Source: Gamsiella multidivaricata
Lineage: Eukaryota; Mortierellomycota; Mortierellomycetes; Mortierellales; Mortierellaceae
Direction: 5' to 3'
DNA length: 64,000 nt
Assembly (NCBI RefSeq): GCF_025024155.1
Contig: NW_026251760.1
Location: 213,956 to 277,955 of the forward strand
Below, in pieces: positions 1 to 64,000 of this stretch (position 1 is the stretch's first letter; the number at the start of each line of letters is the position of its first letter). The notes below the pieces were generated by a model, which was not told the DNA's origin, ran no database searches, and worked only from the letters and a program-made list of their open reading frames with translations. The position numbers and the translations under genes were made by a program.

Positions 1-41
1 AAGATGTGGTCCTAACTGTTCAACGCTTTAAAACGAATCAG

Positions 42-2011
42 TCGTCAGCAACAGCAATATGGTGGTCAACAAAACCAGTATGGCCAGCAGCAGCAATATG
101 GACAACAAAATCAGTATGGTCAACAGCAGCAATATGGTCAGCAGCAGCAATACGGCCAGCAGAACCAGTATGGCCAGCAGGGCCAGTACGGTCAGCAAAA
201 TCAATTTGCTCAACAGAGCCAGTATTCTCAGCAGCCTGCCCAGTACGGTGGTCGCCAGCAGCCAGCTTCGCCCACTAGGATCGAGATGTCTGCTGTCCCC
301 TCAAGCAATAACACCGGCAGCGACATGGGCGCCTTCTTCAGCGAGGTATGTCTAGCTGTCTATCCCTGGGACACATTCTCGCAACCGTCTTTCAAACCTG
401 GCAACACTTAAAATCGAAAAGAAAGAAAGAAAAAAAAAAAAAGAGTTCGATATGTATCGGGCTCAATGGTTATTTTCCTAAAAAAACTGGAGACGAAGGA
501 GAGCATCAGGAATAGGAGTCGAGAGCCAGCACCACTGTGGCTGCAATTGCGACCGCAGGATGCATGCCCTCTTTTTCTATGCGGAGCCAGAACATTGACC
601 AACCCAATTTCATCGGACAGCTCTCTGGGCTAATTGCACCTCGGAATAGGCTGCAGCAGCTGCATGCAGCTAAAGGCGTTCAGACGACTAATAAAATTCA
701 TTCATTGGCGATTTCTTAGGTTACCTCGATTCAAGAGGATATTACTAAGATTGAGCAGAATATCACGAAGATTGAGGAGCTTCATGATGTCTCGCTCAAT
801 GGTGTTGCCACCGAGGAGCAGTCCTCGCGCACGAACCGACAATTGGAGGGCATTACCGCGGACACGACCCAGTTGTCGAACCGCACCAAGAAGAGAATCA
901 AGGGTAAAGAGATGCCTCATACAACGTCTTTTTTTCGAATGTCATTGTCTTTTAAATTGAGACTGACTCATACTATTTAATTCTGTTCCAACCGTAGATA
1001 TTGAGCTGGCCAACCTCCGCCTGGCCAACTCCTCAGACATTCAGATCCGCCGGACCCAAGCTGCAGCCTTGAAGGAGAAGTTCTTGAAGACCCTTCGCCG
1101 CTACCAGTCTTCGGAAAGCGAGGCCAGAAAGAAGTATCAGGGCCGCATGGAGAGACAGTATAAGATTGGTAAGGACTCGGTTTTAAATGACGCGTGTGTG
1201 TACTGTAGATATATATTACTTTCTGTCCTTATACTAATGCATTTCGGCACTTTATAGTCAAGCCTGATGCCACCCCACAAGAGATTGCCCAAGTCATGGA
1301 GAGCGACAACCAACAGATCTTTGCTCAATCGGTAAGACACGCTTGAGACAACACACGGAAGCCCGGTCTACGAGGATTGTGACTAAAATCGATACTAACA
1401 TGTTGCATGCATTCCCTACGGCGAAACAGGTTCTTCAAAGCACCCGTTATGGCGATGCCAACAGAGCTCTTCGCGAGGTTCAGAGTCGCCACGATGATAT
1501 CAAGAAGATTGAAAAGACCATCCTGGTAAGTAGCTTTGCCATGCATCATCCATTTCAGTTGTGTCCGCAACCAACTTTCTAATGTCATGCTTTTTTTTTT
1601 TTTTTGCTCTTTACTATCGTATTTGGACTATATAGGAACTGCACCAGTTGTTCATTGACATGGAAACTCTGGTCACAGAGCAGGCTGAGGTGCTTAACAC
1701 GATCGAGGAACACACTCAACAGACGGACCAGCACCTGGAAGTCGGCAACAAGGAAGTCGACGTTGCGATCGTCAACGCCCGCGGTGCCAGGAAGAAGAAG
1801 TGGATCTGCTTGTGCATCTCTATCGTTCTTCTTATCATCATCGTCATCATCGTCATGGTCCAGGTATGAGCGGGCTCTTCATTCGGTGATATTAAAATGT
1901 TTTTCTTTTTCCTATTAGAATATAGGTTGGCTAACCATCTTCTCTTTTCTTCTTTTGTTACAGCTCGGTGTTTTCAAATCTAAGGGAGGCGGAAACGGTG
2001 GTGGCAAGTAA
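42..2011 (+). CDS. Plasma-membrane syntaxin (Sso1/Syntaxin-1 type t-SNARE), 5' partial
   Basis: Qa-SNARE expected to drive fusion of secretory vesicles at the plasma membrane. Readable exons are 42-345, 720-903, 998-1168, 1258-1331, 1430-1525, 1636-1863 and 1964-2011; all join in frame. The gene runs off the left edge, because a branch-like CTAAC and an AG acceptor precede base 42. Order: a Q/Y/G-rich N-terminus of about 75 residues made of QYGQQ-type repeats; the Habc three-helix domain starting near FFSEVTSIQEDITKIE; the t-SNARE helix around LHQLFIDMETLVTEQAEVLN; a basic RKKK; a C-terminal membrane anchor rich in I, L and V; and a short Gly-rich tail. The SNARE and anchor order is typical of the family. 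The long QYG stretch is not and looks prion-like. Confidence is high for the family and lower for the exact paralogue. Confidence 0.9.
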
Positions 2012-2679
2012 AACCCGATCGATCAAGGAGAAGCGCGCCAGGATTGGCGGCTCCATCCCCCATACCATAATTGTCTTGCTTATCCGCCCGGTTCTTTTTT
2101 ACCCAACTATTAAAAAATAAATGACTTTTTTACTCTATTGAAGCCATCTTCAAAAAGCGGATCTGGGGATTTCAAAGACATAAACCACGCGCCGTCATTT
2201 GGGGGGTTTGTCAAGCCAGGACCCGGGGGGAAACGCGCTCTGCGTTTTTTTTTTTTTGGAGCGGACGGATTGACAAGAATCATGGATTGACAAGGCGCAT
2301 GGGGGACGGATTGACAAGAATTACGGATTGACAAAGCGCATGGATTGATAACAAATCAGCACGCGAACACAGCGCTGGTGCTCTGACAAATTGGATGGCT
2401 AAGCCCCGTCGCTCCAAACGCACCATGATGTGATGCGCGCCTTCAGGAAGATATAAAACAAGCCCGTGTCTTCGTCCATCCCCAACGGACAATTCTTTCC
2501 CACAGCACATGTTCCTTGCACGCCTCACTCCTCGCCATCTCAGCCTCGCCCAGCGTACGACAATACTCTTTGCCCCTTTCTCTTCCAGACTTGTACCCCA
2601 CCGCATCGCACCCATCTCGGTTGCTATCAGCTCAAACAACGACAACAGTCTTTTCAATCAACACCAATACTTTAACACA
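2012..2679. other. Intergenic: syntaxin 3' end and reductase promoter
   Basis: An AATAAA-like signal (AAAAAATAAATG near 2113) follows the syntaxin stop. No further gene is seen. The right half holds a cluster of GGATTGACAA repeats (listed separately) and a TATA-like ATATAAAA at 2451, about 230 bp before the start codon of the next gene. Confidence 0.6.
2265..2351. promoter_or_regulatory. Five-copy GGATTGACAA promoter repeat
   Basis: GGATTGACAA occurs at 2267, 2284, 2308 and 2325, and a variant GGATTGATAA at 2342. Spacings are 17, 24, 17 and 17 bp, so the array is built from paired units. It lies 100-190 bp upstream of a TATA-like box and about 330-410 bp upstream of the reductase ATG. The spacing suggests an array of factor-binding sites; the factor is unknown. 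Confidence 0.45.
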
Positions 2680-3991
2680 ATGTCGACCTCTGCTTCTTCC
2701 CAGCCTGAGATCCTCAAGTGGGCCGGTAACTCTGGCGAGTTCAAGCGTCAGGTGTCGACCTTCCGCGATAACATTGTTGACGAGCCCAACGCGAAATTCA
2801 CTCCTGAGGCGTACGTAGCGATCGAATTTTTGAAAGTGTGGAGGCGAAGTGGGATTATGGGGACTTTTTTTTTTTTTTCTCACGGATCTTTCTTGGTTGT
2901 AAAGTAACGCCCATCTCTGGATCTTTTCTCTTTTTTTGCTATTCGTCTTGATGTAGTGGTCGTTACCATCTTTATGTTTCTTACGCATGCCCGTGGGTAA
3001 GTTTGAGATCTCTGAAAGAGAGCGAATCGTCCGTTTTTGTAAGTATTGCGTAAAACTGAGCGCAATGCACACTAACAATGTTTTTCACCCTCCTTCAATA
3101 GGCCCATCGCACGTTGCTAGTCCGCGCATTGAAGGGTCTGGAGGACATTATCTCGGTCGATGTGGTCCACTGGCACCTGCAGGAGAACGGTTGGCCCTTC
3201 AGGGACGGTTACAAGGATTCGCTTTATGGATCAAAGTTCGTGAAGGACATCTACTTCAAGGCCCAGCCTGATTATTCCGGACGCTTCACAGTCCCTGTTC
3301 TTTGGGATAAGAAGACCGAGACCATTGGTATGTTCTCTTTTATGCGATCTGGGAGTGTCGTGCGAGAAAGGAAGGAAAAAAAACGTGAGTGGTTGTGTTC
3401 TTCATATTTTCCTAACATTTTTGTTTTTCGATATTGAAACCAGTGAACAACGAGAGCAGTGAAATCATTCGCATGCTCAACACCGCGTTCGATAAGCTTG
3501 TGCCTGAAAAGGCCGGTGTCAACTTCTACCCGGACAACCTCAAGGCCGAGATCGATTCCGTGAACGAATGGGTGTATGACACCGTCAACAATGGAGTCTA
3601 CAAGTCCGGATTCGCTACGAGCCAGGAAGCCTATGACAAGAACGTCTACCCGCTTTTCGTGTCCCTGGACCGACTCGAGGGTATGCTCAGCAAGTCCGAT
3701 TACCTTGTCGGGAACACCTTGACGGAAGCGGACCTTCGTCTTTGGACAACGATCATTCGTTTTGACCCCGTCTATCATGGTCACTTCAAGTGCAACATCA
3801 AAGGCATCGAGAAGGATTACCCGCATCTGTTGAAGTGGGCGAGACGGATTTATCAGATGCCGAAGGTTGCGGAGACGGTGAACATGGAGCATATCAAGCA
3901 TCATTATTATCAGTCCCACCTCCAGATCAACCCCACGGGTATTGTTCCCGCCGGCAATGGACCTAACCTGGCCGAGCCCAAGATTGCTTAA
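2680..3991 (+). CDS. Glutathionyl-hydroquinone reductase (Xi-class GST, ECM4/GTO type)
   Basis: Cytosolic thiol reductase that uses glutathione to reduce glutathionyl-quinones and related conjugates. Exons are 2680-2810, 2957-2996, 3102-3327 and 3444-3991 (945 nt, 314 residues, the usual family length of 310-330). The second exon is only 40 nt and carries GRYHLYVSYACPW, which holds the CPW active-site motif with the catalytic cysteine; AHRTLLVRALKGLE follows. The thioredoxin-like domain is N-terminal and the all-helical C-terminal domain includes LVGNTLTEADLRLWTTIIRF and the typical FDPVYHGHFKCN. The ATG at 2680 is the first in frame after a CT/CA-rich leader. A repeated motif in the promoter suggests inducible expression, which is inference. 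Confidence 0.93.
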
Positions 3992-6900
3992 AGGAGCGTA
4001 GTCCAATAGCAAGAAAACAAACACGGCACATGGCGCATGGCAGCTGAAGGACTTTTCTCTCCCTTGTACAGTCTACACAACCCTCGTGTACATATCAACG
4101 AAATAAAAAGCCGCGTTATTTTAAACATTTTGACCAAACAGTGCCGCCAAAGGACATTGCTCGTAGGTCCCTCACTGCAGATCGCGCGATGAAGATTTGC
4201 TTATTCAGAAGGGTTCTTCCAAAGCTGAACTGAGCACAGGATATCCCTGCAGGGGTTTACTAAGCAAACCCCCACGATATCAATCCTGTTGCATAACACA
4301 CAAAATGGGAACACATCATGAATAACCACAACTTTCAATTTTTTTTTCAGGACCTTTCCCCAGACACTTTCAAACATTGAACCGAGCCAATTGTGGGGGG
4401 GGGGTATTTCGAAGCCTCCTCTGTGTTGCATCCTATGCAATCTACGCAACCACGGCTGGCAAGATTTCAGGATGCGCTGAAGAGGATTACGGAGAGAATA
4501 GAGAATAATAAAGAAGACCGAGTCCTCATTATAGCACTCCTGGAACCCTTTGATGTGAATTTAAAGATTAAACACGCTATATGCTAGTGTCCATGTGGTC
4601 CAGACCTAGCAACGCGAATGGCGACCCCAGTCCCATGAGGTATTTTGCTACAAAACAAACTCCTTCGTATTCACTCGCCCACGACAGAATTGCGGACGTC
4701 TCTTCTCAATGCGGATTTGTAGCCTCGACGAGTGGAAACATCTTTGGCGATGTTTATGTAGAGCTAGATCAGGATTTGCATGCATAGTGGCGCAACCGGG
4801 AGGGGAATCTGGACCCGCGTTTGTTGAAAGGAGTAATAAAACAATATATTTGTTCCTAGTCCTCTTTACTCCCCCCAGAAACCCCTTTGATGAACATGTA
4901 TAGAGGTTGTCCATTCTGAACAGAAAGCACCGATCGCCCCATTCTCACTGTACCGCAACATCTTTGGTATACCCTGCCATAGCTCGCCTTCACATGTATT
5001 GCCTAGCAAGAGTAGGGGCGAGGTTTGTGCCTTCCTTCTTCCGTTACTAAATGTCGTGCATGCTCAACAACTGGCTTCTTGCGTTGTTGACCCCTCTTTG
5101 TTCTGCGGCTCTGCAGTTCAGTTGTATTCCCTACTCACCCACCCTCGGTCTTTTTTATCGGTAGCATTGAGCGACGGTGGCCCACTTCACTGTGCAGCAT
5201 TGTGTAACGAATGGTTTGTTCTATGAATTATCTTTTGTCACCTCGCATGGCATGTTGCTATAGGTACCGGAGATTTGGATGAAAAAAAAAAAAGGTTGCT
5301 CACCCCTGAAGAGACTAGTCACCTCTCCCCAGGGCGACAAACAATTGCGAAAGGATTCCCATCCTGTCTAAACCGTTGCCATTAGTTTGCGTATGAAAAC
5401 TTTGTTACGTCGTCTGAGTCTTGGACTGTCGCATGGCTTTGTTTCTCGTAGGGTTCCATGGGCAAGCATCAAGACTTCAAGCTGTTGCGAGGCCAGGGGC
5501 CGCTGCATCCTCCTGTTGTTGAGCATCCGGTAAGTAAACCGGCACAATTAACATGAACCAAAAAAGGCTCGTCATTCCTTACTCATGGATTGGTTATTTC
5601 ACATTATAGTGTTATATTCATACCTATACGCGTTTTCACCGCATTGAGTAGTGAGGCCCGTCGGATTGTCAGCCCGTATTGTCTGGTTCCTGAACCAGGC
5701 GTCTTCTCTTCCCGAATAATGTCGTATCAACCTCAGCATATTGTTTCGATTGCACCATGGATTATCCTGCACATTCGACAGGGATTATCGCTCGCCGTCG
5801 ATCATCCAGTTCAATCGGACACATCCATGACATGCTCATAACTCCACTCCAATCTCGTTTAATCTGTATCGCATCCATGATTTCGTTCATGATACCGAGC
5901 TTGCTCTTTGACGCACTCGATCGAAAAACGCTTCCTAGGCTCTCCTGGGCGTTAATGTCATCGGAAAGTTTAGAGCTGTCGCAAGTGGTGAATGCTGGGA
6001 AAATATGCTTGGCACTTGATGGCTGAAGGTGCCACTATTACCAATCCTTGGTGTCTGGGAGCTCTTTTCGAATCCGCGAGACAAGGGCGAAGAAGGACTC
6101 CTCAGTGTGGCCAGGCTCCAACAACTCCAAGCTAAGGTCTCAAAGATCTCCTCTTTCCCAGAGGGTACGATAGATCCATTTGAATGGAAAAAACTGGGTG
6201 TAGGTCCATGATAAGCGGGCGGCTCTTAGTTCCTGTCATGAGGCGCAATGGAGTCACTTTCAGAGCAACCTGTACTTCGCTGGAAGAGGGGTACAGATAA
6301 GGGCATGGTTTGGCATGGTTTGGCGTGGTTGTGAACTCTTGTACGGTTTGGCGAGGCTTTATTCGGATACTGGACCGCCACTATATGCATCATACAAGAT
6401 ATGCGAACAAGCTTGGTCCATGAAATGGTCAGCAGCCTTTGGTGTCCCTAGGCGCAACCTATATGCTTTCTTTTTTCTCGGGAGTCTGGGCCGTTGGGTG
6501 TATGGAAACTCGCAGTAGTGGTAAATACCCAGGCGCTGCTTCAGATAGACAGCTTTTCTTTTACGTCGTCGGGTGTTGTAAACGTTCAAATACAAGGAGA
6601 CACCATGAATCCCACGGTGGTTGTCCGATAGAGTAATCGCAATGCCGTACTAGGTATTCCCGCTGACCCATGGTTATATTCTGGACTTACGAAAGGAATT
6701 TCCGGTACCGAGTCTGCAGCAGGGCTTACTGCAGATAAAATAGGCGAAGACTGCGGACACATAATGAAGAAAAATGTTAGCCTACTGTTAAGTTGGACAC
6801 CATAGCATGTAGCAAGATCTCCTTGTTTGATGTCCCTTGGGCTTGTTTGGTATGTCACTGTTGCTATAATAAAGATCCATCGGTTCTTCCAAAGGAGAGT

Positions 6901-7965
6901 TCGCCCTCGAGGAAAGACTGGGTGAGAACCGCAAACCTGTACACGATTAATCTTTATCCATGATATTTATTTAAGTGTCATATCAACGCTGTCCGAGTAC
7001 TCTACCTTGAGGACTTCCTGAAGCTTTCCGCTCTCACCTAAAGAACTATTAAGCAGGCGTTCGGCAGAATGCTTTGATAGTAAAGGATTCCTAATCAAGG
7101 ACTGAGCGAGATAAAAAAGCGACATCGTTAGTTAAAATACTGGATGAGCAGGGTACTGAGTGCCGACATTGTACATCGAGTCATCAAGTTACCAGAAAGG
7201 ATTTGGGCGAGTAGACATCCATGTCATTAGGAGGTAGTACTCTGTTGGTTGGTTGGGCATTGGTCAATAGTAAGCTGCTCCTGTTCTTCCTGGTTGTCTC
7301 CCAATCTTTCTTGACTAAGACCATGCTGCTAATCCAGATATCACTCGCTGACGCCATACTGGTAATCCAGGCTCTGCTGACTTTCAGGACTGTAAATTCT
7401 AAGCGCATGAAAATTATCCCCTCTGTTCTGGCATGTGGGAGGAAAAAAAAAAAAAAACCTCTGAGCTCTTTACTCGGGTACCGTGGTTCGAAAATGACGG
7501 CGATATGTAATAAATACCATTATTTCTAGGTGCCTGCTAGGTGTCTACTGGTACTGACAGTGAGTAGCGGGCCAGAGTTTGGGCATCTCCAAAATCCAGG
7601 CGCTTTTATGATGAGGATCCTAAAAACTATATATTCCTAGGGCTCAGAGTGAAGGAGAAACGTGTGCAGCACAACAAAGTTTGAAGGCAACAGAGATGCC
7701 CTGAAAGACCTCGCCAAGAAGTAATGCCCAAATATTTTTTACAATAAAAACCAATTCAAAAATCCCGTTAAGCCACCGATACTTAGGACGAAATGTGTCC
7801 CAAAAAAACAGTCCCTAATAATTCGCTAATATTTAGAATAGAGAATCAATTCAAACGCACGATGGGGCATTTTTTTTTGTGTCCCCGCACAAAATCCATG
7901 TAAAGCCTTCCGTTGCTCATTAAGAACTCCCTCAATCCCTAGACGGTTTCTAAGACGCGTAACCT
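3992..7965. other. About 4 kb with no recognisable gene
   Basis: After the reductase polyadenylation-like AATAAA (near 4101) no conserved protein can be read in any frame. Open frames are short and have no family signature. A short stretch at 5457-5530 starts with ATG and ends at a good GTAAGT donor but leads nowhere recognisable. Imperfect GGCATGGTTT copies occur near 6303-6350, and there are poly-A/T runs near 5281, 7441 and 7871. The region looks like decayed non-coding or transposon-derived DNA. Confidence 0.5.
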
Positions 7966-8512
7966 ATGCCTGGACGGAAAGACATGTCTGCTCCTGCTGG
8001 ACAGCCTGTTTCCGAGGAGCCAGTCGTCACGCCTACAATGACCACGCCTACCAAGACCCAGCTTCTAAATATTTCGCCCAGGAGAAGCGCGCGACTTGTT
8101 TCAATCTCCCCCGTCCAGAAAACGCTGGACTCTGGCCACTCCCCCCATCGTAACACGACATCGTTCAATAGTTCCCCTATCCACTACGGATGGCAGGCCC
8201 CAACCAATTCTCCACTTCGCTACACCGGTACTTCCACTAGGGTCACCCCTAAGCACAACAAGCCTGTCACTACCTCTTCTCCGGCTCCGGTACCTGCCAG
8301 AGAGGTCGCCTCTAACAAATGACAACAATCCTCCTACGGTCAATCCAGTCGGTAAAGAGGACAACCCATTTTGGAGTGCCGAGTCTCCCGCAGACGCCAG
8401 CATTGGCATTGATACGTTCAAACATGGCAGTTCAGTCGACGCGCCCTCTGAGTACCGACTCCTGGCACAAGCTTGGGATGTACTGGGGGAAAAGGTGTGC
8501 GCCAGAACATGA
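7966..8512 (+). pseudogene. Ser/Pro/Thr-rich ORF broken by a frame change, next to the Tigger insertion
   Basis: From ATG 7966 the frame reads 118 residues rich in S, P and T (for example ISPRRSARLVSISPVQKTL) and stops at 8320. A second coding-like stretch in the next frame, containing NPVGKEDNPFWSAESPAD and EYRLLAQAWDVLGEKV, runs on to 8512, two bases before the transposon junction. The two read like one protein split by a one-base shift or an unrecognised intron. I recognise no family. It may be a gene broken by decay and by insertion of the transposon, or a remnant of an older mobile element. Confidence 0.35.
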
Positions 8513-8516
8513 TGTA

Positions 8517-8591
8517 CAGTCGACCTCCAACATAAGTTCTATTTTGCAACTTATGTTGGAGAAGCAGTCATGTATTCAGTCCAATTGAAAA
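8517..8591 (+). repeat. Left terminal inverted repeat of the Tigger element
   Basis: 75 bp, identical to the reverse complement of 10709-10783. It contains a 14-bp hairpin stem (8525-8538 with 8548-8561) separated by 9 nt. Confidence 0.93.
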
Positions 8592-8660
8592 TACGTAATA
8601 ACTTAAACATTTGTTCACACACTCTCACTTCCTGAACCCAACTTGTCCTCTACTTCTACC

Positions 8661-10677
8661 ATGCCCAAAACAACGCGCTCTGGTCAGACGGCCCCAGTCC
8701 CTAATCCACTAAACACCAAACGTGCTGGCTCTGGTACCTCCGCTTCCAAATCACACATGTCTCGAAAGAAGTACACTCTTTACGACAAGTGTCAATTCCT
8801 TACAAAGTATCGTGCAGAGCAACAGCATAACCCATTTGAGTCCCATGTCGCCATATCAAGAATGTTGGGTATACACCCCTACACAGCCGCCCGTATACTC
8901 AAGGAGGAAGACAAAATCCATCAAGCAATGGCGACACGGCCGCTTTCGGCAACAAAAGCGATTGCACGCGCCATACGGAGACCAATGGAGATTGTGGAAG
9001 AGGTCCTCTATGCCTGGTATAAACTGCAGGAGTCTTTAGGTACGGAAGTCAATTCCTGACCCTTAGTTGCTCGTTTCTTAAGCATACTCCTAATCCATAT
9101 GTTTTAGTAGGCATCAACGTGTCTGATTATCGCCTGAAAGGAACTGCTGTGGTGATATGGATCCTCATGAAGAGTTACTTTCGTCCCGAGCACCTGCCAA
9201 AGCCGATTAGCTTTTCGAATGGCTGGCTTCGAAACTTCAAGAAACAGAAAGGATTCAAGAGATACATTGGCCATGGTGAAAGCGGATCAGTCGACTTAAG
9301 TCTCTACCAGCCCCAAATCGAGAACATCCAAATGAGGCTCGAGGACTTTGGCCCAGACAACATCTACAATTGCGATGAGACGGGTCTTTTTCTAAAGGCT
9401 ATGTCAAACAAGACCATAGCCACTGGTCCCATCCGCGGTAAGAAGATTACCCGAATTGCTCGAGTGTCAATTTTATTGTGCTGCAATGCCACGGGCACAG
9501 ACAAGCGCAAGCCTTATATTCTTTGTAAGTAATGAAGCATTATCCAAGGACTGTGACAGTGGAGTTGAAAAGGGTTGCTTGCTGATTTTTTTTCTTTTTA
9601 AATGCAGCTAAGCACCGTCCAAATGGGTTGGCTACAGCGACAATGATGGAAATGGATGCTGAATTTCAAGGAAGCGGCTACATGACACACGATCTGTTCG
9701 CCGACTGGCTCTGGAAACTAGACTGGGACATGCACAGAAAGAGACGCAAGATCGCTTTGCTGATCGACAGCGCACCAGGACATGGCAAATGTGAAAATCT
9801 GGGCCTTCCCAACATCACCGTCATCCGGCTACCACCAAATACAACATCCATGACTCAGCCACTCGACGCTGGGATTATCCGGACCTTCAAGGTCTTCTAT
9901 AGTCAAGAGATGCTAGAGGTTGTCTGCACTCGTCGTGTTCAAAAGAGGTCATCTACGACAATAATTCCGAATGGGAGACTCTGGGCATGTCTGGTCAACT
10001 CTTGGAAAAAGGTGACTCCTGACTGCATCCGTAATTGTTTCGTCCAGGTTCCAACTCTGTCCGAGTACCAAAAGATTCATTTGAAGGCTCTAGGAGTCAA
10101 TACAAAGGCGGATCAAATCAATCGCCTTCAGGAAGAGCTCATGGAACAGTATGCAGGAAACGAAGAAGACATTGCCCTCCAGAAGGACTTTTCTGTTCTG
10201 AATTACCTCAGTATGATCCACAGTGAGGGGCCCACACAGGCGATCCACGAGCTCGTCCTCCAGATAATGGGTCGCAAGGAGTACAAGGGAATGTTCCTAT
10301 CACTCAAGGAAAATGATTTCGTGGATGAGGATAGTGCCGATAATGATGTGTTGGATGACGATGATGACTCTGATCCTGATTACGAGGACACGAAACCAGT
10401 TGCCGATGATCAAGAGATGCAGGTAGTCAAAACTGTTCTCCGCGGCCGTACTGTGGACAAGATGGTTCCCATCGAAGATTTCTCTTCACCACCTTCAAGC
10501 CCCTATCCAGATGAGGACTATTCTCGAGAATCATTTCAAGAGACTGTAAACGGGTTCATGGATACTGAAGCTGATCTACAGGATCCCAACTGCGATGTTA
10601 TATTGAAAGCTAACCTTCGGGCAGCTCTCGATACGATGGAATTGCTTATTGATTTGCATGGGCTGAGGAACATGTAA
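8661..10677 (+). CDS. pogo/Tigger-type DDE transposase with CENP-B-like DNA-binding domain
   Basis: Cut-and-paste transposase acting on the flanking terminal repeats. Exons are 8661-9039, 9111-9524 and 9608-10677 (1,863 nt, 620 residues, no internal stop). The N-terminus is basic; a helix-turn-helix follows (about residues 35-90, containing HVAISRMLGIHPYTAARIL), then a second Tc5/CENP-B-type helical domain with SNGWLRNFKKQKGF. The DDE_1 catalytic domain shows all three acidic residues: NCDETGLF, ALLIDSAPGH and TQPLDAGII, the DDD form usual in Tigger. The C-terminus is acidic (DDDDDSDPDYED). The ATG at 8661 is the first in frame. Host domestication is unlikely because the gene still sits between intact ends. 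Confidence 0.93.
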
Positions 10678-10708
10678 ACGCGAACCTGTTTAAATAAATT
10701 ATACATAT

Positions 10709-10783
10709 TTTTCAATTGGACTGAATACATGACTGCTTCTCCAACATAAGTTGCAAAATAGAACTTATGTTGGAGGTCGACTG
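10709..10783 (-). repeat. Right terminal inverted repeat of the Tigger element
   Basis: Exact reverse complement of the left repeat, with the same internal hairpin. It lies 31 bp after the transposase stop codon, so transcription must end within or beyond it. Confidence 0.93.
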
Positions 10784-10785
10784 TA

Positions 10786-11256
10786 CTCTCCATGACGCTA
10801 GTTTAAAGAGGAGTGCACACGCTCTCCAAGAGGACGAGGCTAGTATAACGTCTAACTAAACCACCGCAATCTAAAGATGAAGATAAGAGTTGATTCATGC
10901 TACACAGCATATAGGAGTTGCGGAAGGATTACAGATGTAAATGGCCCGCAGCAAACGCAAGCTGAGTCCAGTCTAAAACTTCTGGAACCGCTGAAATGAA
11001 AATCCTGCACTGTATCTTTCGATTATCGCGGAAGATGATGTCTGACAATTGCATGAAATAGGCATGTCATTTATTGCAAAACTCGATAAAGTGTGTCTTC
11101 AGAGAGTAGAGAGTAGGATGGCTGGTGTCGTGCGCAGAGTCGACGGCAATCGCGTATGTTAAAGCAATAAAAGCAAAACAAAAGAAAAATCGGTAGCAAA
11201 TATCAGCTATATATACAGCAGCGCAGGATAGAGTAAACGAGGCATATGTTGGCTGT
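10786..11256. other. Intergenic, transposon to caleosin 3' end
   Basis: No gene seen. An AT-rich stretch with scattered AATAAA-like signals on the minus strand near 11160-11180 could serve the caleosin transcript. Confidence 0.5.
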
Positions 11257-12089
11257 TTATTGCACTTTCTTGGCGGCGTTCGCCTTCTTGGCCTTCTTTT
11301 CAGCCAGGTCATAGAAGAGGCTTCCGTCGTAGATCCGTCGGATATCTTCCTTTCGCATAACGCCATCCTCTGGCCAGAGCACCCAGTACATCGACATCCC
11401 TATGATATAAAACCGTGCACACAGCATGAGCATTCGTTATGGTGCCATACACCGCCTCTGGTCGTAGTATAACAGCAAGAAAGCCAATACTTACACTCAA
11501 AGAAAGCACCAAACGAACCGATTGGATCCATGATGACTCTCTGTCCCTTCAGCAGTCCCCAAACATCGGTCAAAGTCAGTCCATCCTTGCCATCGCGCGC
11601 ATACTTGGCAAAGATATCTTCAAAATGCTGTGGCACGAATCGACCCTCGGTATCATATGTGCCGGAATCGCTGCCATGTTTGTCTTTGTGGATGCGTTGG
11701 AGCCAGATGCGGAAAAATGGATCGGGGATCCAGGAAGCCGAGGTCGGATAGGAAAAGTTGGAGTGAATGATGAAGACGGCGATCAGGCTAAGGACGACGT
11801 TAAAGCCGATGGCATAGAAGCCCAAGAAGGTGTCGTGGGGCCAGATGACTCCATCGTGGTCGCGATCGAAAAACTCGCAGTGCTGCTGAAGGACCGTCTG
11901 GCGCGAGTGTCGCGCAGCCCAGTTGTCCTTGGTCGTTCCGGCTGGATGGCTGGGGGTGGCAGCGACGTTGGCCCTTGCAGTGCCTGGGTCTGGGAAGTGG
12001 TTGATGGCGCTTTGATGCTGCAGGAAGGGCTGGCGCTCAACGGTCACCGGTTGCTCGGGGATAGAGGGTTTGATTGGTAAGGACGACAT
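11257..12089 (-). CDS. Caleosin (lipid-droplet heme peroxygenase)
   Basis: Calcium-binding heme peroxygenase normally anchored in lipid droplets or ER, acting on fatty-acid hydroperoxides. Exons on the minus strand are 12089-11495 and 11399-11257, joined in frame through a GTAAGT/ATAG intron; about 245 residues. The EF-hand is at HCEFFDRDHDGVIWPHD. It is followed by the membrane hairpin with a heme-ligand-type histidine (LIAVFIIHSNFSYPT), the proline-rich IPDPFFRIWLQRIHKDKHG, and the conserved segment ending LTLTDVWGLLKGQR. Exon 2 supplies WMSMYWVLWPEDGVMRKEDI and a lysine/alanine-rich tail. The chosen ATG (12089) is the first giving an ordinary N-terminus; a longer upstream frame exists but lacks family features. 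Fungal caleosins are known, so nothing here requires recent transfer. Confidence 0.93.
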
Positions 12090-13202
12090 TTGGCTGGTGG
12101 TGAAAGGACAGAAATGAAAAGTATTCCGGATCGGCGCGGACATAAATACACAAATATGGGTCTGTGCATGTCTGTACGTCATGAGCGATATGCGACATGC
12201 GACATGCGATATAATTATTACGACAGCGAAATTTCGAAGGCAGAATGGAGTTTCATCATCTTGCACGAGCGCTTGGGGGGATGAGTGTCACGGACCATCC
12301 AGCGCCGACGTGCGCGTCAAGGGACTGACAAGGGGCCGATAAGGATAGGCACGGAGCTTGTTAGGATCGACGTCTAGGTTGTTTACGAAACCTTAGCTCG
12401 TTTAAGGCGGCCAGCAGCTGGCACGTGGCAATCTGTAACTGAACTATCCTCACCCGTGCTGACATCACCTTTACTCTTTTCTGTCCACTCCTCTATCGCC
12501 TTGGAAAGAGACCACACAAACCATCCTAATGCCGTCTTTCGAACCAATACAACATACTCCCTCCAGATACGCGACTTTGTCTCACTTCAGCTGATTGTTG
12601 TGAAAGTGGGTGCCAGGATACCAAGGCCACAGCAGCGGCCCTCTTTCCTAGCTGGGAGGTGATATACAGCACGGACCCACCGTCCATTTTGCCTTTCATT
12701 GCACAACAAAACGCACAAGCACCCCTATCCATTTTTCTATGTACCGCTACCATCTGTACGTCTAGCGAGTAATACTACGCGTAACACGTATTGCCCAACC
12801 CTTCCTGTTGGGGCTCAATTGTGAAGGACGCGTTTTACTTGTAGAAGAGTAACGCGGATGCTGTGCTCTATTCCTTCGGTATTAAGGGCTCTTCTGGATG
12901 GATTCAATAGTTTGACAGGTGAGTAAACTTCAGGAAATTATTGCAACAGCACCAAGATCGCATGCTAGAGCATCCATGCAAGGATTTGTGTTCGAGGCCC
13001 CATCAACGAAAAGGTATTTATTCTGTTAAAACAAGTACTTACGCTACACATTATATCATAATTTATCCATAGTAAGGACGGTACATAGAGTTAGGCAAGT
13101 TTTACTTGTTGTACTCAACTAGACTTAGAGCGCAATGGTATCCCCAAGCTCCCCCTGCCATGACATGTGCGACATCCTAACTCTTCACACATCACAATCA
13201 AT
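12090..13202. other. Caleosin promoter and transposon flank
   Basis: No gene is supported. The first 200 bp is the caleosin 5' region. The remainder is AT-rich and leads into the Harbinger relic; I looked here for a Harbinger terminal repeat and for the missing Fanzor C-terminus and found neither. Confidence 0.5.
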
Positions 13203-14820
13203 ATGCCACCAAAGCGAGCCGCCAAGGCTGCCTCAACGGACAGAGCACGCAAAAAGACATCGGTTAGCCCCATCACAAGACTTGCGCCTTACACCGACTT
13301 CTTCAAGGACCCTCCGAACGTTGATGAACTGATGAACAGTGTTTTGGATCCATCGCCCGAGGGTAAGTGCCAAATATGATTGCGTTTATATGGCTCGCCG
13401 TCAAGCAGCGCAAACACTTACGACATCACTAGAAAACAATAGGTATCCCTGCCGCGTCGACCGCTCCTGCTGCCGAGGATGCAGGCACCAGTGCTGAGCG
13501 CGCCGCTCAACCCGCCGTTCAACCCGCCGCTGGTGTGCAATACCGAGGGCTACAGATGAAATTCCCTGGAGCAGCAGGACTGAGTGAAAAAAACCGGCCG
13601 AATATATCCTTGGCAACACGTTATCTGCAGGACCGGCTCCGAAGGATGACGGAGGGTGACGCCGACCTGTCGAAACTTCGTCTGACAAAGGGAACCAAAG
13701 TCTTCACAGACCTGGCGATGGAAATACACAAGACAGAGCCGAGGCTTTCTTAGATTACACAGCATGGGCTTTACTCCATGTTTGAGCGCGTTGTGAAGAT
13801 GCGCCGCGAGATGCTGGAGTTACAGGAGATATTGACGGGGTTCAATGTCCCAGAAACGCATTTCGGGAACCTCGCCTTACAGATCTGTGAGATGGACCAG
13901 GATATAACCTCGGCTCGGAGGCGAAAGCAGGCAGAGAAGGAGGGCTGACAAATAGAGGCCGATGTGAGGAAGGATCGGGTAGCGCGGAAACTCTTCACGG
14001 GCAAAGAATCAGCAACGCCACGGACAACAGCGCATCATGCTTCAGGGGAGGCAACACCCGAGACTGGTCCTTCAACAGCAAGCTCCAATACAACCACATC
14101 AACTCACCCATCTGCACCATTTTCTACAGCTGGATCACTATCAAGCGCCAGTCCACAGTCCAGCACTCATGTGTCCAGCAGCAGCAGTCCGTTGGAAGTT
14201 AATATCCAATCAGGCTCGACTTCTTCTGGTGCGGCCCTGCCAAGTGGATCTAACAACGGAGCGACGTTTTTGGTTGCGAGAGCTGATCTAAAACTAATTG
14301 GCTTCCCTAACTTCAGCTCAGCAACGGACTTGGAGAGCTCCCCTTTCGACTCACCACGACAACCAGTAAACAAACGATCAACATACATGCCTCAAAAGGT
14401 AACCAAGGTTGTCAAGAATCTGGTTAACAAACACGATGCTGCTACAGAAGGTATGCATGCTGCTGTTAGGGATTCGCAGGCCCTAGTAACTGAAGCCAAG
14501 AAGGAGATTGGTGATATGAAGGGTAACCTTGGCAGGCTCGAGGCGATTGTTCCAGCACAGGCACAACAGCTTTCAGCGCAGGCCCACCAGATTGCAGCAC
14601 AAAGCGAGCATAACAAACAACTACTCGCGCATATCGACAGGCAGCAACGGTTCATGCTTTATCTTGAACAAAAAACGAACGAGATAGCCAGAACTGTTTA
14701 CTGCCTCGAAAAACCTGACAACGTCCAGATGCCCAGCACAGTCAAGTCGCAGCCTCACAAATACAGGTGGCAATGAGGTCTCTGCCTCCTGGCATTTATA
14801 AATAAGAATAAATTGTCTTT
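13203..14820 (+). pseudogene. Companion gene of the Harbinger element (coiled-coil protein), broken
   Basis: Starts MPPKRAAKAASTDRARKK at 13203. An 80-nt intron (13363-13442, GTAAGT/TAG) joins in frame. The reading frame continues to TAA at 14777-14779 except for two nonsense codons, TAG at 13751-13753 and TGA at 13946-13948; sequence on either side reads smoothly as one protein. Order: basic N-terminus; an alpha-helical middle (ATRYLQDRLRRMTEGDADLS, then CEMDQDITSARRRKQAEKEG); a long Ser/Thr/Pro-rich linker; a Gln/Ala-rich C-terminal coiled coil (QQLSAQAHQIAAQ). It converges on the transposase gene with about 40 bp between stop codons, the layout of a two-gene PIF/Harbinger element. I do not see a Myb/SANT domain, so the DNA-binding role usual for the second Harbinger gene is not shown. 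Confidence 0.6.
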
Positions 14821-16188
14821 CACTCTTCATTGTGGTATTCTATGTTGCCGTAATTCTGCTCATTGTACCCGATATCAACATCGTTTATGTCCTCGATCTC
14901 GGGCACCTCCACATCAGGTACAGCTTCCGCCGCATCATCCTCCTCTTCCTTATCAAAAAAACCAAAATAGTTAGGTCCTGCCATGACATCTCTTCGTTAG
15001 TTCCAGAGATCGCGTGGTGCGAGGTATCCTTGAACAGAGGGTGGATGTTCTGTACCTCCGTAATAGGCCAAGGTAGAAGAGTTTCCCCCAATACAGACCT
15101 ACAAATTTGAAAGAATGGCCTCGACCGGGTACAGGACCCCAGCGCGCATAAGCCCGACTCGCAGTCGTTGACGATAGTTACAAAACTGCCATGTGTTGGA
15201 AAATCACCCGAATACCCACTCAACATAGAACCAAGGCGTCCTCATAGCCTCGTTATCTGCATTCTGCTGTGCAGTAACATCACCACGATACGGAGCAAAA
15301 ATAGGCCACTCACGTCCGTACCCTTCATCCTCATAAATGGCTAATGGACGGCCGTTTACTCCATGCGAATGATGACTGAGAAAAAAACCTGAGTTTAGAC
15401 TCTGTTAGCATTCGTGCATCATGTCGTCGACTAGGGAAAGGGCTGCCAAGGTGCACAATCAGACCGTCAGGTGTTGCAATAACCTGGTACTTGATGGAAT
15501 GAGCCCTCTTGTACCCGCTATAAAGCTCCTCTCGGTCGACCATGAGGCGGCAAACCTTAATATGTGTCCCGTCTATGAATCCCCAGCAATCGTCGCGTGC
15601 ACCGCTGCTGCCAAGGAGTCCAAACGCTGTGACATCAAGCGCACATGGTCAAAGAGCAATAAATGCGACTAGTCCTCATAGAAAAAAACTCAGCACAATG
15701 TTGAACGTGACTAATAGCTTCGAGAGGGACCATGGGAAAAACTGCATGGCATCTTTGAATCGCGTCGGAGAGAGGAGCTGATAACGCGACAGACAAATTG
15801 CTTCAGCTTGCGTTACTTGGTATCGATTGATCGTGAAGGTTCCTGTAAGGCTAAGGTGATGCACAATGAGCTCCAGCTCGTTCCAGTCAAAGCGGTAGTA
15901 GGCTAGGAGGGGGGGGGGAATGATCTGCCAGTTCGACGGGTTTGGCACAGTCGTCAGTAGGAGTAGGTCGTAGACTGCTTTAATGAGATCATCTCGAAAG
16001 TGTGTGAACCGGTTCATCTCGTTGAAGGCAGGCATCAGGACGTCCTCTGCATATCGGCGAAGGTTCATTATGGCAACTTCAATAGGCACTACAGGTTCCG
16101 CTGGAAGTGCAACCTTGTTGTCCGTGATTGGTCCTGGCACCTCCAAGGCGAAGACGTTAAGAAGGCATCCGTGCTGGACTTTGCGCAA
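14820..16188 (-). pseudogene. PIF/Harbinger-type DDE transposase, broken
   Basis: Read on the minus strand. The N-terminal part gives YYRFDWNELELIVHHLSL and AEAICLSRYQLLSPTRFKDA, the fungal Harbinger signature. The catalytic part gives DDCWGFIDGTHIKVCRL (first Asp), IATPDGLIVHLGSPFPSRR then HDARMLTES (second Asp), and FYVEWVFG (Glu). The frame is damaged: a shift in the T run near 15683, TAG at 15669-15671, a shift near 15600, TGA at 15204-15206 directly after VFG, TAG at 15099-15101 and TAA at 14997-14999, beyond which an acidic tail still reads to 14820. The start is uncertain (first ATG at 16068; the frame is open to 16188). No intact copy is present here, so mobilisation would need help in trans. 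Confidence 0.85.
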
Positions 16189-16426
16189 GAGTACAGAAGA
16201 GAGACAGAGGCGAGAAGAAGAGGAGTAGAGGCGAGAGGGAGCAAAGAGAACATTCTTGATGGTAACATTGCGGTAGTGCTTAATGCTATAAACAAAAGCT
16301 CGCCAAAGACACGAAGCGAGATTAAAGTTATTTTTCCAGGTACGGGAGAAAATGAGTTACACAAGTTTCTTTCGCTATTGCCTATTGGGCGCAGCACTTT
16401 TGATATCATAATAAACCTTCTGCACT

Positions 16427-18145
16427 CATGCAAAGAGGAAAAGCTTGGCCTTTGATGAAAACTGTCCAAGACCCACCCCGATCACAACCCTGTTGGCTTC
16501 AACCCTCTGCCTACCGATGGACCACCCAGCCAACTTGAGCAAGTGGTCCGTAATGATAGTAAATGCGGCATCCCTGGCCTTTCTGCCATCCCACTGGTGC
16601 TTTCGAAAGCGCATGTTGTTGTTGCTGTAAAAGCTATCGAGTCACTCCTGAACTTTTTCAAGCTCCATAAAAGTATCTATATAGCTAGAGACACCACTGC
16701 GGAGAGGGGGCAGATCGCTCTCGATGTCACTGGTTGACTTTGTTTCATTAGGAGGCATTATTCCTTTCTACTCTTCGATCTAGCATTTGAGCTTGAAAGT
16801 TGGCTGGTAAATGCCTTTCTGCTTCACAGCCAGATTGTAGTAAGTAGTTGGGCCGGTGGCGGAGATAGCGCCATCGGGTGGCTCTCCCATAAGGGTGTCA
16901 CTATCTCGGTCGTGGCTAGTCTTCTTAAGCGACAATGCGCTCACACCGACTACACATGCTTGGCCGAGGTCGAGACCTAGGGTCTTGATTCGCTCTGGTC
17001 TATATCCTCAAAGAGCTGCGATATCCTTTTAGGTCTTGACAAAGTTTAAGACTTTGGCCAGGTAGTAGTTTGCGCTGCCGACAGTGAAGGTGATTCGAGA
17101 GGGCAAGATGTCTTGTGGGAGTCGCCTGTATGTGACCGACTGGAGTTCCTTCAACTTGAGATTCAACAGATGAAGGCGGAACCCGCCGGTTCGAACAGAG
17201 CCGCATAGAACATAGTCGCATTTCTTGTAAGAGTTAACGTCGAGGGTATCCAGGATATCCTGTTGAATGAGTTCCAGACGTTGTCGGATCTCTTCCAAGG
17301 GCATCAATGTCACCGCAACCTTGTGTCTCCTGCGAACTTTGCGTGGCCCTGTCACACCTCCTTCGACATCCAAATACAAACTTTTGATAAGGAACCCCAG
17401 TTCTCTGTTCAAGATCCAATTGACTACATCCGCCTGCACGGAATTGTTAATGAGGTAGAGTCTTGCCAGCGCCTGAAGTTAGAGCCTGAGGAGCTCATTC
17501 TGCCAAAAGATGTAGATTACTTCGTTCACTGAAAAGGATATAAATTGCTTTTCCACGGATGTTAGAGAAACTAGCTTGCGGGGGTTCTTGCCGATCTGGT
17601 TCAGGAGAAGGATGAACTTTTCGATTGCGGACACACCACTGCGAATGTGTCGTTTTATAAGAGTCCCTTCTCCTTTTGCGGTTTGAGCTGTTTTGGGGAG
17701 GCTGTTGCTGTTAGGTCATATTCTTTTGAATAGCTCTCGATTCAACTCATGAATATGACAGCGGCGACTCAGTCAGCTCCTTACCTTTTCATAGAGCTCC
17801 AAGCTACCTCTATTGTAGTTCCGCCTAAGCTCTATTGATAGCTGTAACATAGCAGCTCGCAGCGCCAGCATTCCTGGATATGCACTTCTCGTCTTTATCT
17901 CGACTGTATTTCATTTGTTCAATAAGCCTAAGTTTTGCACTCGATCATTGAACTCTTGGATACACTTTCAGACCTTGATTTTTTCCTGTAGATTGCCTGA
18001 GTAGAGGTATCGCAGTAACATGAAAAGGAGCGGCTACTAAGGGCGGCCCTTGCCTTCCACGCCATCGTCATCCTGCTGTTGCTGCTCCTCCTCGCAACTC
18101 TTGGAAGTTTTATTCTCGATTGAGTCCTGCGGGGGAAGCGCTAGG
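16427..18145 (-). pseudogene. Fanzor (eukaryotic TnpB-like RNA-guided nuclease) relic, C-terminally truncated
   Basis: Read on the minus strand from about 18145. The N-terminal exon includes GMLALRAAMLQLSIELRRNY and ends at a GTAAGG donor near 17790. The next exon contains KTAQTAKGEGTLIKRHIRSG, then SLTSVEKQFISFSVNEVIYI, and later the long stretch with DVNSYKKCDYVLCGSVRTGG. RuvC-I follows as IKTLGLDLGQACVVGVSAL, with the catalytic Asp at 16969-16971. Later come RKHQWDGRKARDAAF, RVVIGVGLGQFSS and, one frame over, SSLHE. Nonsense codons interrupt an otherwise readable protein at 18034-18039 (two), 17968, 17911, 17479, 17029, 17008, 16780, 16768 and 16642. After SSLHE the homology stops; the zinc ribbon and RuvC-III are absent. 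Family assignment is from recognised motifs; no search was possible. Confidence 0.75.
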
Positions 18146-18326
18146 CGCGCCTTAGAAAGCACATAGACTGTTGCTATTACAACCAATTCATGGGAGCTAT
18201 ATCAGCATCCCTGTTTATCGTTTCCACATTTTATTATTATGGAGGATTGACTATCAAGGGTAACAGAACTGTAGACAAATTGTAGAGAAAGAGAGAAAGA
18301 ACTCTGGCATGGTTGCGCAATGCCGT

Positions 18327-21300
18327 CTAAGGAAGGACCACCATGCCTGTGCCTGTGCCGCCGACCTGCGAGATGTCGCAGATTGTGCAGAGGTTGCCCT
18401 GGAACTCTGGCTTGAAGTGGCCGCGACAGTACGGGCACTGCACGCTGGGCGACCCGCGGTAGATGGGCGTGTACGAGATGCCGCACACAACAAACGAGTT
18501 GTACTATATCATGAGCAAAAAACGAAACCGGGATCATGCAGTGGTTAGCACAAGGAAACGAAAGAGCTCCATTCCATTGCCTTGAAAAAGGCACCGCCAT
18601 CCGCATATTCTTCCTGACTTGTATATGTTACCTGGTCGTAGTCCAGCTGGATCTCGTCCCGTGGGTTGCGCTCAGCAACTTGCTGGATCTGCCGTGCTAG
18701 CGTCGCTGCCTGCCCAGGAGGAGCCAGCTCCAACAGGCGACGTGCAAACGTCTGTGCAGACTGCAGGTTCTTGTGCTTGTAACAGGCCGTCATGGCCGTG
18801 CGTAAGCTAATGATCATGTGCCTAGGCTGGAGCTGGACCCCTGTGAAGTACGCCGCGAGCTCCAGCATCCTCTTGACGCCTGCCGCCGACCCATCGTTCT
18901 GCACCTCACGGCGACTCAGCTCAATGCTCAGTCCGAGGATGTATTCACGGCAGACACCCACCAATTGAAGCACCTATGTGGAACAAACGGGGCACACAAA
19001 ACAACCAGCACGTCGCCTATTAGTTTCTTAATCGCTCATACCTGCAACACATCATGCCCTCGTGCGTCCTTTATAGATCCCTGCCATACCTCCTCTGCCT
19101 CTGATGCTTGGGTGACCACTGTCAACAGCAGCGAATGCAGGATTCCTCTGAACAATGTGCACGCCTCTGTAAGCTTGTTCGATGTCGTCGCCTTGTATGC
19201 GTCCTGCAGCTCCTTGCTGATCAGCGACTGGAAACTCTTGACCAGCACAGGCAGTGCCTTTCTCTGGTCGGTCTCTGCAGGGTTGCGCCGCACTGGCAGC
19301 ATGATCGAGGGCATCCCTTCGTTTCCTGTGACGATCGCACGGCTGGCTTGGAAGATGGACAGGAAGTGGTCCTTCAGCGGCTCAAAGTTGACAGCACCAA
19401 CCTGGCGGTTCAGCAGCTGGTGACATACGCGACAAGAAAAGAAGAAAGAAGAAGGAAGGAAGAAAGAGGAAAGAAAGAAGAAAGAAGAAAGAAGAAAGAA
19501 GAAAGAAGAAAGAAGAAAGAAAAAAGAAGAAAGGGATCAGCTGGGAGCCATCAAACATGGCCGCATTAGCTTTCATATAGCAACGCTTCCCATCACCGTA
19601 CCTGCATCGCTGACTCAAACGCGCCTGCTGCGACATGATCCGCAGCCAAGGGCGAGTTCTGGCACCAGATCTCAGCCTCACTCTGGCCTGCAACTGGAAT
19701 CGTCAGCCCGCTGTCCTCTGCAACAATCGCCCCTGTCTCTGCATGGAGCTCTGCTGCAAGGTCTGCGTCCAGATCCCATCCACCATCGCCGTCCATGTCC
19801 AGTCCATCGTTGGCCATAGGAGCCAGTGAAGTTCCGTTATGACCCGCCGATGGGACACTGAACTCGTCATCCATGCCCCACTGATCCGCCTGAGCCTCGG
19901 GCTCCGATGCAGCGATCGGCTCTGGCGCTGCAACCCCCTCCATGTCTCCAGAGAAAACGCTCTCAAAGTAGCTGCGCGAGACCGCTAGCTGGGGCCAGTT
20001 CGAGTCGTGCACTTGCATCAAAGGTCTCGGCGGCACCAGCAGCGTGCCCTGGCTAGGCAGATCTGCAACGTCCTCAGGGGTAAGTCCAGCACTCTCGAGG
20101 ATCTCGTCTGCAATCTCGTCCATGCCATGTGTCCTTGCAGTCAGATATGCCAACGGTGCTAGTCATAGGCACAACACAGATGTCGAACAGTACGAAATAA
20201 ACAGCTGTCAGTCTTTGCCCATAGCCTTCCCAGTCACTCCTGTTCAGAAGAGCAAAAATGAAAATAAAAAATACAGAATACATGGCATGCCAGGCAACCA
20301 CCGAAGCACTGCCCATTAGCTGCTCGCAAACCCATGACTCACCTTGACCAACCTCCCGCAAAAGACGGACGCGCTCCTCCACATTGCCCAGGAAAAGCGA
20401 GTTGTGGAACCGCGACATGGCATCGCCTCGCTTCTCTGCAATCATCAACATCCTGGACAGGTTGTTGGCACTGCCCGTCGCCAAGTAGAGGAACGAGAGC
20501 CGGTCAAAGTTCCTGACTCTTTGGTAGCACAGCTCCACAATCTGGTGGTTGCCCTGACGGAGCGCCTCCTGTGCTAGCTTGTTCCAGTACTCGTCCTTGT
20601 TCATCGCCTTGGCAGTCTCCAGTCCGACCTCCAGGTTGCCACACTCCAGCGCAAGCTCGAACCGCGTCTTGTCTTCACGCACAAAGTGGAGTGCAATCTC
20701 AGGGTATCCCTTCTTCTGCAAGTACGCAATAATCGACTGTCCCACCAGGTTGGAGTTACGAATGATCTGCAGAACCTCGTCATAGTTGCGCTTCGTCAGC
20801 GCCAGCTTGAACCGGTACTCGGTCGGGTCGATCGCAATCGTGCGCGTCTTGCCGTCCCGATCCAGACAGTACACATTCTTGCCTCGGATCCGTGTCAGGT
20901 AGATGGGCTGGTCAAGGGTGCGGATGATGCCATTGTCCCTAGAAAGAAATTAAGCACACAAATGAACAGTGTCAGCTAGTCTCACACATGGATTCGCATT
21001 TCATGGCCCACCCGTAATCCATAGCAGCGCCGCCAACCTACCCCTGAGGAAGTGCGTATTTGATGTGGTTCAGCGTCGAGTAGATCAGGATCCCGCTCTC
21101 GTCCCACGCCGCGCTCTTGATGCGGATCGTCTCGTGGATAAGACACGTCTGCTCCAGCGACTTGGTGGCAATCGTGATCGTGTGCTTGCTGAGAAGCGCA
21201 ACATAGGCCATGTCCGCCGACCACACCACATACTTGACCGGGGGCGTCGTCACCTCGGAAATGGTCCTGCGCTGCTGGATATCGTACAGGATCACAGAGG

Positions 21301-23423
21301 TAGGCGTGCTGAGCAAGAGCTGTCCCGTGCCCGCATAAAAGATCTCGTTCACCACATTCGGGGTCTTGAACGACTTGGTGCTGTTGTTCTGCAGATCTCG
21401 GATCGTGATTGTCTGGTTCGCCTTCTCCAGCACTGCAAAGCGGTTGCGCGCAATAAAGATCGCCGAATTGCCTGAGCCACGCTTGCCGTCGCCCGTAGGC
21501 TCCCGAGCATCGCCCCCAATCTCCTTGGGAAGACTGTACAGCTCATACGTGCCTCCATCAGCCGTCGACGTGACCAACACCGCGCGTTCTGCCGGGTTGT
21601 ACGACAGCGCCCTCGGCTGCACAAATTGCGATCCTGTCCTGCGCACAGAGAGAACAGCCGTGTCCTGAGAGTTGGAATAGTCGTGCACGCGGAGGTACTT
21701 GTCCTTGATGTAGTACAGGCTGTTCTGGTGCACAGCATACGCTGGCCGCTCTCTCTCCAATTTGAACACAATCAGCCCATTGTCGTGACCTGGGCATAGC
21801 GTTTCAGCACAAGAACACACCAAGACAGTTAGGACCCAGTCACTCCATCCCACGTGCATGCGAATACCTATCATGCACAACAACATGCAGTCTGATCAGC
21901 GCCGATATACATACCGGCTGCAAACAAGTTAAGCTCAGGATGGGCCGTCAGCGCCCAGAATCGGTCGTGCTCGCGTCGGAAGGTCTGAACCGCTGTGCGC
22001 TTGGACATGTCCCACACCCGGATGCACTTGTCCTCGGCAACAGAAATAATGAGCTCCTGCCGGTGATGGAAGATCGCGCACGATACGTTGTTTGTATGGC
22101 CTCTGCAGGTGTCAACCTCCCAAGCCTTGGTTTCTACAGAGATTCAGGCCGATTAGCAGAGGCAAGAGCAAACGTCCGTATTAACATGTGCATGTGCATC
22201 ATCTCCTGTCGTTGCTGGAGAAAGAAGAAAGAAGGAAAGGGAGGAGCAGGAAAGCACCCTTGCACATCGCCATTAATTGCCATCAATTACCATTCATCCT
22301 CCACAGCTTGACTTGGCGATCGTCGCCGGCAGACACAATCAGCGGCAGGGTAGGGTGGAATGTCGCCCAGTTGACGCTGCGGTCGTGGCCCTCGAGAACG
22401 TACTTTACAATAGCATCCGTGCTTCCAAAGATGTCCGCCTGCTGTGAGGCACGATGCGCGCTCTCGTCGTACGCAACCGTCCCTGGCGCCGCGTTCTTCT
22501 TTCGCAGTCCTGTTAGAGTCGTGGCAACAAAGAGGCAGAGTAACAAACGACGTGTTAGAACGAGAATGGCAACAGCCGTTATAGCAGCAACTATTCCCAC
22601 ATAGTCATCCAGCGATATTGGCGCCTATTGTCAATAATCCCCCATCCTCTCTCCCCCCTCCCTTCCGCTTATCACCCTTTATCGCCTCCACATAACCGCT
22701 TGCAAGACTTGCCTGAGATGTCCCAGACACGCACGGTCTGGTCCAGCGACGCCGACACAATAAGATCCTCCTTGGGGTGGAACTGCGCGCTCATCACATA
22801 GTGGTTGTGTCCGGTCAGGATGGCGATGCAGTTGCGCGACTGCCAGTTCCAGATGCGGATCGTCTGGTCGTCTGAGCAACTCAGGATCCAGGGGTATTCG
22901 TGGTGGAAGTACACGGTGCGGACATAGTCCAGATGGCCCGTCAACGTAAACTGGCAGCGACGCGTCTTGTAGTTCCACACCTTGATCTTGTAGTCGTCTC
23001 CTGCCGATACAAACAGTGGCTGCGACGGATGGAACGCGATTCCTCGGACGGGACCTGACAAAACAAGCGGCACAAACAGAGGAGCGATCAGAAAGAGCAC
23101 CATGTCGGTCATCTGCACCCGGCCACCATCTCTAGCTTCCATGTGCTGCACATACCATCGTGTTCATCAAAGCGCTCCAAGAGGGTGCCCATCCTGTAGT
23201 CCCACAGCTGGATCGAGCCGTTGTGGAGGGCTGCAAGGATCCATGGTCGCTTTGGATGAAAGGCCACGCCCTTGACGCGATTGCTTTTGGACTCGAACTA
23301 TCATCGGAGTCGTTGTGTCCAGGATGTTAGTACAGGCATTGCCAAGTGATGGCATGGGTTCGTCTTGAAGCGACCCGCAGCGAAGAACCAGACAGCGAGC
23401 GATACCTTTGTGAGCATCTGCAT
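18327..23423 (-). CDS. COP1: Coatomer subunit alpha (alpha-COP), copy 1
   Basis: Scaffold subunit of the COPI coat that recycles cargo from Golgi to ER. Eleven exons on the minus strand: 23423-23406, 23297-23156, 23054-22713, 22509-22291, 22133-21915, 21789-21042, 20938-20343, 20158-19602, 19416-19042, 18973-18632 and 18503-18327; 3,735 nt, 1,244 residues, close to yeast and human alpha-COP. It starts [16 protein letters not shown]. Seven N-terminal WD40 repeats follow (for example [17 protein letters not shown]), then the second beta-propeller, the alpha-solenoid, an acidic linker and the COPI C-terminal domain ending in a Cys-rich [20 protein letters not shown]. Exon 3 ends at a GC donor (GCAAGT). 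The same gene recurs 31,503 bp to the right with apparently no change. Confidence 0.96.
19431..19538 (+). repeat. GAAGAAA/GGAA purine microsatellite in an alpha-COP intron
   Basis: About 105 nt of almost pure A/G built from GAAGAAA units, inside the intron between exons 8 and 9. The same length and pattern occurs in copy 2 at 50934-51041. Confidence 0.9.
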
Positions 23424-23771
23424 CGTGAAAAAGATGAACTAGCGGTGGACGTGGTAAAGATGGTTCGCACACTCACTCGCTGCAGTCTCAGTTCCTGGTT
23501 GCGAGGCCAATGAAAAGAAAGATGCAAGAGGGGATGAGTATTGAGGTTTGAAGGTATTCAGTCGATGAAAAATAAAGTGATGAGAAATGGAAGAAAGGAC
23601 AGGTTTTTCGCGCCCTAGACTTTTCTGTACACACTCTAAACGTTCACTCAAGCAAGCAATTGGCTGTGCGAGACGTAGATGGTTCTAAGAACGTGGTAAA
23701 ACACTTCTCTTTTATTACTTGCGCATCGTCTACTTGATATGAGCTAGGTCCCTCGGATAGAAAAAACATCT
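23424..23771. other. alpha-COP copy 1 promoter and uS14-1 3' flank
   Basis: No gene seen. This 5' flank shares nothing obvious with the flank of alpha-COP copy 2. Confidence 0.5.
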
Positions 23772-24391
23772 TTAGCGGGTCTATGAAGACAAAAAACATC
23801 GTTAGCCTTGGTGTACCACTTCAATTGCTGAAAATTCAACCAAGGAGGAAACATTACCTTGGTGAAACCGATGGCGGCAGAGTTCTCACGGAAGCACTGA
23901 CGGCAAATGTTGAGGCCGTACTTGCGGATCAAGCCAGCGGGGTGAGTGCAGACACGGCTATTAGGGATGAAGCATTGGTTGAGCGAGCGATTAATCCAAT
24001 TGATTCAAGGAACTAGGATAGTACTGAGTATCATATAGGCGAACGGTTTCCATAGAAGTCGTTTTGCTGGCTTCAGGTACTGGTAGCTGTGCCCAAAGGC
24101 TGCTTTACTAAGTCCTGGTCTTGCTACAAGCAACCTCCTTGTAGCAGATATGTGTTCTATGGTCGATAGGGCGATTTCACTCCGACTGCCTTGCCAAAGC
24201 CCGGCTCCATTGGGTTTGATCTGTCATTCGTGATGTAGTCCGATCGTGCTGTCTTATTGACGCAACCTTGCTTTCTAGTTTCTCTGTCTTTCGCCATTGC
24301 CTTCATGGAGCAAAGCTTCAACCGCTTACCACTCGCGGGAGCCCTTGCCATAGCCACGGGGGTGGGAGTTCCAGATGTTACTATGAGCCAT
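23772..24391 (-). CDS. RPS29: 40S ribosomal protein uS14 (Rps29), gene 1
   Basis: Small zinc-binding protein of the 40S ribosomal head. Three exons on the minus strand: 24391-24330, 23957-23858 and 23780-23772 (171 nt, 56 residues, the usual length). Exon 1 starts [20 protein letters not shown]; exon 2 gives [20 protein letters not shown]; the zinc ligands are the two CxxC pairs (CRVC and CRQC). The last exon is 9 nt and encodes only Thr-Arg and the stop, after FTK. Splice sites are GTAAGC/TAG and GTAATG/TAG. It differs from gene 2 only at silent-looking positions in the parts compared. It lies between alpha-COP copy 1 and the 3' end of TOP3, on the same strand. Confidence 0.93.
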
Positions 24392-24711
24392 GATGATCGA
24401 TCCGAAAAGTTGAAGCAAAAAAACATTCCTGTGATTCCAAGAACAAGTACCTCAAAAACGAGATTGTCACGTGCGGTAGGTCATTTTCAAAATTGACGCG
24501 ATTTTCTGTGGCCCAAGATTTAGACGCACTGGTCCGAGGGTTAACGACGACTTTAAGAACAGAAAACGCTACTCATCCATAATATTCTTACGAAGGACTG
24601 ACAAGATCAGATTGAAAGACATAGTCATAAAGTGTCGTTAAATAGAAATACAAGTTTTATTATCCATATATATGATGAGGTAATCAACCGTGATCGGGCC
24701 GAGAAGATTTT
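24392..24711. other. uS14-1 promoter and TOP3 3' flank
   Basis: About 320 bp without a gene between two minus-strand genes; it must hold the TOP3 terminator and the uS14-1 promoter. AATAAA-like signals for TOP3 are not clear. Confidence 0.4.
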
Positions 24712-27700
24712 CTAGATCGGACGCGCCTTCTTGCTCACCCGTACAGCCGCAATTCCGCTACGTGAAGTCGTAGCTTTCTTGGAAGTGCCCTTGGCCCTTG
24801 TCTTTGTAGAGGTACCGCGCTGTTTCTCGGCCGGTGCAGTGCACGCGTTTGCGAAATGGCCCATCTAGACAAGCATGACACATAATAATAATATTAGGAA
24901 AACGTCAGGTATAGCAAAAGGGCAACTGGATACTTTCATCGTAACAGCAGGACGTGCATATGTGCATCTGGTGCCATGCATTCACCTTTTGGCATTTGAA
25001 GCACGTTTTATCCGCTTGAAAAGAGGAACCGCCGTGCTGCTGTTGCTGCCCCGCTGCTTGGCCTGAGTTCAACTCGTCATCCCACTTAAAAAAATCGCAG
25101 CCTCTCTGCTTGCTGCAGCGCCAAAACACTCGCCCGTTGTTCTTCGATGACTTCAGCTCCATGGCTACCAGCCCGCAGAGACACCTGGGCTTTGTCTCTG
25201 GTGCATTTCCTGTCTGCAGATTTTGAATGAACGCCTCCATGACAGCCTGTAAAATCCACATGATAAGAGTGAGATAAACCCAGAGTGGACGACAGCATAA
25301 TGTTAGTTTACGCATTCAGGCCTTCAATCAAGTCTAACTAAGGCTACATAGCCCTGTAGCCATAAGTGTAAAAATATATATAAAAGCCTTACTTCGTTGG
25401 CACGCTGCGGAAATGTCTCAACTGGATGGTGTTGTTGATGATGATTTGTCGATCTATGGCTCAATACTCCCGCATCCTCTGCGAAGGCAAAGAATCCACA
25501 TTGTTGTTCGCGGGGCTTGCTGCATGTGAAAAACAGCCGTCCTTGGTTCTCGCCTTCTTTGACCACCCTCCTTTCAACAGCAGGAGGGCGACCATCACAA
25601 TGGCAGATGACCGCAGCAGCGGATCCTGTGGTTGATAGGCCCCTAGATAATTGATGTGTCTGAAGAAAGGCGGCGCTCGATCCTACATTGCCAGAACTGA
25701 AATTGTTGCTAGAGTTGGGACGGACGCTTCCATCCTGGGCCTGGCCATGCCCATCTCTGGGGTTCCTTGGCGCAGGCTGCCCAGCTGGTCTAGGAGGAGG
25801 GGTTGGTTCTCTGCGTCGTCCAAGGTATCGTTCCAAAGACTAAAAGACCATGCGCAATAAACTGTTAATTTCATCCGTTATTTTTTGACGGGGACAAATA
25901 AGTCGCTGTCTTCGTACCTCCAGCAGCACCCGCTGATCCCGGTTGACAATGTCAAAGACATTTCGGTACATGTCGATGCTCTCTCTGACGACCCCCTCTT
26001 TTGTCTTGTTTCCAGAGCAGATGAGCTTAAGATTGTTCTCGAGCTAATAGCGGGAAGAAAATAGATCAGGATGTGCTGACAACTCCCGCACTGTCAAAAA
26101 TGACTTGTCAAGATGCGTCCATTGACTTTACCTCACTTCTTAAAAAAGGCTTCGACAAACTCTTGTCCAGTCCAATATTATCATAACCTTCGACGAGAGC
26201 GATCCCAAGAGTAGATGGCGTAAAAACATATTCTCTGTCGCTCTTACTCCGCACAACGTACTCCCGCTTCGTAATTGTCTTGATGTGCTCCGCAATGGTA
26301 GCATCCGTGCCTTCAGTCGGTGCAGAAAAACACAGAGGGGAGGTTAGAACCTGAGTCAATACCGAGTACGGTTCATTTGCTGGAATACATACCAATGCCG
26401 TTCTTATCCATCAACGCGATGAGCTGACTCTCCGTCAGCAGTGTAGGCGGACTGGTTGCACCGGATTTCATTGAAAATTCTTTAGGTATAAACTCTTCGC
26501 CTTCAACAAAGTTTGGAAGCACGTTTCCAGTCCACTTGTCGTAGGGATAAACATCCAAATAATTCCGTTCTTTGATGATCAGCCCTGTCGTCTTAAAGGT
26601 CTCCGTGTGAATCCTGACTTCAATGTCCGTCTGGTCGCCTGCTGCATCTTCAGCGCAGCAGGCCAGAAATCGACGAGCTATGAACTCGTACACCCGCTTC
26701 TCATTACCGTCCAGGCTCTCCGTATGCATAACCGGGTGAATAGGTGGATGAGCTTGATCATTATTCTTGCCCTTCCTGGGGTTACGATAGCCACCTTCGG
26801 TCAGTCGTTGGGCGAATCGACCCCACTGAGTATTGTGCGTCTGTTTCTCTATCAGCCCCATCAAGTCGTAATTCAAGTCAAACTGGTCCGTTTCCGTCCT
26901 TGGATATGAGATCCATCCCTTTGTATAGAGACTTTCTGCTGCCTATGTGTTTCCAGCGATTTATAAATACAACGGTACTAAATATCGTCAGCAAAAAACA
27001 TGACAATGATCGTTCCTTAGAAAGCAAACGACCAAGGCACTTACGGTCATGACCTCATCGGACGGAATTGAGAGAAATTTGGATCCATTTTTCTGAAGTT
27101 CAACGGTAGTGAGCGGCAAGGGCCTGCTATAAGAATAGTTATGTGTCCCATTAATCGGTGTCAGTAGCACAGCATCACGACGGCCATCAATCAATACTAC
27201 CATATACAAATTTAGCTTACTATTTCTTAGTAGGAAGGGACTTGACTTTTGTCACAAGCGCATTGCGACTGAGATTCTCGAGACAAGCCTCATAGATAAT
27301 CATGCATGCCAGCTGGTCAAACAGATGTCCGCGTTGCCATGTAAAAGTTGCATCGACGCCGTCCTTGCTGTGCTTGACCTCCAGTTTCCAAAAGGTTTCG
27401 GGTATAAAATTCTCCACTCGTCGGTACTGGTCCACCACAAAGCCCAGAGTCGGAAACTGGCATGGACCTACGTTTAAATGAAATCCGTTCACGCAGACAT
27501 TGTTAACTCATTGATAGTACGCACTGCTGACGTTTAGTACCGCAGCTTGTCTGATCAGAGCACATGCAGCCGACCGAGTTCGCACATACCATAGCTAATC
27601 ACGCCCTCTGCCAACTCAGGGAAGCGGCCCTGGAGGGTAAGGGTTTGAAAGCGTGTGAAAGATGCGCCGATCCTAAGGTCCAGTTCTATCCGTGCATCAA

Positions 27701-28486
27701 CGGCGTCGGCCTGGCGCATATCTAAATGAACAGGGTTTTGCATGGCTCTATGCACCTCACTAGAAGAGTTTGCTGGCGGCAGCAGCAGTGGTGTCAGCAA
27801 AAGATGAGCTGAGGTATACAGCCTTTAGCTGTCATATGAAAGACACGATCCGACTTACGCTGGAGTAACGGAGCTAAAGCGTGCTCGGCATATCTTCAAC
27901 CGGCGATTCTCGCGTTGGCATACGTTGGCGATCTCTGCTCCGATGTTCTCCCCTTCTCGATCACAATCCGTCCAAATCATAACCTGGTCTGCCAACCGCG
28001 ATTCCATTGCAAGGTTTCTTTCCACTGAAATCAAATCCTGCGTGATGAAAGGGCCAAGAAAGATGAGAGTGTTAGAAGGGCATGATTCCAGTATGATCCC
28101 AGCATCCAATTCCAAGATAAGGTACATATACCTTAGACGTCGCCTTTTCTACTTGGAGCTCAAAAAGCTGGACAGGAGCGCAGCTGCCCCATTTTCTATA
28201 TTGTGTAGGAAAGTCCGTGCTCATCAAGTGTCCACGCACCGCGGTCATGACTACGTGAGTCATCGTGTTGTTCGGTAGCCTATACGAAAACTCAAAGTTG
28301 CGCGTGTATTGATCGTTCGTTGGCCGCTGTAGAAGATACTGTTATTATACGTTCATGATTTGGAAAATAAAAAAAAAAGATACTGCCAATAAATTGTCAA
28401 CATACCGTAGTGTATTGCCCATTGGACAGAATCGCTGCAAGGGACTTTGACATTGCTGGCTTCTCAGCAACGCAGAGAATCCTCAT
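24712..28486 (-). CDS. TOP3: DNA topoisomerase III (type IA) with GRF and CCHC zinc fingers
   Basis: Type IA topoisomerase that works with a RecQ helicase to dissolve recombination intermediates. Twelve exons on the minus strand: 28486-28406, 28326-28132, 28037-27859, 27759-27590, 27467-27221, 27126-27045, 26942-26393, 26310-26132, 26043-25918, 25839-25393, 25246-24986 and 24864-24712; 2,670 nt, 889 residues. The TOPRIM domain opens MRILCVAEKPAMSKSLAAIL and carries the metal motif WTDCDREGENIG. The catalytic tyrosine is in GWISYPRTETDQFD. The C-terminus has two GRF-type zinc fingers (from CHCDGRPPA and from CLCGLVAMEL), a CCHC knuckle (CFKCQKMGHFANAC) and a basic tail. The ATG at 28486 is the only one in its frame after an upstream stop. 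The layout matches animal TOP3A more than budding-yeast Top3. Confidence 0.95.
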
Positions 28487-29042
28487 GGTGGCATTCAGTA
28501 ATGCTCTGTATGAGTTGCAAAGTGTAACGATTGGTGGCGCAAAGAAGCAAAAACGGTTGGCTCGGCGAATTCAGATGGATGTCGACACTGGCTTTGTCCA
28601 GGTGTATCCACTTGTAGCTGTGGCCGTAGTTAGCAAGACTAATGAAGCCTCAGTATGCTTCGGTGTACAAGGTTGCCACGCAGCGTCTCGCTTTTCCGTT
28701 GCAGGGTTGGTCGAAGTATCGAAGTATGGCGGTTTAGTTGAAGAAACAAACAAGGTCGCGAAATAAATTTTAATATATAATTGAACACCAAACCTCTTCT
28801 AACTGAAGTTCAAGTCAATTCAATGGGCCCTGAGGTACCTCCATAAAGTCAAAGGCCGAGCCCTAATCGATAGCACCAAGCAACCCCAAAATAGCTCCAT
28901 ATAGCAAACATGTTCATTGAACATTTATTCATCAACAAGTCTTGTGCTACAACAGGAAACAAGGACATGCTAGAAAATCGAATCTTTTATTCCAGCGAAC
29001 GCGCGAACACGGTTGCCGTAGTTTCTAAAAACGATGTAGCAT
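28487..29042. other. Intergenic, TOP3 5' end to uS14-2 3' end
   Basis: No gene is supported. The open frames opposite the TOP3 start are shadows without any family signature. Confidence 0.45.
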
Positions 29043-29771
29043 TTAGCGGGTCTAGACCGAGTAGGGAAGATAATCACAAAATTAGCTCATGACATACGAA
29101 GGCAACCGAAGTCGACAACTTCAAATAACAACTGCATTGCAGCCAGTAGACGAACCTTGGTGAAACCGATGGCGGCAGAGTTCTCACGGAAGCACTGACG
29201 GCAGATGTTGAGGCCGTACTTGCGGATCAAACCAGCGGGGTGAGTGCAGACACGGCTAAAATAAAAACAGTGAAGAAAATAGCGTCAGGAGCTAGCGATA
29301 AATAAAGGATAGTGCTTATCCAGGAACAGTCGTCTGTCGACATTGATGATACAGAAAAGCCGAGTCGCTTGTTGGGTGCTGAGGCGTCACACTTCATCAC
29401 AGATGTTATGGCAGCGACTAGAGAATCGAAGAATCGATCCTACATAGGTCCGCCATCCAGCTCAAAGCCATCCTGAACATAAACGCTCGCAAATCGTTCG
29501 CCACCAATTGACCATAGATCCCACATGCAATTGGCATGCGTCCGCTGAGAAGCGATGTTGAACATGGCCGAATCGAATTGACTGGCATTGTAGCAGGATT
29601 CCAATGAGCCGCATGGATGATGATCGATTCCATGAATAGAAAAAAAAGTCTCTCTCCTGTATCCTGCGAGGTCTATATAGTGCAGTGGTGCAATGGTGTA
29701 ATTGCTTACCACTCGCGGGAGCCCTTGCCGTAACCGCGGGGGTGGGAGTTCCAGATGTTGCTGTGAGCCAT
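29043..29771 (-). CDS. RPS29: 40S ribosomal protein uS14 (Rps29), gene 2
   Basis: Second uS14 gene with the same three-exon layout as gene 1: 29771-29710, 29255-29156 and 29051-29043 (171 nt, 56 residues). Both genes have exons of 62, 100 and 9 nt with introns at the same codons, so they are paralogues. Protein landmarks are identical ([18 protein letters not shown] then Thr-Arg). The second intron starts GTTCGT, an unusual donor; reading through instead would add an unrelated tail, so splicing is the better model. The first intron is about 450 nt. It is divergent from NOP2 with 316 bp between start codons. Confidence 0.92.
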
Positions 29772-30087
29772 TTTGTGAATTCGAAGTTTGGATTCAAAAG
29801 CGAAAAGAAGGATCTTCTGTGGGTTGGGTGCCACCTGCAAGTAATAGCCAAATGGAAAAAATTATCCGGTCTCCTGATTGGTTGGCATGGGTCAACGTAA
29901 GCCACAGAGTCGGATTGTGTACGTGAAGTTCGTGTACTGAAGCAAGCGTCGTGACCGTGGATCGACTGTAAAAGAAACAAACAAAGCAAAAAAAAAAAAG
30001 AAGCGAACCTACTTGAACCTGTAAAAGTCACCTTCAGAGTTCCGTCGTCCACACCCACTACCACCTTCTTCGCCCTTTCATTCCCAA
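29772..30087. promoter_or_regulatory. Shared divergent promoter of uS14-2 and NOP2
   Basis: 316 bp between two divergent start codons. Both products serve ribosome production (a 40S protein and a 25S/28S rRNA methyltransferase), so joint control is plausible but inferred. A poly-A run (29989-29999) lies within it. Confidence 0.5.
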
Positions 30088-32525
30088 ATGGCTGGACGTC
30101 CTACTACTAAGAGTGCCTCTTCTAAGGCATCTTCAGCAGCATCCCCAAAGAGCAATAAGCGTAAAGTGAATGCCTCCAATAGCGCCACTTCCAAGAAGAC
30201 CAAGGTCGCTTCTGGCGCCGGCAAGACCTCTGTAAACGCCAAAAATGTTAAACCCATGAACAAAGGCTCCATTAAGGCAGCCACCGAAGACAGCGAGGAC
30301 GATGATGAATCCTGGGCCTATGGAGCCGTCAGCGAGAGCGAGAGCGAAGCCGATGAATTGGTACGTTTTGTTAAGATTCATACACAGCTATGCCGTCCCT
30401 TTTTTTTTTTTTTTTTTCACCCCCAGGCATACTCCTTAGCCATGCGATTTGCTTTATCTCATTGATGTGTTCCTTGTTAATAATCTTATTAGCATGATGA
30501 CGAGTTCGTATCCGCTGAGGAGGGTTCAGACGTTGAGGTCGGAGCACTGGATGATGACTTCTTGGGTGATGAATTTGCAGCCTCGGATGACGAAGCCAAG
30601 GGCCCAGGTACGGCAATCTTTGGATCTGATGAAGAGGGTGAGCAGGACGGGGAGGTTGAAGAAGACGAGGAGGACATTTTCGCCAGTGACAGCGAAGACT
30701 CGGATAACGACGATATGGAGACAAAGTCCAAGAAGCTGGATGCGGCTAAGAAGGCTGAGGCCGAGGCTGCTGAGGCGGAATTGCAGACTAACATTATGCT
30801 TGAGAGCGACAAGTATGTGCTACCCGGGGACGATCATGAGATCCTTCAGAGCACCGACTTGCAGGTCGTTCAAGCCCGCATTCAGGAAATTATAAGGGTG
30901 CTGAATAATTTCAGAGAGATGAGGGAAGGAAACAGGTACAGATTGGCATATGCCTTAATTGCATTCAGCGACCCACTAACTCGTTTGCGGATGAGTTCAG
31001 GTCTTGAAAGAGCGTGATATTGACGCATCTTTCTCTTTTATCGATCGGTCGTTTCGCTGCCGAACTAGATCCCGTAACGATTATATCTCCCAGTTGCTCA
31101 AGGATCTTTGCCTCTACTACGGATATAACGAATATCTGATGGAGAAATTGTTCTATATCTTTCCTGTTTCGGAGGCGATCGAATTCTTTGAGGCTAACGA
31201 GGTGCCCAGGCCTGTCACTATCCGCACCAACACTTTGAAGACTCGTCGTCGCGAGCTCGCTCAGTCTCTGATTAATCGCGGAGTGAACCTCGACCCTATC
31301 GGCAAGTGGAGCAAAGTCGGCCTTCAAGTCTTTGACTCTCCCGTACCCATCGGAGCGACTCCTGAGTACTTGGCAGGACACTACATGCTGCAGGCGGCAT
31401 CTTCATTTTTACCCGTTATGGCGCTTGCTCCTCAGGAACATGAGCGGATTCTGGATATGGCCTCTGCACCAGGAGGAAAGAGTACCTACATTGGTAAGTT
31501 GCATATCGCCTTACGACCAAGACGTACCTTGAAGTATTCCTTAGATAGTAGCATGATACCAACACAACAATTTTCTTTCATTCATCTCTATGGCATTATA
31601 GCTGCACTGCTCAAGAATACAGGAATGGTGTTTGCAAACGATGCAAATAAGGACCGTACGAAGTCTTTGGTGGCTAACATTCACCGTCTGGGAGTCAAGA
31701 ACGCTGTTGTCTGCAATTACGATGGTCGCGAATTCCCTGGTGTGATTGGAGGGTTCGACCGTGTGTTACTCGATGCCCCTTGCTCAGGAACAGGAGTCAT
31801 CTCAAAGGATGCGTCCGTTAAGACCAACAAATCAGAACAGGATTTCCAGATGCTTTCACAACTTCAAAAGCAGCTGGTGCTGAGCGCTATCGACTCCGTT
31901 GATGCAGGAAGCAAAACTGGCGGATACATTGTGTACTCGACTTGTTCGGTTACCGTTGATGAGAATGAGGATGTGGTCAACTACGCCCTCCGAAAGCGTC
32001 CCAATGTGAAGCTGGTGTCGACTGGACTGGACTTCGGCAAGGAAGGATTTACGCGTTACAGGGAGAAGGCCTTTCATCCCTCCCTCAGCTTGACCAGGCG
32101 CTATTACCCACACATGCACAACATGGATGGTTTTTACGTCGCAAAGTTCAAGAAGATAAGCAACAAGATTCCCAAGAAGAACGAGGACAATGCCGACCCA
32201 GATGAAGAGGAGGAGTTCACGCCTATCACCGAAGACTCTGGAAAGCGCTCGCGTGGTGGAAAGAAGAAGGATGAGTCGAAGTCGACGACTGAGGAGCCCG
32301 TGAAGATCACATTCAACGCCCAGGAAGATGAAGAGCTCATTAGAGGTAAAAACAAGGAAGACGTCGCCTAATACTGCAGTTTGTTAAAGTTGGTGCTGCT
32401 GATTATTGACCTTTTTGCCTTCATGTTATTACTTTATCATCTTAGCATCCCAAGCAAAGCTGCTGCAAGCACAAAAGGGCATCAAGCTGCGCCCGAAGGC
32501 CTCGTCAAAAGGACAGAAACTGTGA
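30088..32525 (+). CDS. NOP2: 25S/28S rRNA m5C methyltransferase NOP2 (NSUN1)
   Basis: Nucleolar S-adenosylmethionine-dependent enzyme that methylates large-subunit rRNA and is needed for 60S assembly. Exons are 30088-30360, 30493-30935, 31069-31493, 31602-32345 and 32446-32525 (1,965 nt, 654 residues). The basic N-terminus is followed by a long acidic region (about residues 70-140). The RsmB-type domain contains VPRPVTIRTNTLKTRR, the SAM site DMASAPGGKSTYI, DAPCSGTGVISKD and the catalytic TCS in YIVYSTCSVTVDENE; CSGTG is the second conserved cysteine motif. The C-terminal tail is basic and charged. Skipping the last intron would give a stop at 32371; the spliced end is preferred because the final exon continues the basic tail in frame. 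Confidence 0.95.
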
Positions 32526-34647
32526 GACGACCCTTTTTTTTTTCTAATTGCATCTAGACCATTCACTATCCGCGAGAGATCGCACTTCATTCAAACAAAT
32601 AAACTCGAACCCGCTCCACAACCGTACAAGTAATATTGATACGCCCACTTGAGCGTTCACGTAGATTTGGGCAAAAAGTGATGGTGTTAAAGGAGGAGCA
32701 TATTTGGGAAACGAGAAAAGCAAGGGTGTACTAAATACGTGCAAATGGTGGGAGATTTAGAGGCCCCAGAACGCACGATAAACCTGTCAGTTTACTTATG
32801 AAACCTGGGGCCTGCAAATCGCTTAGTGTAGTAATTTTCTGCCGAGCAAGCAAATCGAGAGTCTTGTAACTTGCCGATCATTCGGTTAGAAAATAAAAAA
32901 ATTGCGGACCGTCTCTGCGGTGCGGATCTTTGGGCTCAGACGCCTAATAGCAAAGTCGTGTCCAGGTGCAAAGCCAATGGCACTTTGCTTGGAAAGACCG
33001 ATCATTTTGAGCCGCCCGATGTGTGGTTGTTATGATCGAGGTGTTAGTTAACTTGACCTGGTCGAGGAATGCCAATAAAGCTTAAAAAGCATTGGCAGCA
33101 TTGGCATGTATTTGTTGCGCTGTATGACACATTTGATGTAGCAAAGACGACGTGATGGATGCTATCTCACCATTTCATGAAAGAGCAAGAGCCCTGACTT
33201 GAGCTGCAAAATATGCCAACATTCTCGCGACTAGTGCGACGCGACAAGCCTGATTCTCTATAAAGAAGCACGTTAAACGATAAGAACACGGTGAACATGT
33301 TCACAAAGAGACATCCATGGCGGAGCAAGCTATTCCTTTACCACCACTACCGCCTCTGGCCATAGCAGTAGCAACGAGATTCTTGTCTTTCTTGCCTTCG
33401 CTAGGGGCCTCTGACTTCATACATCATGCAAAGAATGTGTTGTGCAAGGTAGCGATTGAAGATTCCCAAGTCTAATGGTAAACCAGTTTCTTAATACCAG
33501 AGAAGCAGCATTCTATGTATAGATCCACCAACGATAGTAAGATCGTACGTGGCAAAAAAACGCTCTCCCAATACGAATGCTATTCCCCGGCTCTATAACA
33601 TCACTGAGGACTCTATTGAGTACAGATGGGAGGGTTTTACAGTGCGTTTCTGTCGCTTGTTTTGAAGGATCTACATCGCTACAAAGGTTTGTCATTTCTT
33701 CTTCATCACCCCTAGATCTCGCTGCTGAATCAACTTTTCGGAAATCAAAGTGCGCCGTTGTCTTTCAAGCACAAGTTTGCTTACACTAGCCGCGAGCGTT
33801 TTTCTCAAAAGCCATTTCCACATCGAAGTCTTGGATTCTGTGGAAGATGGCTTCGATGACTATATAAAATAGGTTTTCAGAAATTTTTCGTGCAATGACA
33901 GGTTTTGTATGCATTGGGATATAGAAAAGGAGCTGCTGCGGATGAAGATGATTATTCGCTTCAAGTGGCCAAGGCACTCTCCATATCAATAGGCGACGGA
34001 TAATGAAAGAAAAAACGTCTTAGGTTAAATACTGCTCCTGCCGCCTCCTAGGTTTCCCACACGAAGGTGTTGCAGGCTCGAATCAAGAAGTTACAGGGCC
34101 TTCGCCCTACCGACAGTACGCACATTCGTATTAATAAGCACAAACAAATTAAAGGGAGAGAGCTAGCAAAAGAGGAGTGTCGAGCCATCCTATATCACTA
34201 AGAGTGTTGCAAAGCATGAGAGAAGGTGGCAAAGCTGCTTCGATAGCCGACCCTATGGAACAATGATTGAAGCTATAGTATTCAAGACGCGCGCCTCCCT
34301 TACTTAAACCTCAGTCTTTACCCAATAAAACACAGCATGCCCAGCTCGCGCTTTTTTTCTGAGCTCCTCCCTATCCTAGTGCCGCCAGCACCACTATTAC
34401 CACCAGTCAGTAAGCACTGGAGTCATCTTCAAGCTCCCGACATCCAAGGAAGATGGTACGGGGGTCCCCAAATGAAGAGGGAATTATGGCAAGATGAAGA
34501 CAAATATGGAAATTACTACCAGTGTATATCGCTTAACAAACTGCTTGTCGATACATGAACAGACTGAGGATATCAGCTCAATGCAGATCTTAGAGGAATA
34601 GTAGTATCGGTTTGAGCAAAAGCAATAAAATATGAGTGTATACATTT

Positions 34648-34675
34648 GAGTTGACCGGGCAACTCAGGTCAACTC
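34648..34675 (+). repeat. 28-bp dyad motif, copy A
   Basis: GAGTTGACC ... GGTCAACTC dyad around GGGCAACTCA. It is the reverse complement of copy B apart from two substitutions. Confidence 0.75.
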
Positions 34676-35122
34676 ATTCTGATCCTTTAATGTCCACTAA
34701 AATGACGGGAGCAATTACAAAAATAAAAATAAAAGGTCCCCCCTACTCGATCTCTGCACCTCTCACCTCACGCAGCCATGCAAAGTGTTGTACTATGTGC
34801 GGTTGAGACAGCCCTTTGCAAAGGGATCCAACAAATGTTATTCGGCTGCGATGCTCGTACGCCATTGAGAAGTGAGATTGAAAGAGGAGACATGCGCTTT
34901 ATCCTTCATCGAAGATATGGACCAACCGTACTAGCACCACTTCAAGGAGGCATGCATCAACGGAGCTACACTTACCTCAGGCGAGAAAGACCGGGCTGAT
35001 GCTGAGCTTGATACTGCCTATTAAAGCGAATGAATGGAGTATGGGAGTGAGTTAGGAGTGTAGAAGTGAGAAATGGAATGGATGATCCAGTCTGTCTTTA
35101 TTTTTGGGCGCAGGCACAATTT

Positions 35123-35150
35123 GAGTTGACCTGAGTTGTCCAGTCAACTC
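35123..35150 (-). repeat. 28-bp dyad motif, copy B
   Basis: Inverted relative to copies A and C. A and B together could be the ends of a small (about 500 bp) MITE. Confidence 0.7.
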
Positions 35151-36464
35151 ATTTGTTTTCATCCATAATATATTCGTTTACTGATTTTCAGCTGTTTAAA
35201 GCAGTGCTTTATTTCGTCTGAGTGCGTTTGAGCACGTCTTTATCGCACAGAAATGGCTCGCCAACCATTTTAGTATTTCCCTTCCTCCTCACCCCCTGCT
35301 AGCACGAAAGTCTCTTTGCTATTGCTACAGGCAAAAGCAATAGCGATGAAGAAGAAAGAGTTTCTTCCACAGTGGATGTCTCATTGTGGATCCTATGTTC
35401 ACTATGTTCTTATCGTTTATTCTTGTCTTCTCCACGAGGACTCGGATTTGTCGAATCGCAATCGCTTGCACGCACTGGTCGAGGTGATATTAGTATATTT
35501 CGCACTAGAGACAACGTTCTTGTCCTTTCATAGAATGGTGGTACTGCATCTGCCGCCTCTTCTCTGTTGCAGTAAATTTGGACCATGCAGCATAACAAAC
35601 GCATGTTGACGCTGTTAATGTTTTATGCTTTCCAAATCTGGTGCAAACTTTATTGGCAGTGCTCGCTTGGGCTGAGTCGCGTGTGGTTGGTACACTGTTT
35701 GTTGGCACTCCTTTTTAAGGTTGTTTAGAAACCACGCGAACAGAACATCAGCAACCTTCAACAACCTTCAACATGAAATTAGTGGCAACATGTCCGCCAC
35801 CATGCACTTTCGCTGTCAAAAGTACACTCATCGCTGGCAAAGGCGATGTTGATGCAAGTTGGGCTCATGGTGGACAGCGCTGAATGACGATTCCTTTTTT
35901 CTCTGATGAGCCGTGCGCGTTGTTCGCTCACTCCCAGGCACACGCTCACTACCGTCTCGTTCCCCATAGTCTGCCCCCAGTTCCCAGCGGCCATATGAGC
36001 CCTCCGGTCCCCGTAGACCCCTTGCTATCGACTCAGCCACCGATTACGCGGCACATTTAAAGTTCGACTTTGTTCTTTCTCTTTCTTTCCTCTTACACGT
36101 TCCCTTCCCCACCTCCTCCACCTTCTCCACCTCCTCCACCTCCTCCTCACTCTTCCCCACGCGCTCTACGGCAAGTTTCTTTCCAGGTACGTATGATATA
36201 AGTTATTTTTCTTTGCTCTTCACCTTCCACTCTCTACCCTCCACCCCATCCCACTTCTCTTCACTGACACAACCTCGCCTTTCGTCCTTTACCCAGTCCC
36301 ACTCTCCTCCACCCCACTTCCATCTCTTGTGCTCACTCTCGTCAGCAGCCCTCCTCCACATGCACTCGCGTCAGCAACCCTCCTCCACATGCACTCTCGT
36401 CAGCAATTCCATTCCACCACTCCCTCTCCACCACTCCCTCTCCACCACTCCCTAGATAGAAAAT

Positions 36465-36681
36465 ATAGAGGTCCCAGGAGTTTTGACTTCGATCTTGGGA
36501 CTGAATCTCTTCACCCTTGCGTGCCCTCGGCAATATAGAGGTTCCAGGAGTTTTGACTTCGATCCTGGGACTGAATCTCTTCACTCTTGCGTGCCCTCGG
36601 CAGTAGATAGTCATAGAGGTCCCAGGAGTTTTGACTTCGATCCTGGGACTGTAACCCCTCACTAATTGCGTGCCCTCGGCA
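36465..36681. repeat. Three tandem 70-bp units with an internal hairpin
   Basis: Units start at 36465, 36535 and 36613 (8 extra bases before the third). Each carries a 9-bp stem, GTCCCAGGA ... TCCTGGGAC, around a 13-nt loop containing GTTTTGACTTCGA. The stem has one mismatch in unit 1 (CTTGGGAC) and one in unit 2 (GTTCCAGGA) and is perfect in unit 3. Each unit ends GCGTGCCCTCGGC. Confidence 0.8.
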
Positions 36682-37731
36682 ACCCATCCCAGGTTTTCAA
36701 CCTATGGATTATACCCGCTCCCCAGAGGGTTTATTAACCCTAGCAGTGCATTTGGGCCGGGAGCACCAAATTCCCCCACTCCCCTACTCCCCTCTGGTTA
36801 TCATCACCTCAGGTCGTGCCTTCGGGCCAAGGAGCTTCGCCTTTTCTTCACGCAAAAACAAAAGAGTTCCTGAGAATGTTTCTGAACCCTTTTTTTTATC
36901 CACTTGCTCTCTTTGGGCTTTGTGCGGTTTTTTTTCGGAGTACGATGACTTGCAACCTGCCCGTGGTGTACTCTGCACAACCTTTGCAACCAAGGTTGAC
37001 TGATAGCAAGTTGAGCTGATGGTGCCGATAGGAATTGTAGAAATAACAGACAATGCAATAAAAAATGGTTCCTTCAAACAATCTACTTGAGTGACTTTAT
37101 GGTGGTAATGACACACAAACGAGTAAACGAAGACGCATCTATCTGCATGCTGTGCTAGTAATTTGGACCACGACCTTTTTGCTATGATCTCCAAGGCAAT
37201 ACGAAGGAGTCAACTTTATTTGGCAACGCCGGTACGACCACCTATTTCGATAGGTCCTTGCAAGCCCAACTTGAATATCGCAGATCGTCTTATGCATGGA
37301 GTGGTGTAATGCAATGCGCTCCAGCTCAGACGAAAACGCGAACGCGAACTAGCGATATGTCCTTGCCAGCTAAAAAGGAAACCAACTTTGATCTTGAGCA
37401 CTGGAAGTATCAGGCTAGAGTCGACAACGGACGATGTACAAAGATGATCTCGCGAATGCATATTCCCCCAAGCAGGGCACATCAAACGATGCAGCATCGC
37501 CTGTTTGGTTGCCCAAAGTGCTGCTTTTGGCACCAGCACGCCGGTTAATTACGGTGTCTGGAGCCTTAAAGATTCAGAGCTGCCCGCACTAAACCATCCA
37601 GCCCATGTAAAAAACCAGAGATCAAGAGATATCGCCTCAATCACGAAGACCAATCACACACCAGGCGGTTCAAAGGGCCGTATTCCTCAAGCAGGTGTCT
37701 TTTTTTCTTTTTTATTAGCATAAAGGCTGGC

Positions 37732-37759
37732 AAGTTGATCGGGCAACTCAGGTCAACTC
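37732..37759 (+). repeat. 28-bp dyad motif, copy C
   Basis: Same orientation as copy A with two substitutions. Its right flank is the exact inverse of copy A's left flank. Confidence 0.75.
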
Positions 37760-37851
37760 AAATGTATACACTCATATTTAATTTCTTTACATAATATGAA
37801 AAACTTTCAAATGCAGCGGAACTAAAAAAAAAAAGGTGGGGCCTTGATGGT

Positions 37852-40040
37852 TTAGGCATGCTGGGCCCATTCAATTTTAGAGATGTCAATGCCCTCCTGC
37901 ACCATCTCCCAGAGCGGACTCATCTCCCTCAGCTTATCAACGTGGGCTACAACGCGCGAGATGACAAAGTCGATCTCCTCCTCTGTCGTGAAACGACCGA
38001 TTCCGAATCGAATCGAGCTGTGAGCCATATCATCCTCGGCTCCCAGCGCACGGAGCACATACGAGGGTTCCAGTGATGCAGAGGTGCAAGCGGATCCGGA
38101 TGACAGAGCAATGTCCTTCAGGGCCATAAGGAGGGACTCTCCCTCGACGTAAGCAAACGACAGGTTCACGCAGCCAGGATAGCTTTGAATTTCGTCTCCA
38201 TTTCTGTACACATGGCTGACTTGGGACTGGATGCCAGTAATCAGGCGCTCTGACAGGCGTTTGACGCGCTCATGGTCATACTAAATAAAAAAAGATTGGC
38301 AGATGAAAGCGAAACAAAAAGGTCAATAAAATAGTCTTGGTCCGGACCCAGTGTCTGCCTCATGTAAAAGCTCCATCCAAAACACATTCAAGTAACAGGG
38401 CTAATGCACCATCAGAACCCCTGCACGGGCCATCATCGTCCATGTTCGGCCAGCCAAAGCTGCGATGGCGTGTCATACATGAAACCCATCACAACCTTGA
38501 CAGTGTATCAGCTGAATCAGGACTAGGTCGTTATAGCAATGTCCGGGATGAAAGGACGATCGTCATCTGGTGCTGGGCCTCTGCTCTGGATAACAGAAAA
38601 ATTCAGACATGCATTTGCCCACTTACAGCCATTTCCTCAGTGGCAATTCTACAGGCCTCGCCAAGTCCGACCGCCAGAGGTGCGGGCACAGTGCCGCTGC
38701 GGAGACCACGTTCTTGTCCACCTCCAGTCAGCAGGGGAACGAGACGGACTCTTGGCCTGCGGCGGACATAGAGGGCACCGACTCCCTTGGGTCCGTAGAT
38801 CTTGTGTCCGCTGATGCTCAGGAGATCAATGTTCATTTTGTTGACATCGATGGCGATCTTGCCGACAGCCTGGGCGGCATCCGTGTGGAAGAAAATCTTT
38901 TTAGAGCGGCAGAGCTTTCCAATCTCCTCCAAAGGCTGAATGACTCCGATTTCATTATTGACAGCCATGACCGAAACCAGTGCTGTGTCCGGACGGATAG
39001 CCGCCTTGAGATCATCCATGGAGATCAGCCCGTTCTTCCCGACAGGCAGATAGGTCACATCAAATCCCTCATCGCTCAAGACACGGCAAGAGTCCAACAC
39101 GCATTTGTGCTCCTATAAGAGTTTTCAATGAGATGATGTTAGAAGAGATTCAGAAGGGACCATAGTACCATGAGCCGCTGAAGTGAATTCAGCTGCGATC
39201 CAGCGACTTGTACACAAAAAAAAAAAAAAAAAAACACATACAGTCTGAGTGGTGATGATATGGTTCTTTTTTCCTTTGTAGAAGCGAGCGACTCCTTTGA
39301 TGCTGAGGTTATTGGACTCTGTGGCACCCGATGTAAACACAATCTCCTTGGAGTCAGCGCCAATTAGCTTGGCAATGTCCTGTCAGATAATACAGAAAAA
39401 GTTAATGATACTGTGCAAGAGGTTTCAGCGACCTTCAAAGACACGTTTGGTGGCCCCGTTATCCTACCTCACGAGCCTGGTCCACGCCCTTTTCGGTCTC
39501 CCAGCCGTAAGAGTGTGTTCTCGAGTGTGGGTTTCCGTAGAGCTCGGTCATGTATGGCAGCATTGCATCCAACACGCGGGGATCCGTGGGTGAAGTGGCC
39601 TGCATATCCATGTAAATGGGACGACTGTTTGCATCCTTGACACCTGAGACCTCGAATCCAAGTGACTCTATGAAAACATTTAAACATGGCTATGGTTAGA
39701 CGCCAGTGTTTATAGAGATATGGGGTCCCAATGCATCCCATTTTGATCCAGAGACAGGGAGTCTCAGTTTAAAGTGCAACGGTTGTTCAGTGTGCAGTGC
39801 TGCATCCTGATCACAGAAACCCGAGGAATGAGCTGTGAGGTCGATTTCGCGTTGTTTACCTGTTGAAGGGGTGATCAGGACCTGCGTTTCTGTGCTCTGC
39901 AGTCGCTTTGCGGTTGTGTGGAAGGCGGCAGCAGCAGGGGAGACTATAAAACGGGTGGCGGGAAGGGTCCTGGGTTGGCACCGAGGCAGGCTGCGCAATA
40001 GGCTGACCGGGTTGCGCTGGACAAGACGAACAAAAGACAT
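37852..40040 (-). CDS. NFS1: Mitochondrial cysteine desulfurase NFS1
   Basis: Pyridoxal-phosphate enzyme that takes sulfur from cysteine for iron-sulfur cluster assembly and tRNA thiolation. Minus-strand exons: 40040-39860, 39667-39468, 39379-39242, 39112-38627 and 38280-37852 (1,434 nt, 477 residues). The N-terminus ([20 protein letters not shown]) is Arg/Ser-rich with no acidic residue, as in a mitochondrial presequence. Landmarks: [44 protein letters not shown], the [11 protein letters not shown] cofactor site, the PLP lysine in [10 protein letters not shown], the loop cysteine in [20 protein letters not shown] and the C-terminal EWAQHA. All key residues are present. It is divergent from the CABLES-like gene with 359 bp between starts. 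Confidence 0.97.
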
Positions 40041-40399
40041 ATTAATTTGTGGACTGAGTGAGTGGAGTTGCTGAAGTAAGGACGTTAAAGGAAGATGAAG
40101 TAAAAGACGGAAAGGAAAGGTATGAAGGAGAAGGCGTAAATAGAGGGGAGGAAGGAGTAATTTGCGGAGGAGTGGAGTTGGAGTGCAGTGGGATGCAGTG
40201 GAAGGGGTAAAGAAAAGAGACGACTTTTATGGATGCGGGCAATCGCAATTGCGGGTAGCACAAGGTCCACTTTTGGAAATATTTTCAACCAAAAGATCTA
40301 CGTCACCGCAGCAGCGGCGATGGCTGCCCTTCAAATGGGGTCTTCTTGTCCTACTCCGCTATATGTCTTTCTTAAGCCCAAGAAGAACGAAGCTATTCA
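40041..40399. promoter_or_regulatory. Shared divergent promoter of NFS1 and the CABLES-like gene
   Basis: 359 bp, purine-rich on the plus strand next to the NFS1 start (GAAGGAG-type runs, 40085-40210). No specific site was identified. Confidence 0.45.
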
Positions 40400-42953
40400 A
40401 TGGTCGCCACCACCGCAAGCATGAGGCGGAGGACAACTCAACGCCAGGCAGCATTCTCTTTTCTTTCATCTCTCCAACTCGACCCCGCCTCGGGCCAGGC
40501 CTCCCATCTCGATACCACTCTCCAGGAGAAGGACCACGACCACCAGGAGACCCAACACAGACCAACGACTCAGTGCTTTGAATCCACCAAGGCTGCTCAA
40601 AGTCTTCATAACGGCATCGGCAACGGCCCAAATGAAAGTACTCCACCACTTACGGCAACATTACCTGAGGTCAGTGGCCTCGTCGCGAATGACAACCAAC
40701 ATTCACAACTACGCACCCTCAACGAGTCGCCTATCCAGAGAGAGGTGCACGGAGTTACTACAGACACCAACAGACGCAGTCAAGCCCTTGGCAGGAAAGG
40801 AGAAGCCGCCACAACCTTTCTCTCTGGGATCAGCTTGCTTGGGGGTCCACTGGATGACCGTACTCACGATGGGACTCTTCCTGGCGACCGAGAAGTAAAC
40901 CTACCTTGTCCTAAACTGGATGCATCTCAGGATCAGATTGTCAATATCGTTAATTCAAGCTCGACAGAGCCTTCGACAGCCCAGCAAGCACCATCACAAG
41001 GAGATCTTGTTCCTTATCACTCATCTCAGCGTTCGTCTTCGACACCCTCGCTGGCGTCCAGTTGGATAAGGGCCCAGACTGACAACGCGCCCAATTCAAC
41101 AGAACGCGTTCATTATGGAAGGCGTCGTAAGGCAACAAGTCCCGGAGCTTACACTTCACATGACACGCAGTTATTGTCAAAAAACACGTCAACACAAGTT
41201 GGAAGCTCGTCGGGGTTGCTCTCCACATTGCTCGCGCGCGAAAACGACTCTCAGATACAGCCATCGTCATCGTTCGACATGAGTATGGCTCTTACGCGCA
41301 GGCCTGCTTTGCAAAAAACGCCCAGTCGCTGGCTCGGACCCCTCGCGGACCATGTACACATTAAGCCCTTGATCGCCTCAGGAACCGCCCATATTGTCAA
41401 GAAGATATTCAGGAGACCTTCCATCAGCATACTAAGGCACAATACCAGCCATTCATCGACCTCTGCTAGTCATACACCTTTGTCAGTAACCAAGCATTCA
41501 TTGTACCGAACCAGCTCCCAGAACACTGTGCGACTGAACCCACCTCAGGATACTCAGCGGCACATCTTTTACAACGGAGGCGATCTTGTCCACAGCTGTA
41601 TCAGTCTCGGAGAGAACCTGAGTCAACATGCCTTTATGTTCACTACCAAGCATGGCAGTCCTCTCATGGTCTCCTCGATTCTGCGCTACAATGACGACAA
41701 GGCGCCCAACAAGCGGCGGCGTCGACGATTTGATCGGGAATACCTACAGCAGATCACGAAAGAGGCCCTTGTCGGGAAAAAGGCAAACTCGTTCGCCTAC
41801 CTCCTCACGCAGAGCAATGCACTAAGGTATGTTGCGTGACAGTCATAAAAACCATTGAGAAGTAGCCTTTGCTAACCAAAAAGAATGGCCTGGGAACGTA
41901 TGCAGTTGCTTACAAAAACAATGTCGATCTTGTCTCCGGTGCTACTTTTGGCCAATGTAGCCCCGAACAGGAGGACTCGTCTTCATACGACCCATACTAT
42001 CTGGATGACCCTGAGCTAAAAACAGGAAAGAACAGAACGGTCATCTCTCTGGCGTGCTACATGGTACCGTAGACCAGATGACTATATCTCTTTATGTGCT
42101 CATGTAACGTTTGGATTCCTAACACCACAACGATGACAACTACAACATCTCTTCTTCCTGCAGGGCTCCGTCATTCAATATACTCGACCGTCCGATCTGA
42201 AACGAGAACTCAACGAGCACTTTCGCTCACGACACCCGACAATCGACCCATCAATTACCTTGTCAAAAATTCGCAAGGTTAAGAGTGATATTTTAGCAAT
42301 ATCGGAGGAGCTGGACTTAGAAATTTCGACGGCCGCTTTGGCCTATGCCTACTTTGAAAAGCTAATACTAAAAGGCAGCTGGAAGGGCAAAGACGGACAA
42401 GGACTATCGACTGAATCGACTTCGTCGCCTGTGACCAAAGAGAACCGGAAGTTGATGGCCTGTAGGTTGAAACTATGCTTCCATTTCCACTTGAGCTATC
42501 ATGGTCTGCTGTAATACTGATAATCTTTTTCTTATAACTTGTTTATTTGTTCGTCCGCTAGGTGTATGTTTGCTGCTGGCCTACAAAGTAAACGAGCCAA
42601 AAAGGCCCCCAGGAGAGTTTACGGCGCTCATGAAACAAATGACAAAGCACATGTATGTCAGCGCAAAGGATATCAAGGAGCATGAGTTCCAGGTCTTTGC
42701 CCTGCTCGAGTTTAATCTATATCTCCCCCGACAAGAATTCCTACCGCACTTTGAGCAGATCCTCTACCGCCAAGGTCAGTTTGATTGCGTCTTCTTCCGT
42801 TCTTGTTTCAGAGTTCATCCGAGTGCTGTTAGTTAACACATGTCGGTTTTGCTCCTCGCCTATCTTTACGTAGACTACATCAATGTGCAGGAATATCTAG
42901 GAGAGGACGAATTCTACTCCGTGGCACCACAGCAGCGCAAAGTTGTAGAATAA
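40400..42953 (+). CDS. CABLES-like cyclin-fold protein
   Basis: Animal CABLES proteins bridge cyclin-dependent kinases and tyrosine kinases; the fungal role is unknown. The N-terminus MRRRTTQRQAAFSFLSSLQL matches the CABLES RRRQAALSFL motif, and a second copy reads EAATTFLSGISLLG. After a long Ser/Thr-rich region come YLLTQSNAL, then the conserved YDPYYLDDPELKTGKNRTV, YTRPSDLKRELNEHF and ITLSKIRKVKSDI, and the cyclin box with NRKLMACVCLLLAYKVNEP and HEFQVFALLEFNLYLP. Exons: 40400-41826, about 41866-42063, 42164-42461, 42562-42774 and 42874-42953. The first junction is unresolved: the obvious GTATGT donor leaves two bases, while every nearby acceptor needs none. Confidence is good for the family and weak for that junction. 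Confidence 0.75.
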
Positions 42954-43069
42954 TAAATGACGGCCGCATCAAAGCCATTGAAGTAAACCATTACGGACCT
43001 TCGCTTCTCTCTCTCTCTCTCTCTCACAACTGTACAATTTATTAATGCCCTGTTCGCTGTTTGAGAGCT

Positions 43070-44075
43070 TCAGAATCCATCTGAGTCGTCTTCCTCCTCG
43101 TCCATATGAGATACTTTTTCTTCATCGATATCCTGCTCTCCTTCGTCCATGTTTAACGAAACACCGTTATTATCATCACCTGCCTCTGCTTCTGCTTCTG
43201 CTTCTCCGTCCTCCTCGTCGTCCTCGTCGCGCTCGACATCCCTGTCTTCGTCCATCTCTTCATCGTCACCCGCACCCTCTGGGGAATTATCTTGGGCATC
43301 CCTGGGATTTGCATTAGTGGACGACTTCCTGGCCTTTGAAACTGATTTTGGTCCCTCTGCGGTTGGCTTTCTTTTCTTTGATGCTGATTCTGCCGCAGAG
43401 TCATCCTTGTCCTTTGTGGTCTTTGCTGCACCTTCTTTCCGTGATTTCTGAATAGCTTGAAACGCTATTAATATTCACAAAGAGGATATTAATCGTCGAT
43501 CCCTACTCTGTTGACAGTTGTGGAAACTCATCTGCATCTCAGATTACATTTGAGCTCTTCCTCCAGCCTTGGGATCATTTCTTCTAAATCCAGAGACTCG
43601 AGCGCGTTAAGAACATGAGTACCGCTTACGATCTTGTGCCCTGCATTAGAAGCAACCTCATTCGCACTATATCGTTCCAAGCAGATGCATATGTTGTTAT
43701 ATATGCAATAATAGATCCATCAATGGTGAAGAATCATAGATTGCAAGCATGATAGAACATACGCTGATGCGAGGTAGTTGATGAATAAAGTTGTCGATTT
43801 AGTCATGGCCACCTTAGCATTCGCTTGGATATTTGTGTTCTCAGGAAGCTAGAACGAATGAGTGCATGTGTAAAGGCGTTGTTAAGTAGCTGTAATCGGC
43901 CGTGCGGTCTGGTAGCCTGAGAACCGGATCGCTTGCGGTTCTAACGGCTAACCACACTGGCTCCTAGGGCTACGAGAAGAAAGTACCAATACAGAAAAAG
44001 CATACGCACCACTTGCTTCATAATTCGCGTCAAGATAGCCTTGGGTAGTTCGTTGTCCTCGATTGATGTTGACAT
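43070..44075 (-). CDS. DPB4: DNA polymerase epsilon histone-fold subunit (Dpb4/POLE3)
   Basis: Histone-fold subunit of leading-strand polymerase epsilon, shared with CHRAC/ISW2-type remodellers in other organisms. Minus-strand exons: 44075-44010, 43848-43763, 43666-43548 and 43464-43070 (666 nt, 221 residues). The histone fold reads LPKAILTRIMKQVLPENTNI, then AKVAMTKSTTLFINYLASAA, NAGHKIVSGTHVLNALESLD and LEEMIPRLEEELK. The C-terminal third is a basic patch followed by a very acidic tail (DEDRDVERDEDDEEDGE), as in POLE3. NF-YB is the main alternative; the acidic tail and the LPKAILTRIMK start favour Dpb4. It is divergent from SLD5. Confidence 0.9.
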
Positions 44076-44411
44076 GGCGATCTCTCTCTGTGTGGTTAGA
44101 TGTGATGATGGAAAGAAGCCTTGGGCGCAGGGCGATGTCGTTTATCGCGCGCGGGGTGACTGTTCGTCGAATCAAATGAAAGTAAAACATACACAAACAA
44201 AAACGCGTCGCGAATGCGAGCTCCATCGTGTTCATCAACCATCGCTGTTTCGGGACGTATAGAAAAGGACCTGTTCATATACAAGTCAGCTCTTCTGGCG
44301 ACATTTCTCTATACCTCGCTGTTCGTTGTCCGATATTGCTATCCTAATTTGCCAAGGACACAAGGCAGACAACAAGAGACGGGAGCATACATATAACTAT
44401 ATATACCAAGG
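44076..44411. promoter_or_regulatory. Shared divergent promoter of DPB4 and SLD5
   Basis: 336 bp between start codons of two replication-fork subunits. An ACGCGTC sequence at 44202-44208 resembles the MluI cell-cycle box (ACGCGT) known from fungal replication genes, and ATCGCGCGCGG near 44145 is GC-rich. Co-regulation at G1/S is inference. Confidence 0.5.
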
Positions 44412-45619
44412 ATGTCTGCCGACGACGACGACCTCTTCCTGGACGACTTTAACTACAGGATTCCGACTTCCCGGGATACCGCAGAACCAGCAACAGATCC
44501 CTCTAAATACGTTGAGCATCTCGCACAGGCATGGATCAACGAACGTGCAGCACCAGATATCCTTCAGTATGAGAGATCAGCAATCGATGGTCTTCTTGCC
44601 AAGATAGAAGAGCAGGTTAGGGGCGTATTTATCCCTTGTGCTACATGGCTCCCAAAGGCTGGAAGCATTGATCATGCATATTCACATTTTCTATGCTCAT
44701 TCCTCTTTATTCCAACGCATGTAGACCGCTATCATCGACGAATTGGACGCTGGCAATGATACATCAATGATTATATCAATCCTTTACCAAACGGAACTTG
44801 AGCGCGTCAAGTTTGTGTTGAGGAGCTACTTGAGGACGCGGATATCCAAGGTAACCAACTCTGGACGCCATTAGGGCTTGCGAAGTTGAATTTGTTTATT
44901 TGCTTATTGTGTGCTTCTTGGCACCTCTTCGGTGCTGACAGATCAATCCGGCTGATTATTACATGTTGTCGTAGATCGAACGGTTCTGCGAGTTCATCCT
45001 TGCCGACCCCGCCTCAAAGAAAAGACTTTCCAAAGCAGAAGTTATCTACGGGGAAAAGTAAGTCGCTTGGAGCAAGCGCGGTGTATGGACCAAGGATGCT
45101 GCACAGCAATAAAGCCACACATCCTAACGCAGGGTACCTATCCAGCTATTCGAGGGCAACACGACAACACTATCACTCTAGTTTCCTGTCCTCACTGCCT
45201 CCCTCGCTGCAAGGTCAAGACGATGCGATCTTTGACAGGAAGCTAAGCATGAGTAAGCGCCTGTTGCCACGAAAGACTGACGACGCACGTACCACTTGAG
45301 AGGAATAGATATCAACGTGTTTGTCGCTCCAAAATTTCTGCAATGTAGTATCGCAGCCCAGACTGGACGAGGCAGTCTTTTGCCGCATCATCGAGGACAT
45401 CGGCGACTTTCAGCTGGATGAGTGAGTGCATGCACACAAATGCTGCTCATGTCGCCCATGCTCTCTATTACAGTCTCACTCATTTTTTATACCTTCTGCT
45501 TTCCTATGCCTACTGTCGATAGAGATGAGACAGTCGTGCTGGAGACAGGTCAGATCTACATCTTTAGATACAAAACTGTGCGCATGCTGCTCCAGCGTGG
45601 TCAAATAGAGCTCATCTGA
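44412..45619 (+). CDS. SLD5: GINS complex subunit SLD5
   Basis: Subunit of the GINS tetramer, part of the CMG replicative helicase. Exons: 44412-44615, 44725-44850, 44975-45057, 45146-45252, 45349-45421 and 45523-45619 (690 nt, 229 residues, a typical length). The A domain contains PSKYVEHLAQAWINERAAPD and ILQYERSAIDGLLAKIEEQ, then SILYQTELERVKFVLRSYLR and RLSKAEVIYGE. HYHSSFLSSLPPSLQ follows. The C-terminal B domain ends DETVVLETGQIYIFRYKTVR and MLLQRGQIELI, the hallmark of Sld5. Exon 4 is entered at TATCCAG rather than the earlier GCAG, since only that keeps the frame. Confidence 0.93.
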
Positions 45620-45941
45620 TGGTACGGGCATACTCCTTTAGCTATCATCGGTGTCAGTTCTAAATAAAATCTGTATTATAGTGCATCAAATGCCTCGCCC
45701 CTTGTTTCCTGTAGCAGACCATCTTGCACTGCGTTGTACAGGCCCATGCGATATAGGAAATACGTACAGCATTCATGGGTAGATGCTTTAAGATGTCATG
45801 ATAACACGCCCAGTACTCGCGTTGTCCTGGCTGTTCTGGTGACCTTGACCCCCGACCCTGGCCGTTGCTTGTTGCATTGGCTGTTAAAGAAGCGTACCCA
45901 ACTTCTCATCGCTGCCGGTCTCTGCTCAAAAAGGTGTGTGT

Positions 45942-45998
<57 letters not shown>

Positions 45999-46254
45999 GA
46001 TAAAGGGGAACACGGGGGTAGAGCATCCCGCAGGGTGCCATCTCTTCTATCATGCAGTATTAAGCTCTCCATATCCCCTTGACCCCTTTCATTAGTTTTT
46101 ACCGTCCTTCTTGATCGGGATCTTTGGTGGCCCCTTCTCAGCTCGCTTTTCTTAATTCCTTAAGCTACCCTCTTTTTCTTGCCGTCTCTCTCTCTTTCTC
46201 TCCCTCTTTCTGTCTCTCCCTCTTCCTGTCTCTCTATTCTCTGCTCTCTGCTCT
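45620..46254. other. Intergenic with GT microsatellite, 42-base G run and CT-rich tract
   Basis: After the SLD5 stop an AATAAA (45664) is present. A (GT)n run leads into an unbroken G tract (45956-45997). Beyond 46140 the strand is strongly CT-rich, typical of a promoter/leader for the next gene, whose first exon I could not place. Confidence 0.6.
45934..45997 (+). repeat. (GT)11 followed by a G tract of 42
   Basis: GTGTGT from 45934, then 42 consecutive G to 45997. It could form G-quadruplexes. The exact length is doubtful because homopolymers this long are error-prone. Confidence 0.85.
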
Positions 46255-47538
46255 TTGCTCTGCTGCAATTTCTGCTTTCAAAAAGCCAGAGGCGATCATA
46301 TCAAGACTGGAAATGTGCCTATTCTTGAAGAGTACCTCGCAGCCGTCTTGGCAGTCTCTGCTTTGCCTCCTCACAGTTTATTCAAGGAACCGGTGCATGC
46401 TTTCCGGATTATTTACTGTTTCAATATACCCAACGCTGACATGGATCCAATTGCAACTGACCAGCTCGACAACAATACTCTCGGGTAATGAGAAGCATTT
46501 GATAACGATTTTTTGCGATAATCTTTCCTAGGAGGAAGACAACTAACCTCCAAGGGACTTCACACCGTTCTATCCCCACAAAGCACGGGCAACCAAGCAG
46601 TATTCATAGCAAAGGTTCTCGCTATCACTGCAGCTTCCATACTTCTATTGGCGGTCATCTGTTGTATCTATTCCGGAGCTGCAAGAAGACAAGCACGCCT
46701 TGAGCACGCAGCCCTACAGGGTCGATCCTCTGTAGGCAATGAAAATGAGGCACATGAAGCGGGAAGACGCACTCCAGACGCAGCTCCGGCCTATTCCACC
46801 ACATCGCCCCTAGGCCCTCTAAGTCCAGAGATTGTTAATGCCATTAGTAGCGCCTCGGTCGAGCGCAGACAAAGCATTGTAACATCCATATTGTCCTCCT
46901 CGCGGTCACAGCGATATAGATTAGATACTTCGTCCATGGACCTCAGAGTTGGCACTGCTCAATCTTCCATGATCTCCTCGATCGAGGAAGTGCCTCCGAT
47001 ACACTCTCTTGGCACCTCGCCGCGCTCATCCCTAAACAGCGACTGGCCCTACGAAGACATTGCAGGACAGGGACGCGTTCGCGGGATCGATGAACCGCTC
47101 TGGGTCACTCGAGAGTCGCACGATATAGAGGCGGACTCGATAGCGCACATGCACCAGGCGCCGCCTTCGTACGACCCTTCATGGTGGACAGCATGGCATG
47201 CACATCATCACCACACAATCCAAAACCGATATCGACCGCCTTTGGGACAGGAAGCAGGACAGCCTCTAAGCAGGAGTCAGCAGCTTGTATTGACTGCATC
47301 TCATCGACGTACCGAATCTCTTAGTAGCCCTTTGGGAGGAAACCCTCTACAGCTCTCTCTGGCATATCGTCGAGGACTGCTCAGGCGTGCAGCATGGCCT
47401 GCTTCTGGTCGATCTCTCTCTTGGACAGGAGAACCCATTGCACACAGCTACACCCCCACTAGGATGTCCTTTCATACATCCTCTGATAACTCTAATCAGC
47501 TTGAGGCAGTTTCCAGTCATTCAGTGGAAGATTCATAG
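46255..47538 (+). CDS. Single-pass membrane protein with a PPxY motif, 5' end unresolved
   Basis: I do not recognise a named family. The best model joins an exon ending at 46484 (protein includes HIKTGNVPILEEYLAAVLAV and HAFRIIYCFNIPNADMDPIA) to one starting at 46539 through a 54-nt GTAATG/AAG intron; this is the only junction that keeps both coding-like frames. It leads into a membrane span, VLAITAASILLLAVICCIYS, then a positively charged GAARRQAR and a tail of about 280 residues rich in S, T, P and R. The tail carries PPSYDPSWW, a PPxY-type WW-domain ligand, plus PAYSTTSPLGP. Topology (N-terminus outside, tail in cytosol) follows the positive-inside rule. A Rsp5/Nedd4 adaptor role is speculation. 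No start codon could be assigned. Confidence 0.55.
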
Positions 47539-47827
47539 CCTAAAGCCGCCACAATCCATCTCGAGCAGTAATAAAAAGATCTTTTGCATTTGCGAACTTG
47601 AATAAATTGTTATCAAAAGTATAGATAGAAAGCGCCGTGTGTCCTTTTAATCATGCCAGAATGAAGTGGGTACCAAAATAGTGTTGAGGACAAAGTATAG
47701 AGTATTCGAGAGGACAGAATACTGAACTACTGAGCAGGAGCAGTCGTGATCGCATCTGTGCTGGTGCCAGCGGTTGTGCCCACGTTAGGTTTGACATAGG
47801 GCGAGGCAGCCGCGGATCTGGGAGAAC
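47539..47827. other. Convergent intergenic region
   Basis: About 290 bp between two convergent genes; AATAAA-type signals occur at 47569 and 47601. No gene seen. Confidence 0.5.
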
Positions 47828-49144
47828 CTATCTTGTTCGACCTAGCCAATTCTCGTTTTCCTCAAAGGCAACGGTTCTGTCGTCAGTGATCGGAAGAGCG
47901 CCAGGATGAGCTGGCTGAGTCGTGTTGACCTCGATGCTTGGTTCAGGAACCATGCCCTCCTCGGTCGACGCTCTTGCCGGCATGTTGATTCCTGTAATGG
48001 TTCGTACTGCTACGGCCCCGACTTTATAAATTGTCGTAACCCTTTTCATGGTAGCCGTTGCTGTATAGATCGCTTACATGCGCATCCCTGTTCCTTCGCT
48101 TTCCTCCACCAAGTGTACTCAGCTGGTGGCGCTTGGTGGTGAGGGACGTTCAAGTGGTCGCTGCTGCCGTACTGACTACCCCAGTAGTTACCGTATTGAC
48201 TGCTGCGGCTGTGGCCTCCATATAGTCCATAGCTGCTGTTGACGGAACGAACGGCGTTTACGGGTGTCCATGCTCGCTGACAACACAAATAGAGCCGCTA
48301 TATACCCGGTAAGGCATAACGGAGGTGCGCAGAAGAAATACTGTAGTTTTCGAGGAATCCAGGAATATGCCCAGACCTAGCTTGAACATGCATCCGCCTA
48401 GACTCGCAGATGTAGAGTGAGGGGATTTTTGTGCTTTAGAAAAACTTTGTCCAGACTCACTACTGGCGGAACGAACACGCAGCTCGCCTTGCCGATGAGG
48501 ACAGTAGCAAAGACAGCTATGGGGGTGCCAAGGAACAGCGAAAGGAAGACGCCAATAACTGCAGCACCAGCCATGAAGAAGATACGCCCGACGGCATTGT
48601 GGATCTGTCCACCTTCTCTTCAACCCAAAATGTACACTCCAACCTAGTCATGTTGCCTAATGACTACATAAGACCATTCATTGCTCTTGTTTCCGGCGCC
48701 GTTGCCTCCCGCGCCTTCCATGATCCGCCGGTCATAACTATTTATGATCATGAGGACCACACTAATAAGAAGACCGGCAGCAATGCAGACTGCAACATAG
48801 ATCAAATACAGTCGGATCAGAGATGGCTAGGCTCAATATTCAAGAGGATAGCGTATGCAGCGATGCAAACTCACTTCGTTGGACAAGTGACGATCTATAC
48901 AGATATAGCAGGACAAAAAAACAGCAGAAATACCTCCACCCACAAAACCTGTCAAGAACACCAAGAACCTAAGAAGGCGGAATCCGCAGAGTCCAAGCAC
49001 CAGTCCCACTGCCAGTAGTACTCCCCCCAGAGATGGTCCGCTTCCAACCCAGTGGGGCCTGGATGCGGTCGTAGTTGTTCGAGAAAAAGCCTGAAGTGCT
49101 GGACGAATCGTAACGGTATCAGGGTCAAATGACGACGTGGCCAT
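47828..49144 (-). CDS. Multi-pass membrane protein, TMEM198/DUF4203-like
   Basis: Likely polytopic membrane protein of unknown function. Minus-strand exons: 49144-48934, one beginning at 48789, about 48615-48457, 48397-48306, 48276-48078 and 48009-47828. The first gives GGVLLAVGLVLGLCGFRLLR then FLVFLTGFVGGG, the start of a DUF4203-type bundle. VCIAAGLLISVVLMIINS and GRIFFMAGAAVIGVFLSLFL, then GTPIAVFATVLIG and FKLGLGIFLDSS, are further spans. The soluble C-terminus is Ser/Tyr/Gly-rich, then acidic. The end of exon 2 is unresolved: the readable frame runs on through DRRIMEGAGGNGAG, but only an earlier GTTATG donor has the phase the next exon needs. Family assignment rests on span pattern, not a catalytic motif. 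Confidence 0.6.
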
Positions 49145-49829
49145 ATCACCTTGGAGCTACGGTGGAGTTCCATTGTCAGCTTTACTCATTTGAACGCTCT
49201 CTAAAGGCGCTGCCTTCAAGCTAACGTGTAGTTCCTGAAGAGCAAAACTCGAGGCAGAACGCTTCTTCTTCATGTGGATCAAGTCAGCAGAGTCTATATT
49301 GCTGGTAGCCTATGAGAAAACAGGGCTGAGCACAGATGTACTAATGACAGGGGTTAAGACGAATGCAATATGCGTGGATGGAGAATGATGCGCTGAGAAG
49401 GAATTGTTTTATCTTATGAACTTGAAGAATGAAATGGAATAAAGAGAGAGTGAGAGAAGTGAGAGACAAGGAAAATAGATGTGTAGGTATTCAAGGCTCT
49501 CGTCGGTCAAAACCATTGTCGTTGTCATCATCATTAACACTCTTTTTTGTCCGGGAGCAGCCTCTGGTCTCAGGAGCTACCTTAATAAAGTCATGGTTAC
49601 AGCGCCACGATGCTCGATTCCCCCTATGAGATAGTCTTAGGTGAAGCAGCGTAATTTGTTTCCGTTCCTGTGTAACATGGTCTGTGCATTCCAGCAACAC
49701 ATTACTATGTGATATATATCCATGTTACTCATTTTATTATTGTGGGGGATTGATTCTCAAGGGTAACAGAACTGTAGACAAATTGTAGAGAAAGAGAGAA
49801 AGAACTCTGGCATGGTTGCGCAATGCCGT
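49145..49829. other. DUF4203-gene promoter and alpha-COP copy 2 3' flank
   Basis: No gene seen. The last 100 bp (from about 49727) is the edge of the alpha-COP duplication, where similarity to 18224-18257 fades. Confidence 0.5.
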
Positions 49830-52800
49830 CTAAGGAAGGACCACCATGCCTGTGCCTGTGCCGCCGACCTGCGAGATGTCGCAGATTGTGCAGAGGTTGC
49901 CCTGGAACTCTGGCTTGAAGTGGCCGCGACAGTACGGGCACTGCACGCTGGGCGACCCGCGGTAGATGGGCGTGTACGAGATGCCGCACACAACAAACGA
50001 GTTGTACTATATCATGAGCAAAAAACGAAACCGGGATCATGCAGTGGTTAGCACAAGGAAACGAAAGAGCTCCATTCCATTGCCTTGAAAAAGGCACCGC
50101 CATCCGCATATTCTTCCTGACTTGTATATGTTACCTGGTCGTAGTCCAGCTGGATCTCGTCCCGTGGGTTGCGCTCAGCAACTTGCTGGATCTGCCGTGC
50201 TAGCGTCGCTGCCTGCCCAGGAGGAGCCAGCTCCAACAGGCGACGTGCAAACGTCTGTGCAGACTGCAGGTTCTTGTGCTTGTAACAGGCCGTCATGGCC
50301 GTGCGTAAGCTAATGATCATGTGCCTAGGCTGGAGCTGGACCCCTGTGAAGTACGCCGCGAGCTCCAGCATCCTCTTGACGCCTGCCGCCGACCCATCGT
50401 TCTGCACCTCACGGCGACTCAGCTCAATGCTCAGTCCGAGGATGTATTCACGGCAGACACCCACCAATTGAAGCACCTATGTGGAACAAACGGGGCACAC
50501 AAAACAACCAGCACGTCGCCTATTAGTTTCTTAATCGCTCATACCTGCAACACATCATGCCCTCGTGCGTCCTTTATAGATCCCTGCCATACCTCCTCTG
50601 CCTCTGATGCTTGGGTGACCACTGTCAACAGCAGCGAATGCAGGATTCCTCTGAACAATGTGCACGCCTCTGTAAGCTTGTTCGATGTCGTCGCCTTGTA
50701 TGCGTCCTGCAGCTCCTTGCTGATCAGCGACTGGAAACTCTTGACCAGCACAGGCAGTGCCTTTCTCTGGTCGGTCTCTGCAGGGTTGCGCCGCACTGGC
50801 AGCATGATCGAGGGCATCCCTTCGTTTCCTGTGACGATCGCACGGCTGGCTTGGAAGATGGACAGGAAGTGGTCCTTCAGCGGCTCAAAGTTGACAGCAC
50901 CAACCTGGCGGTTCAGCAGCTGGTGACATACGCGACAAGAAAAGAAGAAAGAAGAAGGAAGGAAGAAAGAGGAAAGAAAGAAGAAAGAAGAAAGAAGAAA
51001 GAAGAAAGAAGAAAGAAGAAAGAAAAAAGAAGAAAGGGATCAGCTGGGAGCCATCAAACATGGCCGCATTAGCTTTCATATAGCAACGCTTCCCATCACC
51101 GTACCTGCATCGCTGACTCAAACGCGCCTGCTGCGACATGATCCGCAGCCAAGGGCGAGTTCTGGCACCAGATCTCAGCCTCACTCTGGCCTGCAACTGG
51201 AATCGTCAGCCCGCTGTCCTCTGCAACAATCGCCCCTGTCTCTGCATGGAGCTCTGCTGCAAGGTCTGCGTCCAGATCCCATCCACCATCGCCGTCCATG
51301 TCCAGTCCATCGTTGGCCATAGGAGCCAGTGAAGTTCCGTTATGACCCGCCGATGGGACACTGAACTCGTCATCCATGCCCCACTGATCCGCCTGAGCCT
51401 CGGGCTCCGATGCAGCGATCGGCTCTGGCGCTGCAACCCCCTCCATGTCTCCAGAGAAAACGCTCTCAAAGTAGCTGCGCGAGACCGCTAGCTGGGGCCA
51501 GTTCGAGTCGTGCACTTGCATCAAAGGTCTCGGCGGCACCAGCAGCGTGCCCTGGCTAGGCAGATCTGCAACGTCCTCAGGGGTAAGTCCAGCACTCTCG
51601 AGGATCTCGTCTGCAATCTCGTCCATGCCATGTGTCCTTGCAGTCAGATATGCCAACGGTGCTAGTCATAGGCACAACACAGATGTCGAACAGTACGAAA
51701 TAAACAGCTGTCAGTCTTTGCCCATAGCCTTCCCAGTCACTCCTGTTCAGAAGAGCAAAAATGAAAATAAAAAATACAGAATACATGGCATGCCAGGCAA
51801 CCACCGAAGCACTGCCCATTAGCTGCTCGCAAACCCATGACTCACCTTGACCAACCTCCCGCAAAAGACGGACGCGCTCCTCCACATTGCCCAGGAAAAG
51901 CGAGTTGTGGAACCGCGACATGGCATCGCCTCGCTTCTCTGCAATCATCAACATCCTGGACAGGTTGTTGGCACTGCCCGTCGCCAAGTAGAGGAACGAG
52001 AGCCGGTCAAAGTTCCTGACTCTTTGGTAGCACAGCTCCACAATCTGGTGGTTGCCCTGACGGAGCGCCTCCTGTGCTAGCTTGTTCCAGTACTCGTCCT
52101 TGTTCATCGCCTTGGCAGTCTCCAGTCCGACCTCCAGGTTGCCACACTCCAGCGCAAGCTCGAACCGCGTCTTGTCTTCACGCACAAAGTGGAGTGCAAT
52201 CTCAGGGTATCCCTTCTTCTGCAAGTACGCAATAATCGACTGTCCCACCAGGTTGGAGTTACGAATGATCTGCAGAACCTCGTCATAGTTGCGCTTCGTC
52301 AGCGCCAGCTTGAACCGGTACTCGGTCGGGTCGATCGCAATCGTGCGCGTCTTGCCGTCCCGATCCAGACAGTACACATTCTTGCCTCGGATCCGTGTCA
52401 GGTAGATGGGCTGGTCAAGGGTGCGGATGATGCCATTGTCCCTAGAAAGAAATTAAGCACACAAATGAACAGTGTCAGCTAGTCTCACACATGGATTCGC
52501 ATTTCATGGCCCACCCGTAATCCATAGCAGCGCCGCCAACCTACCCCTGAGGAAGTGCGTATTTGATGTGGTTCAGCGTCGAGTAGATCAGGATCCCGCT
52601 CTCGTCCCACGCCGCGCTCTTGATGCGGATCGTCTCGTGGATAAGACACGTCTGCTCCAGCGACTTGGTGGCAATCGTGATCGTGTGCTTGCTGAGAAGC
52701 GCAACATAGGCCATGTCCGCCGACCACACCACATACTTGACCGGGGGCGTCGTCACCTCGGAAATGGTCCTGCGCTGCTGGATATCGTACAGGATCACAG

Positions 52801-54926
52801 AGGTAGGCGTGCTGAGCAAGAGCTGTCCCGTGCCCGCATAAAAGATCTCGTTCACCACATTCGGGGTCTTGAACGACTTGGTGCTGTTGTTCTGCAGATC
52901 TCGGATCGTGATTGTCTGGTTCGCCTTCTCCAGCACTGCAAAGCGGTTGCGCGCAATAAAGATCGCCGAATTGCCTGAGCCACGCTTGCCGTCGCCCGTA
53001 GGCTCCCGAGCATCGCCCCCAATCTCCTTGGGAAGACTGTACAGCTCATACGTGCCTCCATCAGCCGTCGACGTGACCAACACCGCGCGTTCTGCCGGGT
53101 TGTACGACAGCGCCCTCGGCTGCACAAATTGCGATCCTGTCCTGCGCACAGAGAGAACAGCCGTGTCCTGAGAGTTGGAATAGTCGTGCACGCGGAGGTA
53201 CTTGTCCTTGATGTAGTACAGGCTGTTCTGGTGCACAGCATACGCTGGCCGCTCTCTCTCCAATTTGAACACAATCAGCCCATTGTCGTGACCTGGGCAT
53301 AGCGTTTCAGCACAAGAACACACCAAGACAGTTAGGACCCAGTCACTCCATCCCACGTGCATGCGAATACCTATCATGCACAACAACATGCAGTCTGATC
53401 AGCGCCGATATACATACCGGCTGCAAACAAGTTAAGCTCAGGATGGGCCGTCAGCGCCCAGAATCGGTCGTGCTCGCGTCGGAAGGTCTGAACCGCTGTG
53501 CGCTTGGACATGTCCCACACCCGGATGCACTTGTCCTCGGCAACAGAAATAATGAGCTCCTGCCGGTGATGGAAGATCGCGCACGATACGTTGTTTGTAT
53601 GGCCTCTGCAGGTGTCAACCTCCCAAGCCTTGGTTTCTACAGAGATTCAGGCCGATTAGCAGAGGCAAGAGCAAACGTCCGTATTAACATGTGCATGTGC
53701 ATCATCTCCTGTCGTTGCTGGAGAAAGAAGAAAGAAGGAAAGGGAGGAGCAGGAAAGCACCCTTGCACATCGCCATTAATTGCCATCAATTACCATTCAT
53801 CCTCCACAGCTTGACTTGGCGATCGTCGCCGGCAGACACAATCAGCGGCAGGGTAGGGTGGAATGTCGCCCAGTTGACGCTGCGGTCGTGGCCCTCGAGA
53901 ACGTACTTTACAATAGCATCCGTGCTTCCAAAGATGTCCGCCTGCTGTGAGGCACGATGCGCGCTCTCGTCGTACGCAACCGTCCCTGGCGCCGCGTTCT
54001 TCTTTCGCAGTCCTGTTAGAGTCGTGGCAACAAAGAGGCAGAGTAACAAACGACGTGTTAGAACGAGAATGGCAACAGCCGTTATAGCAGCAACTATTCC
54101 CACATAGTCATCCAGCGATATTGGCGCCTATTGTCAATAATCCCCCATCCTCTCTCCCCCCTCCCTTCCGCTTATCACCCTTTATCGCCTCCACATAACC
54201 GCTTGCAAGACTTGCCTGAGATGTCCCAGACACGCACGGTCTGGTCCAGCGACGCCGACACAATAAGATCCTCCTTGGGGTGGAACTGCGCGCTCATCAC
54301 ATAGTGGTTGTGTCCGGTCAGGATGGCGATGCAGTTGCGCGACTGCCAGTTCCAGATGCGGATCGTCTGGTCGTCTGAGCAACTCAGGATCCAGGGGTAT
54401 TCGTGGTGGAAGTACACGGTGCGGACATAGTCCAGATGGCCCGTCAACGTAAACTGGCAGCGACGCGTCTTGTAGTTCCACACCTTGATCTTGTAGTCGT
54501 CTCCTGCCGATACAAACAGTGGCTGCGACGGATGGAACGCGATTCCTCGGACGGGACCTGACAAAACAAGCGGCACAAACAGAGGAGCGATCAGAAAGAG
54601 CACCATGTCGGTCATCTGCACCCGGCCACCATCTCTAGCTTCCATGTGCTGCACATACCATCGTGTTCATCAAAGCGCTCCAAGAGGGTGCCCATCCTGT
54701 AGTCCCACAGCTGGATCGAGCCGTTGTGGAGGGCTGCAAGGATCCATGGTCGCTTTGGATGAAAGGCCACGCCCTTGACGCGATTGCTTTTGGACTCGAA
54801 CTATCATCGGAGTCGTTGTGTCCAGGATGTTAGTACAGGCATTGCCAAGTGATGGCATGGGTTCGTCTTGAAGCGACCCGCAGCGAAGAACCAGACAGCG
54901 AGCGATACCTTTGTGAGCATCTGCAT
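49727..54926 (-). repeat. Right copy of the 5.2 kb direct duplication (alpha-COP gene)
   Basis: Direct repeat of 18224-23423, same orientation. The upstream match ends at the start codon: copy 1 has CG and copy 2 TT (plus strand) immediately beyond it. Confidence 0.93.
49830..54926 (-). CDS. COP1: Coatomer subunit alpha (alpha-COP), copy 2
   Basis: Same 11-exon, 1,244-residue alpha-COP gene as copy 1, every boundary shifted by 31,503: 54926-54909, 54800-54659, 54557-54216, 54012-53794, 53636-53418, 53292-52545, 52441-51846, 51661-51105, 50919-50545, 50476-50135 and 50006-49830. Synonymous sites, introns, the GC donor of exon 3 and the GAAGAAA microsatellite appear the same. Only the promoter differs: this copy is divergent from the SET-domain gene. 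Both copies look fully functional, so they would supply one protein under two controls. Confidence 0.95.
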
Positions 54927-55506
54927 TTTGACTGAGATGGCGAATTGGTCGTGAAGGGTGTTGGGATGAGACGCGCTTCAGCAGGATCAGTTTCCTCGTA
55001 CGGATGGCAATGATGAAAGATGAGAACAGCAGAAGAAAGCAATAAAAAAAAGGAAGAAAAAGAAAAAGAAAGAGCGCCGTCGGAAAAGAATAAAGCTGAG
55101 GATGCGGGGAATGATAAGGAATGGGAGTAGGGGGGATGAGAAGCGGAGGATGAGGATGAGGATGAGGATGAGGGCAAACGGTCGTGGCTCCACCCCCCCC
55201 AGGGCCCTTGAACCGTGTTGGAGATCATTTTTGCCACGTCACTTAAATTAAAGTGGCTCTCCTCTAGTGCATGTCATCCTCTTCGCTCCCTAGCTGCACG
55301 AGCCGGGGCTTTCGGAGCCAAGTTCATCCTAGTTCATTCTCGGTGATATAATATTACGCACAGAACAACGCCTGTAAAAAAAGAGTCCCCGGACATTACT
55401 TCACCGCTTCTGCTTTGCCATCTCTCCTTTCCTCCACTCGACTTTCCCTGGCTCTATTCATTCGTAAGACAACACTCCTCTTAATCTAATCTGCTGCCAC
55501 TTCTCC
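54927..55506. promoter_or_regulatory. Divergent promoter of alpha-COP copy 2 and the SET-domain gene
   Basis: 580 bp between start codons. It contains GGATGAGGATGAG repeats (55147-55172), a poly-purine run (55045-55075) and a CT-rich leader ahead of the SET gene. Unrelated to the alpha-COP copy 1 promoter. Confidence 0.5.
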
Positions 55507-57458
55507 ATGACCATCCCACTTGTTCCATTCCGCGCCTGGGTCAAGGACCACGGTGTCTCCTCCTCTCTTGTCCCGAAAGAATCCAGGGGCAAGGGCACCG
55601 GCCTCTTTATTGACCATGACCAAGATCCCCAGCATGTAGAGGGGTCCGACCAGGGCGAACTGCTCTTCATACCGCGTCCGCTCCTCCTCTCCCGATCGCG
55701 TGTCCTTCAGCTGCAGTCCTTGCCCCTTCAACGGACATTCGAGGCCATTGGCCTTGATAACCTCACCGAGAGACTGGCCCTCATCCTCTTCCTGGTCTTC
55801 CGCAGGCTCACCCTGCAGCATAAGGAATGTGATCATGAGACTGCGTATGCCAACGGTTCGTCTGATGAGTCTGATGCCGATCCAATGAATCAGATATCCT
55901 TTTTTGATCCGTACATCGCCATACTTCCAGACATCTCTACTCCCGTAACATTGGACCCAGAATTGGTCCGTGGCTACCTCGCAGGCACGCTGTTACTGGA
56001 CTCTGTATGCGCCAAACGGTCAAAGCTCGAGTCCGAGTTTGAGCTTCTGAGCGGCAATCTGGATGTGTTTGAAGACTGGCCTGTCCATCCTTCACTCGAT
56101 AACTATATTTGGGCTGATGCGACCTTTTGGTCCCGCGTCCTGTCCTTCGGGACCCAGCTGCGCCAAGATCAGGACAGCAAGGAGCCGGAGAACAATCCAC
56201 CCGAGGACCTGCACATGGTCCCCTTTCTAGACTTTGCTAACCACGCAACGGAGCCTAACATTCGATGGGAGGTAGATGCGGATGGACTTCGCGCTTGGGC
56301 CAAGCCTTCGTTCATGGATCAGGTCAATGGCGACGAGCAATCTCAGAGCAAGAGCCATGAGCAGGAAGCCTTTTTATCCTACGGCAGCAAACCCAACATG
56401 GAACTGCTGTATGTATTCATCGTGTCGTTTATAAACTTGTTATCTTCAGTAAATCGCAACAATCGCAACTCCTGACCGATAGGGGCTTAATATCTATGCG
56501 TTTTTTGGTTAGATTCCTCTATGGGTTCACGCTACAGGACAACCCGACGCAATTCTTGACACTGCCGATGCCAATGGACGAAGATGACCCCTATTACATG
56601 CCCAAGGCACACACGTTGATGAGGCTGGGTATTCCTCCGAGGATAGCCATATACTTGGACACGAATGATGGACCCGAGGACCTGGTGAAGCTCTGTGACG
56701 GTCTATGGATCACACAAGAGTCTCAGTATCTGCTTTGGATCTACTCACTCAACGAAGAGGACGGTCTCGGGGCATTGATCGAGGAACCAACATTCAAGGT
56801 CTGTTTACCGGACAAGGCTCAAGACATCGACAATATGATAAAGGAGGACGAAATGATGGAGGAAGCGGATATAATTGATGAGGACACCGTCGGTCGTCTT
56901 TTATTGACGGTTCAGGATACCAGAATTGTTTCGAAGGAATTGCTTCATATGACGATACCAAAGCTGGAGATCTATCCGGTACTGATCCTGCGATCATTAG
57001 TGCTTGTGGCTACGCAGATCGAGATCTATATTACGCGGATCATGGAAACAGGCGACAAGGTCCAGAAGGTCTTAGATGCAGAGATCGTGAGTGCTATTAA
57101 CTACGACATTGGGTCGCCGTCTGATGCCGGATCGATCTCTTCTTCAAAGGATACTGAGGTACCAGCGGCGAAACTGCGACGCAATACCAACGTTGGCGAA
57201 TGTTTGATACCAACACTGCTTGAGCCGGACCATGAACACCCCATCACAACTCGCCAGGTCGAGGCCGAGGCCCTAGTTTTGCACCTGGCATCGACCATGA
57301 AGAGCTATCGGAACGAGGAGATGAGCCTACTGGTCCACATTGGTAATATTCTCGGAGAAGCACAGACACGCGCTCTGGAAGAGAGCGAGTTTATCCAGGC
57401 ATACCTGTCGCGCATGCAGAACGATGAGGCGAAAGCAGAGGCCTTAGACAAAGAGTAG
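55507..57458 (+). CDS. SET-domain protein methyltransferase (SETD3/RKM type)
   Basis: SAM-dependent methyltransferase of the SET plus Rubisco-LSMT-like substrate-binding class, whose members methylate ribosomal proteins, actin or other non-histone targets. Exons are 55507-56408 and 56513-57458 (1,848 nt, 615 residues). The SET domain is split by a long insert: the start has SRGKGTGLFI, the middle YIWADATFWSRVLSF, and the core motifs are VPFLDFANHATEPN and LSYGSKPNMELLFLYGF, which spans the intron and confirms the splice. The C-terminal half is helical and acidic, as in the substrate-binding domain. The substrate cannot be told from sequence. Confidence 0.9.
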
Positions 57459-57747
57459 AACTATTGATTTGACAGCCTGTACTATATTATAACATAACGC
57501 ACTATACTATAACATACTCTACAATAGCAATGTATCGTTCTTGTAGAATAAACGCGATGCATGTAGTATAGTACCCCTTGCTTGAACAGTATGGATACGG
57601 AGCCCTGGACTGCATGGTTGGTTACATTCGCGTTTCCGCCTACCAAGATGCTCAGTTCGCACGTGACGACTCGCTCCTCCTCCACATCCACAGCACCCAA
57701 GTCAAGTGCACTCGCTATTGTTTCCTTCATTTCTCATCCAAACAACC

Positions 57748-60665
57748 ATGGCATCGAAGCAGGACGACAACTTTGACCTCTACGACGATCCGTATGTGGC
57801 CTCGGGGGGGAACGGTGGCTCTGATCCCTATGCCGAGGACGACGATGACTACTACCACGGTAGTCATAGAAGCGATCGTGGGCGTGGTGGATATGATGAC
57901 GCGGCAGGCAACGAGGGTGAGCGATCCCGATTCCAGAGCAACCGAGATACCTCTGACAGCAGGCCCCGCGATCAGGTCGACGATCATACAGTCTATGGGC
58001 ACCAAAAGAGCCAGTACCAGTCTGGGGGGGATGGCCAGGACGCTTCCGATTCCGCGGGCGGATATGATCCAGCACAGCCATACCATCAACAGCGGGATTC
58101 TCCTTTCCAAAAACAACAGCACCAACAGCAATCACAGCAGCAAAGCTCGTCGCAATACTCACGACCCTCTCAGCAGGGATCGTCGCATTATAATTCAGAA
58201 GGGGGCTCGTACAATCAGCAGCCCCGCCAACAGCAGCAGGCATCCCTGCAACAGCAGCAACAACAAAACACACAGTCGCAGTCTTCTTCCTCTAGTGGTC
58301 GTGATCATGGGTAAGATCTTCTTTGTATGGTTATTGTTTGTTGATCACAAGTCGATATGTGGATGACTTCAGGACTGGTGCATGATCTGTACAATTGCAG
58401 TTGGGGTCTCTGCGTGGCCACCAGGCCCAACGGATTAGGGCCTGCCTCCCTTTGTCCTTTGCGGCTGAACCAGGAAAAAGAATCCATATGGGAGGCGACC
58501 TTTGCTATCGCTTTCCCTCGCACTGCTCTATTTCGCAGCGTACATGCTCCCCACCTCGCTCGATATGCGACAGTCAATCTAGGCATAGCAACATATAAGT
58601 ATATGAGTATATGAGTATATACAGCCTTCAGTTTGATCCATTCAAAAGAAGAAGAAGAAAAAAGACATCTAAGCACAAAGACAGAGACAGAAGCAGCAGA
58701 GATAAGATAGGTCGTGTAGAGCTATACACACATATCCCAATGAAGTCTTGTTTCTACTGATGTATCTAATCCTCTCCTCTCCTTCCTTCCCACCTTCACT
58801 TTTCTTCATTATGCTCTATGCGGCCTCAATCATACTGTTGCTTGAAACGCTGTGGATGCTTACGTCTATTGCCGCCTCTATGCTTTTTCTCTACCACTCC
58901 ACTTTCTTTTCGATATTTATCGGGCCAACTTTGCTTTCTTGATATATCTTTATGAACCCTCCCATAAACCCCTCTTGGCTTTACAAAACATTTGCATAAA
59001 TCTAGAAAAATGTTTATTGGTGGCCTGAACTGGGAAACGACGGATGGTAAGTTATTGTAATACGTTGGCCCCATTAGACAAGAGCTACCTGTATTGGAGA
59101 CATTTATTTATTTTACCGTTTTATCTTTGTTATATGACTGATTTCTTTAGAGAGCTTGAAGGCCTACTTTTCACAATATGGAGAGCTGACGGATTGCATG
59201 GTGATGAAGGACCCGGTGACGAACAAATCAAGAGGATTTGGCTTCTTGACCTTTGTGGATCCCAAGAACGTCGACGCTGTTTTGAAGGAAGACCACCATT
59301 TGGACGGCAAGATGGTATGCTTTGTTTTATATAATGTGTTTGTTACACTGCTGTGGTTCTTTGCATGTCAAGCGCACTTATTGACGGGTTTGACCCACTG
59401 CTATTCTTTCTTATTGTTGCCATAGATCGATCCCAAACGTGCGATTCCTCGCGAGGAACAGGAAAAGACGGAGAAGATCTTTGTCGGCGGAATCGCTGCG
59501 GACGTGACAGAGGAGGAGTTTGCCAATTATTTTTCTCAGTTTGGACATGTCCTCGACGCGACCTTGATGCTCGATCGGGCAACAGGACGTCCTCGAGGCT
59601 TCGGTTTTATCACATTTGAGTCCGATCGGGGCGTGGAAGCTGCATTGAGCAGACGTGATCTCGCACTTCATGATAAGACGGTAAGTTAGATGCCTTGTCT
59701 GCAACAGATGTTATTCGAGTTTTTGTCACAGACTTGGATTAGGCGCCTTGAATTTAATGATCCCTGTAACTGCATTCTGCTGATAGATTGAAGTCAAGCG
59801 AGCCCAGCCCAAGCATCGTACTGATTCGAGAAATACTGGTGGTAGTGGTGGTACTGGTGGTGCTGGTGGCGGTGGTGGCTACGGTGGGGGTGGATATGGC
59901 GGTGGACAAGGTGGCTACGGAGGATTTGGAGGCGGTCAAGGCGGTTACGGAGCCAACATGGGAGGAGGCGGACGAAACTTTGGCATGGACTCTATGGGCG
60001 GCATGATGGGTGGCGCCGGCTTTGGTGGCGGCTATGGTGGTGGCGCTGGGGTCGGAGCGGATCCATATCAAGCCATGGGTGCGTATGCAGCAGCCGCCGC
60101 CAGATTTGGGGCGAATCCTGCAGCGGCAGCGGCGGCAGCAGCTTTGGCACAACGGTATCGTATGGCTGCGGCCGCTGCTGCTGCTGCGTATGCAGGCAAC
60201 AATGGGACAGGAGGTGGTCCACAGGGTCCTGGCATGGGCGGCAACGCAGGCGGAGGAGGAGGAGGAGGAGGAGGATATGATCCCACAGTGGCGATGTCAG
60301 CATTTTATCGCCAGCCGTTTGGGTACGGTGGTGGCGGCAGCAGCGGTGGACAGCAAGGTGGTGGTCAGTCAAGCTTTGGATCGAACAACAGCGGTGGGTA
60401 CGGCGACCAGGAATCCGGCGGCGGTGGGCAGTCTTCCCAAAGATCGGGCTACAGCACTGGGGGATATGAATCCAGGGGCGGTGGCGGAGGAGGAAGTTAT
60501 GGCGCAAACCGCAACTCTAGCGGAGGACGCCAGGGCGGCTCCACCAGCGGATCTAGCAGCGGATCTGCTGGACCCGTGCGCGGAGGCACCAGTGGCGGTA
60601 GCGGGCCATCGTCCGCAGGAGGTCACGGACGAGGCGGTGGCTCATATCATCCCTACCAGCGCTGA
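57748..60665 (+). CDS. Hrp1/DAZAP1-like hnRNP with two RRMs and long low-complexity arms
   Basis: RNA-binding protein likely acting in mRNA 3'-end processing, export or turnover. Exons: 57748-58310, 59006-59046, 59151-59314, 59426-59680 and 59787-60665 (1,902 nt, 633 residues). The N-terminal 190 residues are Asp/Gly/Tyr-rich, then Gln/Ser-rich. RRM1 begins KMFIGGLNWETTDESLKAYF with RNP1 KSRGFGFLTF; RRM2 begins KIFVGGIAADVTEEEFANYF with RNP1 RPRGFGFITF. The C-terminal 290 residues are Gly-rich with poly-Ala tracts and end SYHPYQR. The first intron is about 695 nt, by far the longest here. ATG 57748 is preferred over an upstream TTG frame. Confidence 0.92.
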
Positions 60666-61131
60666 GCGGGAACAACTTTCAGACAGACATGCCTTACGGG
60701 GTATGATGCACCATTAGAACCACCGACATTATGAAATAAACAAGAACCAATGCCAAAGAGCTCTGTATAACCAGATTACGAGAGTGTTGTTGTATTGATG
60801 CTGATGCGAGTTGACTATTGTTACAAGGGTGCTGCTGTGAAAAATGTGATGTTTGTTTTCCTGTTTGCCACCGCCTTTTCATGCCATCAAGATGATGTCC
60901 TCTATGCTACGGTAGCTCCACATCCGATACTAGTACCCCAAGGTCAAGCTGCTGTTCGGCGGCCTGTGGATGTCAGTCGTTAAAGAACATACATCCTTTG
61001 CTTTCCTTCATATCTCTTTCTCTACCGCATGCCTTTTCCTCGCCGTATCCTGTCTATGTGCCACCCTGCCTGTGGTGAGTAAGATGGTTGTAAAAAAAAA
61101 AAAAAAAAAAAAAGCAGCCCCTTCCATGTAC
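60666..61131. other. Convergent intergenic region
   Basis: Holds the 3' ends of the hnRNP gene (ATGAAATAAAC near 60731) and of the NMN adenylyltransferase, plus a 22-base poly-A run (61092-61113). No gene seen. Confidence 0.5.
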
Positions 61132-62707
61132 TCAGTCGTTTTTGTAGAGCCTCTGTTCGTAAATGTAGTTGACTACCGCCGTTGGTAAAAGATACTTGAT
61201 GGACATGCCTCTGCGAATAAACAGCCTAGTTTCATCAAAGGAGTTAGAATATGGAATATGGAATATTAGTTTAAGCAATAAAAAGGTGAGCTAATGGGCA
61301 CGATTGAAGTTCAGAGTTCCTGAACATTACCTGATCTTGGTTGAGCTGATGTCGTTGTAGATGAGCTGCTTGATCACAAAGACGTTGTGTCGATGCTTGT
61401 ACAGGACATCATGCGACAGCAAGAACTCGTAGACATCCGAGCCGGTCCTTTCCAGGATCAGACATCCGTACTTTCCAATGATATGATGGAGCTACATCGC
61501 ATAAAAGTATAGTCAACATATTTTGGTCAGTATTCGTAGGGATGTCTCTAGAACCTGAGCGCTAAACAAGATCCTCAGGGGCAACTTGACTCACATCTGC
61601 TGTGGCCCAGACATCTGGTGCTGCGAATGACTGCACCAGATCTCCACCGGCAAGAAGCATGATCCTGATGGGCTTGTATTGGCCTGTCAATAGCATCAGC
61701 CGTCATCACGGCAGCAAGGATTAGCTCATGCGTCCTACTAATTCGATAATAAAAGTTTCTCCTATCGTACGATCGTACAGTAGAGCATACCGTTCTCCAG
61801 TCGAATGCCGCCCTCTCCATCGGCGCCATTGAGCTCGTTTTGAAAATGATCCAGGACAATGGCAGTCCTCTGATAGCTGGTCTGTAGACTCTCCCAGCTG
61901 TCAACCATCAGCCATGTACTCGACTTTTCCACGGCTAATTCGCACATGCGAACTCTGTGTCTTGCTTCTGCCAGTCCCTGTTTTTGGTAGAAATCAGAAA
62001 CGGGCGAAAAGTAGCCGCCTAAAATCTCAAAGTTGGTGTTTTCCTGAATATAATCCCTGGCCATTTCTAATGATAGAGATGGTAACGGACGTTTGATATC
62101 AGTTCACGATGTCCTCAAGTGCTATAGTTTCTTCTTGATCGCATCAGGCGACCGCTACCAGTCATCTGAAAAAGACGAAGAAGGAAAAAAAAAAAAAAAA
62201 AAAAAAAAAAAAGCCGATTGCTTACCGAACATTCGCAGGTGAAGGTAGGTGATTGGAGAAAACGATCCGCATGCTACGATGACCAGGGGTGTCTTGGACT
62301 CATCTATAATTATTATTATAATTATTATTATTATTATTATTGAACAGGAATGCGCAAGAGAGTGGAAAGTGAGAAACTCTGCCAGGCGGGGATCATCCAC
62401 GGATATGGGATCTTGAAAGACGCAACCGATGTGATCAAATGGCATCAGTAGACGGCCCAATGGCGTGTTTCGTCTTTGCAACTGAAGTTCGGTCAGGCTG
62501 CGCACAAGGAAGGTAAGGCACATACCCTGCATCTGCTCGGGGATCCGCTCCCGGGGAAAGGTATATTTGGACGCGTCAAAGAGCTCGGTCGATCCATAAG
62601 CCTCAGTGTGTTGCCGATCTGAAGAACTGTTGCGAGAGGGAGATAAAAAAGAGTTTGAAGGTTATTAGTCATAGGCCTGGCGATTAAAAAAATCCCCAAC
62701 CCACCAT
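61132..62707 (-). CDS. NMA1: Nicotinamide mononucleotide adenylyltransferase (NMNAT)
   Basis: Makes NAD from nicotinamide mononucleotide and ATP. Minus-strand exons: 62707-62701, 62618-62526, 62303-62226, 62066-61791, 61683-61595, 61491-61331 and 61225-61132 (798 nt, 265 residues). Nucleotide-binding motif GSFSPITYLHLRMFEMARDY, substrate region SSTWLMVDSWESLQTSYQRT, RIMLLAGGDLVQSFAAPDVW and the closing ISSTKIRLFIRRGMSIKYLL are all conserved. The first coding exon is only seven bases (Met-Val plus one base); it is the first ATG after an in-frame stop, and its GTTGGG donor keeps the frame, but an upstream start through another intron is possible. An intron near 62306-62340 holds an ATT microsatellite and another near 62187 a long poly-A. 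Confidence 0.92.
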
Positions 62708-64000
62708 ATCGCCCCAGCCATGGACCACTGTGAATTCAAACGGCTCCCTTTGGGGAGGAGTAGACAGAGGTGTCAGAGTCAATTGGACAGCACGACGATG
62801 ACACGAATATCCTCATGCGGATAATGCCATGGATCAATCGGACAGCGATATGCAAGTGCTTTAAGCTGACGTGCGGAGTGTTGAAGGAATGGACGTGCCT
62901 GTTTAAATTCCAGATGTTATCGTCGAGTGGCATAGGAGGAGGCATCTTGGAGGGCTTTGTGCGGGAAGGAATGGTGGGTGGTGATGGTGGAGAGTCGGGA
63001 GGAGGGTGTATGGGCAGTGGGCTATGAATGGGAGGTATTGATGGGGCAAGGAAGGAAGAAGGGAATGGGCTGATGAAGGGAAGGGGAAAAGAGTGTGCGG
63101 TCAGTCCCTGTGGGTGCGGTCGGACTTTGTTTATTTGCTTTTTGTGCTTTTCAGTTCAGTGGCGGCAAAGGAGGGGAGGAGGGGCGAAGTGGCCACAGGA
63201 GGGGATCGTATGGGGCCAGAGGATGAGATTACCCCGAAGGAGAAAGCAGATGACGAAAAGATAGAGAGAAGGAGGTGGCGGCTGGGAGGTTGATGAGAGT
63301 GGGCGAGGATGGATGAGCAGCGGGATCCAGAAGACCGGGGCGGGGGATCCATTGACTCGTCCTATCTTATCTCACACACGACCAATTGGCCAATGGAATT
63401 TCGTCTTTCTGAGCGAGTGCGGGACAGGCACACACGCCACGCGCAGACACACGCGGTGGAGCAGACTTGCTTCGCCGTGGGTGGATATCGAATGGACGAA
63501 TGATGTCCATCCGCAATGCTCCGCAGGACACCCACGCTCTCTCTTAGACCCACTCTCACCCACCTTTCAGTTCCTTCCCCATTCCGTCTGCCGCCGTCCT
63601 CATCGTCATGCGAGGACAAGCTCCCTTTCTCTTTCTCTCTCTATCTGTCTCTATATCTCATCCCCTTCTTACGCGCTCCCTCCTTATCTTATTCCCCTAC
63701 GCTTTCTTCACGTACTACTCTTTCCTCTCACACTGCTTTTATTTGCGCTCTTGTTGTAGACGCGTCAAAGGAGCGTTGGTTGGTCTTCATACGCATATCG
63801 ATTGATATTTACGTCTTCTCTTTATGTACCCTGTTCATGGCGACAGCTAACAAAGCCGTCATCACTCTTCCTTTTTTTTTTTTTTTTTTTTTTTTTGTTG
63901 TTGCGTGCGTAATTGCATAGTTGCGTAGTTGCGTAGTTGCGTAGTTGCGTAGTTTTCTCGTTTCGTAGTTTCGTAGTTTCGTCTTCATGCGGTCAAGTCC
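62708..64000. other. NMNAT promoter and right end without a called gene
   Basis: No conserved protein is readable. The first part is the NMNAT 5' region; 63500-63760 is strongly CT-rich, like the leader of a plus-strand gene beyond the edge. A poly-T run (63871-63895) and an octamer array close the window. Confidence 0.45.
63896..63985 (+). repeat. GTTGCGTA / GTTTCGTA octamer array
   Basis: About four to five near-perfect GTTGCGTA units (63921-63955) followed by GTTTCGTA variants (63959-63984), after a long poly-T. Confidence 0.75.

Follow-up and report, generated by a model that had tools for sequence, protein, structure and literature searches.

Results

The locus and its gene models

The window analysed here, a stretch of 64,000 nucleotides, corresponds to C129:213956-277955 in the Gamsiella multidivaricata genome (37.5 Mb, 180 contigs) and extends to the contig end, which lies 9.07 kb past the second of two alpha-COP genes (copy 2). 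Whereas the coatomer (COPI) alpha subunit is usually encoded by a single gene, here two identical genes are found in one contig as direct repeats with four different flanks (Table 1). Splicing yields the same model for both (11 exons, 10 introns of 101-203 bp and 3,687 nt with the stop counted), and both copies hold an intact, spliceable frame for the same 1,228-aa coatomer alpha subunit. Residues 3-1226 match the solved coatomer alpha subunits 9qpq_D and 5a1u_C end-to-end (E=0), and by this similarity both genes encode the COPI alpha subunit. A codon-usage exon scan found little besides alpha-COP, and NCBIfam gave no match for the relative P0001.

Searches of the genome located gamma-COP and beta-COP at a single place each, so that an increase in dosage of the whole coat is unsupported. 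Separately, PF04053 was also found at C171:93013-93747 and C20:87182-88151 in addition to the alpha-COP pair, and beta'-COP may be present twice.

Direct repeats with four different flanks are also what the single-crossover integration of a circular element carrying alpha-COP would leave, with the copies standing around a 26.3-kb insert. However, the interval between them carries ordinary genes (a topoisomerase with GRF zinc fingers, the RPS29 genes, an RsmB/F-type rRNA methyltransferase and an aminotransferase) together with dispersed repeats, and no phage, virus or plasmid family was found among the Pfam-scanned ORFs; we regard such an origin as scarcely credible.

Table 1. Coordinates of the alpha-COP genes, their edges and their neighbours in the window.
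Feature	Coordinates	Strand	Remarks
alpha-COP copy 1	18254..23423	-	ATG to 73 bp beyond stop, 100% identical to copy 2; CDS 23423..18327, 11 exons
alpha-COP copy 2	49757..54926	-	Identical block; 5' neighbour is the alpha-COP neighbour by locus tag in Linnemannia zychae
Faded 3' edge, copy 1	18224..18253	-	24/30 matches with 49727-49756; contains shared motif AATAATAAAATG
Faded 3' edge, copy 2	49727..49756	-	24/30 matches with 18224-18253
Intronic AAAGAAG/GAAGAAA microsatellite, copy 1	19438..19533	-	Repeat array inside identical block
Intronic AAAGAAG/GAAGAAA microsatellite, copy 2	50941..51036	-	Length and sequence as in copy 1, same offset
Intergenic 348 bp, RPS29 copy A to copy 1 ATG	23424..23771	-	No other genome match; 23446-23537 is weak homology trace to copy 2
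Intergenic 580 bp, copy 2 to divergent neighbour gene	54927..55506	-	Pyrimidine-rich, CAAAATG at start; 54946-55036 is weak trace
RPS29 copy A	23772..24391	-	3 exons, intact; directly upstream of alpha-COP copy 1; named by eye
RPS29 second copy	29043..29771	-	Intact; named by eye
BC939DRAFT_458045, divergent neighbour of copy 2	55507..57458	+	Protein 100% identical to that G. multidivaricata entry

Identity of the two gene bodies

In a base-by-base comparison 18254-23423 and 49757-54926 were 100% identical over 5,170 bp at an offset of 31,503, a block that spans the 11 exons, the 10 introns, the microsatellite and 73 bp past the stop. The original prediction of a recurrence at this constant offset, with no net indel in exons, ten introns or microsatellite, is thus borne out over the 5,170 bp without a single difference; over the full 5,200 bp of 18224-23423 against 49727-54926 there are six substitutions (at 18224, 18226, 18239, 18243, 18251 and 18253), all of them in the first 30 bp. 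Zero differences in 5,170 bp correspond to an upper 95% bound of ~5.8e-4 per site. Because the identical sequence includes 1,410 bp of intron and the microsatellite, purifying selection alone is excluded as its cause, and since introns and microsatellite agree to the base the gene bodies had a common sequence very recently. The unselected interior (introns, microsatellite) is identical while the flanks differ, a pattern typical of gene conversion. Two other origins were rejected, namely a retrocopy, given that the 10 introns are present in both copies, and a tandem or segmental duplication that included the flanks, into which the high-identity homology does not extend.

The edges of the identical block

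On the 3' side the stop codon ends at 18327 and the following 73 bp are still identical, after which the two copies fade over 30 bp in which 24/30 in-register positions match (chance ~6e-10) and copy-specific bases are kept. A fade past the stop codon had been noted before, with a length of about 35 bp; it exists, but it begins 73 bp after the stop and spans 30 bp. The score of the 60-bp 3' flank was reached by 0/400 and 0/1000 shuffles (the 1000 being dinucleotide shuffles) and by 0/1000 real stretches, while that of the next 170 bp beyond the edge was reached by 45/1000 shuffles and 32/1000 real stretches and does not make a convincing case for homology. The motif shared by both copies within this edge (Table 1) looks by eye like a poly-A signal on the coding strand.

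At the 5' end the last position of perfect identity is the A of the ATG (23423 and 54926), and inside the alpha-COP gene there is no fade towards this end. We compared the upstream flanks against base shuffles, dinucleotide shuffles and real stretches of the window, and found that the outcome varied with the length of flank considered. The first 13 bp in register have 8 matches (P 0.006), yet the score of the first 60 bp taken alone is reached by 365/400 shuffles, and the best score over 200 or 400 bp by 2/400 base shuffles. A gapped alignment that is displaced by 3 bp and spans ~20-115 bp before the ATG has 61 identities, 26 mismatches and 9 gaps (~70% of 87 aligned pairs). For a 120-bp flank, a length picked after seeing this alignment, the score was reached in two runs by 0 and 1/1000 dinucleotide shuffles and by 0 and 0/1000 real stretches; for 200 bp, also in two runs, by 31 and 29/1000 shuffles (5 of the 29 near the diagonal) and by 1 and 3/1000 real stretches; and for 400 bp by 13/1000 shuffles (1 near the diagonal) and 6/1000 real stretches (0 near the diagonal). 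This weak, nearly in-register trace is probably a remnant of diverged 5' homology. That homology ends at the start codon, as had been proposed, agrees with the perfect identity and with the first 60 bp upstream, but not with the diverged trace that likely survives ~20-115 bp before the ATG.

From their position the 348-bp intergenic region should hold the promoter of copy 1 (promoter 1) and the 580-bp region that of copy 2 (promoter 2). The earlier suggestion of one protein under two different promoters is in keeping with two intact frames and with upstream DNA that is not recognisably alike beyond ~115 bp, although calling these promoters unrelated would be an overstatement should the 5' trace prove genuine.

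Further copies and flanks in the genome

A DNA search of the genome with alpha-COP gave five matches, namely the two copies, two pieces on contig C48 and one on contig C108. The last of these (~62 bp) falls in the intronic simple repeat, whereas the C48 pieces form a degenerate alpha-COP fragment, interrupted by stops, that comprises exon 9 and portions of exons 10 and 11 (L036:5314-5891). Over up to 111 residues this fragment has identities of 85/111 with Gamsiella, 85/110 with Mortierella sp. GBA43, 83/111 with Lunasporangiospora, 81/110 with L. elongata, 77/110 with Haplosporangium, 66/111 with A. wolfii and 44/57 with the cut protein of L. zychae. Since it is not clearly nearest to the Gamsiella alpha-COP, this argues against a recent offshoot, and the fragment may be the relic of an older second alpha-COP lineage, though a decaying stretch of 111 residues is no basis for dating it.

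Searches with the flanks returned only self-matches for 23424-29900 and 39001-44999, and for 45000-49724 and 54927-64000 matches elsewhere only in stretches of <100 bp; 10900-18223 and 29901-39000 contain dispersed repeats, mainly at ~16.4-17.2 kb and 33.5-37.8 kb. Haplotype duplication was rejected for the flanks searched (within 10900-64000), as these are not doubled: apart from the dispersed repeats they are single-copy, which makes a duplicated haplotype unlikely.

These searches also bear on whether the pair might be an assembly artefact, a collapse or chimera in which a single gene, or two slightly different copies, were doubled or made identical by the assembler. Assemblers can erase small differences between copies, and the contig does end not far beyond copy 2. 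However, each of the two different flank pairs (four junctions) would need junction-spanning reads, copy-specific bases survive at the 3' edge, and no haplotype duplication is seen in flanks that are otherwise single-copy or dispersed repeat. We therefore think an artefact unlikely.

Neighbouring genes and synteny

Relatives of BC939DRAFT_458045, the divergent neighbour of copy 2, are named SET domain-containing protein by their sources, and Pfam found no family in it at E 0.01. In L. zychae the neighbour FBU30_003330 and alpha-COP FBU30_003331 carry consecutive tags (with 57,064 bp given as the longest contig in both entries), whereas the corresponding tags are far apart in A. wolfii (BGW42_008010 and BGW42_008522) and in Lunasporangiospora (BGW38_000970 and BGW38_010979, whose contigs measure 8.8 and 26 kb), so that the two genes are adjacent by tag in 1/3 relatives with both tags visible. 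The consecutive tags in L. zychae suggest that copy 2 occupies the ancestral place.

Discussion

Origin of the alpha-COP pair

Taken together, the sequence comparisons described here lead us to favour, somewhat above even chances, the view that these are two real alpha-COP genes that arose by an older duplication and were later homogenised by ectopic gene conversion. In such a scenario the older duplication would have put the second copy (copy 1) beside RPS29 while copy 2 remained beside its ancestral neighbour, and the unselected flanks would then have drifted apart, so that little similarity remained farther than ~115 bp from the ATG on one side and past the poly-A region on the other. The gene body would have been overwritten in one or more recent events of ectopic conversion, for which a transfer from copy 2 to copy 1 that involved no crossover is the simplest course, and the cell could thus produce a single alpha-COP protein under two different upstream regions. 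The 24/30 in-register edge directly adjoins the perfect block, which is how a conversion tract would be expected to end, and the weak 5' trace would be the same signature on the other side. The C48 fragment, in turn, would accord with an older second alpha-COP lineage. A crossover between the direct repeats would delete the topoisomerase, the two RPS29 genes found and the RsmB/F-type methyltransferase, and for this reason we infer that non-crossover repair would be favoured. On the other hand, the diverged 3' edge is only 30 bp long, and mutation associated with a breakpoint could mimic such an edge. Also against this view, the 5' trace is weak in a flank length picked afterwards, the gene shows no fade inside its 5' end, and in two relatives the tags of alpha-COP and the neighbour gene are widely separated.

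Indeed, edge substitutions left by error-prone repair, or by a partly matching target, are part of a one-step recent copy, in which RPS29 would recently have received as its neighbour a gene-sized piece of copy 2 that runs from the ATG to slightly beyond the poly-A region. The sharp 5' end of perfect identity and the zero interior differences would fit such an insertion, as would a DDE_Tnp_4 transposase ORF (15334-15648) and the dispersed repeat at ~16.4-17.2 kb near the 3' side of copy 1. However, it would have to place six substitutions within 30 bp at one edge beside 5,170 clean bp, it does not account for the probable diverged trace upstream of the ATG, its breakpoint would fall exactly at the ATG by coincidence, and no repeat of at least 40 bp was found at the block ends. 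Because clean edges would be expected of a one-step copy unless the repair was mutagenic, conversion fits better; moreover, a stretch of 80% identity on one side of the perfect block and probably ~70% on the other favours conversion acting on an older duplicate. We consider the one-step copy a possibility worth keeping in mind, although a rather doubtful one.

A further variant ties conversion to the transcription unit, such that the interval from the ATG to the poly-A signal would be renewed, one protein kept and the two promoters left to evolve freely, which would place a COPI cage subunit under a dual control open to selection. We hold this to be quite improbable. Conversion confined to the transcribed unit is not needed as a mechanism, since almost nothing convertible remains beyond the gene. 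The three explanations initially offered for the pair (recent duplication, gene-confined conversion or artefact) are supported in part: older homology plus conversion is favoured by the faded 3' edge together with the weak trace upstream of the ATG, and the flanks, which are not doubled, oppose a duplicated haplotype.

Relation to known systems

Homogenisation by conversion of this kind has precedents. In Arabidopsis halleri, ectopic gene conversion homogenises the coding sequences of the HMA4 paralogs, whose promoters keep their own history (PMC3749932), and the alpha-COP pair resembles them in that a coding sequence would be homogenised while the promoters follow separate courses. It differs from the plant case, in which conversion among three tandem copies was shown with population data (PMC3749932), in that the Gamsiella pair consists of two copies in a single genome. 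Similarly, a study of Aspergillus flavus/oryzae describes ectopic gene conversion in which non-allelic paralogs of a fungal chromosome region take part, although conversion there goes along with gene splitting, mutation and loss (PMC12844118), whereas in Gamsiella the essential gene is intact. Judged from titles and abstract openings, none of the papers listed on Gamsiella or on coatomer duplication (for the latter, 15 of 72) reports an alpha-COP duplication in Mortierellaceae. The homogenising process itself is already known, and the Gamsiella alpha-COP genes would appear to be a tidy further case of it. If real, they offer a clean fungal example of an essential gene that gained a second promoter with its protein unchanged through gene conversion, as well as a warning that duplicates with identical introns can readily be taken for errors of assembly.

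Other features of the window

Several further observations concern the surroundings of the pair. The two RPS29 genes are separated by 5 kb and differ at 7 synonymous positions in 171 nt, so that the 56 aa they encode are the same; their exon stretches align and their introns do not. On the 3' side of copy 2, at 47.8-49.2 kb (-), lies a TM7S3/TM198-like gene whose coding pieces occur in several frames, with stops, and for which the public model BC939DRAFT_478965 gives 175 aa; it may have many short exons or be a decaying gene. A synteny search with it passed 2 proteins, one of them Gamsiella's own, probably owing to search length limits. At 8514-10786 there is a DNA transposon that carries a DDE_1 transposase ORF and whose terminal inverted repeats are perfect over 78 bp, and at 34619-37788 a repeat with 38-bp terminal inverted repeats (~95% identity) that has 80-94% copies on other contigs; Pfam found no domain in four ORFs inside the latter. 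Finally, a TGCGTAGT repeat array occupies 63906-63982, inside the terminal 100 bases of the contig.
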